From Hyphomonas sp. (GTDB taxonomy: Bacteria > Pseudomonadota > Alphaproteobacteria > Caulobacterales > Hyphomonadaceae), in NCBI GenBank assembly GCA_016124495.1, contig WGNP01000006.1, positions 62,001 through 126,000 on the forward strand: a stretch of DNA of 64,000 nucleotides, in the 5' to 3' direction. The position numbers were made by a program, and so were the translations under genes. The notes beneath the pieces are model-generated. The model searched no databases. It worked only from the letters and a program-made list of their open reading frames with translations, and was not told where the DNA came from. Shown here piece by piece: positions 1-64,000 of this stretch; the first letter of the stretch is position 1; each line of letters starts with the position of its first letter.

Positions 1-22
1 AGTGTGACGGGAGAGTAACGCC

Positions 23-856
23 ATGCGGCTGGTGCGGTTCAAACTCGGCGGGCAGGTGGCCTACGGCCGGCTCGAAGGCGGCATGATCCAGCCGGTCGAA
101 GGTGCGGGTCTGGGCGAAGCGCTTTCGGGCAAGGCCGCCGGGGCGCCGGTGGAGCTCGCATCGGTGCGCCTCCTGGCGCCGGTCGCGCGGCCGGGAAAGA
201 TCCTCGGCATCGGCGTCAACTATGCAGCCCACGCCGCTGAGAGTGTCAGCTTCGTCAACACGTCGAAACCCGAAGTGCAGAAATGGTTCAACAAGCAGGC
301 GACCGCCACCAACGGACCGTATGACGACGTCCACCTGCCGAAAGTCTCCGCCCAGCTCGACTATGAAGGCGAGCTTGTCGTCGTGATCGGCAAGGCCGGG
401 CGCCATGTTCCCCGCGACCGGGCGATGGAAATCGTCGCCGGCTACTGCGTCGGCGGCGACTACTCTGTCCGCGACTGGCAGAAGGCGAGCCAGACGATGA
501 TCATGGGCAAGGGCTTCGATACCCACGCCGTCTTCGGGCCGGCAATCGTGACACCGGATGAGGCGGGCGACATTTCCGGCGCGGAGATCCGCACCTACGT
601 CAATGGCGACCTGCGCCAGACCGGCAAGCCCTCGCAGATGATTCACGACATCGCCGCCCAGATCGAACACCTGACGGCCGCCTTCACGCTGGAGCCTGGC
701 GACGTCATCTATACCGGCACACCGGCCGGTGTCGGCGCGGGATTCGATCCGCCGAAATGGCTCAAAGCAGGCGATACCGTGCGCATCGAGATCGACGGGC
801 TCGGCCATGTTGAGAATAAAGTTGTGGAGGAACCGGGGACCCTGCGGATCGGTTAA
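23..856 (+). CDS. Fumarylacetoacetate hydrolase (FAH) family protein
   Basis: The 277-residue protein has the FAH fold signatures GIGVNYAAHAAE (about residue 62) and DYEGELVVVIGK (about 113), which carry the acidic metal ligands, then GGDYSVRDWQ and a glycine-rich C-terminal TGTPAGVG. Family members hydrolyse or hydrate acyl-pyruvates and related keto acids in aromatic or amino-acid catabolism. Length and motifs fit the short 2-hydroxyhepta-2,4-diene-1,7-dioate isomerase/5-oxopent-3-ene type rather than true FAH. A GGGAGAG ribosome binding site precedes the ATG. The substrate cannot be told from sequence. A hairpin follows at 880-907. Confidence 0.85.
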   Translation: MRLVRFKLGGQVAYGRLEGGMIQPVEGAGLGEALSGKAAGAPVELASVRLLAPVARPGKILGIGVNYAAHAAESVSFVNTSKPEVQKWFNKQATATNGPYDDVHLPKVSAQLDYEGELVVVIGKAGRHVPRDRAMEIVAGYCVGGDYSVRDWQKASQTMIMGKGFDTHAVFGPAIVTPDEAGDISGAEIRTYVNGDLRQTGKPSQMIHDIAAQIEHLTAAFTLEPGDVIYTGTPAGVGAGFDPPKWLKAGDTVRIEIDGLGHVENKVVEEPGTLRIG

Positions 857-879
857 GCGCCGGTTCCGGAAGGAACGAC

Positions 880-907
880 GGGGCCTCATCCTTACGGACA
901 AGGCCCC
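880..907 (+). terminator. Hairpin after FAH-family gene, possible terminator
   Basis: GGGGCCT pairs with AGGCCCC across a 14-base loop, 23 bases after the stop. A smaller hairpin (GTTCC/GGAAC) lies just before it. No clear T-tract follows, so intrinsic termination is uncertain. Confidence 0.4.
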
Positions 908-982
908 TGTCTCCCCCGAGATCGCCCCGCTCCGGCCAGAAAAGGCCGCGGACCTGAGGCGAACGAACAGATTTGAGCTTTT

Positions 983-1144
983 GTTAACCGCGCAAAGGGC
1001 TTCTGGTCCATGACGGACGCGCTGCCCCGACGAAGGAAGCAACTGCGTGTTGCCTTCGGGCAACGGTCCGGACCCGGGTTGCCGGAGGGGGCAAATCAAG
1101 CCAGTTCCAAGCAATTCGTTAACCAATTCTGCGTCATTGTTAAG
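983..1144 (+). promoter_or_regulatory. Leader of tipF with GTTAAC-type sites
   Basis: The 318-base gap before tipF holds no convincing gene. It contains GTTAACC at 983-989 and 1118-1124 and GTTAAG at 1139-1144. TTAACC resembles half of the CtrA recognition motif that controls flagellar genes in Caulobacterales. No full TTAA-N7-TTAA site is present, so regulation by CtrA is only a suggestion. Confidence 0.25.
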
Positions 1145-1174
1145 ATTGACGGGTTATTTCCGGGTGCTGGTCTC

Positions 1175-2404
1175 ATGACGATTGTCTTGTTTCTACTCTA
1201 CCTCGCGGCGGGCGCAGGCGTAGGCTATGGCATCTTCACGTTCACCGCTGTGGGACTGCCCCTGTCGATTGCGGGCGGGGCAATCACGTCCGCCATGCTC
1301 GGTCAGGTCCACATCCTGGCGCGCGCCGGCGCGGCCACGAAAAAGACGGAAGCCCGGCTCGATTCGATCGAGAAGGTCGTCACCGAGGTTTCCCGCACCA
1401 GCAAGGTCATCGAAGCGCGCACCGATGCGCTCGAGGAGACGGTCAAGCACGAACTCGGCGAAGAGCGTGACCGGCTCGTCAAGGAGATGAAACATCTCGA
1501 GAAAATGATCGAGCGCCTCGCTCTCAGCATGGAAAAGCGCCAGGCGGATGTCGCCGTTCCGCGTCAGAATTCGATCCTCGAAGATGCCTTGCTGCGCGAC
1601 GTACGCGAAGCGCTGCAGGCAGGCCGTGTCGACCTGCACCTGCAGCCGATCGTGTCACTGCCGCAGCGCCGCGTCTCCTTCTATGAGGGCTTCACGCGCC
1701 TGCGCCGCGCTGATGGCTCGCTGATCCTGCCAGCCGATTTCCTGGATGCCGCCCGCCGCGCCAACCTGATGGGCGCGATGGACAACTTCCTGATATTCCG
1801 CTGCGTGCAGATCGTCCGCCGCCTCGCCGAGCGCGACCGCCGCGTCGGCGTCTTCTGCAATATTGCCGCGACCTCCCTCGAAGACCCGGCCCTGTTCCCG
1901 CTCTTCCTCGAGTTCATGACCGAGAACCGCGACCTCTCGGGCGCCGTGATCTTCGAACTGCGCGCCGACAAGTTCGAGTCCCGCTCGGCCGTGATGCGTG
2001 CCAACATGGAGAAGCTCGCCGCCCTCGGTTTCCGCTTCTCGATCGACCATGCCACAAGCCTTGCGCTGGACCTGCCGCGTCTGCAGGGCGCCGGCGTCCG
2101 CTTCGTGAAGATGAATGGCGGCCAGCTGATCGAACAGCTGCGCGACCCGCAGGGTGAGCGCCCGGTCTCCAACATCAACCGGCGCATCGAAGGCAAGGAA
2201 GTCAGCGCCGTCCTGTCGCGCTACGCCATTACGCTGATCGCCGAGAAGATCGAGGACGAAGCCAGCGTCGTCGAAATCCTCGAATACGAAATCCCGTATG
2301 GCCAGGGCCATGTGTTCGGGGGGCCGCGCCCGATCAAGGCGTCCCTCATGGAAGACACGCAGCCCCCGAAAACCCTGATTGATCGGATGTTCAAGTTCGC
2401 CTGA
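1175..2404 (+). CDS. tipF: TipF-like flagellar regulator, degenerate EAL domain
   Basis: The 409-residue protein has two N-terminal hydrophobic segments (about residues 2-22 and 26-48), a charged coiled coil (about 60-130) and a C-terminal EAL domain (about 155-390). The EAL signature reads YEGFTR instead of EAL, and the catalytic DDFG region reads IDHAT, so hydrolysis of c-di-GMP is unlikely; binding is possible. In Caulobacter, TipF is a c-di-GMP-binding polar factor needed for flagellum assembly. The start at 1175 puts the membrane segment at the N terminus. An upstream in-frame start at 1010 would add 55 unlikely residues. Confidence 0.8.
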   Translation: MTIVLFLLYLAAGAGVGYGIFTFTAVGLPLSIAGGAITSAMLGQVHILARAGAATKKTEARLDSIEKVVTEVSRTSKVIEARTDALEETVKHELGEERDRLVKEMKHLEKMIERLALSMEKRQADVAVPRQNSILEDALLRDVREALQAGRVDLHLQPIVSLPQRRVSFYEGFTRLRRADGSLILPADFLDAARRANLMGAMDNFLIFRCVQIVRRLAERDRRVGVFCNIAATSLEDPALFPLFLEFMTENRDLSGAVIFELRADKFESRSAVMRANMEKLAALGFRFSIDHATSLALDLPRLQGAGVRFVKMNGGQLIEQLRDPQGERPVSNINRRIEGKEVSAVLSRYAITLIAEKIEDEASVVEILEYEIPYGQGHVFGGPRPIKASLMEDTQPPKTLIDRMFKFA

Positions 2405-2474
2405 CCGGTCGCCGGCTTGATTTTGCCGGAATTTGCAGGCCTCCTGCGTGTTTTCGTGCGGAGGAAGCGAGCCT

Positions 2475-3041
2475 ATGCGTGTCGCCAGATTGATCCCGGC
2501 CAGCTTGATGGCCCTCGTCGCCGCCTGCGTGATCGCCCCGCCGACCACCGAACTCGCCGCGCTGCCCGCTGCGACGCAAGTCACCACCGTCTCCGAAGCG
2601 CGCCTCGCCTTCATCGGCATCACCGGCAGCCTGCCGGAAGAGGGCAACGAGATGCCGCCGGACTTGCTGGATCCGCTGATGGATCTCGTGCCCGTTCGCC
2701 TCGACCTGACGCTCCGTCCGCCCTTGCAGCCAACCGTGCAGGGCGGCGATGGATTCTACACCCCGATCAGCGAGTGCGGTTACGGCCCCCTCGACGCTGG
2801 AGTGATCTCGGTGCCGACCGGATCCAACCACATGCTGCTCGACGTGCGGATGGGCTCGTCCGTGGACCATCCTGCCAACCTGTTCGCCTGCGAGTATGAT
2901 CCCGGTAACATCACAGACGAAACGCTCGGTACGGTCTACCGCCTGCGCGGCTGTTTCCTGCCGCAATCGGTCTCGATCCCGACCGCCGTCCAATGGGTGC
3001 TCAATCCGCTGCCGGCGAGTGCCTGCGGCCTCGGTGATTGA
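2475..3041 (+). CDS. Putative lipoprotein of unknown function
   Basis: A 188-residue protein with a lipoprotein signal ending in the lipobox LVAAC at about residue 18. The rest is moderately acidic with several cysteines (near residues 97, 138, 161 and 184) that could form disulfides in the periplasm. A GAGGAAG site precedes the chosen ATG. It sits 70 bases after tipF and 33 bases before the HAD gene, probably in one transcript. I do not recognise a family. Confidence 0.65.
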   Translation: MRVARLIPASLMALVAACVIAPPTTELAALPAATQVTTVSEARLAFIGITGSLPEEGNEMPPDLLDPLMDLVPVRLDLTLRPPLQPTVQGGDGFYTPISECGYGPLDAGVISVPTGSNHMLLDVRMGSSVDHPANLFACEYDPGNITDETLGTVYRLRGCFLPQSVSIPTAVQWVLNPLPASACGLGD

Positions 3042-3074
3042 CCAGGCAGGCCGTCCGGCCTACCTCGCCCGTCC

Positions 3075-3926
3075 ATGACCTCCTCCCAGTTTCCTGCCGG
3101 CCTCGCCAGCCTAGCGCCGCTCTATGACACAATCCTTTGCGATGTCTGGGGCGTCATCCATAATGGCCGCGCCGCCTTCACCGAGGCGTGCGACGCGCTC
3201 GTCAAATTTCGCCAGCAAGGTGGGCAGGTCAGCCTGATCACCAATGCCCCGGTTCCGAATGAGCAGGTTGTCCGCCTGTTCGAGCCGCTCGGTGTACCGA
3301 TGACCGCGTTTGACACTTGCGTTTCCTCCGGTGACGCGACCCGCGCCGAACTCGCCGCCCGCCCGGACATGACCGTCTGGCGGATGGGCGGTGACGAGGG
3401 CTGGGAACACGACCGGTTCCTCTACCAAGGCCTCGGCAACACCTTCATCGACAACAATAACGCAGACCTTCTTTTGTGCATCGGCCTGCGCGACCAGCTC
3501 AGGGACCAGCCGGAGGACTACCGTGAGGAATTCAGCCGCGCGGTCGCCAAGGGCCTCCCCATGCTGTGCGCCAACCCCGACAAGCAGGTCCGGATCGGTG
3601 GCAAGCTCTACTGGTGCGCCGGCGCGCTGGCGGACATCTACGAAGACCTCGGCGGCCAGGTCATCTATCCCGGCAAGCCCTACGCGCCGATCTATCAGCT
3701 TGCGATAGCACGGCTTTCCGAGCTGAAATCACCTCCGAGGCGAATTCTCTGTATCGGCGACAGCCCGGCCACCGATGTGCGCGGCGCCCGGTTGCAGGGC
3801 TATGACAGCCTGTATGTCGGCACCGGCCTGAAGCAGCATGGCGCGAATTTTGAAGCGGAAGTGACCGACCTGCTCGCCGATTACGGCGAGCAGGCTACCT
3901 ACGCCATGACCGGCCTCAGGTGGTGA
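3075..3926 (+). CDS. HAD-superfamily class IIA phosphatase (TIGR01459-like)
   Basis: The 283-residue protein begins with the HAD motif I variant LCDVWGVIHNG (about residue 20), has the threonine motif LITNAP (about 54) and a late CIGDSPATDVRGA motif IV (about 218). This layout is that of class IIA HAD enzymes (NagD/4-nitrophenylphosphatase group), and DVWGV with a length near 280 fits the alphaproteobacterial TIGR01459 family. The substrate is unknown. It lies between the tipF/lipoprotein pair and the MaoC-ribF pair. Confidence 0.85.
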   Translation: MTSSQFPAGLASLAPLYDTILCDVWGVIHNGRAAFTEACDALVKFRQQGGQVSLITNAPVPNEQVVRLFEPLGVPMTAFDTCVSSGDATRAELAARPDMTVWRMGGDEGWEHDRFLYQGLGNTFIDNNNADLLLCIGLRDQLRDQPEDYREEFSRAVAKGLPMLCANPDKQVRIGGKLYWCAGALADIYEDLGGQVIYPGKPYAPIYQLAIARLSELKSPPRRILCIGDSPATDVRGARLQGYDSLYVGTGLKQHGANFEAEVTDLLADYGEQATYAMTGLRW

Positions 3927-3992
3927 CGGCGCGCGCGGCGGCGTGTAACGGACAAGACATCAAGACATCAAGGATTCAGGAGCCCCTAAGGC

Positions 3993-4424
3993 ATGACGAC
4001 TTTCTCTGGATACAAGTATGAAGACCTGCAGCTCGGCCAGGCGCACGAGACCGTGCACACGATCACCGAGAACGACATCCAGCGCTTTGCCGAAGTCTCC
4101 GGCGACTTCAACCCGCTGCACATGTCCGACGAGTTCGCCGCCGGCACGATCTTCGGCAAGCGCATCGCGCACGGTGCGTTGACCGCCAGCTATATCTCCG
4201 GCATCCTCGGTAACAACCTGCCGGGTCCGGGCGCCATCTTCGTCGGCCTGTCGATGCGCTTCAAACGTCCTGTCCATATCGGCGATGTCGTCACCGTGCG
4301 CGCCGAAGTCGCCGACAAGCAAGACCGCGGCAACCGCGTCACCCTGAAAGTCGAATGCCTCGTCGAAGGCAAGCGAGTGATCACGGGCGAAGCCGAAGTG
4401 GTGGCCCCACGCCGGGGGGCCTGA
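3993..4424 (+). CDS. MaoC-like (R)-enoyl-CoA hydratase
   Basis: The 143-residue single hot-dog protein carries the hydratase-2 signature: DFNPLHMSDEFA (catalytic Asp and His, about residues 36-41) followed by FGKRIAHG. Such PhaJ-like enzymes hydrate trans-2-enoyl-CoA to (R)-3-hydroxyacyl-CoA, linking beta-oxidation to polyhydroxyalkanoate or lipid metabolism. Its stop overlaps the ribF start in TGATG, so the two are probably translationally coupled although metabolically unrelated. Confidence 0.85.
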   Translation: MTTFSGYKYEDLQLGQAHETVHTITENDIQRFAEVSGDFNPLHMSDEFAAGTIFGKRIAHGALTASYISGILGNNLPGPGAIFVGLSMRFKRPVHIGDVVTVRAEVADKQDRGNRVTLKVECLVEGKRVITGEAEVVAPRRGA

Positions 4425-5350
4425 TGGCCGTCTTCGCGGATTATCGCGGACTTCCCCAGAGCGCGCGCGGCGCCTCGATCGCGCTTGGTAATTTTGACGG
4501 GCTGCATGCCGGCCATAAGGCGGTGATGGAAGCTGCCCGCCTCGCCGGGCATGGCAAGTTCTCGGTCGCCACCTTCGAGCCGCCGCCCCGTGCCTATTTC
4601 CGCCCGGGCGATCCGCCTTTCCGCATTTTCCGCCCAGAGCGGCGCAATGCCGCGATCCTGGCCGCCGGCGCCAGCACTGTCTTCGAACTGCCCTTCAACG
4701 GCGAGATGGCCGCGATGACGGATGAAGGCTTCGTGCGCAAAGTCCTCTTCGACGGGCTCGGCGCCTCGCACATTTCGGTCGGTTTCGACTTCCGTTTCGG
4801 GCGCGGCCGGATGGGCCATGCCCAGCGCCTGTCCAGCCTCGGCCGGGCGCTCGGTTTCGGGGTCACGATTGTCGAGGAAGTTGAGGGCAGGGGCGCGAAG
4901 GCCTCCTCCACCGCAATTCGCCAGGCCCTGATGGCCGGCGAGCCGGACCTCGCCGCAGAAATGCTGGGCAGCCCGTGGACCGCCGACGGAACCGTGGAAT
5001 CCGGCGAACAGAACGGCCGCAAGCTCGGCTTTCCGACCGCAAACCTGCAGCTCGGCGAACTGATCCATCCCAAGCACGGCGTCTATGCCGTCCGCGCCCG
5101 GATCGAAGGCGAGGCGGACTGGCGCGCCGGCGTCGCCAATTTCGGCCGCACCCCGACCACCGGCCTGCGCGATCCTTTGCTGGAAACCCATATCTTTGAT
5201 TTCAAAGGCGATATCTACGGCAAGCGGCTGGAAGTCCAGCTGGTCGCCTACCTGCGCCCGGAGAAGCGCTTCGACAGCCTCGACCTGATGGTCGACCAGA
5301 TGCATATCGACTCAGCCGAGGCGCGGGCAATTCTCGCAACGCCTGGATGA
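4424..5350 (+). CDS. ribF: Bifunctional riboflavin kinase/FAD synthetase RibF
   Basis: The 308-residue protein has the N-terminal adenylyltransferase motif ALGNFDGLHAGH (about residue 20) and a C-terminal flavokinase domain with KLGFPTANL (about 202). It converts riboflavin to FMN and then FAD in the cytoplasm. The start at 4424 overlaps the MaoC stop and is preferred over an in-frame start 69 bases upstream, which would lie inside the MaoC gene. Length is normal. Confidence 0.95.
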   Translation: MAVFADYRGLPQSARGASIALGNFDGLHAGHKAVMEAARLAGHGKFSVATFEPPPRAYFRPGDPPFRIFRPERRNAAILAAGASTVFELPFNGEMAAMTDEGFVRKVLFDGLGASHISVGFDFRFGRGRMGHAQRLSSLGRALGFGVTIVEEVEGRGAKASSTAIRQALMAGEPDLAAEMLGSPWTADGTVESGEQNGRKLGFPTANLQLGELIHPKHGVYAVRARIEGEADWRAGVANFGRTPTTGLRDPLLETHIFDFKGDIYGKRLEVQLVAYLRPEKRFDSLDLMVDQMHIDSAEARAILATPG

Positions 5351-5449
5351 AACATAAAGTTTCCGCAATTTGAACGTTTCGGTGCCCTTCACAACGCAGC
5401 AAAACGGGAGGATGCTCCCTCAACTTAATGCAAGCGGGGAGAACAAATC

Positions 5450-6013
5450 ATGCGCCGCACTCTGACATCTCTGGGACTTCTCGTCGCTCTGGCCGGGCAC
5501 GCATTTGCGGACGACTCAAAAGTCGTCAAATCCGTCAGCCTGCAGGACCTGGAGACCGTCCTCGTCGAGGAAGGTCACACGATCATGAGCACGGGCGACG
5601 ACGGCGCCGTGTCGGTCCGGGCGACGGACCCCACCACCGGCCTGATCTTCAACCTGCTGGGCGTAGCCTGCGAGACCGAGTATTCGGACGGTTGCCTCGG
5701 CATCAACATGCAGGTGCGCTACGACGCCGACGGGCAGGAAACGCTGGAGCGCATTAATGAGGCCAACCTGATGTGGGCCGCCACTTCCGCCTGGTATTCA
5801 CCCGATGGTACGGACGGCTATTCACCGACCGTGGGCATCACCCGCTATGTTATCCTCGATGGCGGCATGACCGTCCGCAACATCAAGGACAACCTGCTGA
5901 ACCTGCTGGCGATTGCCCCGCAGGTCGCCGATTATGTCTGGCAGGCTGGCGACTGGGCACCACTGGACGTCGACGACGAACTTTACGACGACTATAGCGC
6001 CGACGAGTGGTAG
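5450..6013 (+). CDS. Secreted YbjN domain protein
   Basis: A 187-residue protein with a signal peptide (cleavage likely after AFA, about residue 20) and a YbjN-type domain typical of type III chaperone-like folds: paired beta strands, a helix rich in acidic residues and a closing YVILDGGMTVRNIKDNL segment. The function of YbjN proteins is poorly known. A GGGGAG site precedes the start, and a small GGGAG/CTCCC hairpin lies at 5406-5419 in the leader. It is probably a single-gene unit. Confidence 0.75.
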   Translation: MRRTLTSLGLLVALAGHAFADDSKVVKSVSLQDLETVLVEEGHTIMSTGDDGAVSVRATDPTTGLIFNLLGVACETEYSDGCLGINMQVRYDADGQETLERINEANLMWAATSAWYSPDGTDGYSPTVGITRYVILDGGMTVRNIKDNLLNLLAIAPQVADYVWQAGDWAPLDVDDELYDDYSADEW

Positions 6014-6110
6014 CTACCCGCCCCGGAAGGGGTGACAGGCCCCGTTCGGGCGTGATAACCGCTGCGCCGATGACATGTTCCTTGGCGATACAGGCAATTC
6101 GAATTAGTGG

Positions 6111-6150
6111 CCCGGCCGCCGGCTGAACCCTTTGTTCAGCCGTGGCCGGG
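6111..6150 (+). promoter_or_regulatory. Two-tier hairpin upstream of ileS
   Basis: GGCTGAAC (6121-6128) pairs perfectly with GTTCAGCC (6134-6141) around a 5-base loop. This is nested in an outer CCCGGCC/GGCCGGG stem (6111-6117 with 6144-6150). It lies 66 bases before ileS. It could terminate the YbjN transcript, though no T-tract follows, or act in the ileS leader. It lacks T-box features. Confidence 0.55.
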
Positions 6151-6215
6151 TAAGCCCGTTTGGCCTGAGGCCGCTCGCCCATTCCCGCTATCCGCTGACG
6201 AAGACCTGAACCAAG

Positions 6216-9188
6216 ATGACCGATACTGCTGCGACTGAACGCGACTACCGCGAGACGCTGTTCCTGCCCAAAACTGAATTCCCGATGCGCGCCGGCCTGC
6301 CCAAGGCAGAGCCTGAATGGATCAGGCGCTGGGATGAGATGGGGCTCTACGCTAAACTCCGGACCAGCGCCCAGGGCCGCCGGCCCTTCATCCTGCATGA
6401 CGGCCCGCCTTACGCCAACGGCCACATTCACCTCGGCACGGCGCTCAACAAGATCATCAAGGACATCATCGTCCGCTCGCACCAGATGCAGGGCTTCGAC
6501 GCCTCCTACCTGCCGGGCTGGGACTGCCACGGCCTTCCGATCGAATGGAAGGTGGAGGAGGAGTTCCGCTCGAAGAACCGCCCGAAGGATAGCGTGCCTG
6601 CGGACGAGTTCCGCGCCGCCTGCCGGGCCTACGCCGAGCATTGGGTGAAGGTGCAGGGCAAGGAATTCCGCAGCCTCGGCATCGAAGGCGAATGGGACAA
6701 CCCCTACCTCACCATGGCTTTCGAGAGCGAGGCGATGATCGTCTCCGAATTCCTCGATATGGCCATGAAAGGCGGCCTCGTACGCGGCGCCAAGCCGATA
6801 ATGTGGAGCCCGGTGGAACGCACCGCGCTCGCCGAAGCTGAAGTGGAATACCACGACCGGAAAGTGCCGGTAGTGTGGGTGAAGTTTCCGGTAAAGGGCG
6901 CCGATCATCAGGTTGTGATCTGGACCACGACGCCGTGGACCATTCCGGCAAACCAGGCCGTGAGCTTCAATCCGCAAATCGCTTACGGTCTCTACGAAGT
7001 GACCGAAGTTATGACCCAAGCCGAACTCGGCTTTGCGCCTTACGTGAAAGCCGGTGACAGGATCGTGGTGGCCGATAAACTGGCCGCAGACGTGCTTGCT
7101 TCGGCAAAGGCGAAAGCGTTCAACCGGCTCTCCGATGCAAATCCGGCAGGCTCGGTGCTTCAGCATCCACTTCATGCGATTTCACCTTTCTTCCAGCATG
7201 CCATCCCGATGCTCGCCGGTGATCACGTCACCGACGACGCCGGCACCGGCTTCGTCCATACCGCGCCTGCGCACGGCGAGGATGACTTCAACGTCTGGCT
7301 CGCCACCGGCCAAACGGCGCAGGAGATCCGCCAGATCGTCGATCCAGATGGTCGTTATACGGACGATGTGCCCGAACCCCTCAAGGGCCTCGACATCATC
7401 GTCACGTCCGGCAAGAAGCGCGGCGAGGCGGGCAAGGCGAACAACGAAGTCATCCGCCTCCTCGCCGAGAGCGGCAACCTCCTCGCCCGCGGCATCACGA
7501 CGATCCGCGATGCCCACTCCTGGCGCTCAAAGGCGCCGGTCATCCGCCGCGCCACGCCGCAATGGTTCATCGCGATGGACAAGCCGGTGCATGCCGGCAA
7601 GACGCTGCGCGAACTCGCGATGAAGGCCATCGCCGATACCGAATTCTTCCCGCCTACAGGCCGCAACCGTCTCTCCGCCATGGTTGAGAGCCGGCCTGAC
7701 TGGCTGATCTCGCGCCAGCGCAACTGGGGCGTGCCGATCACGCTGTTCGTCAACGCGAAAGGCGAGCCGCACACCGCCGCATTGCCGCGCGAGCAGGCCG
7801 ACAAGCTCAACACGAACATCAAGGCCGCCATCGAAAAAACTGGCGTGGACGGATGGTTCGCCACGCCGGACGCCGATTTCTTCGCCGGTACCGGCGTCTC
7901 GCCGGAAGGCTGGGAAAAGGTCACCGACGTCCTCGACGTCTGGTTCGATTCCGGCACGACGCATGCCTTTGCCCTGCGAAAGCGCGGCATCATCGACAAT
8001 GCTACGGGGCAGGCGGACGTCTACATGGAAGGCTCCGACCAGCACCGCGGCTGGTTCCAGTCATCGCTTCTGGAAAGCTGCGCCACCCGCGGCATAGCGC
8101 CATACAAGCAGGTCGTCACCCACGGCATGGTGGTCGACGCCGATGGCAAGAAGATGTCGAAATCGATCGGAAACACGATCGAGCCGGATGAATTCCAGAA
8201 ACAGCACGGCATCGAGATCCTCCGCCTCTGGACAGCCTCCGCCGACTATTGGGACGACACCCGCATCTCCGATGAGATCATCAAGGGTACGGTCGAGACC
8301 TACCGCAAACTCCGGAACACGCTGCGCTACATGCTCGGCGCGCTGGACGGCTACACGCCCGCTGAAGCCATCAAGGCCAAGGACATGCCGGGCCTCGAAC
8401 GCTTCGTCCTCCACCGCCTCGCCGAACTCGACGGTGAAGTGCGCGCCGCCTTCAGGGTGTTCGATTTCAAGCGCGTGATGACCGCCATCGTCAACTTCGT
8501 GAACGTCGAACTCTCGGCTGTCTATTTCGACATCCGAAAGGACGCGCTCTATTGCGATCCGTCCTTCGCAGCCGAGAAAGCCTGGGACGGCGAAACCTCC
8601 GTATACGGAAATCGCCGCCGCTCGGTGCGCACAGTGATGGCGGCCGTGATGGAACGCCTCCTGTGCTGGCTCGCCCCGGTGATGCCGTTCACGACGGACG
8701 AGGCCTTCGGCGAAAGCCACCTGAAGGGCTCGGCCGAGTCGGTCCACCTCAAACTCTTCCCGGAAACTCCCGCTACCTGGCTTGATGCGGCCCTGGCCGC
8801 ACGTTGGGAGAAGATATTTAAGGTCCGACGCGTTGTCACCGGCGCCCTAGAAGTCGAACGCCGCGAAAAACGCATCGGCGCCTCCCTGGAAGCCGCGCCC
8901 GAAGTCATCCTCAGCGACAAGGCGCTGCTCGACGCCTTCGCCGGCGAAGATGCCGCCGACCTGTTCATAACCTCCGGCGCCACCCTCGTGCAGGGCGCAT
9001 CCTGCCCGGCCGGGGCCTTCACCCTCGACGATTCGCCCGGCATCTGGGTTGTCCCGAAGATGGCGCCCGGCGTCAAATGCCGCCGCAGCTGGAAATACTT
9101 CGACCCCGCAACCGCGCTTCCCGGCTTCCCGGACATCACCCCCCGCGACGCGCTGGCCGTGAAGGCATGGGACACGGCGGCCCTTTAG
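6216..9188 (+). CDS. ileS: Isoleucyl-tRNA synthetase
   Basis: A 990-residue class I synthetase that charges tRNA-Ile. The HIGH-type motif is GHIHLG after PPYAN (about residue 69), the editing (CP1) domain includes WTTTPWTIPANQA and GTGFVHTAPAHGEDD, and the KMSKS loop is DGKKMSKSIGN (about 646). The C-terminal region ends in a KCRRSW segment that may be what remains of a zinc-binding tail. It is intact over its whole length. It is followed after 60 bases by lspA, a common neighbour in proteobacteria. Confidence 0.97.
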   Translation: MTDTAATERDYRETLFLPKTEFPMRAGLPKAEPEWIRRWDEMGLYAKLRTSAQGRRPFILHDGPPYANGHIHLGTALNKIIKDIIVRSHQMQGFDASYLPGWDCHGLPIEWKVEEEFRSKNRPKDSVPADEFRAACRAYAEHWVKVQGKEFRSLGIEGEWDNPYLTMAFESEAMIVSEFLDMAMKGGLVRGAKPIMWSPVERTALAEAEVEYHDRKVPVVWVKFPVKGADHQVVIWTTTPWTIPANQAVSFNPQIAYGLYEVTEVMTQAELGFAPYVKAGDRIVVADKLAADVLASAKAKAFNRLSDANPAGSVLQHPLHAISPFFQHAIPMLAGDHVTDDAGTGFVHTAPAHGEDDFNVWLATGQTAQEIRQIVDPDGRYTDDVPEPLKGLDIIVTSGKKRGEAGKANNEVIRLLAESGNLLARGITTIRDAHSWRSKAPVIRRATPQWFIAMDKPVHAGKTLRELAMKAIADTEFFPPTGRNRLSAMVESRPDWLISRQRNWGVPITLFVNAKGEPHTAALPREQADKLNTNIKAAIEKTGVDGWFATPDADFFAGTGVSPEGWEKVTDVLDVWFDSGTTHAFALRKRGIIDNATGQADVYMEGSDQHRGWFQSSLLESCATRGIAPYKQVVTHGMVVDADGKKMSKSIGNTIEPDEFQKQHGIEILRLWTASADYWDDTRISDEIIKGTVETYRKLRNTLRYMLGALDGYTPAEAIKAKDMPGLERFVLHRLAELDGEVRAAFRVFDFKRVMTAIVNFVNVELSAVYFDIRKDALYCDPSFAAEKAWDGETSVYGNRRRSVRTVMAAVMERLLCWLAPVMPFTTDEAFGESHLKGSAESVHLKLFPETPATWLDAALAARWEKIFKVRRVVTGALEVERREKRIGASLEAAPEVILSDKALLDAFAGEDAADLFITSGATLVQGASCPAGAFTLDDSPGIWVVPKMAPGVKCRRSWKYFDPATALPGFPDITPRDALAVKAWDTAAL

Positions 9189-9248
9189 GGGCCGCCAACC
9201 TGCACACAAACGCTTGATCCCCCCGGCGCGGTCTGCAATCTCAGCCCC

Positions 9249-9767
9249 ATGAAACTGGCGTTATCTTATGCCTGGCCATTCTTCGTGGTGCCCGTCGTGC
9301 TGGTGCTGGATCAATGGACCAAGTGGCTTGTGCTCGAGGAGCCGCGCTTCAACGCGCTTGGCTGCCTGGACCGGATGGAGCCCTGTGGCCGGATCGTGCT
9401 GCCCGGGCCCCTTGATTTCACAATGCTCTGGAACCGCGGCATGAGTTACGGCCTGTTCCAGTCGGAGGGCATCGGCCGCTGGATCCTGGCCGCCATCATG
9501 CTGGCCATCGCCCTCGGCTTCCTCGTCTGGCTCACCCGGGCCGAGGGCCGCTGGCTGAAGCTCGCTCTCGCGCTTGTGATCGGCGGCGCCTTCGGCAACC
9601 TGATTGACCGGGTCCGTTTCGGCGCCGTGGTCGATTTCATCGATGCCAACGGCCTGTATTTCCCCTGGGTGTTCAATGTCGCCGACGCCGCGATCAGCGT
9701 CGGCGCCGTGCTCCTGTTTGTAGACCAGTTCTTACTTTCGCGGCCAAAACCGGCTAGCACCTCGTAA
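9249..9767 (+). CDS. lspA: Lipoprotein signal peptidase LspA
   Basis: A 172-residue membrane protein with four hydrophobic segments and the two catalytic aspartate blocks GNLIDRVRFGAVVDFID (about residue 117) and NVADAAISVG (about 139). It removes signal peptides from diacylglyceryl-modified prolipoproteins in the inner membrane. Its clients here would include the many lipoproteins in this window. The ileS-lspA order is conserved widely. Confidence 0.95.
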   Translation: MKLALSYAWPFFVVPVVLVLDQWTKWLVLEEPRFNALGCLDRMEPCGRIVLPGPLDFTMLWNRGMSYGLFQSEGIGRWILAAIMLAIALGFLVWLTRAEGRWLKLALALVIGGAFGNLIDRVRFGAVVDFIDANGLYFPWVFNVADAAISVGAVLLFVDQFLLSRPKPASTS

Positions 9768-9806
9768 CCCCGGGCTTCAGCCCATCAGAAACGGACCCGC
9801 CCCGCC

Positions 9807-10307
9807 ATGAAGAAATCCCTCCTGATCCTCGCTGCCGGCGCGGCCCTCGCCGCCACCACCGCCTGTTCCACGAACGGCGGCAGCGACGGCGGCAGCACCC
9901 CCAACGAGTTCCGCGTCGTCACCAAGGCCCCGCTCAGCGTTCCGCCGGAATACAGCCTGCGCCCGCCAGCCGCCGGCACGACCACCCCGGCTGAAGTCGA
10001 AGCCGCCACCAGCGCGGTCACCACCGCGTTCGGCACCACGATGGGCGTTAACGCCAGCGCTTCCGAAAAAGCCCTTGTCGCCGCCGCTGGCGCCAACGCC
10101 GCCAACGCTGCTGTCCGTGCGCAGGTCGACTATGAAGAAGCCCGGGCCATCCGCAAGTCACCCAGCGTCACCGACCGCATCTTCTTCTGGCGCAAGGACA
10201 AGCCGGAAGACGCCGCCTCCGCCGCCACCGACAATGCGACGGGCGATCAACCGGTCACTATCGAGCGCACTCAAGGCGGCCCGCGCATCCGTCTTCCCGG
10301 AACCTGA
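9807..10307 (+). CDS. DUF3035/BamF-like outer-membrane lipoprotein
   Basis: The 166-residue protein has a lipoprotein signal (lipobox ATTAC, about residue 20) and, just after it, the segment NEFRVVTKAPLSVPPEYSLRPP-like (about 31-52), the hallmark of the DUF3035 family. From memory this family includes the alphaproteobacterial BamF subunit of the beta-barrel assembly machine; that link is recalled, not tested. The remainder is Ala/Thr-rich and probably flexible. It sits 39 bases after lspA and 42 before the M16 pair, likely co-transcribed. Confidence 0.7.
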   Translation: MKKSLLILAAGAALAATTACSTNGGSDGGSTPNEFRVVTKAPLSVPPEYSLRPPAAGTTTPAEVEAATSAVTTAFGTTMGVNASASEKALVAAAGANAANAAVRAQVDYEEARAIRKSPSVTDRIFFWRKDKPEDAASAATDNATGDQPVTIERTQGGPRIRLPGT

Positions 10308-10349
10308 TTTACGCCCGGATCACTGCCAGTTCAAAAACGGAGGACGCCC

Positions 10350-11699
10350 ATGAAACGGAGTCTCGCTGCCGGGCTTTTCGCCCTGCTTGCCTTGCCTGCC
10401 TTCGCCGAGGAGGCCGCCTGGGCGCCTTCCACCTTCACGCTGAGCAACGGCATGGACGTCGTCGTGATCCCGGATCACCGCGCGCCCGTCGTCACCCACA
10501 TGGTCTGGTACAAGGTCGGCGCCGCCGATGAGGCGCCCGGCAAGTCCGGCATCGCCCATCTCTTCGAACACGTGATGTTCAAGCAGACCAAGAATATCGG
10601 GCCGGAAGAGTTCACCTCCATCGTCCAGCGTTCGGGCGGCCAGCTAAACGCCTTCACCAGCTGGGACTACACAGCCTATTTTGAGCGCGTGGCCAGGCCC
10701 CAGCTCGGCAAGATGATGGAACTGGAAGCCGAGCGGATGGTGAACCTCATCATCAATGACGACCCCAAGGGCCCGTTCATCTCCGAGCGTGACGTCGTGA
10801 AAGAAGAACGCCGTCAGCGCATCGACAACAATCCCGGCGTCATCCTGCAGGAAAAGGTGCTCTCCGAATTGTGGAAGGGCCACCCCTACGAGATCACCGT
10901 GATCGGCCGCATGGAGGAAGTCGCAGCGCTCACCCCGCAGGACGGCCTCGATTTCTACAAGCAGTATTATAGCCCCGAGAATGCCATTCTCGTCGTTGCT
11001 GGTGATGTGACGCCAGAAGAAGTGCGCACCCTCGCCGAGCAGCACTACGGCGTCATCAGACCTTCCGGCACCGTCACCGTGGAGCGTAAATGGCAGCCGG
11101 TCACCCCGCTCGCTGAAACGCAGCTCTTGACGCACGAAGATCCGAAAGTGCGCCAGCCAGGCTGGAGCCGCTACTACACGGGCATGTCGCAGCGCCGCCA
11201 GCCGGCGGACGCTCTCGCGCTGGATGTCGGCCTTGAAGTCCTCGGCGGCGGCATGACCAGCCGGCTCTACCAGTCGCTCGTCGAGCAGCAGCAACTTGCC
11301 ATCTCCGCCAACGCCTATGCCTGGACCACGCTGCACGATGAAGGCCCGGCCGTCCTCTCCGCCAGCCCGGCGCCCGGCGTCACGCTGGACGCGCTCGAGA
11401 CTGCGCTGATGGCCGAAGTCGAAAAAGTGCTCGCCGAAGGCTTCACCGAAGCCGAAGTCATCCGTGCCCGCAACAAGCTCGCGGCCGATGCGATCTACGC
11501 CCGTGACAGCCAGTCCGGCATGGCCAACGCGTTCGGCGGCTGGCTCGCCATCGGCGGCACGGTCGAGGAAATCCTCGCCTATCCGTACACCGTCCGCGCC
11601 GTCACGCCGGAGCAGGCGATTGCCGCCGTGCGCTCGGTGTTCGGCCCCGAGAGACACTATATCGAAGCCCACCTCCTGCCCGCCGAAGGAGACCTCTGA
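10350..11699 (+). CDS. Secreted M16 zinc metallopeptidase (catalytic partner)
   Basis: A 449-residue protein with a signal peptide ending near AFA (residue 19). The inverted zinc motif HLFEH (HXXEH, about residue 70) and a downstream glutamate in the ELEAERM helix (about 127-133) form the M16 active site. Two M16 halves follow. Together with the next gene it forms the active/inactive pair seen in PqqL-like and processing-peptidase-like proteases, acting in the periplasm on small peptides or misfolded proteins. Confidence 0.9.
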   Translation: MKRSLAAGLFALLALPAFAEEAAWAPSTFTLSNGMDVVVIPDHRAPVVTHMVWYKVGAADEAPGKSGIAHLFEHVMFKQTKNIGPEEFTSIVQRSGGQLNAFTSWDYTAYFERVARPQLGKMMELEAERMVNLIINDDPKGPFISERDVVKEERRQRIDNNPGVILQEKVLSELWKGHPYEITVIGRMEEVAALTPQDGLDFYKQYYSPENAILVVAGDVTPEEVRTLAEQHYGVIRPSGTVTVERKWQPVTPLAETQLLTHEDPKVRQPGWSRYYTGMSQRRQPADALALDVGLEVLGGGMTSRLYQSLVEQQQLAISANAYAWTTLHDEGPAVLSASPAPGVTLDALETALMAEVEKVLAEGFTEAEVIRARNKLAADAIYARDSQSGMANAFGGWLAIGGTVEEILAYPYTVRAVTPEQAIAAVRSVFGPERHYIEAHLLPAEGDL

Positions 11700-11700
11700 G

Positions 11701-13137
11701 ATGCGGACGACCCAATTCCTCCTCGCCTCCGCCGTCCTCTCCGCGCTCGCCGGCTGTTCGACCATTTCCGGCGGGTTCCGCGGCGCGCCGGAAGCCCCTG
11801 CTGCCGAGACACTGGCCGGGACTGCAAAGCCCGTGCTGGCGGTCACCGTCCATGACGGCGAATTCGCAGAGATCCAGCAATTCGTGACGCCCGGCGGCGT
11901 CTCGGTCTGGCTCGTCTCCGAGCCTTCGATCCCGATTGTCGCAGTCCAGATGGCCTGGAAGGCCGGCACGGCGTCCGATCCCGCTGGCGCTGAAGGCCTA
12001 AGCGAACTGGTCACCTACAGCATGAATGAGGGCGCCGGAGATCTGGATTCGCTCGGCTTCCAGACGGCCATGGAAGACCTCAACATGAGCTTCTCCTGCG
12101 GGGCGGGCGCCGAGTGGACAACTTGTTCGGTCTCCTCCCTGACAGAGAATGCCTCCGCCGCGATGGCGCTCGTCGCCACCGCCTTTGCCGCGCCACGTTT
12201 CGACGAAGGCCCGTTCGAGCGTTTCCTGCGTGAGGAAGAAGTCGGCCTGCAGACGCGCGAGACAAACCCCAACTATCTCGCCTGGCGTGCCACCGCCAAG
12301 TCGCTCTATGCCGGCCATCCACTCGCGCGTGAGACCACTGCAGAAAGCCTTGCAAACCTCACGGCGGACATGGCCCGCGAACATATGCGTACACTGATGA
12401 CCCGGGACCGGCTCATTGTTACGGCCGTGGGCGCCGTCTCACCCGAAGAGCTCGCGCCGCTGATCGACGAGGTTGCCGCCGGCCTGCCGGAGACCAGCGC
12501 GGTAGCGCCCGTTGCCCCGGTCGACCTTGCCAGCGTCCCGGTCGTCCAGGTGGTCGTCGACCTGCCTCAGCCGCAAAGCCTCGTGCGCTTCATCGGCCCC
12601 GGCATTGACAGGGCGAGTCCCGATTTCTTCCCGGCCTTCGTGCTCAACTACACCGTAGGCGGTGGCGGCTTCGAAAGCCGCCTGATGAAAACGCTCCGCG
12701 TCGCCAAGGGCCTCACCTACGGCATCTCCACCAGCCTCGACCCGAACCCGTCGATGCTCACCTGGTCCGGCGGCGGCCAGACTAAGAACGAGAGTGCGGG
12801 CGAGTTCATCACCGGCATCAAGGACGAGATGCAAGCCTTCGTCACCAGCGGCATCACCGAGGCTGAACTGGCCGACGCAAAGGCCTACCTGATCGGCTCC
12901 TATCCGCTTGGTTTTGATTCGAATGCGAAGATCGCCGGCCAAATGATGACTGTGCGCCAGGAGAACTTAGGCGTCGACTATTTCGACCGTCGTAACAAGC
13001 TGATCGAAGTGGTCACCCTCGAGGACGTGAACCGCGTCGCCAAAACCCATCTCGACCCGGCACGCTATTCCTTTATTATCGTAGGCGAGCCGCAGGGAGT
13101 TGAAATGCCAGCCCCCCGCGATTCTCCAGCCCACTGA
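11701..13137 (+). CDS. M16 family lipoprotein, inactive partner
   Basis: The 478-residue protein has a lipoprotein signal (lipobox ALAGC, about residue 18) and the M16 fold, but the zinc motif is replaced by GLSELVTYS (about residue 100), so it cannot bind zinc in the usual way. The C-terminal half keeps the RVAKGLTYGIS substrate-side motif (about 336). The ATG lies one base after the stop of the catalytic subunit, with an AAGGAG site inside that gene. This supports a heterodimer tethered to a membrane by this subunit. Confidence 0.88.
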   Translation: MRTTQFLLASAVLSALAGCSTISGGFRGAPEAPAAETLAGTAKPVLAVTVHDGEFAEIQQFVTPGGVSVWLVSEPSIPIVAVQMAWKAGTASDPAGAEGLSELVTYSMNEGAGDLDSLGFQTAMEDLNMSFSCGAGAEWTTCSVSSLTENASAAMALVATAFAAPRFDEGPFERFLREEEVGLQTRETNPNYLAWRATAKSLYAGHPLARETTAESLANLTADMAREHMRTLMTRDRLIVTAVGAVSPEELAPLIDEVAAGLPETSAVAPVAPVDLASVPVVQVVVDLPQPQSLVRFIGPGIDRASPDFFPAFVLNYTVGGGGFESRLMKTLRVAKGLTYGISTSLDPNPSMLTWSGGGQTKNESAGEFITGIKDEMQAFVTSGITEAELADAKAYLIGSYPLGFDSNAKIAGQMMTVRQENLGVDYFDRRNKLIEVVTLEDVNRVAKTHLDPARYSFIIVGEPQGVEMPAPRDSPAH

Positions 13138-13227
13138 GCCGCAAGTCCAAGCTCACCTCCTAAGCCAGGCAACGCTTCATCCTTCGACTTCGATCAGGAT
13201 CGCTCTCGGCTGGCTGCGGGCCAGCCT

Positions 13228-14175
13228 TCAGTCCACGGACCGTCTGGGCGTCGCCAGTCCCGGCGCCGACATGCTGCTCGCCGGGTCGCGCCGGAATGTG
13301 AACAACTCGGCTGGCCGCCCGCCCGTACCGGTCTCCATCTGTCCTGTGCCCGCCACCAGTCCCGCTTTGTCCAGCGCGCGGCGGAAATTCTGCGTGTGCA
13401 GTTGCAGGCCCAAAATTCCCTCGACCGACCGCTGTAACCCCGACAGCGTGAACCGCTCCGGCATGAGCTCGAATACGACCGGACGATACTTGATCTTGCT
13501 GCGCAGGCGCGACAATCCCGTTGCAAGAATGCGGCGGTGGTCGGACGCCATGGTTCCACCGAGCCGCATGCCCGAGTCAGGCAGCCCTGCATCGCGCGAG
13601 CACTCAGCCACAATCCCCGCTTCGTACAAAAGCTCATAGCGCTCCAGCACGCGCTCTTCCATCCAGCGCGCGCCGTCCAGCCCGAACGCAATCTGCGCGC
13701 GCCCCAGCCGGCGCTCGTTGCCCACCGCCCAGGTTTTGAGGCGCGGCTCGATCTGCGCCTCGATGACCGGCGGGCGGCGAACCCGGTGATCCTCCCAAGG
13801 AAAATAATGATACCAGTCCTGCCAGCGTGCCTCGAACGAGGCGCCAGCGGGCCGCGCCTCCGGCGTCAGCGCGAGGTAGCCGACCGAGATCACCCGCGAC
13901 TCGGCATTGGCGTCCATAAGGCTCGCTTCCGGCGTCTCGCGGTCCTTGTCGCCGAACGTATAGAGCTGTTCGACATAGCCGATCTCGAAACCGGTCTGCT
14001 CGCGCACCCAGCCGCGTAGCGACAGATCGAACGTCCGGTGGTTAGCCGGGTCGAACGGGCCGAAGGGCAGGGCATCCTCGCCGCTGGGCCGGCGCGTCAC
14101 CAGCACATTGGGCTCGCCGTCCTTAAGGGCAACCATCACGGCCGACAGTCCGATCAGCAGGCGCGGCGCGCTCAT
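13228..14175 (-). CDS. Nudix-derived regulator-like protein (COG4111/NrtR-like)
   Basis: A 315-residue protein with an N-terminal Nudix-fold domain (about 5-150) whose Nudix box is degenerate (RGWVREQTGFEIG lacks the second EE), and a C-terminal winged-helix-like segment (about 215-290) containing FTLSGLQRSVEGILG and NFRRALDKAGLV. This architecture matches NrtR-type NAD-biosynthesis regulators and the related alphaproteobacterial COG4111 proteins. Loss of the catalytic acids argues for sensing, not hydrolysis. It overlaps the upstream HD gene by ATGA. Confidence 0.7.
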   Translation of the reverse strand: MSAPRLLIGLSAVMVALKDGEPNVLVTRRPSGEDALPFGPFDPANHRTFDLSLRGWVREQTGFEIGYVEQLYTFGDKDRETPEASLMDANAESRVISVGYLALTPEARPAGASFEARWQDWYHYFPWEDHRVRRPPVIEAQIEPRLKTWAVGNERRLGRAQIAFGLDGARWMEERVLERYELLYEAGIVAECSRDAGLPDSGMRLGGTMASDHRRILATGLSRLRSKIKYRPVVFELMPERFTLSGLQRSVEGILGLQLHTQNFRRALDKAGLVAGTGQMETGTGGRPAELFTFRRDPASSMSAPGLATPRRSVD

Positions 14176-14822
14176 CGCATCGTCTCCTGCCGCACCATCG
14201 CCGCCTGGATGTCGCCGAAGCGCGCCAGGAATGCCGCCTGCGCCTCCGTGGGGGGCAGCGGCGCCAGCTTCAGCGTCAGGCCCCCGGGCGGTTTGCCAAA
14301 GAACCCGTCCGCTTCCGCCTCTGAAAACCCGGCCAGCTGCACCGCTTCGAACCAGGCGCAGATATTGTCCGCCTGCTTGATCACCTTCTTCAGCCCCGCC
14401 GTCGTCACCGCCTTCAGGCCGAACCGGATATGCACCGCCTCCTGCAGCCGCGCCTCGACGCCCTTGTAGCTCTCCCCGAGGATCGCCTTGAACGGCGAGA
14501 TCATGTCCCCGATCACGTATTCCGGGCTGTCATGCAGCAGCGCCGTCATCCAGTCCTGCGGGCCAAGCCCCGGCTCGAGCCTGCGCACCAGCGTCTCCAC
14601 CAGCACAGAATGCTCGGCCACCGAGAAGGCATGCTCCCCGCGCGTCTGCCCGTTCCAGCGCGCCACCCGGGCGAGGCCATGCGCAATATCTTCTATCTCG
14701 ATATCCATCGGCGACGGATGCGCGAGGTCCAGCCGGCGGCCGGACAGCATGCGTTGCCAGACGCGGGACGGGGCGCTGGGCGGCTTAACAGATCGCTTCA
14801 AGGCGGGTCTCCATCCGGGCAT
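14172..14822 (-). CDS. HD-domain phosphohydrolase, YfbR-like
   Basis: The 216-residue protein has the HD motifs of 5'-deoxynucleotidase-type enzymes: an early HAFSVAEHSVLV segment (about 65) and LLHDSPEYVIGD (about 96). It probably removes phosphate from nucleotides. It is translationally coupled (ATGA) to the downstream Nudix-like regulator, which hints at a shared role in nucleotide or NAD pools. That functional link is inference. Confidence 0.8.
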   Translation of the reverse strand: MPGWRPALKRSVKPPSAPSRVWQRMLSGRRLDLAHPSPMDIEIEDIAHGLARVARWNGQTRGEHAFSVAEHSVLVETLVRRLEPGLGPQDWMTALLHDSPEYVIGDMISPFKAILGESYKGVEARLQEAVHIRFGLKAVTTAGLKKVIKQADNICAWFEAVQLAGFSEAEADGFFGKPPGGLTLKLAPLPPTEAQAAFLARFGDIQAAMVRQETMR

Positions 14823-14963
14823 CCTTAAGGGATTGTTAGCAAGGGTAAAGAAAGCACAGCGATCCGGTTACACTCTCGCACCGGTGCAGGCACCATTCCC
14901 CAATGCCGCATTAAGGCCTGTCGGGCATAGAGGTTCCCACAAACAACGAGAGGCCCGACGCCC

Positions 14964-15113
14964 ATGATTGACGCCCTGTCTAACTTCCTGACCGGCCAGG
15001 GCTTTCCAGTGATGATGCTCGCCTGTGGCACGCTCGTGGTGGTGGTCGAGGCCGTCCGCGCCAGCCGCCGCGCGCTCTGGGGTGACATGTTCACCGAAGA
15101 CTTCGAGGAATAG
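14964..15113 (+). CDS. Small single-pass membrane protein (49 aa)
   Basis: A 49-residue frame running from ATG 14964 to TAG 15111. It encodes a hydrophobic helix (about residues 14-29, PVMMLACGTLVVVVEA) followed by a basic patch RASRRALW and an acidic tail DMFTEDFEE. This follows the positive-inside rule. A GAGAGG site lies 10 bases upstream. Codons are G/C-ending. It resembles small membrane proteins of unknown role. Its tail-to-tail partner is a pseudogene. Confidence 0.55.
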   Translation: MIDALSNFLTGQGFPVMMLACGTLVVVVEAVRASRRALWGDMFTEDFEE

Positions 15114-15116
15114 GGC

Positions 15117-15599
15117 TTATTCGACGAAGTTCGCCAGCAGTCACAGGTACGCGGCCTGGTCTGCGTTGGAATTTTCCGAGACCTGCCAGGAATTGAGCGG
15201 CCAACTGTCACCGTAAGTCACCACATACTCGCCCGGCTGACCCACCCGCGAGATGTCCTGCGCCCGGACATGATCGCCGGACAGCGCTTCCACCCGCGCC
15301 TCCAGATCCGCGTCCAGCGGGAGGGTACGGACCGGTTCCTCGGTCTTCGCACCCCGCACATAACAGGTCAGGCACGGCAAGGTGCCCAGGCGGTATCAAA
15401 GCCGGTCACGGGCTGGCTTATACGGACGATCTTCGGGTCATCCGGGCGCTAGCTGTACTGGTCCAGCACGGTCGGCGGGGGCGGGGACCGCTTCCGCCAG
15501 GCGGGGCGCCGGCTCTGCAGGTTTAACGTCTTTCAGGGCCCTGCGAGCGGCCGCACCGGTCAACCCGAGCGCCTGCCGGAAGGCCGACCGCCCTGTCAC
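15117..15599 (-). pseudogene. Broken gene co-linear with KAS III-like gene
   Basis: A GTG at 15599 overlaps the stop of the upstream synthase gene (GTGA). The frame starting there (VTGRSAFRQALGLTG...) has normal G/C-ending codons to about 15460, then loses codon bias. A segment in another frame (DDPKIVRISQPVTGFDTAW, about 15445-15390) has the bias, then the first frame resumes (LGTLPCLTCYVRG...) to 15117. In-frame TGA codons occur at 15438, 15396 and 15141. After the last one the frame continues as LLANFVE before TAA. At least two frameshifts and one true nonsense change explain this. No family recognised. Confidence 0.65.
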
Positions 15600-16717
15600 C
15601 CGGTGCGCTCGACAAACACCGTTCCTGCCGAATAGCCCGCACCGAACGAGCAGATCAGCCCGCGCTCACCCGGCTTGAAGTCGCCGGAATGCTTGTGGAA
15701 GGCGATGATCGATCCGGCCGAGGACGTGTTCGCATACGTGTCCAGCACGGTCGGGCTGTCATCCTCGGCCGCCTCGCGGCCGAGCACCTTGGCCGAGATC
15801 AGCCGGTTCATGTTGGCGTTCGCCTGGTGCAGCCACATCCGGCGCAGCCCTTCCGGTGTAAGACCCAGCTCGCCCATATGCTCGCCGATCATCTCGGCCA
15901 CCATCGGCACCACTTCCCGGAACACCTTGCGGCCTTCCTGCAGGAACAGCTTGTCCGGCGCGCCCACGCCGTCCGGTGCCGCACGGTTCAGGAATCCGAA
16001 ATTGTTGCGGATATTGTTCGAGAACTGCGTCTTCAGTTTCGTGCCGAGGATCTTCCAGTGCGCTGCCGGCGCCATCGCCTCGTTCTCGATCAGCACGGCG
16101 GTCGCTACATCGCCAAAGATGAAATGGCTGTCGCGGTCGGTGAAGTTGAGGTGGCCCGAACAGATTTCCGGATTAACCATCAGCACTGATTTCGCATGCC
16201 CCGCGCGCACGAAATCCGCCGCCGTCTGTATACCGAACGTCGCCGAAGAGCACGCCACGTTCATGTCGAAGGCAAAGCCCTCGATGCCGAGCGCCTGCTG
16301 CACTTCGATCGCCATCGCCGGATAGGCGCGCTGCATGTTGGACGCCGCGCAGATCACCGCGCCGATCTCTTCCGGTTTGCGCCCCGCCGCCTGCATCGCG
16401 TCCCGCGCCGCCAGCACCGCCATCTCCGCCAGCACCGAGATCTGCTCGTTCGGACGCTCGGGAATGCGCGGCGCCATAATGTCCGGATCTATCACGCCTG
16501 CCTTGTCGATCACGAAGCGGGACTTGATGCCGGAGGCCTTCTCAATGAACTCCACCGAGGAGTGCGTCTTCGGATCCATCAGGCCGGATTTGATCTCGGC
16601 CTCGTTCTCGCGGTTCCAGATGTCGGCCCAGGCATTGTAGCTGGCTACCAGCTCTGCATTGGAAATCGAATGGGGCGGGGTCCAGAGGCCGGTGGCGGAT
16701 ATCACGGGGTTGGTCAA
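15596..16717 (-). CDS. Beta-ketoacyl-ACP synthase III-like (FabH-like) enzyme
   Basis: A 373-residue thiolase-fold condensing enzyme with the catalytic Cys in NVACSSATFG (about residue 145), His in WLHQANANMN (about 300) and Asn in YANTSSAG (about 333). It is longer than housekeeping FabH (about 320 residues), with an N-terminal insertion (residues 20-60), like FabH paralogues in secondary lipid pathways. The start is a TTG at 16717, backed by an AAGGGAGAAG site 5-6 bases upstream; no nearby ATG fits. Its co-linear downstream partner is broken, so the pathway may no longer run. Confidence 0.85.
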   Translation of the reverse strand: MTNPVISATGLWTPPHSISNAELVASYNAWADIWNRENEAEIKSGLMDPKTHSSVEFIEKASGIKSRFVIDKAGVIDPDIMAPRIPERPNEQISVLAEMAVLAARDAMQAAGRKPEEIGAVICAASNMQRAYPAMAIEVQQALGIEGFAFDMNVACSSATFGIQTAADFVRAGHAKSVLMVNPEICSGHLNFTDRDSHFIFGDVATAVLIENEAMAPAAHWKILGTKLKTQFSNNIRNNFGFLNRAAPDGVGAPDKLFLQEGRKVFREVVPMVAEMIGEHMGELGLTPEGLRRMWLHQANANMNRLISAKVLGREAAEDDSPTVLDTYANTSSAGSIIAFHKHSGDFKPGERGLICSFGAGYSAGTVFVERTG

Positions 16718-16831
16718 GATGCTTCTCCCTTCGCGCGCTGCACCAGGCGGTCTCGCGCTGTCTTGGTGACTTGTCTGGGAACACCCTCTAGCGCGCGTTC
16801 GTCTCGCGGCCAAGAAGCACTCGCCGCAGCG

Positions 16832-17085
16832 TCAGTGCGCCCGTTTCGGCAAGCCATAGGCCTGGTGCAGCGCCTCGCGCTCCTCGCGGGCCAGCGCCGC
16901 TTCGCGCTGCTCTTCCAGCTGCCGGCGCTCGGCATCACCGGCCGCCGTCAGGACTTCGGTCTGGCAGGTCCCGCGCTTCTCCGGTTCGGCAATGCTCGCG
17001 CAATCTGCGAGGGCCGCCGCGTCCGCCTTGTCCTGCCAGGTCTGGCAACCTGTCAGCGCCGTAAGGGCAACCAGCCGCGCCTCAT
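16832..17085 (-). pseudogene. Small lipoprotein gene with N-terminal frameshift
   Basis: An ATG at 17085 overlaps the stop of the upstream lipoprotein gene (ATGA), but its frame ends after ten codons. A different frame with strong codon bias encodes LVALTALTGC (a lipobox) and then about 70 charged residues to the TGA at 16832. One lost base near 17070-17080 would restore MRR-LVALTALTGC. The mature part has two cysteines spaced C-X11-C, as in the neighbour, so the two are likely paralogues. The C-terminal half is a helix rich in E, R and A. Confidence 0.6.
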
Positions 17086-17291
17086 CTGGGCGGCTTGCGC
17101 TGGGCTTCGCGCTTCACCGACAGCGCCACATCGGCGACTACATCCTTCATACAAGCGTCGCGCTCGGCCTGTGTGGCCTCGCCCGCGCAAGCCTCCACCG
17201 GATTGGCATACGCTGGCGGCGGCGCGCTCGACCGGCAGGCGCCGGCAGACGCCGCAAGCCCGATCGCGGCAAGCATCATCATAGTCTTCAT
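17082..17291 (-). CDS. Small CX11C lipoprotein (69 aa)
   Basis: A 69-residue protein with a signal segment (MKTMMMLAAIGLAASAGAC); the lipobox AGAC is weak. The mature part has a C-X11-C pair (EACAGEATQAERDACM) and a basic tail. It overlaps tag upstream and a frameshifted paralogue downstream by ATGA motifs. Function unknown. The cysteine pair suggests a small disulfide hairpin in the periplasm. Confidence 0.6.
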   Translation of the reverse strand: MKTMMMLAAIGLAASAGACRSSAPPPAYANPVEACAGEATQAERDACMKDVVADVALSVKREAQRKPPR

Positions 17292-17872
17292 CTGGTCTTC
17301 CTCACCTCCCTGTGCCGCGGACAGCTTAGCTCATGGTCATTGACCATGCCAACTGCCTGCGCCCATGCGTAGACGATCGTCGGGCCGACAAACCTGAAGC
17401 CCCGCTTTTTCAGGTCCTTCGACATTGCCGCCGACCATTCGGTGAAGGTCGGCGCCTGCCGGAAGTTCTCCCATTGGCCGTGGACCGTCTTGCCGCCCAC
17501 CCAGTCCCAGCAATACTCGGAAAAATCCTCTCCGGAGTCCCTCATCGCGAGGTAGACCTGCGCATTGCCGATCACCGCGTCGATCTTCTTCGGGCTGCGG
17601 ATGATGCCGGGGTTCTCCATCGCCTTCGCCGCCCGTTTCGGTGTCCAGCGCGCCAGCCGCTCGGGATCAAACTGGTCGAACTCTTCCCGGATCGCTTCGC
17701 GCTTCCTCAGGATCGTGATCCAGCTCAGGCCCGCTTGCATCCCGTCCAGCTGCAGTTTCTCCCACAGCGCCCGCGGGTCACGCTCCGGCACGCCCCACTC
17801 GGTATCATGATAATCGCGGTAAAGCCGGTCGCTCACCGGCGCCCAGCCGCAATACAGCGTCTCTTCACTCAT
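17288..17872 (-). CDS. tag: DNA-3-methyladenine glycosylase I
   Basis: A 194-residue protein with the Tag family N terminus YCGWAPVSDRLYRDYHDTEWG (zinc-binding Cys and aromatic pocket), the ITILRKREAIREEF helix-hairpin region (about 53) and a C-terminal HELSCPRH with zinc ligands (about 181). It excises 3-methyladenine from alkylated DNA. It overlaps ygfZ by 8 bases and the small lipoprotein by 4, forming a minus-strand run. Confidence 0.93.
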   Translation of the reverse strand: MSEETLYCGWAPVSDRLYRDYHDTEWGVPERDPRALWEKLQLDGMQAGLSWITILRKREAIREEFDQFDPERLARWTPKRAAKAMENPGIIRSPKKIDAVIGNAQVYLAMRDSGEDFSEYCWDWVGGKTVHGQWENFRQAPTFTEWSAAMSKDLKKRGFRFVGPTIVYAWAQAVGMVNDHELSCPRHREVRKTR

Positions 17873-18674
17873 CGGCCGCCTCGGTCAGCGCCTTCAGTTC
17901 CGCGGCCAGCCAGGGCGCCTGGTCAATCTCCGCCGGCGCGCCGCCCACTGTCACGGGCTCGCCTGCCTGACCCGCTTTCGCGAACCGGTCTGTCCGCAGC
18001 AGCGCGAGACCGTCTCCCTCCACCGCACTCGTCACCGTCCCCAGCAGGCTCTCGCCAGCGCGCACCTCCGCGCCCGGCGCCAGTCCGGTGCCGCGCGCCC
18101 GTACCGTCCGTTTACGTATCAACGCCTTGCGCTTCATCCGGCTTGCCACTTCCTGGCCGACGAAACAGCCCTTCTTGTAATCGATGCCGCCCATCAGATC
18201 CATGTTTATGTCGGTCGGGAACACCTCTGCCGTGCGGTAGTCGCGCCCCCATTCCGGCACGCCCGCCGCAATCGCCAGTGCGTCCCAGCCGGGCAGGGGC
18301 TCCGCCGCCTCGCTCGCCGGAACAATCGCCCGCCGCGGCAAGACCGCCCCGCGCGGATCGGGCGCGCCCGCGGGGCCCGCCGCAGACACCAGCCCCTCGT
18401 CCCGCTCGATCTCCACCGCCGAGCGCAGCCGGAACATTTTCAGCCGTTTCAAAAGGTCCTCCGCCGCTTCCGCATGCACATCGATCTGCACGCCCTCTGC
18501 CGTCCGGTGTGCAATATAGTCCGCAATGATCTTGCCCTGCGGCGTCAGCAGCGCGCCATACCGCGCCTCGCCCTGCGCCCAGTCTGCCACCGTATGCGTC
18601 ACCGTCCGCTCGAGCAAAGCCAGCGTGTCAGGACCGGAAAGGACGAGAATGGAACGATTGGGAAGGCGATGCAT
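17865..18674 (-). CDS. ygfZ: Tetrahydrofolate-binding protein YgfZ (Fe-S maintenance)
   Basis: The 269-residue GcvT-like protein contains the YgfZ signature KGCFVGQEVASRM (about residue 165) with its conserved cysteine. YgfZ binds folate and helps build or repair certain iron-sulfur enzymes such as MiaB. It is slightly shorter than E. coli YgfZ, usual for alphaproteobacteria. It heads the tag-lipoprotein run; the region upstream (18675-19052) contains only gene remnants. Confidence 0.9.
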   Translation of the reverse strand: MHRLPNRSILVLSGPDTLALLERTVTHTVADWAQGEARYGALLTPQGKIIADYIAHRTAEGVQIDVHAEAAEDLLKRLKMFRLRSAVEIERDEGLVSAAGPAGAPDPRGAVLPRRAIVPASEAAEPLPGWDALAIAAGVPEWGRDYRTAEVFPTDINMDLMGGIDYKKGCFVGQEVASRMKRKALIRKRTVRARGTGLAPGAEVRAGESLLGTVTSAVEGDGLALLRTDRFAKAGQAGEPVTVGGAPAEIDQAPWLAAELKALTEAADE

Positions 18675-18708
18675 CGAACCATTCTAGGCCTTCAGCCGCC
18701 CGCCGTCA

Positions 18709-18813
18709 TCACGCCTTTGCGCCGGGCATCGCCGCCGCCAGTGCGCTCTTCAGCAGCGGGCCGGACAGGAACGCCGCCGTGCCCCAGGCGAGCGCAATCT
18801 CCGGCGAAGCAGG
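18709..18813 (-). pseudogene. C-terminal remnant of an unknown (membrane?) protein
   Basis: About 34 codons with very strong G/C third-position bias end in a TGA at 18709: SPEIALAWGTAAFLSGPLLK and a short Ala-rich tail. Codon bias is lost upstream of 18813. This looks like the 3' end of a longer gene whose front has been deleted. An intact 62-residue gene using the upstream ATG is less likely because its first half lacks codon bias. Confidence 0.4.
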
Positions 18814-18825
18814 AAGGGGCGCTGG

Positions 18826-18936
18826 CCTCACCCCACGACCGTGCGCGCCAGCTTCATCATGCGGGACGGCGACATCACCCGCAAGGGAGCCGGCCAACCC
18901 GTCCGCGTCAACGAAACGCCGGAGCCTGTGGGCTAA
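18826..18936 (+). pseudogene. C-terminal remnant of an amidohydrolase (dihydroorotase-like)
   Basis: A 36-codon segment reads PHPTTVRASFIMRDGDITRK and continues to a PVRVNETPEPVG tail and TAA at 18934. This pattern (TVRASF-MRDGDI-G-G-PVR) is the usual end of amidohydrolases of the dihydroorotase/hydantoinase type. Nothing upstream encodes the rest. With the minus-strand remnant 12 bases away it marks a deletion junction in the 378-base gap between ygfZ and the M20 gene. Confidence 0.5.
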
Positions 18937-19052
18937 TACGGCCTTGCAGGGGGCTTCGCCGCGACAGGAGTTGCCCTGCCTGGAGATTCCGTCCTAGGCT
19001 GACCCCCTGCCAATTCGGGGCGCTCGCCCGCCCACACACCTGAAGGACCCCC

Positions 19053-20474
19053 ATGCGCTTCACCTCCGGCCTTTTTCTGTCCGCCGCGCTGCTGACCGCT
19101 GCCCCCCTGGCCATCGCTGAAGAGCGCACGGCCTTCGAACTGCAGGCGCGCGAGATCTATCAGACCGTCGTCGAAATCCGCTCGGCCAAAGGCCAGGGGA
19201 ACATCCCCGTCCTGGTTGACTATCTCGTCCGTGAGCTGAAGGCTGGTGGTTTTGCCGACGCCGACATCGAGGTGACGGATTACGAGATAGAGGGCGAACT
19301 CGTGCAGGGCCTGATGGTCTGGTACCGCGCCGAGGGTACGCCGAAGCAGAAGCCGATCGTTCTGCTCGCCCACATGGATGTGGTCGATGCGCTGCCGGAC
19401 ACCTGGACGCGCTATCCCTTCGAGTTGATCGAGGAGGACGGCTATTTCTTCGGGCGCGGTACTGCCGACAACAAGTACGGCGTTACCAGCCTCGTCGCGA
19501 CCTTCCTGCGTCTCAAGGCCGAAGGCTTCAAGCCGGACCGCGATCTGGTCATTATCCTTTCGGGTGACGAAGAAACCGGCATGATCTCCACCCGTGCCCA
19601 GGCGAAGTATACGGACGAAAAGATCAAGCCGGCCTATGTGCTCAATGCCGACGCCGGCGGCCTGTCACTTGATGAGAATGGCAAGCCGCTGCTCTACGGG
19701 GTGCAAGGTGCCGAGAAGACCTATGCCACGTTCGAGCTGACCGTCTCCAATCCCGGCGGCCATTCTTCGACGCCGCGGGTGGACAACGCCATCTACGAAC
19801 TCGCCGACGCGCTGAAGAGGATCGAGGCCTACAAGTTCCCGGTCATGCACAGCCCGCTGACGCTCGCCTCTTTCACGTCGGCCGGCGCGCAGACACCCGG
19901 TCCGCTGGGGGAGGCCATGCTGGCTTTCGCCAAGAACCCGGCCGACGAAGCGGCGATCGGCGCGCTGCGTGCCAACCCGGAAACGGTCGGCTCGACCGGT
20001 ACAACCTGCATCGCCACGATGCTGCGGGCTGGCCACGCCGAGAATGCGTTGCCGCAGCGCGCGACCGCGACGATCAACTGCCGCATCTTCCCGGGCATCA
20101 GCATCGCCGCCACCGAGCAGACCCTGAAGGAGGTTGTTGGCAATGACGGCGTCGCATTCAAGCTGATCTCCGACCTCGTGGAGAGTCCGGAATCGAATCT
20201 GCCGGAAGAGGTCATGGTCGCCATTTCCAAAGCGCTCGCCGCGCGCGGCCTCGAAGGCCTGCCGATCCTGCCGCACATGTCGTCCGGCGGTACCGACGGC
20301 ATGTTCTATCGCAATCTCGGCTATGACACGCTGGGCATCAATGGCAGCGGCGCCAAGCCGAACGACACCTTTGCCCACGGCCTCAACGAACGCCTCGCAG
20401 TGGACGCATTCTATGGCGGCCTCGATCACTGGTACATCGTCCTCAAGGACCTCGCCGGCGCCGTGCAGCGCTGA
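19053..20474 (+). CDS. Secreted M20 family metallopeptidase
   Basis: A 473-residue protein with a signal peptide (cleavage after AIA, about residue 22). M20 zinc-site motifs are present: LLAHMDVVDA (about 107), GRGTADNKYG (about 135), SGDEETGM (about 170, catalytic Glu) and LNADAGG (about 198). The dimerisation lid follows, then a late HGLNER histidine (about 445). It likely acts as a periplasmic carboxypeptidase or dipeptidase. It is followed after 27 bases by the channel gene. Confidence 0.92.
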   Translation: MRFTSGLFLSAALLTAAPLAIAEERTAFELQAREIYQTVVEIRSAKGQGNIPVLVDYLVRELKAGGFADADIEVTDYEIEGELVQGLMVWYRAEGTPKQKPIVLLAHMDVVDALPDTWTRYPFELIEEDGYFFGRGTADNKYGVTSLVATFLRLKAEGFKPDRDLVIILSGDEETGMISTRAQAKYTDEKIKPAYVLNADAGGLSLDENGKPLLYGVQGAEKTYATFELTVSNPGGHSSTPRVDNAIYELADALKRIEAYKFPVMHSPLTLASFTSAGAQTPGPLGEAMLAFAKNPADEAAIGALRANPETVGSTGTTCIATMLRAGHAENALPQRATATINCRIFPGISIAATEQTLKEVVGNDGVAFKLISDLVESPESNLPEEVMVAISKALAARGLEGLPILPHMSSGGTDGMFYRNLGYDTLGINGSGAKPNDTFAHGLNERLAVDAFYGGLDHWYIVLKDLAGAVQR

Positions 20475-20501
20475 GGCGAACCGGTGCAGGGAGAGGGAGG
20501 C

Positions 20502-21302
20502 GTGACCGACAAGGCCGAAAAGCCGATGGGCCTGAGGCGTACGCTGATCTGGCTCTACGAAGGTGTTGGCCAATGGCCGGTCACTTTCCGCTGGGGCGTC
20601 CTTATCTTTGACGTGGCGACGATCAGCTATTTCCTGGTTTCGCCCTTCCTGGGCACGCCGGGCGAGCATTTCTGGCTTGACTATGTGATCGGCACGATCA
20701 TTGCGTTGGACCTCGCCGCGCGCTTCTACATAGCCCCGACCAAGCGGCGCTTTTTCACACGGTTCATGAATATTGCAGACGCGATTGTCGTCATCTCGAT
20801 GCTCGCGCCGTTCTTCTCGCAGAACTACGCCTTCCTCCGGATCATCCGGGCCTTGAGGATTGCCCGGGCGTTCAGTTTCCTCCGCGATGACAGTCCGATG
20901 TCGAGCTACCTGCGCCTTCACCGCATCGTCATCGAACGCGCGATCAACGTGGTCGTCTTCCTCTTCATCATGTCGGCCATGGTCTATGCCGACCAGGTGA
21001 ACCGGGTCGGCTCCGACGTGAAAAACTATCTCGACGCTTTCTATTTCACCGTCACCAGCCTGACGACCACCGGTTATGGCGACATCACGCTCGTCGGCTG
21101 GACCGGCCGTGTCCTCCCGATCATTATCATGCTGCTCGGCGTCACGCTCTTTCTGCGCCTCCTGCGCGCCCTCGTCACGCCGACCGACAAGGCTGAGGTC
21201 GAGTGCACCAATTGCGGCCTGAAGCGGCATGACCGCGACGCGGTCCACTGCAAGCATTGCGGCCAGGTCGTCTATGTCGAGAATGAAGGCTTTGACCACT
21301 GA
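20502..21302 (+). CDS. Voltage-gated-type K+ channel with C-terminal zinc ribbon
   Basis: The 266-residue protein has six membrane segments: S1-S4 (about 25-130) with an arginine-rich S4 (RIIRALRIARAFSFLR) and a pore module with the K+ filter TTTGYGD (about 188). The cytoplasmic tail is a CTNCGLKRHDRDAVHCKHCG zinc ribbon (about 232-251), in place of an RCK or cyclic-nucleotide domain. The GTG at 20502 is chosen because of the strong GGGAGAGGGAGG site just upstream; a GTG at 20484 would add six residues. The zinc ribbon may sense metal or redox state, or drive assembly. Confidence 0.85.
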   Translation: MTDKAEKPMGLRRTLIWLYEGVGQWPVTFRWGVLIFDVATISYFLVSPFLGTPGEHFWLDYVIGTIIALDLAARFYIAPTKRRFFTRFMNIADAIVVISMLAPFFSQNYAFLRIIRALRIARAFSFLRDDSPMSSYLRLHRIVIERAINVVVFLFIMSAMVYADQVNRVGSDVKNYLDAFYFTVTSLTTTGYGDITLVGWTGRVLPIIIMLLGVTLFLRLLRALVTPTDKAEVECTNCGLKRHDRDAVHCKHCGQVVYVENEGFDH

Positions 21303-21312
21303 AGCTGTAGGT

Positions 21313-21351
21313 TTGACGCCCCGAGGGCCGGGGAGTATGATAAAGTCATAC
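21313..21351 (+). promoter_or_regulatory. parDE promoter with overlapping operator palindrome
   Basis: TTGACG (21313-21318) is separated by 17 bases from TATGAT (21336-21341), a good sigma-70-type promoter. The perfect inverted repeat GTATGA-TAAAG-TCATAC (21335-21351) covers the -10. This is the expected site for autorepression by the ribbon-helix-helix antitoxin encoded 18 bases downstream. Confidence 0.75.
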
Positions 21352-21368
21352 CACTGAAAGAGGCCGCC

Positions 21369-21620
21369 ATGACTGTCCGCATGACCATCTCGATGCCCGA
21401 CGCCCTCGCTGAAATGGTCGAGCGCTTGGTCGCCGAAGGCAAATATGCCTCCCACAGCGACGTCATCCGCGACGGCCTGCGCGCGCTGGAAGCCCGCAAG
21501 GAAGAGCACGCCGCCCGTATCGCCGCGATTCGCGGTGACCTCCAGGAACGCCCGAAGGGCGAGTTCGTGAGCATGGAGGCAGGTGACCGGCTGCTGGCGG
21601 AATGGCGGGCAGAGCGGTAG
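21369..21620 (+). CDS. parD: ParD-family antitoxin (ribbon-helix-helix)
   Basis: An 83-residue protein starting with the RHH strand VRMTISMPDALAEMVERLV, then GKYASHSDVIRDGLRALEAR, a typical CopG/ParD DNA-binding unit, and a C-terminal toxin-neutralising tail. It should bind the palindrome at 21335-21351 and its partner toxin. An AGAGG site precedes the ATG. The gap to the toxin is 20 bases. Confidence 0.9.
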   Translation: MTVRMTISMPDALAEMVERLVAEGKYASHSDVIRDGLRALEARKEEHAARIAAIRGDLQERPKGEFVSMEAGDRLLAEWRAER

Positions 21621-21640
21621 GCCCGGCGCGGAGTTGCTGA

Positions 21641-21970
21641 GTGACATCGTTCGAAGTTCGAGAGAGCCTTGCCGGTCTGCGGGACTTCGCGCCCCTTGAG
21701 GTGCACCTGGTTGAGACTATAGGCGAGGCGGCTCTCGCCGAACGGCGCATTGCCGCAATCCGGGCCACCGCCCGAAAGCTCTCGGAGCTTCCCCGGCTTG
21801 GTCCGGACCTCTCTGACCATGGGAAAGATATCCGGATGCTTACCGCCAGCGCGAAGGCTGTTGCGCTTTATGCTGTTCAGGAAAAAGCCGGAATTGTCCT
21901 GATGCTGCGGGCGTTCTATGGCGGTGAGGATTATGAAGCCCTTGTGCGCGCGGAGAACGGTAACACATGA
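21641..21970 (+). CDS. parE: ParE/RelE-family toxin
   Basis: A 109-residue small basic protein of the ParE/RelE fold: helical hairpin (about 25-55) and the closing strands KDIRMLTASAKAVALYAV and VLMLRAFYGGEDYEAL typical of ParE. ParE toxins block DNA gyrase. It starts at GTG 21641 with a weak site. Its TGA overlaps the start of the feruloyl-CoA synthetase-like gene (ATGA), so readthrough translation from the toxin may feed that gene, an unusual link. Confidence 0.8.
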   Translation: MTSFEVRESLAGLRDFAPLEVHLVETIGEAALAERRIAAIRATARKLSELPRLGPDLSDHGKDIRMLTASAKAVALYAVQEKAGIVLMLRAFYGGEDYEALVRAENGNT

Positions 21971-23832
21971 CCACCACCCATATCCCGTTCCGCGAGGTGC
22001 CGTATCTTCCGCTGAAGCTGAAGATCGACCGTCGCCCGGATGGCACGATCCTGCTCGAGAGCGGCCAGCCGCTCAAGTCTTACCCGCCGCACATGCTGGC
22101 GCCGCTGGTGAAGTGGGCAGCAGAGCGTCCGGACCAGGTCTGGCTGGCCGAGCGCTGGCCGGAGGACCCCTCGCAAGCCGGCTGGCGGGAAGTGACGTAT
22201 GCGGATGGTCTCGCCGAGGTGAAACGGCTCGCCGCCGCCTTCATCAGCGAAGGCGCCGGGCCGGACGCGCCGCTGATGATCCTGTCGAAGAATTCAATTG
22301 ATAATGTGCTCCTGATGTACGCTGCCATGTGGGCGGGCAGCCCCGCCGTGCCGGTGACGCCGGCCTATGCGCTGCTGAGCCAGGACCTCGTCCGCCTCAA
22401 CTACATCGACCGGCTGACCGAGCCGAAATTCATCTATGTCGAGGACGGCGCCGAGTATCAGCGCGCGCTCTCGGCCATGAACCTCGATAGCCGCCTGGTG
22501 ATCTATTCGCGCAACGCGCCGAAGGTCCCGCGCGCGGTGAGCCTCGGGGACTTCGCCGGGCAGGCCGGGCCCGCTGTGGAGGCCGCCTACGCCGCGCTGA
22601 CACCGCAAACGGTGGCCAAGTATATGCTGACCTCCGGCTCCACCGGCGAGCCCAAGGCGGTGATCAACACCCACGGCATGGTTGCGGCAAACTCCAAGAT
22701 GATCCGCTCGGTCTGGGATGAAGACCGTCTTGATGCGATCACCGGCGGGCCTCAGGTGATGGTGAACTTCCTGCCCTGGAGCCATACCTATGGCGCCAAT
22801 GCGATCCTGCACAACATGCTGGACTGGGGCGGCACGATGTATATCGACCAGGGTGCCCCGACGCCGCAGCGTCTGCCGGAAATGCTCCGTAACCTGAAGG
22901 AAATCCCGACCACGCAGCATACCACCGTACCGCAGGCCTGGGCCGCGCTCGCCACCGCGCTGGAACAGGACAACGAACTCGCCGAGGTCTTCTTCTCGCG
23001 TCTCACCTCCATGGCCTATGGCGGCGCGGCAATGGGGCAGGACATCTACGAGCGCCTTCAGGTTGTCGCCGTGCGCATTACCGGCGAGCGCATCTCCCTG
23101 TCCGCCGGGTACGGCGCCACCGAAACCGCTCCGACCTCGTCGAACGTCCACTGGCCGAACGGCACGATGGGCCTGATCGGCCTGCCGCTGCCCGGCAACA
23201 CGTTCAAGCTGGTGCCCACCGGCGGCAAGCTCGAAGTGCGCGTCAAGGGCGTCAACGTCACGCCGGGTTATTATCGCAACCCGGAAAAGACCGCCGCCGC
23301 TTTCGATGAGGAAGGCTTCTACCAGCTCGGCGACGCGGTGAAGTTCGTCGACCCCGCCTTACCGGAGAAAGGCCTCGCTTTCGATGGCCGCACGGTCGAG
23401 GAGTTCAAACTGGTCAGCGGCACCTGGGTCTCGACCGGTTCGGTCCGTGTGGCTGCCGTTGCGGCAACCGGCGGCGTGCTGTCGGATGCCATCGTCTGCG
23501 GACTCAACCGCGAGGAGATCGGCCTGCTCGGCTTTCTCAACGAGGCCTATTGCCACCGCCTCGCGGGGGCGCCCCTGCCGCTTGAGGAGCTTGTCCGCCA
23601 CCCCGCCATCGAGGCGGCGATCCGCGAGGGGCTTGCGGCACACAACAAGAAAAATCCCAATTCGGCGGCGCGGATCGCCCGGTTGCTTCTGCAGACAAGC
23701 CAACCACAGGCCGACCTCGGCGAGATCACCGAGAAGGGCTATATCAACCAGTTCCGCACCCAGGAATTGCGCGCCGCCGAGATTGAGCGGCTGTATTCAG
23801 CCGATGTCTTTGCGGGCAAGTTCCTGATTTGA
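21967..23832 (+). CDS. Feruloyl-CoA synthetase-like acyl/aryl-CoA ligase
   Basis: The 621-residue adenylate-forming enzyme has the phosphate-binding loop MLTSGSTGEPKAVINTHGM (about residue 221), the YGATETAPT A5 motif (about 381) and the GDAVKFVD region (about 456). The N terminus and overall length fit the feruloyl-CoA synthase group (aromatic acid activation) better than acetyl-CoA synthetases. The catalytic C-terminal lysine motif is not obvious, as in other members of this group. The next gene encodes a ThDP enzyme; a shared aromatic pathway is possible but unproven. Confidence 0.82.
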   Translation: MTTTHIPFREVPYLPLKLKIDRRPDGTILLESGQPLKSYPPHMLAPLVKWAAERPDQVWLAERWPEDPSQAGWREVTYADGLAEVKRLAAAFISEGAGPDAPLMILSKNSIDNVLLMYAAMWAGSPAVPVTPAYALLSQDLVRLNYIDRLTEPKFIYVEDGAEYQRALSAMNLDSRLVIYSRNAPKVPRAVSLGDFAGQAGPAVEAAYAALTPQTVAKYMLTSGSTGEPKAVINTHGMVAANSKMIRSVWDEDRLDAITGGPQVMVNFLPWSHTYGANAILHNMLDWGGTMYIDQGAPTPQRLPEMLRNLKEIPTTQHTTVPQAWAALATALEQDNELAEVFFSRLTSMAYGGAAMGQDIYERLQVVAVRITGERISLSAGYGATETAPTSSNVHWPNGTMGLIGLPLPGNTFKLVPTGGKLEVRVKGVNVTPGYYRNPEKTAAAFDEEGFYQLGDAVKFVDPALPEKGLAFDGRTVEEFKLVSGTWVSTGSVRVAAVAATGGVLSDAIVCGLNREEIGLLGFLNEAYCHRLAGAPLPLEELVRHPAIEAAIREGLAAHNKKNPNSAARIARLLLQTSQPQADLGEITEKGYINQFRTQELRAAEIERLYSADVFAGKFLI

Positions 23833-24088
23833 GACAGCTTCCGGGATACATACTGCGGGTTTGAAGTAGTCGCCGCCCAAAAGGGCTCGATTTCCGGTAT
23901 TGGCAATGTATAATCTCACGTAAGCTGTGGCGAACGCTGCAGCCCAGCCATTCCCCTTTGGCTATGGCGGGCCGCAGGACGAACAACGAAGCTCCCCTTG
24001 CTTCAGTTCGACCTGCGCCCCGTTTCAGTTTTGCGCCGCCCTTTGAATTCGCCTAAACACCGCTGAGCGGACACTTCGGGAGGCGGAC

Positions 24089-25660
24089 ATGGCAGACACA
24101 GACAGCAAGGCGAAAACCGGCGCGGAGGCGCTCGTCTCAACGCTGGCCGACCATGGCGTCACCGCCTGCTTCGCCAATCCCGGCACCTCGGAAATGCATC
24201 TCGTCACCGCGCTCGACCATGAGCCGCGCATCCATTCCGTGCTCTGCCTGTTCGAAGGCGTTGCGACCGGCGCGGCCGACGGGCATGCGCGCGTCACGGG
24301 CAATCCCGCGATGACGCTGCTGCACCTCGGTGCGGGCTTCCTCAATGGCGGCGCCAATATCCACAATGCCAAGCGCGCCTGGACGCCGATGATAAACGTG
24401 ATCGGTGACCATGCGGTGGCGCACCTGCGCTATGACGCGCCGCTGACCTCCAACATCCTCGGCCTGGCCGGACCGAACTCGGTCTGGATCAAGTCGGCGG
24501 ACAAGGTGGCTGATGCCGGCAATCTGGCCGCCGAAGCCTGGGAGGCGAGTTTCGGCCCTCTGCCGGGCCCGGTCTCGCTGCTGCTGCCGGCCGACACGGC
24601 CTGGACCGAGGGCGGCAAGCCGGGCGCCAGGCGCGAGCGGCCGAAGTTGCGCGCGCCGGAGGCCGGCCGGATCGCGGCGGCGGCGAAGGCCGTGCGCAGC
24701 GCGGTGAAGCCCATGATCCTCATCAACGGCACGGCGTTGACGCCCGCCGGCCTCGCGCAAGCTGCACGCCTCAAGGCTGCTGGCATCCGTGTGCTGACGG
24801 ATACCTTTTTCCCGCGTATGGCACGCGGCGCCGGGATCTTCGCGCCGGACCGCATGCAATACTTTGCCGAAGGGGCGATGGCCGACCTTGCCGGCACGGA
24901 CCTGATGCTGGTCGCGGGCACGCAGGTGCCGGTGGCCTTCTTTGCCTATCCGGGCCGCCCCAGCGTACTGGTGCCGGAAGGCTGCGCCACGCAGATCATC
25001 GGCGGCCCCGAAAGCGACAGCGCAGCGATCCTGGGCGCGCTGGCCGATGCGCTCGGCGCGAAAACGTCGGCGGACGCTGCGCCGCTCGACCTGCCGGGCA
25101 TGCCCTCCGGCGCGTTGAACGCGGCCACCATCGGCGCCTCGATTGCACGCCACCTGCCGGAGGGCAGCTTTGTCTCCGATGACGGCGTCTCCAACGGCCT
25201 GCCAGCTTTCATGATGACCGGCCGGGCGCGCCCCCACGAGTGGATGATGCTCACCGGCGGGGCGATCGGGCAGGGCCTGCCGCTGGCGCTGGGCGCCGCG
25301 ATTGCCGCGAAAGGGCGCAAGGTGCTGTGCATCTCCGGCGACGGGGCCGCGATGTATACCAACCAGGCGCTGTGGAGCATGGCGCGTGAACGCGCCGATG
25401 TTGTCAACGTGATCTTCGTCAATAATTCCTACCGTATACTGAATATAGAACTCGCCCGCACCGGCGCCGGCAATCCCGGCCGCGTCGCGGAAGACCTGCT
25501 CGGCCTGGGCCGCCCGGAGATCGACTGGGTGAAACTCTCCGAAGCGCAAGGCGTGCCAGCTGTGAACGCCCGCACGGCGGATGAGTTCGACGCAGCGCTT
25601 GAAAGCGCCTTCGCGACCCCGGGGCCGCACCTCATCGCGGCGCACGTTCCGGCGCGCTGA
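24089..25660 (+). CDS. Thiamine diphosphate enzyme, acetolactate synthase/benzoylformate decarboxylase-like
   Basis: The 523-residue protein has the N-terminal PYR domain with FANPGTSEMHLV and catalytic Glu in CLFEGVATGAADG (about residue 56), a central domain, and a PP domain with the GDG-NN motif ISGDGAAMYTNQALWSMARE...VNN (about 418-447). The set resembles mdlC-type and uncharacterised acetolactate synthase large-subunit homologues that act alone. The 256-base gap upstream has no gene; a TATAAT at 23909-23914 may be a promoter -10 but lacks a good -35. Confidence 0.82.
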   Translation: MADTDSKAKTGAEALVSTLADHGVTACFANPGTSEMHLVTALDHEPRIHSVLCLFEGVATGAADGHARVTGNPAMTLLHLGAGFLNGGANIHNAKRAWTPMINVIGDHAVAHLRYDAPLTSNILGLAGPNSVWIKSADKVADAGNLAAEAWEASFGPLPGPVSLLLPADTAWTEGGKPGARRERPKLRAPEAGRIAAAAKAVRSAVKPMILINGTALTPAGLAQAARLKAAGIRVLTDTFFPRMARGAGIFAPDRMQYFAEGAMADLAGTDLMLVAGTQVPVAFFAYPGRPSVLVPEGCATQIIGGPESDSAAILGALADALGAKTSADAAPLDLPGMPSGALNAATIGASIARHLPEGSFVSDDGVSNGLPAFMMTGRARPHEWMMLTGGAIGQGLPLALGAAIAAKGRKVLCISGDGAAMYTNQALWSMARERADVVNVIFVNNSYRILNIELARTGAGNPGRVAEDLLGLGRPEIDWVKLSEAQGVPAVNARTADEFDAALESAFATPGPHLIAAHVPAR

Positions 25661-25860
25661 AGCCCCTCACCTCCCATTGCTGCGCAATGGGCCCGTCCTC
25701 TGGCTCTTTGAGCGAGAGGGGTTAGCTGGCACTCGGGACGGCGAGATGAAAACCCCTTTCCCCTGCAATGGAAGAGGAGGGGCCAAAGCCGAAGGCGCGG
25801 GAGTTGAGGGCCCTCCAGCGAAGCCCTCCGTTGTCAAACAACCGGGAACCCAATAATACC
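25661..25860. repeat. Possible interspersed intergenic element with hairpin
   Basis: No gene is seen here. CCCATTGC pairs with GCAATGGG at 25673-25691 (3-base loop), and a second block (ACCCCTTTCCCCTGCAATGG, about 25751) echoes the same CCC-TGCAATGG word. The alternation of pyrimidine-rich and GAGAGGGG tracts looks like a mobile intergenic repeat rather than unique leader. Copies elsewhere could not be searched, so this is tentative. The hairpin may end transcription of the ThDP gene. Confidence 0.3.
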
Positions 25861-25904
25861 CTGCGCGTTGGTGAGAGAGAGTTCTCTCAATCACCAGGTG
25901 ACCC

Positions 25905-26093
25905 ATGTCGTCGTTTACCCTTTATCTTATAGGTTTCATCGTCCTGACAGGCGGCCTGTCCTACGGGGCCTACGAACTCGGCGTCCAGCCCGTCTGGATC
26001 GCAACAGGCGCCGTCGTGCTGGTTGGCATCGGCATCATCACGGCCGTCAGCAAGACCCGCCAGCGCGACGATTCCCCCGCCAATGACGCCTGA
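25905..26093 (+). CDS. Small two-helix membrane protein (62 aa)
   Basis: A 62-residue protein with two hydrophobic segments (about 4-24 and 29-47) separated by a GVQP turn, ending in a basic/acidic tail KTRQRDDSPANDA. An AGGTGA site lies a few bases before the ATG. Codons match the genomic bias, so it is probably real. It is convergent with the S9 peptidase; a 6-bp hairpin (GGGCAC/GTGCCC, 26132-26155) lies between the two. Function unknown. Confidence 0.6.
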   Translation: MSSFTLYLIGFIVLTGGLSYGAYELGVQPVWIATGAVVLVGIGIITAVSKTRQRDDSPANDA

Positions 26094-26177
26094 GCTCACA
26101 TCTGCGTCCGATCGAGTACAACCCGCTCCGAGGGCACCCGAGAAGGCATGTGCCCGGCAACGGAGACGCCAGACCCC

Positions 26178-28253
26178 TTAGTCTTCCGCGTCCGCCTTGC
26201 CCGTCTTCGCCGGATCGTATTTGGCGAACCAGCCCATGATGTTGTCGGTCAGCGCGATCAGGCGGCTGGGGCGTCCCGTGATGCCGTGCGAGGCGCCGGG
26301 GATGCGGATGAGAGCAGTGTCGACACCGTTCATCTTGAGACCCGTATAGAACTGCTCGGCCTCCCAGGTGGGCGTGCGGAAGTCCTCCTCGCCGACCATC
26401 ATCAGAGTCGGCGTGACCACCTTGTCGACATAGCGGATCGGCGAGAATTTCAGGAACGCCTCCGGATTGGTCCAGGGGTCTTCGCGTATCCAGTGGCGCC
26501 GCACGTACTGGGCGATATCGGCCGCCAGTGCCATCGTCATCCAGTTGATCACCGGCTTGATTGAAGCGGCCGCCGCGAAACGGTCGGTCTTCGTCACGAT
26601 CCAGGCGGTGAGGATGCCGCCGCCCGATCCTCCGGTCACGAACAAACGCTCCTCGCTGACATATTTGCGCGCGACCAGCTCGTCCACGAGGCTCATCAGG
26701 TCGTCATAGTCATTGCCGGGATAGGCGCGGTCGATGGCATGCGCGAAGTCTTCGCCGTAGCCCGTGGAGCCGCGCGGGTTGGACCAGATCGTGACATACC
26801 CTTCGGCGGCGTAGCGTTGCAGCTCGCTGGAGAAATAGGGCCCGTACATCTGGAAGGGGCCGCCATGTATTTCGAGCAGCATGGGGAAGGTGCCATCGGC
26901 CTTGAAGTCCGGTGGCAGATAGACCCAGCCCTCGATTTCCTTGCCATCATGGCTGGAGGCGACCTTGATCTCCTCCATGCGCGGCATGTCGAGATACGGG
27001 ATCAGGTCATCGTTCAGCGCGGTCAGCACTTTCGCATTCTTGCCGCCGAGACCAATGGCGCCAACCTCCGAAGGCCGGTCGGCGAAACCTGCCGTGTAGG
27101 CAACGACCGGCTTCTTTCCTCCGCTGACGGAGAAACTGCCATCGGCATAGGGCCGGCCGATCGAGGCTCCGCCGATATTCGTGGCGACCTTCGCGGTCTT
27201 GCCGTCAAGGCCGACGCGGTAGAGTGAAAGCACGCCGTGATCGCCGACGAGCGAGAGAAGGCTCTTGCCATCAGGCGCCCAGACGGTCTGGTCGAAACTG
27301 CCGAAGAAATCTGCCGCAAGCTCGGTAGCGCCCGAGCCGTCGGCATTCATAACATAGAGATTGTCCTGCTGGTAGGAGAGCACCTTGTCGTCATAGCCGC
27401 GATAGGCGATGCGCTCGCCGTCCGGCGAGACGACCGGATTATAGTCCGGGCCATCGCGGGTCGTCAGGGGGCGGACGGAAAGGTCGGAAAGTTCGAGCGC
27501 GTAGATCTCGTTCTCGACGGGGTCCATCTCGCGGTCTTCGGCGAGGTTGCCGGACACCAGTAGCGTGTCATTGTCCAGCCAGGCCGGGCCCTGCATCGGC
27601 GCCTCGCCGGAGGTCACCTGACGCGGCGTGCCGCCATCGACTGGCAGTACGAAGACCTGGTTGGCGCCGTAGGGCAGGTAGCCGGCGCCGTCAGCGCGGA
27701 AGGTGATATCGTCGAACACCTTGACCGTGTCGCTCCATTCGGCGCCTTCGGGCTGTTTCGGCGGCGTCGCGAAGCTTAGGCTCTCGGCGGGTACGAACAT
27801 CGAGAATGCAATGGTCTTGCCGTCCGGCGACCAGACTGCTTCGGAGGGCCCTTGCAGGAATTGCGCAAGCGCGAAGCTGCGGCCGGTGTCGAGGTACAGG
27901 ATGCGGATTTCCGGCTTGCCGGCCGTTGCGGTCGTATAGACGAGGCGGTCGCCTCCGGGCGACCAGCGCGGCGAAGCGGCCGAGGCACCGGTGACCAGCG
28001 GGCGATGCTCGCCGCTTGCCACGTCGATGGTCCACAGCTGGCCGACATCCCGGTCGGTGAGGCGGTCCATGGCATGACGCACATAGACGATGGTCTTACC
28101 GTCCGGCGAAATCTGCGGATCTGCGGCATACTCGATGTCGAACACGCGGTCCGCCGTAAAACGCTTGGGCTCCGGTTGGCCGGTCTCGGCGAAAACGGTC
28201 TGAGCGGTGAAAACGGCAGCGAGCGCCGTCAGCGTCACTGTGCGGCAGATCAT
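26178..28253 (-). CDS. Secreted S9 family prolyl oligopeptidase-like peptidase
   Basis: The 691-residue protein has a signal peptide (about residues 1-22) and a beta-propeller with TolB/WD-like DGK repeats (ISPDGKTIVYVR, WSPDGKTIAFS, SPDGERIAYRG). The alpha/beta hydrolase domain has the nucleophile GGSGGG (about 547), the aspartate in GEEDFRTP (about 629) and the histidine in GASHGI (about 662). The ATG at 28253 has a GGAGG site five bases upstream; starts 12 and 30 bases earlier are weaker. It likely degrades peptides in the periplasm. Confidence 0.9.
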   Translation of the reverse strand: MICRTVTLTALAAVFTAQTVFAETGQPEPKRFTADRVFDIEYAADPQISPDGKTIVYVRHAMDRLTDRDVGQLWTIDVASGEHRPLVTGASAASPRWSPGGDRLVYTTATAGKPEIRILYLDTGRSFALAQFLQGPSEAVWSPDGKTIAFSMFVPAESLSFATPPKQPEGAEWSDTVKVFDDITFRADGAGYLPYGANQVFVLPVDGGTPRQVTSGEAPMQGPAWLDNDTLLVSGNLAEDREMDPVENEIYALELSDLSVRPLTTRDGPDYNPVVSPDGERIAYRGYDDKVLSYQQDNLYVMNADGSGATELAADFFGSFDQTVWAPDGKSLLSLVGDHGVLSLYRVGLDGKTAKVATNIGGASIGRPYADGSFSVSGGKKPVVAYTAGFADRPSEVGAIGLGGKNAKVLTALNDDLIPYLDMPRMEEIKVASSHDGKEIEGWVYLPPDFKADGTFPMLLEIHGGPFQMYGPYFSSELQRYAAEGYVTIWSNPRGSTGYGEDFAHAIDRAYPGNDYDDLMSLVDELVARKYVSEERLFVTGGSGGGILTAWIVTKTDRFAAAASIKPVINWMTMALAADIAQYVRRHWIREDPWTNPEAFLKFSPIRYVDKVVTPTLMMVGEEDFRTPTWEAEQFYTGLKMNGVDTALIRIPGASHGITGRPSRLIALTDNIMGWFAKYDPAKTGKADAED

Positions 28254-28758
28254 GGAGCCCTCCATAAGCGGTGTAGCCCCCAAGGGCTAACATGAGGCGG
28301 AACAAGGCGATAGCGGTTATCCAGCCCGCAAATGGAGGCCGCACTTGCGATTCGCAACCGGCCTGCGCATATACCCCTCGGAGGCAGGCGGCGGACGGGT
28401 CGCTCGCCAATCGGGTCAGGCGGGGAACCGAGCAGCCCTAACGAGCTTCAGCCCGGGTCGTTTGCCTGTCTCCACCCTGACGCCCGACATTGCAGGTTCA
28501 CGATTCGGGGCGCCGGGGGTCCGCAGACCCCACCGCTTGTGGCCTCCAGGGTGTCCAGGTTGGGGAATTGGACGCCGAACCGGAAAAATCCGGTTTCCAC
28601 AGCCCCGGTTTCTTGTGTGAATTGAGCGGGCCTGATCGCCCTCCGGAATACCCGCTGCATGGGCGATCCGCGCGCGCCGTTAACCTTTGATTCAGGAGTT
28701 TTCCACGCTTCTTTGACGGTTTTGCGAATTGAACCGTTGACCCGAAATTAACCTTCAG

Positions 28759-28805
28759 ACACTATATCTTGTGTCAGGGAAGAGGCGCCGGACCACATCT
28801 GGTCG
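28759..28805 (+). promoter_or_regulatory. Tandem NrdR boxes before nrdA
   Basis: ACACTATATCTTGTGT (28759-28774) matches the NrdR-box consensus almost perfectly. A weaker box, GGACCACATCTGGTCG (28790-28805), keeps the C-A-AT-T-G core exactly 31 bases downstream, the usual inter-box distance. This predicts ATP/dATP-dependent repression of nrdA by NrdR. The rest of the 600-base gap (28254-28853) holds no gene, only an ACCGGA/TCCGGT hairpin (28579-28594) and a GTTAACC site. Confidence 0.8.
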
Positions 28806-28853
28806 AAACGCCCCGAGAATCCCAGTAAAAGCAGATGATTCAGGAGGGTCGCC

Positions 28854-30722
28854 ATGTCGGCAACCAACGCTAGGTCCGTCGCCAAAGAAGCCGCTCGCAA
28901 GGGCAAGCCGAAAGCCGGGGCGGAGCCGAAGATCGCGCTCGTGCCCGGTCACGGGATCACGACCGATCCGTCGCGCGACGCGTTGCTGACGGATTTCGGC
29001 AAGAAGACCCTAGACGACCGCTATCTGCTGCCGGGCGAGACCTATCAGGACATGTTTGCGCGCGTGGCAACGGCGTTTGCCGATGACGCCGCCCATGCCC
29101 AGCGCATCTATGACTATATCTCGAAGCTCTGGTTCATGCCGGCGACGCCCGTGCTGTCGAATGGCGGCGCTGACCGGGGCCTGCCGATCTCCTGCTTTCT
29201 CAACCAGGTCGGCGATTCGCTGGACGATATCGTCGAGACCTGGACCGAGAACGTCTGGCTCGCCTCGAACGGCGGCGGTATCGGCACCTATTGGGGCAAT
29301 GTCCGCTCGATCGGCGAGAAGGTCGGCCAGAACGGGCAGACCTCGGGAATCATCCCGTTCATCCGCGTGATGGATTCGCTTACCCTTGCGATCAGCCAGG
29401 GCTCGCTGCGGCGAGGCTCGGCCGCCTGCTACCTCGACATCCATCACCCGGAAATCGAGGAATTCCTCGAAATCCGCAAAGCCTCGGGCGACTTCAACCG
29501 CAAGAGCCTCAACCTCCATCACGGCATCAACATCACGGATGCCTTCATGGAGGCCGTGCGCAACGATGAAGACTTCGGCCTGATCTCGCCGAAGTCCGGC
29601 GACGTGCTGAAGATGGTCAATGCCCGCAAGCTCTGGCAGAAGATCCTCGAGCTGCGGATGCAGACCGGCGAGCCGTACCTGCTCTTCACAGACACCGTGA
29701 ACAACGCGATGCCGGCCCACCAGAAGCGCCTCGGCCTGAAGGTGACACAGTCGAACCTCTGTTCGGAAATCACGCTGCCGACCGGCGTCGACCATCGCGG
29801 CGTCGACCGCACGGCCGTCTGCTGCCTCTCGTCGGTCAATGCCGAGACCTTCCTTGAATGGTCGAAAGAGCCGATGTTCATGGAGGATGTGTTCCGCTTC
29901 CTCGACAACGTGCTGGAAGACTTCATCGAACGCGCCCCACCGGAAATGGCCCGGGCGGTCTACTCCGCCAAGCGCGAGCGCTCGGTCGGCCTCGGCGTGA
30001 TGGGCTTCCACTCCTTCCTGCAGGCGATGAACGTTTCGCTGGAAAGCGCGACGGCCAAGTCGCTGAACCTCAAGATATTCAAGCATATCCGCCAGGGCGC
30101 GGATGCGGCCTCGGTGAAGCTCGCCAAGGAACGCGGCCCCTGCGAGGACGCACGCGATGTCGGCATGATGGCCCGCTTCTCGAACAAGCTGGCGGTCGCT
30201 CCGACGGCGTCGATCTCGATCATCTGCGGCGGAACGTCGGCCGGCATCGAGCCGATCCCGGCGAACGTCTACACACACAAGACGCTGTCGGGCTCGTTCA
30301 CGGTGAAGAACCAGCAGCTCGAGACACTGCTCGACGCCAAGGGCCTCAACACGCCGGAGATATGGAACTCGATCCTCGAGCATGAAGGCTCGGTGCAGCA
30401 CCTCGACTGCCTGGATAAGCAGGAGAAGGATGTCTTCAAGACTGCCTTCGAACTCGACCAGCGCTGGATCATCGAACTGGCGGCGGACCGCACCCCGTTC
30501 ATCTGCCAGTCGCAGTCGCTGAACCTCTTCCTGCCGGGCGACGTGTCCAAGTGGGACCTGCACATGCTGCACTGGACGGCGTGGGAGCGGGGCCTGAAGT
30601 CGCTTTACTACTGCCGGTCGAAATCGGTCCAGCGCGCGGCCTTCGCGGGCTCCGAGAAAGCCGAAGAGGGTTTCAAGGAAACCGAGTCGACCGACTATGA
30701 CGAGTGCCTCGCCTGCCAGTAG
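28854..30722 (+). CDS. nrdA: Ribonucleoside-diphosphate reductase, large (alpha) subunit, class I
   Basis: A 622-residue catalytic subunit. The substrate-site region PISCFLNQVGDS (about residue 117), the loop NLCSEITLPTG with the second active-site Cys (about 302), the tyrosine pair LKSLYYCRSKS (about 582) and the redox tail DECLACQ at the C terminus are all present. No ATP cone is seen, as in other short alphaproteobacterial NrdA proteins. An AGGAGGG site precedes the start. No nrdB follows, so the radical subunit lies elsewhere. Confidence 0.92.
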   Translation: MSATNARSVAKEAARKGKPKAGAEPKIALVPGHGITTDPSRDALLTDFGKKTLDDRYLLPGETYQDMFARVATAFADDAAHAQRIYDYISKLWFMPATPVLSNGGADRGLPISCFLNQVGDSLDDIVETWTENVWLASNGGGIGTYWGNVRSIGEKVGQNGQTSGIIPFIRVMDSLTLAISQGSLRRGSAACYLDIHHPEIEEFLEIRKASGDFNRKSLNLHHGINITDAFMEAVRNDEDFGLISPKSGDVLKMVNARKLWQKILELRMQTGEPYLLFTDTVNNAMPAHQKRLGLKVTQSNLCSEITLPTGVDHRGVDRTAVCCLSSVNAETFLEWSKEPMFMEDVFRFLDNVLEDFIERAPPEMARAVYSAKRERSVGLGVMGFHSFLQAMNVSLESATAKSLNLKIFKHIRQGADAASVKLAKERGPCEDARDVGMMARFSNKLAVAPTASISIICGGTSAGIEPIPANVYTHKTLSGSFTVKNQQLETLLDAKGLNTPEIWNSILEHEGSVQHLDCLDKQEKDVFKTAFELDQRWIIELAADRTPFICQSQSLNLFLPGDVSKWDLHMLHWTAWERGLKSLYYCRSKSVQRAAFAGSEKAEEGFKETESTDYDECLACQ

Positions 30723-30743
30723 TCGGGCCCAGGTCCAAACATT

Positions 30744-30782
30744 AATCATGACGGCCCGCCGAGAGGTGGGCCGTTCATGATT
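30744..30782 (+). terminator. Strong hairpin terminator after nrdA
   Basis: AATCATGACGGCCC pairs with GGGCCGTTCATGATT (one bulged T) around a 10-base loop, starting 22 bases after the nrdA stop. The stem is about 14 bp. No long T-tract follows. The remaining bases to 31033 hold no gene. Confidence 0.6.
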
Positions 30783-31033
30783 CGGGGCGTCATCGACTGC
30801 CCCGTTTTTGCCTGCTATATCAACTGGTTAATGCGGGGCCGGCACGCCATGGTGCGGTTATTGCGACAAAAATCTCAAAATAACCGGGAACTGCGGCTGA
30901 CATCGAACGTATTCTATCCGGCACGATGAATTAATCTTTGGTGGCGGAAAATGTGGTTGGGGCTCCAACTCCTTCATGATAGGTTAGTCACCCGGGGTCA
31001 TTTTCTTACACAAGTGGAGTAAGGAAGTGGGCC

Positions 31034-31915
31034 ATGAAAGGTACTAGAGGAATGGTGTTCGTCATCGCATCCAGCCTTGTTTCCCTGGCCTGTCAGGGAT
31101 GCGTGTCTTCGGGCGCTGCAGATTACGCCTATGCCGAGCCTGCCGCTGAACAATCCCTTGGAATGACGCTGGCGATGCCAGGCGCATTTGGCGACGGCGC
31201 CCTGAACGCACCGACCGGGAGCACAATGGTGGGCGAAGCCCTCCCGGCCGTATCTACCACAGCGGCCGGCCTCCTGCTTTCCAGCCCGGACGCGGACCTC
31301 AAAGTCTTTGCGACGGCGCCCGCGCCGTCGCCTTTCAGCCTTACCGGTTCTGGCGTGAACGGCTTGCCGCAATCCGATAGCAGCTTTGGCTGGAGCTCAA
31401 GTCCGGCGCTTGCCTCGGTCGCCGCCGAAGTGGCGATGTCGCGCTACGGCCAGCCTGATCCAGAATACAACGACATGTCGTTCGGCATGTCGATCGCCGC
31501 GACCAGCACGCAGACCGGCCTCGCCTTCGACGTCGGCCTTGCGCCACGTGTCGCCGTACGCGACGGCGGAGATTTCAAGGGCCAGCGGCTGGGGGGTGAA
31601 CTTCGCCTCGGCCAGGGTCTCGGGCTTGCCGATCCGGGCAAGTCTCCTAAGGGCTGGTATGTGTTTGTAGGGGCCGACGGCGAAGCGCTGGTCTGGGACG
31701 CCGACATGGAGCGTCTTGGCGCCAACAGTTTCTCCGACATGCAGATGACCGACCAGCTGACGGTTGGCGACCTGCAGGCGGGTGTGTCGATCCAGCGTGC
31801 CGGCGGCGAACTGTCGTTCAGCTATATCCGCCGCGAAATCGAATTCAGCGACCGCAACCGGAGCGTTTCCGGCTCGGAAGACTTTGCCGGCATCACGTTC
31901 ACGATGCGCCGCTAG
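31034..31915 (+). CDS. Secreted protein with LpxR-like (DUF2219) C-terminal barrel strands
   Basis: A 293-residue exported protein (signal about 1-25; CQGC could be a weak lipobox). Residues 25-135 are low-complexity, rich in Ser, Ala and Pro. The C-terminal 150 residues resemble the end of LpxR lipid A 3'-O-deacylases: GWYVFVGADGEALVWD, LTVGDLQAGVSIQ, LSFSYIRREIEF and a terminal ITFTMRR strand. The N-terminal catalytic half of LpxR is missing, so it is probably not an active deacylase. An AAGGAAG site precedes the start. Confidence 0.55.
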   Translation: MKGTRGMVFVIASSLVSLACQGCVSSGAADYAYAEPAAEQSLGMTLAMPGAFGDGALNAPTGSTMVGEALPAVSTTAAGLLLSSPDADLKVFATAPAPSPFSLTGSGVNGLPQSDSSFGWSSSPALASVAAEVAMSRYGQPDPEYNDMSFGMSIAATSTQTGLAFDVGLAPRVAVRDGGDFKGQRLGGELRLGQGLGLADPGKSPKGWYVFVGADGEALVWDADMERLGANSFSDMQMTDQLTVGDLQAGVSIQRAGGELSFSYIRREIEFSDRNRSVSGSEDFAGITFTMRR

Positions 31916-31949
31916 CCGCTTAGCGCCCCAGTCTTTCAAATCCAGTTTA

Positions 31950-31972
31950 CCCCCGCTCCGGCGGGGGTTTTT
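31950..31972 (+). terminator. Rho-independent terminator
   Basis: CCCCCGC (31950-31956), a TCCG loop, GCGGGGG (31961-31967) and then TTTTT. This is a classic intrinsic terminator for the LpxR-like gene, 34 bases after its stop and just before the convergent NYN gene. Confidence 0.9.
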
Positions 31973-31987
31973 GTTTGCTGTCCAGAC

Positions 31988-32557
31988 TCAGTCGTCGCTG
32001 CCTTCCTGGGGCGCGTCACTTGTCTCGCGGCGGGGGCGGGCAATCAGGTCGCCGAGGTCGGTCAGTTCGATGAAGGTGTCGGCCTCCCGGCGCAGCTCAT
32101 CGGAAATCATCGGCGGCGCCGCCTCCATCGTGGAGACGATGGAGACGCGCACGCCCTTGGCCTTCACGGCCTGCACCAGCTGGCGGAAGTCGCCATTACC
32201 GCTGAACAGGACGATATGGTCGGCCCAGGCGGCCGCCTCGAGCATGTCGACGGTCAGTTCGACGTCCATGTTGCCACGCACACGCTTGCGCCCGTCGCGG
32301 TCCACGAACTCCCGGGCGGGCTTTTTCACCACGTTGAAGCCATTGTATGCCAGCCAGTCTACCAGCGGCCGGATGGGGCTGTAGTCATCGTTTTCGACGA
32401 GGGCGGTGTAGTAACTGGCGCGAATGAGCCGGCCGCGCGTCTGGAACTCCTTGAGAAGCTTGCGAAAATCGATCTCGAGGCCGACTGCCCGGGCGGCGGA
32501 GTAAAGGTTGGCCCCGTCGATGAACAGGGCGAGGCGCTCATCCTTGTAGAAGGCCAT
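31988..32557 (-). CDS. NYN domain (LabA/DUF88-like) putative RNase
   Basis: The 189-residue protein has a PIN-like NYN domain with the acidic clusters LFIDGANLYSAAR (about residue 10), GNMDVELTVDML (about 97) and FSGNGDFRQLVQ (about 117), which match the metal-binding aspartates of this nuclease family. Such proteins cut or process RNA. The ATG at 32557 is preferred over an ATG 63 bases upstream, which lies near the divergent rpoZ promoter. It is transcribed away from rpoZ. Confidence 0.85.
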   Translation of the reverse strand: MAFYKDERLALFIDGANLYSAARAVGLEIDFRKLLKEFQTRGRLIRASYYTALVENDDYSPIRPLVDWLAYNGFNVVKKPAREFVDRDGRKRVRGNMDVELTVDMLEAAAWADHIVLFSGNGDFRQLVQAVKAKGVRVSIVSTMEAAPPMISDELRREADTFIELTDLGDLIARPRRETSDAPQEGSDD

Positions 32558-32655
32558 TGGCAATGTCCTTATCTTCCAATAGGAGGGGCTGATCGATTGC
32601 CCGGAATGTGAATGCTCCACGAATACCGGTCCTTGCCAAAGCCTGCAAGGATGGG

Positions 32656-32684
32656 TTGCCGGGGTGTGTTGCAGCGCATATAAA
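32656..32684 (+). promoter_or_regulatory. Promoter of the rpoZ operon
   Basis: TTGCCG (32656-32661), a 17-base spacer and TATAAA (32679-32684) form a good sigma-70-type promoter. Predicted transcription begins near 32691, about 22 bases before the rpoZ start. The AGGAG site at 32696-32700 falls inside this leader. Confidence 0.65.
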
Positions 32685-32712
32685 GGGCGGTTCTCAGGAG
32701 ATTTGTCGGAAT

Positions 32713-33063
32713 ATGGCCCGCGTTACTGTCGAAGACTGCATCCAGAAGATCCCGAACCGGTTCGAACTCGTCCTTCTCGCCGGCCACCGCGCCCGCATGA
32801 TCCGCGAAGGCTCGCCGCTCACCGTGGACCGCGACAATGACAAGGATCCGGTCGTTTCATTGCGCGAGATCGCCGAATCCTCGATCGACCTGAAAGTGGT
32901 CAAGGAAGCGCTGATCTCCGGCCTGCAGGACATCCGCCCGGGCGAAGAGAACGAGCGCGAAGCCGACCGCCAGGCACTGCAGGCCGCACCCGCTGCAACC
33001 GAAGACGACGTCCTGCGCGCCTATCAGGCTGAGATCGAATCCGGGCGCGACGACCGCCTTTAG
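32713..33063 (+). CDS. rpoZ: RNA polymerase omega subunit
   Basis: A 116-residue protein starting [30 protein letters not shown], the canonical omega N terminus that wraps the beta-prime subunit, with a longer acidic C-terminal tail usual in alphaproteobacteria. It stabilises RNA polymerase. It is followed after 8 bases by the (p)ppGpp synthetase gene, a conserved rpoZ-spoT pairing that links polymerase to its alarmone. Confidence 0.95.
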
Positions 33064-33071
33064 GAGACGAA

Positions 33072-35339
33072 ATGGACGGCAGCGCCCTTTCCGGACCGGA
33101 AAAAGGGACTGGCGCAACCGCTGGCAAGCAGGCCGCTGTGCCGGACGCCGCCGATGCGCTGCCTCCTGTGCCGACCCGTTCGGAGCTGATCGCGAAGGTT
33201 CGCGCCTATCATCCCCGAGTGCGGTCTGAACTGCTCGGCCAGGCGTATGATTTTGCCGTAAAGCATCACGGCGCGCAGCAGCGCGATTCCGGCGAGGCTT
33301 ATTACTCCCATCCTATCCGGGTTGCGAACCTGCTGGCTGATGTGCGCCTCGACGAGGTGACCATCGTTGCGGGCCTGCTGCATGACGTGGTGGAAGACAC
33401 CGAGATCGACATCGGCGACATCGAAGTGCGCTTCGGCGCCGATGTTGCTGAGCTGGTCGACGGGGTGACCAAGCTCGACAGGCTCGACTTCATGTCGAAG
33501 GAGGCGGCGCAGGCGGAGAACTTCCAGAAGTTCATCCTGGCGATGACCAGCGATATCCGCGTGCTGCTGGTGAAGCTCGCCGACAGGCTCCACAACATGG
33601 AGACGCTGCACCACCGCAAGAAGCCTGAAAGCCGTCAGCGGACGGCGCGTGAGACGATGGACATCTATGCCCCGCTGGCGCGCCGGGTGGGCCTTTATGA
33701 TGTCGCCGCGCGGATGGACGATCTCGCGTTCAGGGAGCTGAACCCGGAGGCGCGCCGGGCAATACTCTACAGACTTGAAGAACTCGAGAAAGAGAATCAG
33801 GGCGACCTCGACCGCATACGCGCGGACCTGACGAAGCTGCTGGATGCATCTGGACTCAAGTACCGCGTAAAAGGCCGGCGCAAGCAGCCCTATTCGCTTT
33901 GGCGGAAGCTGGAGCGCAAGTCGATTTCGTTCCGGGATGTGGCAGACCTGTTCGCATTCCGCATCATTCTCGGCGACGTGAAGGATTGCTACGCCGCCCT
34001 CGGAGCTGTGCATACGCATTGGGCGTGCATCCCGGACCGGTTCCGTGATTTCATCTCTGTGCCGAAGCCGAACGGGTATGCCAGCCTGCATACGACCGTT
34101 CGCGCCTCCGGCAACCGGCGTGTCGAGTTGCAGATCCGCACCGAAGCAATGGACCGAACGGCCGAGTACGGCGTGGCGGCGCACTGGGGCTACAAGAACC
34201 GTGCCTACGGATTTGACGTGGACTCGGCCCGCGCCGCCGGCCTTGACCCCGAGGCGAACCTCAAGGCCTTTGCCGAACTGCTGCGAGACGGCGCCGAGCC
34301 GGGCGAGTTCCTCGAGCATGCCAAGCTGGAGATGTACCGCGAGCACGTGTTCACCTTTACCCCGAAGGGCAAGCTGATCATCCTGCCCGCCGGGGCGATG
34401 CCGCTCGATTTTGCCTATGCCGTGCATTCCGCCGTGGGAGACACGGCCATCGGTGCGCGGATCAACGGCGAAGAAAAGTCGATGCGCCGGCCACTGAAGA
34501 ACGGCGATGTGGTCGATATCATCCGGGGCCGAGCGCCGGCGCCGGCGATCGGCTGGGAGGCGATGACTTATACCGGCCGGGCGAAATCGAAACAGCGCAA
34601 ACTGGAGCGCGACCGTGAGGCGGCGGAGTTCCGGCGCCTCGGCGAGGGCCTGATCAACCAGGCCCTGCGCCGGGCGGGCGCCGATCCGGTGGACGTGATG
34701 CTGATCGAAGTGGCTAACAAGTTGCGCATCTCGTCGATCGACGACCTGCGCGAGGAAGTTGGCCGCGGGCGCCTGCAGACTTCCGCGGTGGTGAACGCCG
34801 CGTTCCCGGGATACGCCGCCGAGCGCACTGACGACGCCGACAAGACGCCCATCGACAGCCGGCATGCACCGCTGTTCGTGGAGGGCAAGGATCTGACGCC
34901 CGGCGTCACCCTGCATCTTGGCCAGTGCTGCCGCCCGCTGCCGGGCGACCGGATCATCGGCGTGCAGGTGCCGGACAAGGGCCTGGTCGTACACGTTTCC
35001 AGCTGCCCCAGGCTTGCCGAGTATGATGACCGGCCGGACCTCTGGCGCGACCTGAAATGGACCGAACTCGCCAAGACCGGCGCGGTCGCCATTGGCCGTA
35101 TACGGATTAATGCGTCGAACCAGAAGGGTGTGCTGGCAAAGCTCTGCTCGGCAGTCGCCGAGTCAAACGGCAATATTGTCGGCATCACGACCGGTATGCG
35201 CCAACCAGATTTCATAGAACTGATGATGGATATCGAAGTGGAAGACCTGAAACGCCTGACCCAGATCCTGGCGGCCCTGCGCTCGCTGGCCGTTGTAGAC
35301 CGCGCCGTGCGCGACCAGGAGGGCCAGGATGAACAGTGA
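33072..35339 (+). CDS. rsh: Bifunctional (p)ppGpp synthetase/hydrolase (RSH)
   Basis: The 755-residue stringent-response enzyme has the hydrolase HD domain ([13 protein letters not shown], about residue 101), the synthetase domain ([13 protein letters not shown] about 271; YASLHTTV about 335; [22 protein letters not shown] about 353), a TGS domain ([17 protein letters not shown], about 425) and a C-terminal ACT domain. All HD and synthetase motifs look intact, as expected for the sole RSH of many alphaproteobacteria. It overlaps pyrE by 11 bases. Confidence 0.95.
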
Positions 35340-35910
35340 TCAGGTTCTCGACGTGTTCCGCGATGCTGGTGCGCTGCTGGAGGGGCATTTCATCCTTTCC
35401 TCTGGCCGTCGCAGCCCGGTCTTCCTTCAGAAGGCGCTGGTCTTCTCGCGGCCGGACCTATCGGAAAAACTCTGCAAGGCGCTGGCCGAGAAGCTGACGG
35501 CGGCGTTCGGCAGGATCGATGTGGTTACAGGTCCCGCCGTGGGCGGCATCATTCCGGGCTACGAGATCGCCCGCCATCTCGGCGCCCGCGCGATCTTTGC
35601 CGAGCGGGTTGATGGCAAGCTGGAGTTCCGGCGCGGCTTCTCAATCGGTCCGAATGACCGTGTACTGATTGCCGAGGATATCGTCACAACCGGCCTCTCA
35701 TTCCGCGAGACGGTCGAGGCGCTTGAAAAGCTGCCCGGAACGGTGGTCGGCGGCGCCTGCATCATCGACCGCTCGGGCGGGCGCGCGGATGTCGGCTGCC
35801 AGCTGATCTCGCTCGCGCAGGTGAATTTCCCGGACTATGCCGCCGATGCCCTGCCGCCGGAACTCGCGGCCATGCCGGCCATCAAGCCCGGCTCGCGGGG
35901 GCTCGCCTGA
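35329..35910 (+). CDS. pyrE: Orotate phosphoribosyltransferase
   Basis: A 193-residue type I phosphoribosyltransferase with the PRPP loop [19 protein letters not shown] (about residue 107) and an N-terminal [16 protein letters not shown]. It makes OMP from orotate and PRPP in pyrimidine synthesis. The start lies within the end of rsh; the stop overlaps the pdxJ start (TGATG). Confidence 0.95.
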
Positions 35911-36668
35911 TGAGCGGTTACCTGCGTCTCGGGGTCAACATCGACCATGTTGCCACCATCCGCAACGCGCGGGGCGGGCCGCATCCGGATCCCGTGCGCG
36001 CCGCGCAGATTGCCGAAGCCGCCGGTGCCGACGGAATTACGATCCATCTGCGCGAAGACCGCCGGCATATCCGTGACGGGGATATCGAAGCGATCCGCAG
36101 GGCCACCTCCCTGCCGATCAATCTCGAGATGGCGGTGACCGAAGAGATGGAGGCGATCGCTACCGCGTTTCGTCCGCATGCAGCGTGCCTTGTGCCGGAG
36201 CGGCGCGAAGAACGAACGACCGAAGGTGGACTGGACGTCGCTGGTATGCACAACCGGATTGCGCCGATGGTCGAGGCGCTCTGCGCCGCGGGTTCGCGCG
36301 TGTCGTTGTTCATCGAGCCGGACCCGGTGCAGATTGCCGTAGCAGAAGTGCTGCGCGCGCCGGTGGTGGAGCTGCACACCGGGCGCTATGCGGAGCTCTG
36401 GCATGAGGGAGGCTTCGAGGCCGCAGCGCCGGAGCTGGAGCGGCTCAAGCTTGCGGCCGCCGACGCGCGCCGCAGGGGCATCGAACCGCATGCCGGACAT
36501 GGGCTGACGTTCGACAATGTCGGGCCAGTGGCGGCGATTGCCGAGCTGGCAGAACTCAACATCGGCCATTTTCTGATTGGTGAGGCGATCTTCATTGGTA
36601 TCGACGCGGCGATCCTTGAGATGCGCCGCCGCATGGACATCGCGCGCGGCGCCGCGGCTGCGGCATGA
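35910..36668 (+). CDS. pdxJ: Pyridoxine 5'-phosphate synthase
   Basis: A 252-residue TIM-barrel protein starting [18 protein letters not shown], with [16 protein letters not shown] (about residue 43), the catalytic Glu in [11 protein letters not shown] (about 69) and a C-terminal [12 protein letters not shown] phosphate-binding segment. It makes PNP in vitamin B6 synthesis. It overlaps acpS by ATGA. Confidence 0.96.
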
Positions 36669-37075
36669 TCATCGGCATCGGCAATGACCTCTGCAATATC
36701 GAGCGCATCCAGCGCTCTCTCGACCGGTTTGGTGAGAAGTTCGAACGGCGCGTCTTCACGCCCTACGAGATCGCCAAGGCGCGGGGGCGCCGGCGTGTGG
36801 CTGAAACCTATGCCAAGCGTTTCGCCGCGAAAGAGGCCTGCGCCAAGGCGCTGGGCACCGGCGTGCCGCGTGCGGGCGTGCACTGGCAACACCTCGGCGT
36901 GATCAATCTTTCCTCCGGCAAGCCCGGCTTCGAGTTGACCGGCGGCGCCGCAGCGCGGCTTGCCAGGCTGACACCGCCGGGCCACAAGGCCATAGTGCAC
37001 CTGACGCTGACAGATGATCATCCGTGGGCGGAAGCTCAGGTAATCATCGAAGCCATTGCGCTGGCGCCGGCATGA
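36665..37075 (+). CDS. acpS: Holo-[acyl-carrier-protein] synthase
   Basis: A 136-residue phosphopantetheinyl transferase with [12 protein letters not shown] (metal-binding Asp, about residue 7) and [15 protein letters not shown] (about 53). It activates ACP for fatty acid synthesis. Its stop overlaps the rnc start (ATGA); lepB, which usually sits between acpS and rnc in related genomes, is absent here. Confidence 0.95.
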
Positions 37076-37827
37076 TACAGGTACGCCCCAAACGCACCCG
37101 CCAGCGGGCCGCTGCGAAAGCTGTCCGGCGGGGCCTCAGCGACGCGGCCGCCCTGGAGGCGGAGGTTGCGTGCGGCCACCGGTTCAAGGACAAGGCTTTG
37201 CTGGTGACTGCTCTGACGCATCCTAGCGCGGTGACCGCGGCGGAGTCCCTGCAGCATGCCAACCAGCGACTGGAATTCCTCGGCGACCGGGTGCTGAACC
37301 TGCTGATCGCGGAAAGGTTGATCGAGCGGCGCAAGAACGAGACCGAGGGCGACCTCGCGCCGCGTCTCAACCGGCTGGTCAAGAAGGGCGCGTGCGCCGA
37401 GGCGTTCCGGCATCTCGGGCTCGGCGGATTCCTGCTGCTCTCGGATAGCGAAGTGGCGAGCGGGGGACGCGAGCGGGAGTCAACGCTGGGTGACGCCTGC
37501 GAGGCGGTGATTGCCGCGATCTATCTGGACGGCGGCCTTGGCGCCGCGCGAAAGTTTGTCGAGAAGGCCTGGGCGCCGCAGTTTACGGGCGGGCCGGCCG
37601 AAATGAAGGATCCGAAAACCCTTCTGCAGGAATGGGCGCAGCGGCAGGGTCATCCGCTCCCGGAGTATGTGGTCACCGGCCGATCCGGCCCTGACCATGC
37701 ACCGGAATACGAAGTTGAAGTGCGCATCGCGCAGAACGGGACGGCCGCCGCATCGGGCCCCTCCAAGCGCGACGCCGAGCGGCAAGCCGCTGCGCGCATG
37801 CTGGAACAACTGAAAGGGACTACATGA
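37072..37827 (+). CDS. rnc: Ribonuclease III
   Basis: A 251-residue protein with the RNase III signature [17 protein letters not shown] (about residue 64), the second acidic site [17 protein letters not shown] (about 138) and a C-terminal double-stranded RNA-binding domain (about 180-248, ending [19 protein letters not shown]). It has a basic N-terminal extension. The ATG at 37072 overlaps the acpS stop; an in-frame upstream start at 37024 would lie in acpS. Confidence 0.95.
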
Positions 37828-38771
37828 GCGACAAGGCCGTAACCCGTGCCGGCTTCTGCGCCATCATTGGCGCGCCGAATGCCGGCAAGTCGACGCTCAC
37901 AAACCGGCTCGTCGGGCAGAAGGTGGCGATCGTCACACACAAGGTGCAGACGACGCGCTTCCCGGTGCGCGGCGTGGCGCAGATCGGCGCTGCGCAGGTC
38001 GTGATCGTCGATACGCCAGGCATTTTCGTCGCTAAGCGGCGGCTTGACCGGGCGATGGTCAAGGCGGCGTGGGGCGGCGCGGAGGACGCGGACGCCATCG
38101 TGCACCTGATCGATGCCTCGGCCTGGGTCGCCGAATACGAGGGACAGACGAGCGGTGCGCAGCGCCACTCCATCGAGGATGACCAACGGGTCATCCGCCA
38201 GCTGAAGGATGCCGGAAAGCGGGCGATCCTGGTGCTCAACAAAATCGATCTTTTTCCGCATGACCGTGTGTTGCCGGTGATGGCGAAACTAAACGGCGAA
38301 GGCGTGTATGAGGAGATCTTTATGATCTCCGCCGAGAAGGGCGACGGGGTGGACAAGCTGTCTGCCGCGATCGCTGCGCGCATGCCGGAGAGCGAAGCGC
38401 TGTATCCGCCTGAGCAGGTGGCCGATGTGCCGATGCGGGTGCTGGCGGCGGAAGTGACGCGCGAGAAGCTGATGCTGCGGCTGCATCAGGAATTGCCCTA
38501 CCAGTTGACGGTGGAGACCGAGAGCTGGGAAGAGCGCAAGGACGGATCCGTCCGTGTGCAGCAGGTTATCATCGTGGGCCGGGATGGGCACAAGGCGATG
38601 GTGCTTGGCAAGGGCGGCGCACTGATCAAGGAGATCGGCCGTCAGGCACGCCTGGAGCTGACCGAGATGCTGGAGCGGCCGGTGCACCTGTTCCTGTTCG
38701 TGAAGGTAGATGAGCGCTGGCAGGAAAAGCGCGAGAACTATTCCGGGTTCGGCCTCGAATTTGATGTATGA
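37824..38771 (+). CDS. era: GTPase Era
   Basis: A 315-residue GTPase: G1 GAPNAGKST (about residue 13), G3 DTPGIF (about 65), G4 NKID (about 139) and a C-terminal KH domain with VLGKGGALIKEIG (about 261). It binds the 16S rRNA 3' end during small-subunit assembly. It overlaps rnc and recO by ATGA motifs. Confidence 0.96.
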   Translation: MSDKAVTRAGFCAIIGAPNAGKSTLTNRLVGQKVAIVTHKVQTTRFPVRGVAQIGAAQVVIVDTPGIFVAKRRLDRAMVKAAWGGAEDADAIVHLIDASAWVAEYEGQTSGAQRHSIEDDQRVIRQLKDAGKRAILVLNKIDLFPHDRVLPVMAKLNGEGVYEEIFMISAEKGDGVDKLSAAIAARMPESEALYPPEQVADVPMRVLAAEVTREKLMLRLHQELPYQLTVETESWEERKDGSVRVQQVIIVGRDGHKAMVLGKGGALIKEIGRQARLELTEMLERPVHLFLFVKVDERWQEKRENYSGFGLEFDV

Positions 38772-39499
38772 ACTGGTCTGATGACGGCATAATCCTTGGC
38801 GGGCGGAGGTTTGGCGAAGGGGGATTGATCCTCGACGTCCTCACCTCGCAGCGGGGGCGCCGTTCGGGCCTTGTCTATGGCGGCGCGTCCCGCAAACGCC
38901 GGGGGCAATACGAGGCGGGCAATACGGTGGCGCTGTCCTGGAGCGGGCGGCTGGACGATCAGCTCGGCCGGTTTGACGTGGCCGAATCGCGGCGCGAACG
39001 GGCGTCGCGTCTGCTCGAAGATCCGGCAGCACTGTCGGCGGTGTCGGCGATCACGTCGATCCTGCGCGCCAGCATGAATGAGGGCGATGCGGCCGGATCG
39101 AACCTCTATGAGGCGACCGTGCTCCTTCTCGACGAATTGGAACATCCGGATATCTGGCCGGCGCTGTATGTGCGCTGGGAACTCGGACTGCTTTCGGCGC
39201 TGGGCTTCGGACTCGACCTGGAGGAATGCGCGATTACCGGCGCGAATGACGGGCTGACGCATGTCTCGCCGAAGACGGGCCGCGCCGTGCGCGGATCGGA
39301 AGCCGAACAATATGTCGACCGGCTTCTGGCCTTGCCCGATTTCCTGATGCTGCCAGCAGCGCCGCTGCAGCCCGGCGACATTGCCGCCGGGCTGAAACTG
39401 ACAGGACATTTCCTCGAGAACCGTCTGTTCGCGGCGGTCCACCGGGGCGTGCCGCCGGAGCGCGGGCGGCTGGTGCTCCGGCTGCTGAGTAAAGCCTAG
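38768..39499 (+). CDS. recO: DNA repair protein RecO
   Basis: A 243-residue protein with the N-terminal OB fold opening DDGIILGGRRFGEGGLILDVLT and the helical C-terminal part containing LGLDLEECAITG-like FGLDLEECAITGAND (about 150). It loads RecA with RecF and RecR. It ends the rpoZ-recO operon. Its stop lies in the palindrome CCTAGG shared with the convergent broken GST gene. Confidence 0.93.
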   Translation: MNWSDDGIILGGRRFGEGGLILDVLTSQRGRRSGLVYGGASRKRRGQYEAGNTVALSWSGRLDDQLGRFDVAESRRERASRLLEDPAALSAVSAITSILRASMNEGDAAGSNLYEATVLLLDELEHPDIWPALYVRWELGLLSALGFGLDLEECAITGANDGLTHVSPKTGRAVRGSEAEQYVDRLLALPDFLMLPAAPLQPGDIAAGLKLTGHFLENRLFAAVHRGVPPERGRLVLRLLSKA

Positions 39500-40106
39500 G
39501 CCTTCGCGCTTGGCCTTGCGCCAACAGCCGCATACCAGCGCCCAATATTCTTAAGCTCCGGATTGAGCGGCTGGCCGACCGCGCCGCCGAAGGCGAGGAA
39601 GCAGAACAGCAGCACATCCGCGAGCGTGAATTTCTCGCCGGCAACGAAGGTGCGTGTGGCAAGTTGCGCGTCCAGGAAGGCGAGGCCGTCCTGGGCCTTG
39701 GCTTTCAGGCCGGGAGCGGCTTCAGGCAGGCAGCGCATGCGGGACTGGAACATCGGCAGGCCTTCCGAATAGCGGAAGCCATTGGCCAGCGGCTCGACGA
39801 TGTTGAGATCGACCCACCGTGTCCACCGGCGCGTCTGGGCGCGTTCTTCGGCCGTTGTGCCGATGAGGCTGCTGCCGGGAAATTTCTCGTCGAGGTATTC
39901 GCAGATCGCGGTGATTTCGGCGATGATTGCTCCATCATCCAGCACCAGGCAGGGCGACTGGCCGGCGGGGTTGGTCTTGAGATAATCTGCCTCGCGGTTC
40001 TTGCCTTTCAGGATGTCGATGTCTTCGAGCGGCAGCGAGATGCCGCGCTCGGCCATGACATCCGCACGACATGCGGGTTGGGGCCGACGGAATTGACGAG
40101 CTTCAT
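39496..40106 (-). pseudogene. Glutathione S-transferase with N-terminal frameshift
   Basis: The ATG at 40106 opens MKLVNSVGPNPHVVRM, the glutathione-site N terminus, but then runs out of frame. From about 40060 another frame continues with MAERGISLPLEDIDI, the NPAGQSPCLVLDDG turn (cis-Pro, Ser) and IAEITAICEYLDEKFPG, followed by a full helical domain to 39496. One lost T (ATG-TC-ATG for ATG-TTC-ATG) near 40057 explains it; the span is one base short of a multiple of three. Confidence 0.8.
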
Positions 40107-40188
40107 GGTGATCCTCCCGGGTTATTTTGTATTGGCTTCCATCCACACTGCGTGACGCAGCGTCCGGCAAGGGGGATCTTTGGGGAGG

Positions 40189-40903
40189 CTACCGGCAGGT
40201 GCAGGCATCCCCCATGTCGAAATGAAAAGGGTCGGCATCGGCCGCGTTGTAGTCCGGCCCGAGGGTGACCGAGAAAATCCGGCAGGCGCCCTTGTGAACG
40301 CGCGTCATGAATGCGCCATCCTTGCCGCCATTGGCCCAATGGGTTTTGATATTAATCAGGCGGCCGTCCCCGAGGCGTAAGCCCGAGATGTCGACCGCAT
40401 TTGCAGTGGCGTGTTCGGATTTGCGTCCCGTGCCGGGGATGTTGCGGCAGGAAGAGCTGCCATAGGTTTCGATCCGGGCGTTCGGTGAGCCCAGGATTTC
40501 GGTGGCTGCCGGGCGGGTGACGTGCCGCTCTGACATGTAGAGGAGGCGGTCTGCCAGCAGGTCAAGCTGAGGGTGGCCGAATAGGGGGTCAGCGAGCGGC
40601 CGAGGGTGAGGCGTCATATTTCCTGCAGGCCCCGCCGCGCGGGGACCCCTCCAGCGGGGTGTAAAACACGCCGGTCGCATTGAACGCGCTGAAAGAGGCA
40701 TCGGGATGGCGCTCCAACTGGGTCACCTTGAAGTGGCATGCGAGGCCCGGCTTGTGGTTGAGATCCAGCGGCACGAACGGTTGTGCCGGGGCGGCGCAAA
40801 CCGCAAAAACACGCCCAGGACCAGCGCCGATGGCAGGACCAGCAGCGTGAAAAAAGCCGACGGGGGCTTTTTGCAGCGTTACCCTTTTCCTTTCCTTAAC
40901 CAA
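40189..40903 (-). pseudogene. Extensin-like C-domain protein, multiply frameshifted
   Basis: Pieces of one protein lie in order but in different frames: VKERKRVTLQK, then the membrane helix SAFFTLLVLPSALVLGVFLR, then AQPFVPLDLNHKPGLACHFKV, then LTPYSATLSLTCWQTAS, and last SERHVTRPAATEILG with SCRNIPGTGRKSEHATANAVDISG and a C-terminal FHFDMGDACTC. The last part is the extensin-like C domain (peptidase-fold, SEH-HA-VDI). At least four single-base losses are needed, mostly in C or A runs. The N-terminal TTG at 40903 is tentative. Confidence 0.75.
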
Positions 40904-41001
40904 ACCCCGGTTTCTGTTAACCTGTGCTGGCCCCCGGGCCGGAATCGACCTTAAAGCGGGGGCACGCACAGAATGTGGCACGAACTCCAGAAGAGACCAG
41001 A

Positions 41002-43239
41002 ATGGTGAAGCGCGGACCCTTGCCGCCGCCCGAAGAGCGGATCATCAACGAGACGATGAGCGAGGCGCTGTCGAAGCGCTACCTCGCCTATGCGCTGTCC
41101 ACGATCACGGCCCGGGCCTTGCCGGATGTGCGCGATGGCCTGAAGCCGGTTCAGCGGCGCATCCTGTATGGCATGCGCGTGCTCAGGCTCGACCCCGAGG
41201 GCGGCTACCGCAAGTGCGCCAAGATCGTCGGCGATGTGATGGGTAACTACCACCCGCACGGCGACAGCTCGATCTATGACACGCTGGTGCGCCTCGCGCA
41301 GGATTTCAGCGTGCGCTACCCGCTGGTCGACGGGCAGGGCAACTTCGGCAACATCGACGGCGATAGCCCCGCAGCCTACCGCTATACCGAAGCGCGGATG
41401 ACGCGCGCGGCCGAGCTGCTGATGGAAGGCCTCGACGAGAACGCGGTCGATTTCCGCCCGAACTATGCCGAGAATGACGAGGAGCCTGTGGTCCTGCCAG
41501 CCGGCTTTCCGGCGCTGCTGGCGAACGGCGCGACTGGCATTGCCGTCGGCATGGCGACCTCCATCCCGCCGCACAATGTGGCCGAGGTAATAGATGCGGC
41601 ACGGCTGCTGATCGAGAAGCCGAAGGCGACCACCGAAGAGCTGATGGAATTTGTTCAGGGCCCGGACTTTCCGACGGGCGGCGTGATCGTCGAGGAACGC
41701 GCCGCGATGCTACAGGCCTACGAAACAGGCCGGGGCAGCTTCCGTATGCGGGCGCGCTGGCATGTCGAGGACACCGGGCGCGGGACCTACCAGATTATCG
41801 TCACCGAGATACCCTATCAGGTTCAGAAGTCTCGCCTGCTGGAGCGCCTTTCTGAACTGCTGGAGGCTAAGAAGGTTCCCCTTCTGGAAGACGTGCGCGA
41901 CGAGAGCGCCGAGGACGTGCGCCTAGTGCTGGTGCCGCGCGCCAAAACGGTTGAGGCGGACGTGCTGATGGAGAGCCTGTTCAAGCTGTGCGATCTGGAA
42001 ACGCGCTTCAGCCTGAACATGAACGTTCTGCATAAGGGCGCGCCTCAGGTGATGGGCCTGAAGCAGGTGCTGCAGGCTTATCTGGATCACCGCCGCGAAG
42101 TCGTCGTGCGCCGCGCGGAGTTCCGGCTCGACCGAATCGAGAAGCGGTTGCACCTGCTGGATGGCTACCTCGTGGCCTTCCTCAACATCGACGAAGTGAT
42201 CCGGATCATCCGCACCGAGGACGAGCCGAAGCCCGTCCTGATGAAACGGTTCAAGCTGACCGATCTGCAGGCCGAGGCTATCCTCAACCTCCGCCTGCGT
42301 GCGCTGCGTAAGCTTGAGGAAATGGAAATCCGCGGCGAACATGCAAAGCTCAAGGAAGAGCGCGAGGAGATCATCTCGCTGCTCGGCTCGACGCGCAAGC
42401 AGTGGTCGAAGGTTTCGAAAGACCTTAAGGCGGCGCGCGACGAATTTGATCCGGGTACGGCGCTGGGAAAGCGCCGTGCTACCTTCGAGGCGGCGCCAGA
42501 TGTGGACCTTGCCGCCGCGCTGGAGGCCTCGCGGCCGAAGGAGCCGGTGACTGTCGTGCTGTCTCAGCAGGGCTGGATCCGCGGCATGAAAGGGCATGGC
42601 ATCGAAGCCGATTCGATCAAGTTCAAGGAAGGTGATGGCCCGGCCTGGATGGAAGAGGTGATGACCACCGACCGGCTGGTCATCATGTCGTCCGACGGGC
42701 GCGCGTTCATCCTGGCGGCGGACAAGCTGCCCGGCGGTCGCGGCAATGGCGAGCCGATCCGTCTGTCGATCGAGCTTGAGGATAATGTGGACATCGTCGC
42801 GATGTTCAAGTTCGATGCCGAGTGCAAGCGCGTTATGGCATCAAGCTCCGGGTACGGATTTGTAATTCCGGAGACCGAACTGGAATCGAACCGCAAGGCG
42901 GGCAAGCAGGTGGTCAACACAGGCGAAGGACGGCTGCTGGTCTGCGCGCCTGTGGAAGGGGACATGATCGCGGTGGTCGGCACGAACCGGAAAATGCTGA
43001 TCTTCCCGCTCAAAGACCTGCCGGAAATGTCACGCGGCAAGGGCAACAAGCTGCAGACTTATAGTGGCAAGTCGGAACTCGCCGATCTCATCACCTTCGA
43101 CAAGCGCGACGGCCTGATCGTCATGACCGGCGGGCGCCACCGAGCCTTTGAGGAATGGAAAAGCTGGCGCGGCGCGCGGGCGCAGGCCGGCAAGGTCGTG
43201 CCCAAGGGCTTCCCCAAGGGCGGAACGTTCAGCGGCTGA
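41002..43239 (+). CDS. parC: DNA topoisomerase IV subunit A
   Basis: A 745-residue type IIA topoisomerase with [20 protein letters not shown] (about residue 35), [17 protein letters not shown] (about 76) and the active-site tyrosine in YRYTEARMT (about 130). The C-terminal beta-pinwheel (about 500-740) is the shorter ParC type, not the GyrA type. It unlinks daughter chromosomes. The ATG at 41002 follows a weak purine site; the upstream in-frame start at 40924 would add 26 unconserved residues. Confidence 0.93.
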
Positions 43240-43254
43240 GGCTGAGGGGTCTGC

Positions 43255-43773
43255 ATGGCGCCGCTCGTCGTTCCGCATGATCCCGAATGGGCAGCGGCGT
43301 TCGTCGCCGGGGCGCGGGCACTGACCGGGGCTATGGGCGAGACCTGCACCGCGCTGCATCACATTGGCAGCACAGCCATTCCCGGGATCCTGGCCAAACC
43401 CATCATAGACATTCTGGGCGAAGTCAGCTCTTTCGAACTCCTGGACGGCGCGACCGGACGTATCGAATCGCTCGGCTACACTGCAATGGGCGAATTTGGC
43501 ATCGAAGGCCGCCGCTACTTCCGGAAGGACGATGCCGAGGGGCGGCGGACGCACCACTTGCATGTGTTCGAAGCCGCCTCGCTGCATATCGATCGCCATC
43601 TTGCCTTCCGGGACTACCTGTTGAGGCGTCCCGCAAAAGCTGCGGAATACTCTGCGCTGAAGGCAGCGCTGGTGGCGTCCGGTACTCCGTATCAGGACGG
43701 AAAGAATGCATTCGTCAAGGCGGCGGAGGCAGAGGCGATCAATTGGTGGAGGGGAGGCGCAGGTTGCACGTGA
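43255..43773 (+). CDS. GrpB family (UPF0157) protein
   Basis: A 172-residue protein with the GrpB hallmarks PHDPEWAAAF at the N terminus, LHHIGSTAIPGILAKPIIDIL (about residue 36) and HHLHVFEAASLHIDRHLAFRDYL (about 100). The fold is nucleotidyltransferase-like. Function unknown; often next to GNAT genes, as here. It lies 15 bases after parC. Confidence 0.9.
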   Translation: MAPLVVPHDPEWAAAFVAGARALTGAMGETCTALHHIGSTAIPGILAKPIIDILGEVSSFELLDGATGRIESLGYTAMGEFGIEGRRYFRKDDAEGRRTHHLHVFEAASLHIDRHLAFRDYLLRRPAKAAEYSALKAALVASGTPYQDGKNAFVKAAEAEAINWWRGGAGCT

Positions 43774-44320
43774 CGCGAAACACGAGACCGCCCGCCTGAT
43801 CCTCAGACAGCCTCTAGTGGCCGATTTTGAAGGCTGGTCGCTGATGGAGGCGGACGAATCCGTGAAAGCCAATACCAGCAGCGGTTACGACCAGTGCGAG
43901 AGCTGGAACCAGCTCCTGCCGGTCGCTGGCACAGGAAGATCACGGGATGGAGCGCGCTCTGTGCTATCGAGAAATCGATCGGCAGGTTCATCGGCCGCTT
44001 TGGTCCGTCGAAGCCTTTCTGTTGGCCGCCTATCGAAGCTGGCTGGATGCGGCGGCAGCAATTCCAGGGCGGGGAGTATGCACTGGAAGACGCCATCGCC
44101 GCGATGGACTTTGCGTTCCTTGAGCTTGGCAAAACGCGGTTGATCCATACGATCCGGCCGGCCAACACGGCGTCGCAAAAAGCTGGCGACGCGGCTTGGC
44201 TCGAAGAATCCCGGGCCGATAACCTTGCCGCCGCCTTATGGTGCGTTTCAAAATGATCAATGGTCGCAGAGGCTGGGCGAGTGGGATATGTGTTACGAGT
44301 GTCCGATTGGCCGCCCCTAA
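43764..44320 (+). pseudogene. GNAT acetyltransferase, at least three frameshifts
   Basis: A TTG at 43764 starts HVTRN out of frame with the next part ETARLILRQPLVADFEGW (about 43783-43920). ITGWSALCAIEKSIGRFIGR and YALEDAIAAMDFAFLELGKTRL follow in another frame (from about 43940), then RLGSKNPGPITLPPPYGAF in yet another to TAA at 44318. In order they give a normal RimJ/RimL-type GNAT of about 185 residues, including the dimer and acetyl-CoA-site helices. It overlaps the end of the sirtuin gene on the other strand. Confidence 0.78.
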
Positions 44321-45060
44321 AGCCGCCCGACCACATCCGTCATCAGCGGCCCGATCTCGGCATTTAAAACAATGTCCGCATACGGATCCTGGTCGGTACG
44401 TTCGCGGTTGATGATGGCGAGTTGCGAACCCAGCCGTTTGGCGAGCAGGGGGATGCCCGCCGCCGGGTAGACGACGAGGGACGAGCCCAGCACGAGCATC
44501 AGGTCGCACAGCGAAGCTTCCTCGCTGGCGCGTTCCATTTCGGCTTCCGGCATGGCCTGGCCAAAGGAGATGGTGGCGGTCTTGATAAGGCCGTTGCAGA
44601 AGACGCAGGTGATGTCCTCGTCCGCTTCCCAGCGGGGACGCAGCGCTTCGAGCTCGTAGCGCTTGCTGCAAGTCAGGCATTTGGCATAGCTAGCGTTGCC
44701 ATGGATCTCAATCACCTGCCGGTCCGGCACGCCGGAATCCTGGTGCAGGTTGTCGACATTCTGGGTGATGACGCTGGCGATCTTCCCGGCGGCGACGAGT
44801 TCGGCGATCGCGTAATGCCCGGCGTTGGGCGAGGCGCCCGTCCAGCCGGCGGTTTTGTTGAACACGCGCGTCCAGGCCTCCCGGCGCTTGTCGCGCGAGG
44901 CGACAAAGTCCTGGAACATGATCGGCTTCATCTTGCTCCACACGCCGCCGGGCGAACGGAAATCCGGGATTCCGCTTTCGGTCGAGATGCCCGCGCCGGT
45001 GAAGATGGCGACGCGGTGCGCGCTACGGATCATGTGGGCGAGGATGTCGGCGTCTGTCAT
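44317..45060 (-). CDS. Sir2-family NAD-dependent protein deacylase
   Basis: A 247-residue sirtuin with GAGISTESGIPDFRS (about residue 22), TQNVDNLH (about 105), the catalytic His in IEIHGNA (about 122), a zinc ribbon CLTC...CVFC (about 131-155) and GSSLVVYPAAG (about 190). It removes acyl groups from lysines. The AGGAGG site is only one base from the ATG at 45060, closer than usual, so initiation may be weak or the true site offset; the ATG ten residues on has no site. CobB is a reasonable functional name. Confidence 0.92.
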   Translation of the reverse strand: MTDADILAHMIRSAHRVAIFTGAGISTESGIPDFRSPGGVWSKMKPIMFQDFVASRDKRREAWTRVFNKTAGWTGASPNAGHYAIAELVAAGKIASVITQNVDNLHQDSGVPDRQVIEIHGNASYAKCLTCSKRYELEALRPRWEADEDITCVFCNGLIKTATISFGQAMPEAEMERASEEASLCDLMLVLGSSLVVYPAAGIPLLAKRLGSQLAIINRERTDQDPYADIVLNAEIGPLMTDVVGRL

Positions 45061-45092
45061 GCCTCCTAGACTATCGCCTTCGATCAAAAGGG

Positions 45093-45597
45093 CTAGCGGT
45101 ACATCCCATCTCGCAAATTGATGCCGTGTTCGACCCACATCTTCATCGCGCAGATCATCTGGCTCCAGCCCATGCCGTTGCCTTAGGAGGCCGCAAGGCC
45201 GCCGGGTGTCTGGCGCCAGCCTTCCTCGGCGATGGAGGCCGGCGTACGCCCGTCGCCGAGATCTTCGAAGCGCATGGTAGCGGTGGTCTTGTAAGCGGCG
45301 CTTGAGGTCTTCGCGGCTTCGCCCTCGGCAGGGCCGCCTACCTTCGCGTCCCATTGCAAGATGATTCGGCCGTTTTTCTCGGCTTCGATGTCCTGCATGA
45401 GGAAAGACGCCGGGAAAATCATGGAAATCCCACATTACGGCGGCGCCGGTTTCCAGCTGGTCTTTGGCGCCGCCGGTGGTGAAATAGCCGTAAAGCTTCC
45501 CGGGGTTCACAACCGCCTCGAAGACTTCATACGCGGCGCGGGCAGTGCGGCCGCTGACTTCGAATTTCAGGTCTATGGGATGTCTTCGTGCTTGCAT
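45093..45597 (-). pseudogene. SRPBCC (AHSA1-like) protein, frameshift plus stop
   Basis: The ATG at 45597 opens HPIDLKFEVSGRTARAAYEV and runs to WDFHDFPG near 45415, then shifts to another frame (MQDIEAEKNGRIILQWDAKV) until a TAA at 45183. After that codon the same frame continues GNGMGWSQMICAMKMWVEHG to a TAG at 45093, the normal family C terminus. The TAA probably replaces a Tyr codon. SRPBCC proteins of this type are usually paired with an ArsR regulator, which lies divergently next door. Confidence 0.78.
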
Positions 45598-45603
45598 GCA
45601 GCC

Positions 45604-45633
45604 TTGACATGTTATAAATATATAACATGTCAA
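45604..45633. promoter_or_regulatory. Divergent ArsR operator/promoter palindrome
   Basis: TTGACATGTTATA and its exact complement TATAACATGTCAA are separated by AATA, giving 13-bp perfect arms. TATAAA/TATAAC hexamers inside the repeat could serve as -10 elements in both directions. The arsR ATG (45627) lies within the right arm, and the SRPBCC ATG (45597) lies 7 bases beyond the left arm. Leaders must therefore be very short or absent. Confidence 0.8.
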
Positions 45634-45959
45634 TCGCGCTGACCGAAACGCTGGAAGATCTTGTGTTCAAGGCGCTCGCCGCGCCCGTGCGCCGCACGAT
45701 CCTGGATGCGCTGAAGGACAATCCGCAGACGACCGGCCAGCTGTGCGCGCAATTCCCGGCGCTGGACCGGTGCACGGTGATGCAGCACCTGAAAGTGCTG
45801 GAGGCGGCAGACCTCGTGATCGCTCACAAGGTCGGCCGCGTGCGCTGGAACTATCTGAACGCGATGCCGATCAAGGATATCCACGACCGCTGGATCGGCC
45901 CGCACGCCGCGCAGGTCGTGAACGCGCTGGCGCGCCTGAAGGCGGGGTTGGAAGACTGA
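45627..45959 (+). CDS. ArsR-family transcriptional regulator
   Basis: The 110-residue winged-helix protein begins LTETLEDLVFKALAAPVRRTILDALKDNP, with the recognition helix region RCTVMQHLKVLEAADLVIAHKVGR (about 48-71), like ArsR proteins paired with SRPBCC genes. It lacks a clear metal-binding CxC. Its start codon sits inside the operator, so it probably autorepresses and its message is leaderless or nearly so. No Shine-Dalgarno sequence is present upstream. Confidence 0.88.
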   Translation: MSIALTETLEDLVFKALAAPVRRTILDALKDNPQTTGQLCAQFPALDRCTVMQHLKVLEAADLVIAHKVGRVRWNYLNAMPIKDIHDRWIGPHAAQVVNALARLKAGLED

Positions 45960-46035
45960 CCAGTCCCCGAATGGAAGCCGGGGCTGTGCAGGCGCGCTGG
46001 CGTTTGCCTATATGCGGCGCGAAGAGGAGCGCGGC

Positions 46036-46800
46036 GTGCAGCGGACGGTGATTGTCGGTGATGTTCACGGGATGCTCGCGGCGCTGCTTGAGCTGCTCGC
46101 ACAATTGCAGCTCGTGGCCGGCGACAGGCTGATCTTCGTCGGCGACCTGGTAGACAAGGGGCCGTCGCCTGCGGGCGTCGTGCACCATCTCGCCAGCCTC
46201 GCGGCGACAGCGCTATACGACATCGTGCTGGTGGACGGAAACCATGAGGACCGCCACCGGCGCTACCAGCGAAACCTTGTGGAGCGGCCCGTCATCGCCG
46301 CCCAGCAGGCTGCCGAGGCGCCGGAGCTGCCTGCGCTGGCAGCGGAGCTGACCGAAGCGGGGCGTGCCTTCCTGAATACGGCTGTGCCTTTCTACCGCCT
46401 GCGCGCCCATGACGTGCTGATCGTGCACGGCGGGATTCCGGGCGACATGCGCCGCTTTCCAGCCGGCGTCCGGGAGGCCGAACAGTTTGCCGGGCGCGAG
46501 CGCGACCGGTTCCGCAAGGTTCTCCGCACGCGGTTCATCGATGCAGCGACCGGTGGCTTCGTCGGTCTGGGGCAGGAGAAGCCGGGCGATCCGTTCTGGG
46601 CGGACGTTTACGACGGCCGCTTCGGGCATGTCGTGTTCGGACACCAGCCTTTTCTCGACGGGCCAGCCGAATTTGCCCATGCGACCGGCATCGATACCGG
46701 TGCAGTGCATGGCGGGGCCCTCACGGCGCTGGTGCTGCCGGAAAATGGGCGGCGATCTTATTCGCAGGTCCGCACACCTGTTTTCGTGCCGCGCCGCTGA
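46036..46800 (+). CDS. Calcineurin-type metallophosphatase (PrpA/ApaH-like)
   Basis: A 254-residue protein with the PPP phosphoesterase motifs GDVHG (about residue 8), GDLVDKGP (about 35), GNHED (about 68) and VHGGIPG (about 138) plus FGHQPF (about 205). It hydrolyses phosphoproteins or diadenosine polyphosphates. The GTG at 46036 is favoured by an AGGAG site six bases upstream; an ATG at 46012 would add MRREEERG. Confidence 0.85.
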   Translation: MQRTVIVGDVHGMLAALLELLAQLQLVAGDRLIFVGDLVDKGPSPAGVVHHLASLAATALYDIVLVDGNHEDRHRRYQRNLVERPVIAAQQAAEAPELPALAAELTEAGRAFLNTAVPFYRLRAHDVLIVHGGIPGDMRRFPAGVREAEQFAGRERDRFRKVLRTRFIDAATGGFVGLGQEKPGDPFWADVYDGRFGHVVFGHQPFLDGPAEFAHATGIDTGAVHGGALTALVLPENGRRSYSQVRTPVFVPRR

Positions 46801-46889
46801 CTTTCCCATGCGGCAGGGAGTATCCCTTGCGAAACCCCGCAGCGACGTTTAGGCGTTGGACGTCAAGGAATTCTGGAAGGGGGGACCCA

Positions 46890-47453
46890 ATGAATCTCGT
46901 TCTCATCGTTCTCGCGGTAATCGTTGCCATCGTGGGCATGATCATCCTGATCTACAACGGTCTCGTGATGAAGCGGCAGCGCGTCAACCAGGCCTTCGCA
47001 GACGTCGATGTGCAGCTGAAACAGCGCCAGAACCTGATCCCGAACCTCGTGGAAACGGTCAAGGGCTATGCTAAGCACGAGCAGGAAACCTTCCAGCAGG
47101 TAATCGCGGCGCGCAATGCCGCGCAGGCCGCCAATACCGCCGGCGACATGGCCCGCGCCGAAGGCGTGCTGAGCCAGGCGCTGGGCAAGCTGTTCGCCCT
47201 CGCAGAGGCCTATCCGGACCTGAAGGCCAATACAAACTTCCTGCAGCTGCAGAACGAGCTGTCCTCGATCGAGGACAAGCTGGCTGCCGCGCGCCGCTTC
47301 TACAATTCGGCTGTCCAAGACTACAACACGGCCCGCGAACAGTTCCCGGGCTCGATCATCGCCGGCAGCTTCAACTTCGAGGGGCGCGAGTTCTTCGACG
47401 TCGGCGCCGATAGCCGCGCGGCACTCGACGAGCCGCCGAAGGTTGGTTTCTAG
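46890..47453 (+). CDS. lemA: LemA family protein
   Basis: A 187-residue protein with one N-terminal membrane segment (about 2-22) and the LemA helical bundle: YNGLVMKRQRVNQAFADVDVQLKQRQNLIPNLVETV (about 24-58) and AEAYPDLKANTNFLQLQNEL (about 107-126). Such proteins sit in the inner membrane with a helical periplasmic domain; function poorly known. The ATG at 46890 has a GGAAGGGGGG site. Confidence 0.93.
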   Translation: MNLVLIVLAVIVAIVGMIILIYNGLVMKRQRVNQAFADVDVQLKQRQNLIPNLVETVKGYAKHEQETFQQVIAARNAAQAANTAGDMARAEGVLSQALGKLFALAEAYPDLKANTNFLQLQNELSSIEDKLAAARRFYNSAVQDYNTAREQFPGSIIAGSFNFEGREFFDVGADSRAALDEPPKVGF

Positions 47454-47521
47454 GGTTCCCGGTTTCGGCTAGGATATCTCTGAAGAGTTTGCATACCAAT
47501 CCCGGAAAAGGACGCCGAGCC

Positions 47522-48160
47522 ATGCGTTTCACCCTTGTTATTGCTGCCGCTGCGTTGCTCGCAGCGGCCTGTTCGCCCAAGACCGGGACGCCACCTGCAG
47601 AAGAGCCGATGACGATCGAGGAATCGAGCGTTCAGGCGCCGGCACCCTCAGAGGCGCCCGGTCCGGTTCTCGATCCGACCGAGCTTGACCTCTCGAAAAT
47701 CGAGCTCGCCATGCGCATTCCGTCCGCGTTCCGCGCCTATGATGACGGCGCCTATCTCCAGATCAACGTGATCAGCCCGCGGCTGGGCGTCGACATTGCC
47801 GAGAGCTTTTCACTGACGTCCTCGCTGGGGTTCAACAGCCCGTTCCTGGCGACCGAGGCGCGCGACGGTTTCTCGATCTGGACCTATAAGACCCGGCCTG
47901 AAGACTGGCCCCTCCTGGCCGCGCTCAGCCAGGAACTCGTCCGTCTCAAGACGGAAGCGCCCGGCGAGAACGAGCTGACCTTCGGCGCCGTCGCGCCGGG
48001 CTGCTGGAACGAGCCCGAGCAGACGCCCGGCAGCCTTGCGCGCACGCTGTATATCCGCGTTGTGCCGGAAGAGGATTTCCAGGTGTTCGTGCCGGAACAG
48101 ATACTCAACGAAGGCGACCTGCCGGGCATCGAAACCTTCTGGGGCGCGTGCGGCGAGTAG
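47522..48160 (+). CDS. Putative lipoprotein, unknown function
   Basis: A 212-residue protein with a lipoprotein signal (lipobox LAAAC, about residue 17), a Pro/Glu/Ala-rich linker to about residue 55 and a globular acidic domain. Two cysteines near 161 and 210 may pair. It lies 68 bases after lemA. I do not recognise a family. Confidence 0.65.
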   Translation: MRFTLVIAAAALLAAACSPKTGTPPAEEPMTIEESSVQAPAPSEAPGPVLDPTELDLSKIELAMRIPSAFRAYDDGAYLQINVISPRLGVDIAESFSLTSSLGFNSPFLATEARDGFSIWTYKTRPEDWPLLAALSQELVRLKTEAPGENELTFGAVAPGCWNEPEQTPGSLARTLYIRVVPEEDFQVFVPEQILNEGDLPGIETFWGACGE

Positions 48161-48213
48161 GCACCTGAGGGCTATCGCCCGCCCGGGCGGGTTTGTGGTA
48201 TCAGTCAGCCACG

Positions 48214-48861
48214 ATGAGTGATGCTCTTGGTCCCGGCGATCTGGTCTTGTGTGTCAACGCGGCCCCGAACCACGTGACGGGTGAGCCCGTACCGCTTGTA
48301 GCTGGCGAGACTTACCGTGTGCTGGACCTCTGGGAATTTGCCTGCCCGTGCGGGCGTGCGGATGCCCTTCTGGATGTCGGCGTCGGCTTCGCCTGGTGCC
48401 AGAGCCGCTTCCGCAAGCTGCCCAAGCCGAAAGCGAAGGCGAAGTCGCGCACCGTGACGACGCCGAAGAAGGAGGAGCCTATTTCAAAGGCTTTTTCAGC
48501 GCTTCGGCTGCACCTTGAACCAAGGCTCGAGGCGCGTCAGAGCTTCCTTGATTTCCGGTGTCGAGAGCGCGAACGAGAAGCGCATGAAGCGGTGGCCGTC
48601 CACGGGATCAAAGTCGACGCCCGGCGCGGTGGCGATGCCGGTTTCCTCCAGCAGTTTCATGCAGAAGCCGAGGCTGTCATCGGTGAAACGCGAAATGTCG
48701 GCGTAGATGTAGAAGGCGCCGTCCGGCGGCGCGATGCGGTCGAGGCCGAGGCGCGGCAGGGCCTCCAGCAGCAGCGCCCGGTTCGTGCGGTAGACATCGA
48801 TATGCCCCTCAAGCTCCATGCGGCTGTCCATCGCGACCAGGCCGGCATGCTGGGCGAGTGA
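48214..48861 (+). CDS. Hypothetical protein with uncertain 3' end
   Basis: The first 90 or so codons (MSDALGPGDLVLCVNAAPN..., a PCGRA/CQSRFRKL cysteine pair, then a Lys/Pro-rich KPKAKAKSR stretch) have normal codon bias and look like a small zinc- or RNA-binding protein. Past about 48490 the frame runs antisense into the aminotransferase gene with a sequence that looks like its shadow. The true stop may have been lost by mutation or a base error. Function unknown. Confidence 0.4.
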   Translation: MSDALGPGDLVLCVNAAPNHVTGEPVPLVAGETYRVLDLWEFACPCGRADALLDVGVGFAWCQSRFRKLPKPKAKAKSRTVTTPKKEEPISKAFSALRLHLEPRLEARQSFLDFRCREREREAHEAVAVHGIKVDARRGGDAGFLQQFHAEAEAVIGETRNVGVDVEGAVRRRDAVEAEARQGLQQQRPVRAVDIDMPLKLHAAVHRDQAGMLGE

Positions 48862-49632
48862 AGGGGCCGTGAGGAAGAGGTTGCCGATATAGGCGCCGGT
48901 GCGGTGCGCACAGTCTTCCGGCGAGACAAGCCAGCCGAGGCGCCAGCCGGCCATCGAGAAGTATTTCGAGAAGCTGTTGACGATATAGGCGGACGGCTCG
49001 AACTCCAGCATTGAATGCAGCTTCGGCCCATAGGTCAGACCGTGATAGATCTCGTCCGAGATGATCCGTGCACCGATCTTGCGCGCGATGTCCGCTATCG
49101 CCGAAATTTCCGCTTCCGGGATAATCGTGCCGGTCGGGTTGGCGGGGCTCGCCAGGATGATGCCTTGCGGCGCCGGCGCCAGCGCGGCGAGGGCGTCGGC
49201 GGTCAGCTGGAAGCGCTCGGCCTCGCCGCAGGCGATTTCTACAGGTTCAAGGTTCAGGGCGCGGATGGTATTGCGATAGGCCACATAACCCGGCCGGGCG
49301 AGCGCGATCCGGTCGCCGGGCTTGAACGCCGTCGCCAGTGCCAGCACGAGGGCCGGCGAGGCGCCGCAGGTGATCGCGATGCGGTGGGGCGCGACCTCCA
49401 CGCCGTAAGTGTCGAGATAGTGCTGCGCGATGCGGGCCTTCAACGGCACGCTCTCCCAGTATCCCATGGCTTCGCTGTCGAGCACGCCGTGCGCGGCGGC
49501 GATGGCGGCCTGCGGCGCGCCGGTCGACGGCTGGCCGAATTCCATATGGAAGATGCGATGGCCACCCGCTTTCAGTTCATGCGCGCGGCGACTTATGGCG
49601 ATCGCCTGGAACGGTGAAATGTCCTGTCCCAA
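48496..49632 (-). CDS. PLP-dependent aminotransferase, class I/II
   Basis: A 378-residue fold type I aminotransferase: substrate-side MEFGQPSTGAPQ (about residue 30), PANPTGT (about 162), DEIYHGLTYG (about 194) and the PLP lysine in SFSKYFSMAGWRLGW (about 222). Substrate unknown. It starts 3 bases after the TRAP permease stop, so it is the last gene of the TRAP operon; the imported compound may be an amino or keto acid that this enzyme converts. That link is inference. Confidence 0.88.
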   Translation of the reverse strand: MGQDISPFQAIAISRRAHELKAGGHRIFHMEFGQPSTGAPQAAIAAAHGVLDSEAMGYWESVPLKARIAQHYLDTYGVEVAPHRIAITCGASPALVLALATAFKPGDRIALARPGYVAYRNTIRALNLEPVEIACGEAERFQLTADALAALAPAPQGIILASPANPTGTIIPEAEISAIADIARKIGARIISDEIYHGLTYGPKLHSMLEFEPSAYIVNSFSKYFSMAGWRLGWLVSPEDCAHRTGAYIGNLFLTAPSLAQHAGLVAMDSRMELEGHIDVYRTNRALLLEALPRLGLDRIAPPDGAFYIYADISRFTDDSLGFCMKLLEETGIATAPGVDFDPVDGHRFMRFSFALSTPEIKEALTRLEPWFKVQPKR

Positions 49633-49635
49633 GGT

Positions 49636-51219
49636 TTACCTGGCAGCGATTGATGGCAGCCAGGTTGCCAGCGCCGGCATGGCGGCAACCACGGCGATCA
49701 GCAGCAGCTGTAGCCCGATGAACGGCATCGCCCCCTGCCAGATCTGCATCGTAGTGACTTCCGGCGGCGCCGCGCCGCGCAGGTAAAACAGGGCAAAGCC
49801 GAACGGCGGCGTCAGGAAGCTGGTCTGCAGGTTCACCGCCATCAGGATGGCCAGCCAGACCGGATCGCAGCCCAGCAGGATAAGCGGAGGCGCCACCAGC
49901 GGGACAACGACAAAGACGATCTCGATGAAGTCTAGGAAGAATCCGAGCACGAACATCACAGCCATGGTCGCTGCGAGTGCGCCCCACTTGCCCCCTGGCA
50001 CGGCGTGCAGGATTTCCGCGATCAGGTCATCGCCGTCGAAACCCCGGAACACCAGGCTGAAGAGCGAGGCGCCGATCAGGATGAGGAAGACCATCGAGGT
50101 GATATGCGAGGAACTCTTGAGCGCGGGCACCAGCTGCGACGCCTTGCGCAGGACGAGCAGGCCCGCGACGAGCGACGCGAGGAAAACGAGGCAGGCGATC
50201 GCCGTCAGCCCCATGCCCGCGGCCGCGAGGCCCGAATGCGCGATGTCGCCCACCCGCAGGTCGAGCGTGTTGCGCAGGATGAGAATGACCGGAAGGCTGA
50301 GCAGGCCGGCGATCATGACGGACGAAAGGCGGCTACCAGTGTCGCGGGCGAGGCGAAGGCCGGCAAGCAGGAGGGCCCCGCCCGCGCCGATCGCCGACGC
50401 TTCCGTCGGCGGCGCGATGCCGCCGAGGATTGATCCGAGCACCGCGACGATCAGGCCGACCGGCGCACCAACGCCCAGCAGCACATCCGTAGCGGTCAGC
50501 GGTGCGGTGTCATCGTCGAGTTTTGCAGGCGGGCAGGCGGAGGGACGGAAGATAGCCACCGCCGCGACCCATGAAAGGTAGAACAGCACAAGGATCAAGC
50601 CGGGAATCAACGCTCCGGCAAAGAGATCGCCGACCGACACCACCGCCGATGCGCTGCCGGAGGAAAGGCTCGCCTGACTGGCGGCATTCGAGATTGCATC
50701 GGCCAGCAGGATCAGCACGATGGACGGCGGGATGATCTGGCCGAGTGTTCCGGACGCCGCGATGGTGCCCGTGGCGAGGCGCACGTCATAGCCCTGCCGC
50801 AGCATGGTCGGCAGCGCAATCAGCGTCATGGTGATTACGGTGGCGCCGACGATGCCGGTGGACGCAGCCAGCAGGGTGCCGACGAGGATAACGGCGAAGC
50901 CCAGTCCCCCGCGCACGCCGGCAAGCAGGCGGCTCGCGATGTTGAGCAGGTCCTCTGCCACGCGGGAGCGTTCGAGGATCACGCCCATCAGCACGAACAG
51001 GGGCACCGCGATCAGCGTCTGGCTCTGCATGATTGAGCTGCCTTCGATCCGGCTTGGGAAGGCCTTAAGGAAGGAGTCCGGGAACACGCCGAGCGCAATG
51101 CCGAGCAGCGCGAAGATCAGCGCGACGCCGCCGAGCGTCAGTGCGACGGGATACCCGGCGAGCAGCGCGATGATCGCGCTGGCAAACATCGCGATGGCGA
51201 GGATGGCCTCAAGCTCCAT
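49636..51219 (-). CDS. TRAP transporter large permease (DctM-like)
   Basis: A 527-residue membrane protein with about 12-14 hydrophobic segments and the DctM signatures LFVLMGVILERS (about 73) and GIVGATVITMTLIALPTML (about 121). It is longer than the usual 430 residues because of an insert near 290-400. This agrees with DctM of the mannitol/chloroaromatic (TTT/large) type. It works with the small permease and the binding protein encoded upstream, using the Na+ gradient. Confidence 0.88.
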   Translation of the reverse strand: MELEAILAIAMFASAIIALLAGYPVALTLGGVALIFALLGIALGVFPDSFLKAFPSRIEGSSIMQSQTLIAVPLFVLMGVILERSRVAEDLLNIASRLLAGVRGGLGFAVILVGTLLAASTGIVGATVITMTLIALPTMLRQGYDVRLATGTIAASGTLGQIIPPSIVLILLADAISNAASQASLSSGSASAVVSVGDLFAGALIPGLILVLFYLSWVAAVAIFRPSACPPAKLDDDTAPLTATDVLLGVGAPVGLIVAVLGSILGGIAPPTEASAIGAGGALLLAGLRLARDTGSRLSSVMIAGLLSLPVILILRNTLDLRVGDIAHSGLAAAGMGLTAIACLVFLASLVAGLLVLRKASQLVPALKSSSHITSMVFLILIGASLFSLVFRGFDGDDLIAEILHAVPGGKWGALAATMAVMFVLGFFLDFIEIVFVVVPLVAPPLILLGCDPVWLAILMAVNLQTSFLTPPFGFALFYLRGAAPPEVTTMQIWQGAMPFIGLQLLLIAVVAAMPALATWLPSIAAR

Positions 51220-51880
51220 GGCGCTCTCCGCTCGCCATTGCGTTGTCCGGCTCGGCTGGTGGAAGGGCGCCTGTCAGTCGCAGCGCGGCCTTAAGCGATT
51301 CCGAGAGGCCCTGCGCCATCAGCAGCACGGCGAAGACGGGCACCAGCGTCTTGAAGAGGTAGAGGATCGGCAGCCCGTCGGACTCGCGCGAGCCTTCCAG
51401 CAGCATCCAGGAGCGCGCCAGGCCCGCTTCGCTGGTCATCAGGATCCGTACACAGATGGGGAAGAGCAGAAGGTAGGCTCCGGCAAGCTCAATCCAGCTT
51501 CGCCCGGTCTCGCCGAAGCGCGGCCGCAGGATGTCCACCCGCACATGCGCGCCATCCCTCAGCGCTGCAGCTGCGCCCAGCATAAACATCGCGGCAAAGG
51601 CATACGTTACCGCTTCGTTGAGCCATGTGAAGGAGAGGCCGAAGGCATACCGCAGAAGCACGACAACCAGCTGAAGGAAGATCAGCAGCACGCCGCACGT
51701 CATTGCCGCGCCGAGCGCGGTGCCGGACATCCGGTCGATCAGCGCGATAATGCTTTTGGCGGCGCCGTCCAACAGGTTTGGAACCGCCAGCACAATGAGC
51801 GGCAGGGCAAATAGCGGCAGGGTTGCGATGCCCGCCCATTTGAGCGCCGTGCCGAGCGTCAGGAAAATCTGGCTGTCCAT
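51209..51880 (-). CDS. TRAP transporter small permease (DctQ-like)
   Basis: A 223-residue protein with four main hydrophobic segments and the DctQ pattern SFTWLNEAVTYAFAAMFMLGAAAALRDGAHVRVDIL (about 83-118). It partners the large permease and overlaps its gene by 11 bases. It lies 15 bases downstream of the binding-protein gene. Confidence 0.88.
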   Translation of the reverse strand: MDSQIFLTLGTALKWAGIATLPLFALPLIVLAVPNLLDGAAKSIIALIDRMSGTALGAAMTCGVLLIFLQLVVVLLRYAFGLSFTWLNEAVTYAFAAMFMLGAAAALRDGAHVRVDILRPRFGETGRSWIELAGAYLLLFPICVRILMTSEAGLARSWMLLEGSRESDGLPILYLFKTLVPVFAVLLMAQGLSESLKAALRLTGALPPAEPDNAMASGERHGA

Positions 51881-51895
51881 GCCGCGCCTCCGGGC

Positions 51896-53005
51896 TTACT
51901 TGCCGAGCGCGCGGGCGGCGTAATAAGGCCCGTCAGAGACACCAGCCCAGCCGCGCATCAGTTTCAGCGAGGCTTCAAAGCTCTCATAGATCCGCTTCTC
52001 GATACCGTCCCTGCCGCTGGCGGCGCGCACGTCGAAAGCGGCTTCCGACATCCGCTTGACAACTTCATCCGGGAACGAACGAAGCTGCGTTCCGTGCTCA
52101 CGCACAAGCAGGTCAAGGTGCACGGAGTTCTGGTAGGTGAATTCGCCGAGCGACAGGTGGTTCACCGACTCGCACGCCGCTTTCAGGATCGCCTGTTCGC
52201 TGGGGATGAGGCTATCCCAGGCACCGCGGTTGATGCCGACGGCAAGGCTCGCGCCGGGTTCGTGGAAGCCCGGGCCGTAATAATAAGGTGCCTCGCGGTG
52301 AAAGCCGAGCGAATAGTCGTTCCAGGGTCCAACCCATTCGGTCGCATCAATCGCGCCCGTCTGCAGCGCCTGGTAAATCTCGCCGCCCGCCAGCGAGATC
52401 GAGGCGCCCCCCAGGGCACGCAGCACTTCGCCGCCCTGGCCTGGGATGCGCATCTTGAGGCCCACGAAATCGTTCAGCGAGGTCATCTCGCGCCGGAACC
52501 AGCCGCCCATCTGGTGACCGGTATTGGCGCCCTGGATCGACTTGATGCCGAACTGGCCGGAGAGCTCATCCCACAGCGCCTGTCCGCCGCCATGGTCAAT
52601 CCAGCCCATGATCTCCTGCGCCGTCATGCCGAAAGGCACTGCGGTAAAGAACGGGAAGGCAGTCGACTTGGCGGTCCAGTAGTATTCCGCGCCGTGATAC
52701 ATGTCGGCCGAGCCGTTCGCCACCGCGTCGAAGCTCTCGAACGGCGGCACCAGTTCGCCGGCTGCGAACACCTTGATCTCCATCAGCCCGTCCGACATCT
52801 CGAACACGCGTTCGGACACCCGTTCGGCGGCGCGGCCAAGGCCGGGCAGGCCCTTCGGCCAGGTGGTCACCATGTTGAAGCGGCGCCGGCTGCGGCTGAT
52901 GGCCGGGCCGGAGAGCGCCGCACCGGATTTGGGATTAGCGAAGGTTGCCACGGCGCCTGCGAGCCCAAGGGCTCCTGCGCCGACGAGATTACGCCGGTTG
53001 ATCAT
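51896..53005 (-). CDS. TRAP transporter substrate-binding protein (DctP-like), Tat-exported
   Basis: The 369-residue periplasmic receptor begins with a twin-arginine signal (INRRNLVGAGALGLAGAVA). It has the DctP features MYHGAEYYWTAKSTAFPFF (about 105), the substrate-clamping Arg in LKMRIPGQGGEVL (about 183) and GEIYQALQTGAIDATEWVGPWND (about 209). WVGPWNDY fits the 2-oxo acid (TakP) subgroup, whose ligands are pyruvate or branched keto acids. The gene heads the minus-strand operon. Confidence 0.9.
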   Translation of the reverse strand: MINRRNLVGAGALGLAGAVATFANPKSGAALSGPAISRSRRRFNMVTTWPKGLPGLGRAAERVSERVFEMSDGLMEIKVFAAGELVPPFESFDAVANGSADMYHGAEYYWTAKSTAFPFFTAVPFGMTAQEIMGWIDHGGGQALWDELSGQFGIKSIQGANTGHQMGGWFRREMTSLNDFVGLKMRIPGQGGEVLRALGGASISLAGGEIYQALQTGAIDATEWVGPWNDYSLGFHREAPYYYGPGFHEPGASLAVGINRGAWDSLIPSEQAILKAACESVNHLSLGEFTYQNSVHLDLLVREHGTQLRSFPDEVVKRMSEAAFDVRAASGRDGIEKRIYESFEASLKLMRGWAGVSDGPYYAARALGK

Positions 53006-53061
53006 CGACTGGCCTCCCTATGCGCGCGTCCGGCCTCTGCCGGACCGGTCTCGCTTCGCGC

Positions 53062-53820
53062 CTACTCTTCGTCTCTCAAGGGCCGCCAGCGGTCGCCGTC
53101 AAGTACTTCCAGTGGTTTGTAGCGCCGCTTGTACGCCATCTTCGGGCTGCCTTTGACCCAGTAGCCGAGGTACACGTGCGGCAGGCCGAGGTCTTGTGCA
53201 TGGCGGATATGATCCAGTATCACGTGGTGGCCGAGGCTGCGCGCTTCCTGTTCGGGATCAAAGAAGGTGTAGACCATCGAGAAACCGTCTCGCAGCACAT
53301 CAGTGATCGAGCAGGCCACCAGCGGCGCCGACTCTTCGGGTCCGTCGCGGTATTCGAAGATAAGGCTCTGAACGGGGCTGCCGCCGACCATCGCGACATA
53401 GTCACGGTAGGTCATCTCAGACATGCCGCCATTGTCATGGCGCGTCTTCACATAGGCTTTCAGCAACCGGAACTGCTCCCGCGTCGCCTGCGAGACAACC
53501 GGGCGCCGCACCAGCCCTGTATTTTTCGCGATCACCTTGCGGTCATTGCGGCTCGTCTCGTGTTCGCGTGTCGGCACTCGCACGCTGCGGCATGCATTGC
53601 AGCGCAGGCAAGCGGGCCGATAGGCAATCGACTGGCTACGGCGGAAACCGGACTGGCTGAGCACATTATGCACGACGTCCGCTTCCGGGATCGCGAGGTT
53701 TGTGAAGGCTTTCCGTTCCTTGCGGTCAGGCAAATAGGGGCAGGGGCTGGGGTTCGTGACGTAGAACCTCAGCGACCGTTCCAGGCCAGCCGGCAGCAGA
53801 TGGGAATCCGTGAACTTCAT
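53062..53820 (-). CDS. bpt: Aspartate/glutamate leucyltransferase (Bpt)
   Basis: A 252-residue GNAT-fold aminoacyl transferase with PCPYLPDRKERKAF (about residue 26), the Cys-rich CLRCNACRSVRVP (about 72) and YLGYWVKGSPKMAYKRRYKPLEVL (about 216), all typical of bacterial Ate1-like Bpt. It adds Leu to N-terminal Asp/Glu and marks proteins for ClpAP decay. Length is normal. Confidence 0.93.
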   Translation of the reverse strand: MKFTDSHLLPAGLERSLRFYVTNPSPCPYLPDRKERKAFTNLAIPEADVVHNVLSQSGFRRSQSIAYRPACLRCNACRSVRVPTREHETSRNDRKVIAKNTGLVRRPVVSQATREQFRLLKAYVKTRHDNGGMSEMTYRDYVAMVGGSPVQSLIFEYRDGPEESAPLVACSITDVLRDGFSMVYTFFDPEQEARSLGHHVILDHIRHAQDLGLPHVYLGYWVKGSPKMAYKRRYKPLEVLDGDRWRPLRDEE

Positions 53821-53920
53821 TTCGACGAACGATACACTTCACCGGGCCAGCGCCAAGGGGCCAAAACCGGGCAGGTGCGAAGCAGCGGCAAAAAAGACAC
53901 ACCGACGTGGCCGGAAAGCC

Positions 53921-54607
53921 TCACGGTTGGGCGCTCAGATGAACTTTCAGGCTGATCCGGCGGTTTTGTGCGAGGTGGGGCTGGCCGGAGTCGAGCGGCT
54001 GTGTATCCGCAAGGCCTGTCACCGCCGCAAAACGTGCCGGCGCCACGCCGAACGCCTCGAACAGGCGGCGGGCTTCACTGGCGCGGTCCGACGAGAGATC
54101 CCAGTTCGAATAGCCGGTCGTGGTCAGGCTGAAGGCATCGGTATGGCCTTCGATTGACAGCGGGTTGGCGAGCGGAGCGAGCGTTGCGGCCGTTGCAGCC
54201 ACCAGTGCCCGGCCTTCCGGGGTCAGGGCGCCACTGGCACTCTGGAACAGGGGCCGGCCCGCCGTGTCCACCAGATCAAGGCGAACCCCATCCGGCTCCA
54301 TGGAAAGGATAACGCTTTCGCCGGCGGCCTTAAGGGTCTCGGAAAGTTGCAGAAGGCTGAACAGGTCTGCGGCTTCCGAAGCCACCGGAGGGGCTGCGGT
54401 TGCGAGCGCCAGTTCCCTGGTCTTGAATTCGGCGGCAATGGCGGCGCGGGCATTGGGCGAGACGCCGCTGACCAGCCACATCAACAGGAAGAAGGCCATC
54501 AGGGCGGTCAGGAAGTCGGCGTACGCCATCTTCCACGTGCCCAATTTGCGGGCCGGTGGTGCAGGCATTCTGCCTGCGGGTTGCCGGTGGGTCGTGGCGT
54601 AAGCCAT
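53921..54607 (-). CDS. MotB-like protein (stator/OmpA-type)
   Basis: The 228-residue protein has a MotB-style N terminus with one membrane segment, MAYADFLTALMAFFLLMWLV, carrying the proton-site Asp, and a C-terminal OmpA/MotB peptidoglycan domain (IEGHTDAFS, NWDLSSDRASEARRLFEAFG, NRRISLKV). It is shorter than usual MotB. No motA lies beside it, so it must partner a distant MotA or have a stator-like role elsewhere. The ATG at 54607 is preferred to 54640. Confidence 0.82.
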   Translation of the reverse strand: MAYATTHRQPAGRMPAPPARKLGTWKMAYADFLTALMAFFLLMWLVSGVSPNARAAIAAEFKTRELALATAAPPVASEAADLFSLLQLSETLKAAGESVILSMEPDGVRLDLVDTAGRPLFQSASGALTPEGRALVAATAATLAPLANPLSIEGHTDAFSLTTTGYSNWDLSSDRASEARRLFEAFGVAPARFAAVTGLADTQPLDSGQPHLAQNRRISLKVHLSAQP

Positions 54608-54742
54608 CGTCCTGGTTCCTGTCCTTCTGACGGAGATCATCGTCTATCAGGTCATGGTGAAACCCACGCTTCGGCGAGGGATGGGATTTCGATGAAATTC
54701 CATCTATCTGCATCCCCACACCTATCCCAAAAGGAGACACTC

Positions 54743-55600
54743 ATGGCGCGCACAGCATTTCTTGGCCTCGGGGTCATGGGCTTCCACATGGCCGGGCACC
54801 TGGCGCGCGCTGGTCACCAGGTGAGCGTCTGGAACCGTACCGCCGCGAAGTCCGCCGCCTGGACCGGCGTGCACCGCGGTGAGGCGGCGAAGGATCCCGC
54901 CTCGGCCGTCTTCGGCGCCGAGTTCGTCCTGATGTGCCTAGGCGATGACCCGGACGTGCGCGCCGTCTTCGAGGCCTTTGAGCCGAGCCTCGGCGCAGGC
55001 ATGACCGTCATCGACCACACCACCGCCTCCGCCGGGCTCGCCCGCGAACTCGCCGCACGCTGCAAGGCGAAGGGCGCGCACTTCATCGATGCCCCGGTCT
55101 CGGGAGGTGAGGCTGGCGCGATCAATGGCAAACTCACCATCATGTGCGGCGGCGAGCCAGCCGCCTTCGCCGGCGCCGAGCCGGTGATGAACGCCTTCGC
55201 CCGGAAGATCACACGGATCGGCGAGGCGGGCTCCGGCCAACTCGCTAAATCCGTCAACCAGATCTGTATCGCGGGAATCGTGCAGGGACTCGCCGAGGGT
55301 CTGCACTTTGCGGACAAGGCCGGGCTCGATCCCGCCAAGGTGATCGAGGCGATCTCTGGCGGCGCGGCGCAAAGCTGGCAGATGGAAAACCGCTGGAAAA
55401 CGATGACCGAAGGCAAGTTCGATTTCGGCTTCGCAGTCGACTGGATGCGCAAGGATCTGCGCATCACGCTGGACGCGGCGGAGGAAGTTGGCGCGACCCT
55501 TCCGGTCACCTCAATCGTGGACGCCTACTACGGCGAAGTACAGGCGATGGGCGGCAATCGCTGGGACACGTCGAGCCTGATTGCCCGCTTGAAGCCGTAA
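54743..55600 (+). CDS. 3-hydroxyisobutyrate dehydrogenase-family NAD(P) oxidoreductase
   Basis: A 285-residue beta-hydroxyacid dehydrogenase: N-terminal FLGLGVMGFHMAGHLARAGH (cofactor loop), DAPVSGGEAGAINGKLTIMCGG (about residue 117) and the catalytic Lys in GSGQLAKSVNQICIAG (about 171). The substrate could be 3-hydroxyisobutyrate, tartronate semialdehyde or a succinic semialdehyde-like compound. An AAGGAG site precedes the ATG. It pairs with the GST-like gene downstream. Confidence 0.9.
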   Translation: MARTAFLGLGVMGFHMAGHLARAGHQVSVWNRTAAKSAAWTGVHRGEAAKDPASAVFGAEFVLMCLGDDPDVRAVFEAFEPSLGAGMTVIDHTTASAGLARELAARCKAKGAHFIDAPVSGGEAGAINGKLTIMCGGEPAAFAGAEPVMNAFARKITRIGEAGSGQLAKSVNQICIAGIVQGLAEGLHFADKAGLDPAKVIEAISGGAAQSWQMENRWKTMTEGKFDFGFAVDWMRKDLRITLDAAEEVGATLPVTSIVDAYYGEVQAMGGNRWDTSSLIARLKP

Positions 55601-55633
55601 CGCCCCGGTGTTGGGCTGCTAAAGGAGCGTGCC

Positions 55634-56764
55634 TTGGAAACTGCACCCGGACGTCACGGTCATCCGAAAACCCGTGACAGGGAAGAGGCGCCGTATCGCC
55701 TGCATGGGCTCAAGCTTTCATACTTTACCGGCAAGCTCGAAGCCTATTTCCGGGTCAAGGGCGTTGCCTTTGAATTTGTGGACATGGACACTGCCGACTT
55801 CCGGCGCTGCGCCCGCGAAACAGGCATTGCCCAGATGCCGCAGGTTCAAGCGCCGGATGGCAGATGGCTCACCGACACAACAGCGATCATCGCGGAGTTT
55901 GAAACAGCTTTCGTGGGGCCTGTTTTGTCTCCGAAGGATCCGTTGACCCGCTTCTTCAGCCTGTTGCTGGAAGATTTGTTCGACGAGTGGTTGTGGCGCC
56001 CGGCGCTGTATTATCGCTGGGCCTTCGTTGAAGACCGCACACTGATGAGTTCACAGATAGCTCGGACGATGTTGCGCGACGTTCCACTGCCTTTCAGCGT
56101 GCGCCGCCGCCTGATCCTCGCGCGCCAGCGCCGCCAATACCTCGGACAAGACGGGATTACGCGCCGAACCGCGCCCGCGGTTGAAGCGCTCTACCGCGAC
56201 ACGCTGCAGATGCTGGAAGCAATTTTCCGGGTACGGCCCTTCCTGATGGGAGGGCGGCCCGTAGAGGCTGATTTCGGCCTGATGGGGCCGTTCCTGCGCC
56301 ACTTCTCACATGATCCGACACCGGCTGCGATCCTGCGCGAGACCGCGCCGAACACGCAGGCCTGGGTTGCACGTGTCTGGGCCACGACACCTTGCGATGC
56401 CGAGGCAGCGCTGCTGCCCGAAAGAGTACCCGATGATCTTCAGGGACTGATCACGATGACCGCGCGCGATTACCTGCCATACCTGGCCGCCAACGCATTG
56501 GCCGTAAGTCAGTCCGATGCGACCGTGCAGTACACGCAGGGCGGAACGGACTGGTCCGTACCCGCGGCGCCCTACCGCGCAGCATGCCTCGATGCGCTGA
56601 AAGCCGCCTACGTCGCCTTGCCGGACGAGGTGCGCACGGCCGCAGGCCTCAAACTGGGCCCCGGCGCCGTGGCAATTCTGTCGGCTCCAAAGACTACATT
56701 TGTGCCGGATGTGCGGCGTCCCCTCGGACGCCTGTGGCAAAACGCACGCACTGCTAGACGTTGA
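55634..56764 (+). CDS. Glutathione S-transferase-like protein with long C-terminal region
   Basis: A 376-residue protein: an N-terminal thioredoxin-fold domain (LSYFTGKLEAYFRVKGVAFEF about 28-48; IAQMPQVQAPDGRWLTDTTAI, cis-Pro) and a C-terminal helical domain (about 105-250) with GGRPVEADFGLMGPF. About 100 extra residues follow. It starts with TTG at 55634 and is supported by an AAGGAG site seven bases upstream. It may use glutathione but residues at the thiol site are not obvious. Confidence 0.8.
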   Translation: METAPGRHGHPKTRDREEAPYRLHGLKLSYFTGKLEAYFRVKGVAFEFVDMDTADFRRCARETGIAQMPQVQAPDGRWLTDTTAIIAEFETAFVGPVLSPKDPLTRFFSLLLEDLFDEWLWRPALYYRWAFVEDRTLMSSQIARTMLRDVPLPFSVRRRLILARQRRQYLGQDGITRRTAPAVEALYRDTLQMLEAIFRVRPFLMGGRPVEADFGLMGPFLRHFSHDPTPAAILRETAPNTQAWVARVWATTPCDAEAALLPERVPDDLQGLITMTARDYLPYLAANALAVSQSDATVQYTQGGTDWSVPAAPYRAACLDALKAAYVALPDEVRTAAGLKLGPGAVAILSAPKTTFVPDVRRPLGRLWQNARTARR

Positions 56765-56809
56765 TAGGGTACGCTGCGCAGTCTGTACCTCATCGGAGGG
56801 GGGAACCGA

Positions 56810-57080
56810 TGGCGAGGTCTGAACCTAAGACAAAAGTGACGGCGGTAATGCCGAAGGATTTCATTGCCGCTTTGGAGGACGCCGAACTCCTGCTTAAGCG
56901 GATGACGAAGGTCACCGGCCTCAAGCCAAAAGTGGGGGCCGAGCATCATCGGCTTTGGCCGTTCCGCCTGCACGTACGACAGCGGACATTCCGGCGAGGC
57001 CTTGCAGGGTGGGCTTCAGTCCGCGCAAGCACAAGACCGGCCAGAGTTGTCTCGATCCCGGCAGCCTCGAAAAGATCTAA
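56810..57080 (+). pseudogene. DUF1801-like gene, frameshifted and shortened
   Basis: The ATG at 56810 (after GGAGGGGGGAACC) opens SEPKTKVTAVMPKDFIAAL and KRMTKVTGLKPKV, then loses frame near 56938. GPSIIGFGRSACTYDSGHSG continues in a second frame, and RKHKTGQSCLDPGSLEKI in a third to TAA at 57078. In order these give the DUF1801 pattern, but with internal deletion and no normal C-terminal end. Confidence 0.7.
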
Positions 57081-57557
57081 CTGAATGTATGCGAACAGAT
57101 CGTCACGGACGGCGTCGCCTATATGCGCATACACTTCGGCAAGCTCGACGTTCCGCATGCGGACTTCGCCCGTCTGCGCTGCGGCGAGGCCGATTTCCCG
57201 TTTCAGGGCGGCCCGGAAAACCTGCGCGCCTTAATATGCCAGCCGGACGAAGACGGCCGCTATCCGGGCAGCGGCGGTGACAGCTTCATGCTGATCGTCA
57301 AATGGCCGAAAGACGGCAGCGCGCCGCAAACGCAGACCATTTACCCCTTCGCCGCCGCCATGAGGCGCCCCGGCTCGCTGCACTATTCAGATCAGCCGGA
57401 GATATTCCCGAAGGAGGGATTCAAGGAGAGTCCGCAGCCGGTTTACAAGCAGGTCGGGATTCCTCCCGCCGGGGATGCACTGCTCATGTTGGATTTGCGG
57501 GATATATCCCGCCCTACGCGCCCAGCTTCTCCGCCGCGCGCTCAGCAAAGTACGTGA
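57081..57557 (+). pseudogene. C-terminal remnant of a penicillin-acylase-family protein
   Basis: The frame from 57081 reads FGKLDVPHADFARLRCGEAD, FQGGPENLRA, GGDSFMLIVKW, IYPFAAAM and LHYSDQPEIFP. These match the end of secreted Ntn-type acylases (LPMGGGPDTLRA, GDTYVLFVEW, HYADQ). The signal peptide, catalytic Ser and most of the protein are absent. The final codons run antisense over the end of hemB. Confidence 0.65.
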
Positions 57558-58512
57558 TCACACCCGCGGCGCCTGCGCGCTTGAAACTCAGCAGGGTTTC
57601 CATCATCACGCGGTCGCCGTCGATCCAGCCGTTCTGGGCGGCGGCCATGATCTGTGCGTATTCGCCGGAGACCTGGTAGGCCAGCGTCGGCACGCCGAAC
57701 GTCGTCGAGACGCGGTGCACGATGTCCAGATAGGGCAGGCCCGGTTTCACCATCACCATGTCGGCACCTTCGGCGAGGTCGAGCGCCACTTCGCGCAGCG
57801 CTTCGTCTGTGTTCGAAGGATCCTGCTGGTAGGTTTTCTTGTCGCCCTTCAGCGCCGCGGCCGAGCCGATGGCCTCGCGGTACGGCCCGTAGAAGCCGCT
57901 CGCATACTTGGCCGCATAGGCGAGGATCATCGCGTTCGTGAAGCCCTCTTCCTCAAAAGCGAGGCGGATGGCGCCGATGCGCCCATCCATCATGTCCGAC
58001 GGCGCGACCACATCGGCGCCTGCGCCGACATGCACCAGCGCCTGTGTGACCAGGCGCTCCACCGTGGAATCATTCGGGATTGTGCCGTCCTCGTCGAGCA
58101 GACCATCGTGGCCATGCGACGTATACGCATCAAGGGCCACGTCCGTGATCAGACCAACTTCCGGGGCGGCATCCTTCATCGCCTTCAGCGCACGCGGCAC
58201 GAGGCCTTCGGGTGAGAGCGCTCCGGTGCCTTCGGCGTCCTTGCCTTCCGGCCCGATATACGGAAACAGCGCGATCGCCTGAATGCCGAGCGCCTTCGCC
58301 CTTTTTGCCGCCAGCGCCGCTTCCTTCACCGACAGCCGGTCCACCCCCGGCAGGGAGGCGACCGGCACGCGGCCCTCGCCATCATGCACGAACACCGCCC
58401 AGACCAGGTCCGCCGGGGTCAGCACGTGTTCAGCGGTCAGCGAACGCACCCACGGGGCCTGGCGCAGGCGGCGCATACGGGTGGCGGGAAAGGATTGGGG
58501 AAACTGGGTCAT
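57514..58512 (-). CDS. hemB: Porphobilinogen synthase (delta-aminolevulinate dehydratase)
   Basis: The 332-residue enzyme joins two 5-aminolevulinate molecules in haem synthesis. The metal region DVALDAYTSHGHDGLL (about 126), the first lysine site in FYGPYREAIGS (about 205) and the Schiff-base lysine in MVMVKPGLPYLDIV (about 257) are present. The zinc cysteine triplet of other HemB forms is replaced by DAYTSHGHDG, typical of Mg-dependent alphaproteobacterial enzymes. Confidence 0.95.
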   Translation of the reverse strand: MTQFPQSFPATRMRRLRQAPWVRSLTAEHVLTPADLVWAVFVHDGEGRVPVASLPGVDRLSVKEAALAAKRAKALGIQAIALFPYIGPEGKDAEGTGALSPEGLVPRALKAMKDAAPEVGLITDVALDAYTSHGHDGLLDEDGTIPNDSTVERLVTQALVHVGAGADVVAPSDMMDGRIGAIRLAFEEEGFTNAMILAYAAKYASGFYGPYREAIGSAAALKGDKKTYQQDPSNTDEALREVALDLAEGADMVMVKPGLPYLDIVHRVSTTFGVPTLAYQVSGEYAQIMAAAQNGWIDGDRVMMETLLSFKRAGAAGVITYFAERAAEKLGA

Positions 58513-58541
58513 AGCGTCCTTTTGCGACAATTCCTGCCCGC

Positions 58542-59084
58542 TCACAACCACCCGGATTTCCGGCGCATGAAGCAGCGCTTCGTTACGTCCATAACTGCTG
58601 CCTGCCGCGCCTCGATTTCCAGCATCCAGTCCGTTATCTGGTTGCGGGGCAGTTCGCGAAAGCCGAGCGTGCGGTAGAAGGGCGCGTTCCACGGCAGGTC
58701 CCGGAAGGTCGACAGCGTCACCGTCTTCAGCCCCCGGTCCTTGGCGTCCTGAAACACCCGCCGGATAAGGGCCGCGCCCAGCCCCCGTCGCCCATGCTCA
58801 GGGTGTACGCTGACCTGGTCCAGATACAGCGTATCGCCCCGGAGCGAGGTCAGCACAAAGCCCGCAGGCAGGCCCTTCCGGTCACGCGCCAGGAAAAGAT
58901 GTCCCCCCGGCATCGCCGCCTCGAAGACGTCTGCCGGCACATGGTCCAGCAGCTCGTGGTCGGGCAGCATACCCGTGCCCGCAAACAGCTGACTGGCGGC
59001 CAGGTCAATGGCAATCAGGTCCGCGATTTCGTCGGCCGCCACGCCCGAAATCGAGTATCCTTCGGGAAGGCGTCGCATTGACAT
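58542..59084 (-). CDS. GNAT family N-acetyltransferase
   Basis: A 180-residue GNAT with the acetyl-CoA motif DQVSVHPEHGRRGLGAALIRRV (about residue 88-109) and the FYRTLGFRELPR C-terminal strand (about 138). Substrate unknown. It lies 29 bases upstream of hemB on the same strand and is divergent from the acyl-CoA dehydrogenase; the 58-base gap must hold both promoters. Confidence 0.87.
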   Translation of the reverse strand: MSMRRLPEGYSISGVAADEIADLIAIDLAASQLFAGTGMLPDHELLDHVPADVFEAAMPGGHLFLARDRKGLPAGFVLTSLRGDTLYLDQVSVHPEHGRRGLGAALIRRVFQDAKDRGLKTVTLSTFRDLPWNAPFYRTLGFRELPRNQITDWMLEIEARQAAVMDVTKRCFMRRKSGWL

Positions 59085-59142
59085 TCGGCCTGGCTCTATC
59101 GCAATTCGGGGCAACACATATTGAGATAAAGGCGCCTTGCCA

Positions 59143-60282
59143 ATGAGCCTGATGTTTGACGACGAACGGATCATGATCCGTGACATGGCGCGCCGCTTTG
59201 CCGAAGACCGGCTGCTGCCGCATTCCGAAGCCTGGGACCGCGACAGCCACTTCCCGGTGGACGTGATCAAGTCTGCTGGCGAGCTGGGCTTCGCAGGCAT
59301 CTATGTGGGCGAAGAATTCGGCGGCTCGGGCCTGACGCGGACCGACGCGGCGCTGATCTTCGAACAGCTCTCCTATGGCGACGTCTCCACCGCCGCCTTC
59401 ATCTCCATCCACAATATGGCCTCCTGGATGATCGACACGTTCGGCTCGAGGGAACAGCGCGCGATCTGGCTGCCGCGTCTCACCTCGATGGAGCTGATCG
59501 CATCTTACTGTCTCACCGAGCCGGGCTCTGGTTCGGACGCCGCGAGCCTCAAGACCAAGGCCATGCGCGACGGCGATGACTACGTCATCACTGGCACAAA
59601 ACAATTCATTTCCGGCGCGGGCACCTCGGACATTTACGTCCTGATGGCCAGAACCTCAGACGACGGAGCAAAGGGCGTCTCGACCTTTATCATTGAGAAG
59701 GGCACGCCGGGTCTTTCGTTTGGCGCCAACGAGCGCAAGATGGGCTGGAAAAGCCAACCCACCGCGCAAGTCATACTGGATGAAGTGCGCGTACCCGCGG
59801 CAAACCGCATAGGTGAGGAAGGCCACGGCTTCCGCTTTGCCATGGCAGGCCTTGATGGCGGCCGCCTCAACATCGCCGCCTGCGCCCTTGGCGGGGCCCA
59901 GCTCGCGCTCGACCTGGCAGTCAGCTACGCCAAGGACCGCAAGCAGTTCGGCAAGCCCATCGCGGACTTCCAGAGCGTCCAGTTCAGGCTCGCCGACATG
60001 GAAACCGAACTGCAGGCCGCGCGCGTCATGCTCTACGAAGCCGCTGGCCGCCTAGACGGCAAGACGCCAGACGCCACCCGCTGGTGCGCCATGGCCAAAC
60101 GCTTCGTCACCGACACGGCCTTCAAGGTCGCCAACGACGCGCTGCAGATCCACGGCGGCTACGGCTATCTCGCCGACTATCACGTCGAACGTATCGTCCG
60201 TGACCTGAGGGTCCACCAGATCCTCGAAGGAACCAACGAGATCATGCGCGTGATCATCTCGCGCGATATACTGAAGGGCTAA
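59143..60282 (+). CDS. Acyl-CoA dehydrogenase (isobutyryl-CoA type)
   Basis: A 379-residue FAD enzyme: CLTEPGSGSDAASLKTKA (about residue 126), FISGAGTSDIYVLMARTS (about 155), the central DRKQFGKPIADFQSVQF (about 265) and the C-terminal QILEGTNEIMRVIISRD (about 358). Catalytic base Glu lies in LEGTNE. Close in pattern to isobutyryl-/branched-chain dehydrogenases. The ATG at 59143 is preferred over a TTG six bases earlier. Confidence 0.92.
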   Translation: MSLMFDDERIMIRDMARRFAEDRLLPHSEAWDRDSHFPVDVIKSAGELGFAGIYVGEEFGGSGLTRTDAALIFEQLSYGDVSTAAFISIHNMASWMIDTFGSREQRAIWLPRLTSMELIASYCLTEPGSGSDAASLKTKAMRDGDDYVITGTKQFISGAGTSDIYVLMARTSDDGAKGVSTFIIEKGTPGLSFGANERKMGWKSQPTAQVILDEVRVPAANRIGEEGHGFRFAMAGLDGGRLNIAACALGGAQLALDLAVSYAKDRKQFGKPIADFQSVQFRLADMETELQAARVMLYEAAGRLDGKTPDATRWCAMAKRFVTDTAFKVANDALQIHGGYGYLADYHVERIVRDLRVHQILEGTNEIMRVIISRDILKG

Positions 60283-60292
60283 GGAGGCCCCT

Positions 60293-61141
60293 TCAATACC
60301 GCGGCGTCCGGTCCCGTATCCGGTCAAAGCCCTGCCTGATCGTCGCAAACCGCGCCTCGATAAAGGGTTCGAACTGCAGGTCGGTGAAAATGTGCGGCCA
60401 GTCGCCTTCGATGGCCTCCCGCACCAGCTCGCCCACATACAGCGGATCAATGCCCTTCGCGATCGCTTCGGTGACCGCTTTCAGCATTTCCGTCCCTGGA
60501 CCTTCCGCTGGCGCGGTCTGGATTTGCCCCGCAAAGCGGTCCGGAATGTTGCGTCCCGAACTCACGATATTCGTGCGGATCACGCCGGGGCAGAGCACCG
60601 AGACGCCGATCCCGCGCGCCGCCAGTTTTGGCCGCAGGTCTTCCGACAGCGCCACCACGCCGAATTTCGTCACGTCATAGGAGGGATTGGTCAACGCCAC
60701 CATGCCGGCAATCGACGCGGTGGAGACGATCTGCCCGCCCTCGCCATGCTTCTCGATCAGCGGCCCGAAAATCTCGATGCCCCAGACGACCGAGAGCAGG
60801 TTCACGCCCAGCACCCAGTTCCAGCCAGCATCATTCCAGGTGCCATAATCACCGCCGCCGCCTACGCCCGCATTGTTGACGAGGATATGCACCTTGCCAA
60901 AGCGCGCGATGGTCTCGTCGGCTGCGCGCTGCAGGTTATCCTTCAGCGACACGTCCGCCAGCACGCCTTCGATATCCGCGTTGGTCGCACGCAGGTCCGC
61001 AACTGCCTTGTCCAGCGCGGCTTTCTCGATGTCGCACAGCATCACCTTTACGCCCGCCTGTGCCAGCGCCGTCGCAATGCCGAGCCCGATGCCGGAGGCC
61101 GCGCCGGTCACGAAAGCCGTCTTTCCCTCGAGTGATTTCAT
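60293..61141 (-). CDS. Short-chain dehydrogenase/reductase
   Basis: The 282-residue SDR has the nucleotide motif TGAASGIGLGIA (about residue 11), the NNAGVGGG segment (about 87) and the catalytic Ser-Tyr-Lys (STASIAG about 139; SYDVTKFG about 155). The acid in LCDIEKA after the second strand favours NAD+. Substrate unknown. A GGAGA site precedes the ATG at 61141. It converges on the acyl-CoA dehydrogenase with a 10-base gap. Confidence 0.9.
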   Translation of the reverse strand: MKSLEGKTAFVTGAASGIGLGIATALAQAGVKVMLCDIEKAALDKAVADLRATNADIEGVLADVSLKDNLQRAADETIARFGKVHILVNNAGVGGGGDYGTWNDAGWNWVLGVNLLSVVWGIEIFGPLIEKHGEGGQIVSTASIAGMVALTNPSYDVTKFGVVALSEDLRPKLAARGIGVSVLCPGVIRTNIVSSGRNIPDRFAGQIQTAPAEGPGTEMLKAVTEAIAKGIDPLYVGELVREAIEGDWPHIFTDLQFEPFIEARFATIRQGFDRIRDRTPRY

Positions 61142-61249
61142 GTTGTTCTCCCTGACTTTCAACCATCCTGCGCCTGCCGCTTCTGCCGCGCAATCGGCTC
61201 CCCAGCGTCAGCTTTGACCGCTGCCCTGTCATCTGCGAGAACGGCCGGC

Positions 61250-61636
61250 ATGGACGCCGGCCTGATCCTCGACACGCTGGAGCGCGCCAGCGAAAGATGC
61301 GCCGACCCCGCGCCGCTTATCTACCGGCGCCTGTTCGAGCTGCGCCCGGAATTCGAATCCCTCTTCGTCATGGACACCGATGGCGGTGTGCGTGGCTCGA
61401 TGCTTACGACCTGTTTCAACTGCATCCTCGGCCTGATCGAGGGGAGCGCCACGCAGCACGTAATCATCTCGTCTTCCCGCTTCTCGCATGACGGCTATGG
61501 CGTCCCGGTGCAGGACTTCGACCTGATGTTCATCGCCATCCGCGACACCTTCTGCAGCCTGCTCGGCCCAGACTGGACGCCGGAGACCGACGCAGCCTGG
61601 ACCGATCTCCTCACCGGCATCGCGTCCATAGAATAA
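61250..61636 (+). CDS. Globin-like protein
   Basis: A 128-residue all-helical protein with APLIYRRLFELRPEFESLF (about 18-36), a SHDGYGVP segment with the probable haem-ligating His (about 79) and the end helix LLGPDWTPETDAAWTDLLTGI typical of bacterial haemoglobins. It probably binds haem and O2 or NO. The ATG at 61250 has a weak site; a TTG at 61214 would add 12 residues. It precedes the cytochrome b561 gene, which makes a shared redox role possible. Confidence 0.65.
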   Translation: MDAGLILDTLERASERCADPAPLIYRRLFELRPEFESLFVMDTDGGVRGSMLTTCFNCILGLIEGSATQHVIISSSRFSHDGYGVPVQDFDLMFIAIRDTFCSLLGPDWTPETDAAWTDLLTGIASIE

Positions 61637-61699
61637 GTGCTGGCTTCACCGGAAAGCGTCCATTACGTTAGGTCAAACACCTTTCTGGGGAACCCCGCC

Positions 61700-62251
61700 A
61701 TGAACGACTCGCAAACCGGAACGTACGGCGCCATCTCGCGCGCCAATCACTGGATCGTCTCGCTCGCCTTCTTCGGCATGCTGGCGGTCGGGTTCATCCT
61801 CTCGAATGATGTGTTGACGCGTGAAGAGGCAGGCCCCCTGCGCGACCTGCATAAGGCGACCGGGACGGTCCTTCTGTTCGTCGTTGCCTGGCGTGTCATC
61901 TGGCGCCTGCGTCAGGGTTTTCCCGCGCCGGTGCCCGGCCTCGCGGCCTGGCAGGTCACCGCCTCGCGCCTCGTGCACTGGGGCCTGCTCGTGGTGCTGA
62001 TCGTCATGCCGCTTTCGGGCGTGCTGATGTCGCTGCTGGGCGGGCGGTCGATCGATATTTTCGGTCTTTTCGCCATCCCGCCGCTCGCGGAAATCGAAGG
62101 CGCCGGCAAACTCGCCCGCGCGGTCCACGGTTACGCCGCCTGGGCGCTCGCCGCGCTGATTACGCTGCACGTCGCCGCCGCTTTGAAACACCTGGTCGTG
62201 GACAAGGATGGCACGGTGGCCCGGATGGTGACGGGCAAGGCGGATCGGTGA
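61700..62251 (+). CDS. Cytochrome b561-type membrane protein
   Basis: A 183-residue protein with four hydrophobic helices and paired histidines in ANHWIVS (about residue 15), LRDLHKATG (about 51), RLVHWGLL (about 92) and AVHGYAAWALAALITLHVAA (about 138-157), the YodB/b561 pattern for two haems b. It probably moves electrons from quinol at the inner membrane. The ATG at 61700 is in front of a short polar tail before the first helix. Confidence 0.9.
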   Translation: MNDSQTGTYGAISRANHWIVSLAFFGMLAVGFILSNDVLTREEAGPLRDLHKATGTVLLFVVAWRVIWRLRQGFPAPVPGLAAWQVTASRLVHWGLLVVLIVMPLSGVLMSLLGGRSIDIFGLFAIPPLAEIEGAGKLARAVHGYAAWALAALITLHVAAALKHLVVDKDGTVARMVTGKADR

Positions 62252-62329
62252 TTGCAATTCGTGCCTTTCGGGGCGTATCCTGATCCCGTCAGACCCGCTG
62301 CATCATACAAAAGTGGGCAGGGAGGAACC

Positions 62330-63169
62330 ATGCAGATCACACCGCTTGCTGGCGCCGGCGCGGAGATTACCGGCGTCGACGTCCGCCATCTCTCGTCCGG
62401 AGAATTCGCTGCGGTGCGTCAGGCCTATGCCGATCACGGCGTCATCTTCTTCCGCGACCAGTCGCTGACGGAGCAGGACCATATCGCTTTTGCGCGCCGC
62501 TTCGGGCCGATCAATATCAATCGCTTCTTCCAGGCGCATGAGCGCTATCCGGAAATTGCCCTCGTCCTGAAGGAGAAGGAGCAGAAAACCAATATCGGCG
62601 GCGGTTGGCACACGGATCATTCCTATGATGCTGAGCCGGCCATGGGATCTGTCCTCGTCGCGCGCCAGCTGCCGGACGTGGGCGGTGATACCTGGTTTGC
62701 GTCGATGTATACGGCCTATGATACGCTGGATGACGCCACGAAGGCCGAGGTCGCCGGCCTTCGCGCGGTGCATTCGGCCAGGCACATTTTCGGCTCCGGC
62801 AACGACAATCACTACAAGGCGAACCGCGACACGGACGGGCGGATCGGCAACACGGCGGCGGCCGATGTGCTGGACGATGTCGTGCATCCGGTGGTGATCA
62901 CCCACCCGCTCAGCGGCAAGAAGGCGCTCTACGTTAATCCCGCCTTCACCGTGCGGATTGAGGGGTACCCGGACGACGCGTCAAACGCGCTGCTGATGCG
63001 CCTCTACGCGCACGCGATGAACCCGGACCACGCCCACCGCTTCAAATGGCAGCCCGGCTCGGTCGCCTTCTGGGACAACCGCGCCACCTGGCACTGGGCC
63101 ATGAACGACTATCACGGCGAACGCCGCCTGATGCACCGCATCACAATCGAAGGCTGCGCCCTGAACTGA
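62330..63169 (+). CDS. TauD/TfdA-family Fe(II)/2-oxoglutarate dioxygenase
   Basis: A 279-residue dioxygenase with the iron triad HTDHSYD (HxD, about residue 98) and the distal His in the C-terminal NDYHGERRLMHR (about 260), plus the 2-oxoglutarate Arg in the same segment. The N terminus GAEITGVDVRHLSSGEF is typical of the family. The substrate (taurine, sulfonate, aryloxyacid or other) cannot be told. A GGGAGG site lies before the ATG at 62330. Confidence 0.9.
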   Translation: MQITPLAGAGAEITGVDVRHLSSGEFAAVRQAYADHGVIFFRDQSLTEQDHIAFARRFGPININRFFQAHERYPEIALVLKEKEQKTNIGGGWHTDHSYDAEPAMGSVLVARQLPDVGGDTWFASMYTAYDTLDDATKAEVAGLRAVHSARHIFGSGNDNHYKANRDTDGRIGNTAAADVLDDVVHPVVITHPLSGKKALYVNPAFTVRIEGYPDDASNALLMRLYAHAMNPDHAHRFKWQPGSVAFWDNRATWHWAMNDYHGERRLMHRITIEGCALN

Positions 63170-63324
63170 GCGGCGAACGAAGAGCGCCGCGAGACAGGCT
63201 TCCCGTTTCCGCACGCTTGTCCAATGATACTGCCGAGTTCAAACAGGGCAGTGGCCGGCGCCGGTTCGCAGACCATACCCCAAGGCCAATTCCTGCAGGC
63301 TCAGTATGACTCCCTCGGCTTGGA

Positions 63325-64000
63325 CTAGCCCTCGGCCTCCAGCATCAAAACACCTTCCTGCTTCCGGATCACGGTCCGCCGCAGGCTGCTCACGCGGTAG
63401 TCGCGGGACAAGCAGGTATCGACCGCAATGAAGTCGACCCGCGCATCGGTCTGCGTGAACTCGACCCGTACGTAGCCCTGATACCGATCCTCGGTCCAAT
63501 TCACCTCGGGAAGGGCTTCAGCGAACAGCGCATTGAGCCGCGCCGGGCCGTCTCCCGTCCATCCAGTCTCCACGAAGTCCCCCGGTGAAGAGATGCCGGC
63601 GGTGCCGATCTCGACGCCGATGGGCTTGCCATTTTCGTCAAACAACGGATTTTCCCAGAAGCTGTGGCTGTCGCCTGTAAGGAATATGAGATCGCGCGCG
63701 CCGGCCTTGTCAGCGGCGGCATAAAGCTGCTCACGCGCCGCCGGGTAGCCATCCCAGGTGTCGGTGTAGAAAGGCAGGTTCCACTTGCCCTTCCAGAAAA
63801 GGTTGGCGCCAGCACCTATACGTTCACTTGCCGGGGCCAGCGATTCTGGAATGCCGGCAGCTTCGAGATCGGGTACCAGCATGCGGGCAATCGGGCTCGC
63901 ATTGCCTACAAAGCGCCACGGCTCCCCGCGTGCAACCGACCGGGCGACAGCGTCCTCGAAGAAGGTCTCCATCTCTGGCGAAAGCATGCGCCGCGCCGGA
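63325..64000 (-). CDS. PhoD-family alkaline phosphatase, C-terminal part (cut by window end)
   Basis: The frame is open to the window edge (ARRMLSPEMETFFEDAVA at the start), so the N-terminal part lies beyond 64000. The visible 220 residues have the PhoD features LPFYTDTWDGYPAAREQL, FLTGDSHSFWEN (metal ligands) and TAGISSPG. PhoD enzymes are Tat-secreted phosphodi/monoesterases that use Ca/Fe. The 156-base gap before the TauD stop holds no gene. Confidence 0.85.
   Translation of the reverse strand, partial: PARRMLSPEMETFFEDAVARSVARGEPWRFVGNASPIARMLVPDLEAAGIPESLAPASERIGAGANLFWKGKWNLPFYTDTWDGYPAAREQLYAAADKAGARDLIFLTGDSHSFWENPLFDENGKPIGVEIGTAGISSPGDFVETGWTGDGPARLNALFAEALPEVNWTEDRYQGYVRVEFTQTDARVDFIAVDTCLSRDYRVSSLRRTVIRKQEGVLMLEAEG

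Follow-up and report, generated by a model that had tools for sequence, protein, structure and literature searches.

When bacterial genes become pseudogenes, frameshifts, stop codons and deletions build up in what is dispensable, deletions outnumber insertions and essential genes are kept. There is a review on pseudogenes and deletional bias in bacteria (PMC5447742). In streamlined genomes, by which accessory genes are lost from free-living cells, few remnants remain. Most of the familiar worked examples come from symbionts and host-restricted germs. Decay is at an early stage in the symbiont Sodalis, in which pseudogenes reach almost 50% according to one report (PMC7067036). None of the Hyphomonas papers found treats pseudogene load, judging by their titles. 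Here we describe how a group of accessory genes has decayed in G000, a Hyphomonas genome, and attribute this with considerable confidence to lineage-specific, deletion-biased loss of dispensable, patchy accessory genes; that is, to ordinary gene loss.

The window, the whole stretch of DNA analysed, is 64,000 nucleotides long and forms part of contig C19 of G000, a draft assembly of 3.27 Mb that is 93.66% complete (about 3.5 Mb estimated) and has a G+C content of about 64%. Syntenic DNA was compared from the separately assembled sister genome G011 (about 94% identical, spanning about 28 of the 64 kb), from G024 (about 91%) and from G022, G014, G018 and G010 (mostly 75–87%). An earlier note on this DNA had proposed that gene loss is under way here while essential genes are spared, a proposal that is supported. 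Of the essential genes, ileS, nrdA, rsh, rnc, era, recO, parC and hemB are all whole and correctly named. Nine of the ten loci that it listed as broken are clear gene remnants with open orthologues at the matching place in close relatives, and the tenth (16832–17085) is a probable one. The loci, with one essential gene lying between them, are as follows.

15117..15599, minus strand: GH9 endoglucanase remnant (628 aa in G024), with both ends left, about 1.4 kb missing inside and stops in the remainder
16832..17085, minus strand: small lipoprotein-like ORF, a probable remnant, with the 5′ end missing and about 81 codons open
18709..18822, minus strand: tail of a BioY biotin transporter, about 36 of 197 aa left
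18823..18936, plus strand: tail of an amidohydrolase, the last 35 or so aa left
39496..40106, minus strand: glutathione S-transferase (GST) gene with a single 1-base deletion close to its start, 195 of 203 codons open in one frame
40189..40903, minus strand: gene for an extensin-like protein of 264 aa in G024, with several frameshifts, one near the 5′ end common to G011
40924..43239, plus strand: parC, an intact essential gene between decayed ones
43764..44320, plus strand: GNAT acetyltransferase gene with frameshifts
45093..45597, minus strand: AHSA1-family gene, its start-codon loss and premature stop common to G011, with a private frameshift besides
56810..57080, plus strand: DUF1801 gene disrupted by frameshifts and internal deletions
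57081..57557, plus strand: tail of a penicillin-amidase-family gene whose G014 counterpart encodes 687 aa, the last 118 or so aa left

Open counterparts are spread across the relatives: the GH9 gene is open at the matching place in G024, G018 and G010, the extensin-like gene in G024, G014 and G010, the DUF1801 gene in five genomes (G011, G022, G024, G014 and G018) and the GST gene in all six. In G024 and G010 the AHSA1 gene can be read without a break from its start codon. The amidohydrolase matches over 444–486 aa without a stop in G011, G024, G018 and G010, and over 614 aa in G022. The GNAT gene is open in G024 and G014 and is broken in G011 and G022 too, and the G011 copy of the penicillin-amidase-family gene, relative to which G000 has lost about 2.3 kb, itself carries two stops. 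The lipoprotein-like ORF belongs to a highly variable family and is the weakest of the ten. The families are patchy in the genus: among 31 genomes, counting G000, which has neither, BioY occurs in 16 and GH9 in 14, and BioY has no match anywhere in the G000 assembly.

Loss had been ascribed to point mutation in short genes. Small lesions are indeed present at several loci; four of the ten, however, are the leftovers of deletions of about 1.4–2.3 kb, one of which joined the BioY and amidohydrolase tails (18709–18936). Nor were the original genes short, and lost genes are not shorter than kept ones. Across four areas of the genome, deletions of at least 150 bp that are supported by an outgroup number 15 in G000 and 2 in G024 (p = 0.0023). 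Overlaps of 3–9 bases occur at four of five deletion junctions examined, so the deletions probably arose by slippage or illegitimate recombination. Pfam scans of 40 of the window's ORFs and NCBIfam scans of 10 revealed no transposase; IS copies often fall in assembly gaps.

The density of decay was compared among G000, G024, G014 and G018 by a scan that combined a coding-potential filter with a leave-one-out protocol, applied identically to these four genomes. The scan omits genes that are not open in two of three relatives and passes the GST and extensin-like genes as intact; it recovers four of the ten window loci, the others resting on single alignments. On C19, 15 of 181 conserved genes are broken in G000, compared with 2/175 in G024, 2/184 in G014 and 1/145 in G018; over all four areas the counts are 16/324 against 2/309, 3/322 and 2/277, respectively (Fisher p = 0.0012, 0.0039 and 0.0028). 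One G000 row (C19:196949–197962) is a false broken gene: it runs antisense to an open gene of 412 aa, which in G024 is itself broken. Doubt attaches to another (C19:180268–180616), a cold-shock protein with 70% in one frame. Without these two, G000 has 13/179 on C19 (p = 0.0063, 0.0031 and 0.0042 against G024, G014 and G018) and 14/322 overall (p = 0.0039, 0.012 and 0.0088); both rows are still included in the conservation-class counts, dN/dS values and lesion-placement figures below. Decay is denser in G000 here than in close relatives. An unfiltered first scan, superseded because several of its rows were antisense ORFs, gave 17/191 in G000, 6/183 in G024, 12/194 in G014, 6/150 in G018, 5/56 in G022 and 4/37 in G011. 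As G022 and G011 were as high as G000 in that scan, decay is not confined to G000.

Apparent frameshifts can also be produced by errors in assembly or in base calling, the latter being the competing explanation named in the earlier note. The draft has no match to rpoB or dnaA, and the GST lesion, the sole one that comes down to one base, is private to G000, neither shared nor multiple. A C19 gene scored as intact (27065–28347) may, moreover, bear a real frameshift close to its start. Yet the AHSA1 and extensin-like lesions recur in G011, and at most other loci there are kilobase deletions, or the remnant carries several lesions. Nor is there an excess among intact C19 genes: those matching in more than one frame number 9/166 in G000 against 8/173, 11/182 and 6/144 in the relatives, and those with any stop or frame change 21/166 against 17/173, 23/182 and 21/144. 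In all nine G000 multi-frame cases the extra frame is confined to the first 16–45 residues, where the choice of start is uncertain. The 23 lesions counted in broken genes all lie in 4% of matched codons (log10 p = −31.7 were they evenly spread, a rough figure given that the broken class is defined by its lesions and that the false and doubtful rows contribute two of them). Error as a source of this pattern is thus extremely unlikely; it is rejected for most loci and may apply to the GST gene.

The clustering of broken genes on C19 is the one mildly surprising feature. Three other G000 areas, on C2, C9 and C17, yield 1 broken gene in 143 (Fisher p = 0.0013 against C19; p = 0.0043 for the cleaned 13/179), and the supported deletions divide into 13 on C19, 2 in C2 and none in C9 or C17. 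Split by conservation class, with the weak rows kept, the counts are 5/48, 7/43 and 3/90 on C19 and 1/22, 0/35 and 0/86 elsewhere. A regional hotspot would account for this, whether decay clusters on C19 through its local rate of deletion or because dispensable genes are concentrated there. However, the other areas were picked by anchor genes (mutS, dnaE and dnaE2) and not at random, they span 300 kb out of 3.27 Mb, C17 is poorly syntenic with 15 genes in G000, and the C19 region is not enriched in broken genes in G024, G014 or G018. We regard such a hotspot as a rather improbable, minority reading. A fuller version, in which deletion-biased decay is focused on one region of a free-living lineage, retained genes stay under undiminished selection and the hotspot predates the split of the two sister species, seems to us unlikely. 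Because density differs between areas, a claim of gene loss for the genome as a whole may make too much of a regional effect. Closeness to the replication origin was uninformative: dnaA lies about 0.3–0.4 Mb off in G016, G019 and G004 but 1.7 Mb off in G020.

Relaxed selection, also suggested earlier, is tenable only for the lost functions. Retained genes give dN/dS values of 0.068–0.094 between G024 and G000 across the four areas and 0.091–0.139 between G024 and G014 (pairwise, not by branch), with 0.092 for intact C19 genes between G024 and G000; at about 0.07–0.09 the ratio is not raised, which argues against genome-wide relaxation. That essential genes are spared is to be expected from purifying selection in any case. 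For broken genes, dN/dS against G000 reaches only 0.16 to 0.76 over 14 C19 rows (median about 0.35), on branches that partly predate inactivation; the pooled value, false row included, is 0.349, against 0.147–0.251 among the relatives themselves. The single broken C2 gene has 0.304 on 38 codons, against 0.205–0.404.

These values bear on decay driven by a mutator or by drift, as might happen in a recent symbiont or a lineage confined to a host, which would fit the breakage of about 7–8% of conserved C19 genes, a rate several-fold that of three relatives. With retained-gene dN/dS not raised (not polarised by branch), 1/55, 0/73 and 0/15 genes broken in the three other areas, no transposase among the scanned proteins, and mutS and mutL both open and above family cut-offs, on which ground mismatch-repair loss is rejected as a cause, such a process is very doubtful. 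Selection for a smaller genome is the remaining alternative. It could explain why deletions in G000 exceed those in G024 by 15 to 2 where the outgroup decides, but at about 3.5 Mb the genome is not clearly smaller than its listed congeners (3.0–4.3 Mb), its G+C content is not low, and at 15 places G000 has segments that G024 lacks. We therefore consider streamlining, as the earlier note had put it, highly improbable. Neither it nor drift meltdown is supported, given unraised dN/dS, open mutS and mutL and a genome that is not small.

The AHSA1 and extensin-like genes were hit before G000 and G011 split, as their shared lesions show, after which each lineage gained frameshifts and stops of its own; kilobase deletions took out whole stretches. 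Low dN/dS shows that selection on the retained genes remained strong, and from this we infer that loss reflects functions that no longer paid and not generally weakened selection.

G000 resembles general bacterial pseudogene formation in that lesions fall in dispensable genes, with more deletions than insertions and the essential genes retained, and early-stage symbiont decay as in Sodalis in its many recognisable accessory-gene remnants. It differs from Sodalis in the far smaller share affected on one contig, in the single broken gene of the three other areas and in having no mobile element among the proteins scanned; from most worked examples in that Hyphomonas is presumed to be free-living and marine, with undiminished selection on retained genes; and from streamlined genomes, although accessory genes are lost there too, in that remnants have not been cleared. 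Accessory decay in a presumably free-living marine alphaproteobacterium can thus be dense, at 13–15 broken genes among the roughly 180 conserved ones in 226 kb, with retained-gene dN/dS not raised, mutS and mutL open and a genome that is not small. Should the regional focus hold genome-wide, C19 would allow the idea of a local deletion hotspot to be tested; if it does not, the loss is of the ordinary kind. Lesions shared with the sister, private lesions and private deletions together give a short series in which gene death is dated.

The decay in the window is real and mostly ordinary: a lineage-specific loss of dispensable genes, biased towards deletion. The window occupies positions 62001-126000 of its contig (C19); the density of broken genes on that contig is mildly surprising, as is its possible regional focus. 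The 40 relatives searched included 24 from the genus of the window's genome (G000), whose ParC protein is closest, among the named genomes searched, to Hyphomonas records (94% identity to Hyphomonas sp. S2_81, 80% to H. chukchiensis). Syntenic DNA was taken from the sister genome G011 (about 94% identical; stretches compared cover about 28 of the window's 64 kb), G024 (about 91%), G022, G014, G018 and G010. An earlier note had called ten accessory genes broken, and tblastn with the relatives' open frames and DNA alignments bore this out, with gene families assigned by Pfam; one locus is only a probable remnant, graded down for its high variability. The eight genes that it listed as spared (ileS, nrdA, rsh, parC, rnc, era, recO and hemB) were correctly named and are all intact.

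Decayed loci (window coordinates)
15117-15599: GH9 endoglucanase gene, only the ends kept; about 1.4 kb present in G024 is missing
16832-17085: small ORF, probable remnant, 5′ end lost; very variable among relatives
18709-18936: adjoining tails of BioY and amidohydrolase genes; the region is shorter than that of G024 by about 2.1 kb and than that of G011 by about 1.5 kb
56810-57080: DUF1801 gene with frameshifts and deletions; open in five relatives
57081-57557: penicillin-amidase-family gene; about the last 118 of 687 residues left

Several lesions are found in each of the extensin-like, GNAT and AHSA1 genes; the GST gene has a single one. The window also encodes a small signal recognition particle RNA (28382-28474, + strand; Rfam RF00169), and no tRNA was found within it. 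A 376-amino-acid ORF (55634-56764) that matched no Pfam family at the threshold applied is full length in G011 and G022; its DNA aligns in G001 and G010, and did not align in the G024, G014 and G018 stretches compared.

Base-call error, raised as the competing reading, does not hold as a general explanation. The G011 assembly is separate from that of G000, yet both carry the same AHSA1 start-codon loss and premature stop (in G024 and G010 the frame is intact from its start codon onward) and, in the extensin-like gene, the same insertion of one base close to the 5′ end. G011 has further, private lesions in the extensin-like, GNAT, AHSA1, BioY and penicillin-amidase genes. Lesions shared with G011 and kilobase deletions are not products of error. 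Moreover, intact C19 genes matched in more than one frame are similarly frequent in G000 (9/166), G024 (8/173), G014 (11/182) and G018 (6/144), so G000 has no general indel problem. In all nine G000 genes the additional frame is confined to the first 16–45 residues, where start choice is uncertain; one is the GST gene, whose frameshift is real by alignment, and C19:27065-28347 might be a second.

Loss by point mutation, as originally proposed, accounts for the frameshifts and stops in several loci but not for the kilobase deletions. In aligned blocks, length gaps of at least 150 bp number 29 with G000 as the shorter genome and 15 with G024. A deletion could be called if G014 or G018 covered at least 35% of the segment, and on that basis there were 15 in G000 versus 2 in G024 (binomial p 0.0023), and none in either genome in comparison areas C9 and C17. 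Thirteen supported G000 deletions on C19 total 16.2 kb. Flanking alignments overlapped at four of five junctions examined (7, 9, 7 and 3 bases; none at the fifth). The GH9 and BioY junctions have exact matches no longer than 6 and 4 bases, respectively. Overlaps of this kind fit slippage or illegitimate recombination, though chance could also produce matches of a few bases. Separately, 15860-16709 is 95% identical to G024 between aligned flanks of about 86–87%, which recombination may explain; since its end coincides with that of a G024 contig, it could also stem from assembly.

To compare densities, four genomes were scanned successively by a single protocol, in which a gene was counted if two or more of the other three genomes had it open, and was scored as broken if no single frame held 80% of it (edge genes excluded: 2, 1, 2 and 0 in G000, G024, G014 and G018).

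Broken genes/genes counted
C19 (226 kb): G000 15/181, G024 2/175, G014 2/184, G018 1/145
C2 (mutS): G000 1/55, G024 0/54, G014 0/53, G018 1/53
C9 (dnaE): G000 0/73, G024 0/71, G014 0/69, G018 0/70
C17 (dnaE2): G000 0/15, G024 0/9, G014 1/16, G018 0/9
Pooled: G000 16/324, G024 2/309, G014 3/322, G018 2/277

The pooled rate in G000 exceeds those in G024, G014 and G018 (Fisher p 0.0012, 0.0039 and 0.0028). One of the 15 G000 rows on C19 proved false, lying antisense to an open gene (C19:196949-197962), and another was doubtful on recheck (C19:180268-180616). Without them, G000 has 13/179 on C19 (p 0.0063, 0.0031 and 0.0042) and 14/322 overall (p 0.0039, 0.012 and 0.0088). Rates in an earlier unfiltered scan (G022 5/56, G011 4/37, alike G000 17/191) speak against G000 being unique.

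With both weak rows included, broken genes were originally no shorter than intact ones (Mann–Whitney p 1.0), contrary to the claim that short genes were lost, and showed slightly lower conservation across relatives (p 0.027). BioY and GH9 are patchy in the genus, occurring in 16 and 14 of 31 genomes (counting G000, which has neither). Outside the window, broken C19 genes include homologues of a serine carboxypeptidase, a LigB dioxygenase, a pirin, a two-domain ABC ATPase, a Rieske/ferric-reductase protein and a DUF3291 protein; no common pathway is visible among the broken C19 genes.

Of the two causes suggested earlier, streamlining is not borne out, nor is relaxed selection as far as retained genes go. 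Intact genes show no rise in dN/dS (pairwise, unpolarised): for G024 against G000 it is 0.092 on C19 and 0.089, 0.068 and 0.094 in the three comparison areas, lower than for G024 against G014 (0.139 on C19; 0.115, 0.091 and 0.111), so selection on kept genes is not visibly relaxed. Broken C19 genes gave 0.16–0.76 individually (median about 0.35 once the false row is dropped) and 0.349 pooled with it, against 0.147–0.251 pooled for the same genes between relatives; the sole broken C2 gene gave 0.304 on 38 codons, against 0.205–0.404. Both mutS and mutL are open in G000. Its assembly (3.27 Mb, 25 contigs, completeness rating 93.66%) corresponds to about 3.5 Mb after completeness correction, ordinary for the genus. 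Because rpoB and dnaA, present in relatives, had no match in the G000 assembly, we infer that the shortfall is at least partly missing sequence. G022, like G000 rated about 93% complete, also lacks an rpoB match; these absences probably mean that part of the chromosome is missing from the assemblies, not that the genes were lost.

Within G000, 15/181 genes are broken on C19 versus 1/143 in the other areas (p 0.0013; 0.0043 with 13/179, omitting the weak rows), a contrast that is suggestive, not proof, since those areas were picked by anchor genes. A second cluster of broken genes lies beyond the window at C19:173126-203308 (ABC ATPase, thioredoxin-like (by eye), LigB, pirin, DUF2306 and Rieske/ferric reductase); the deletions there measure about 2.2, 2.2 and 1.1 kb.
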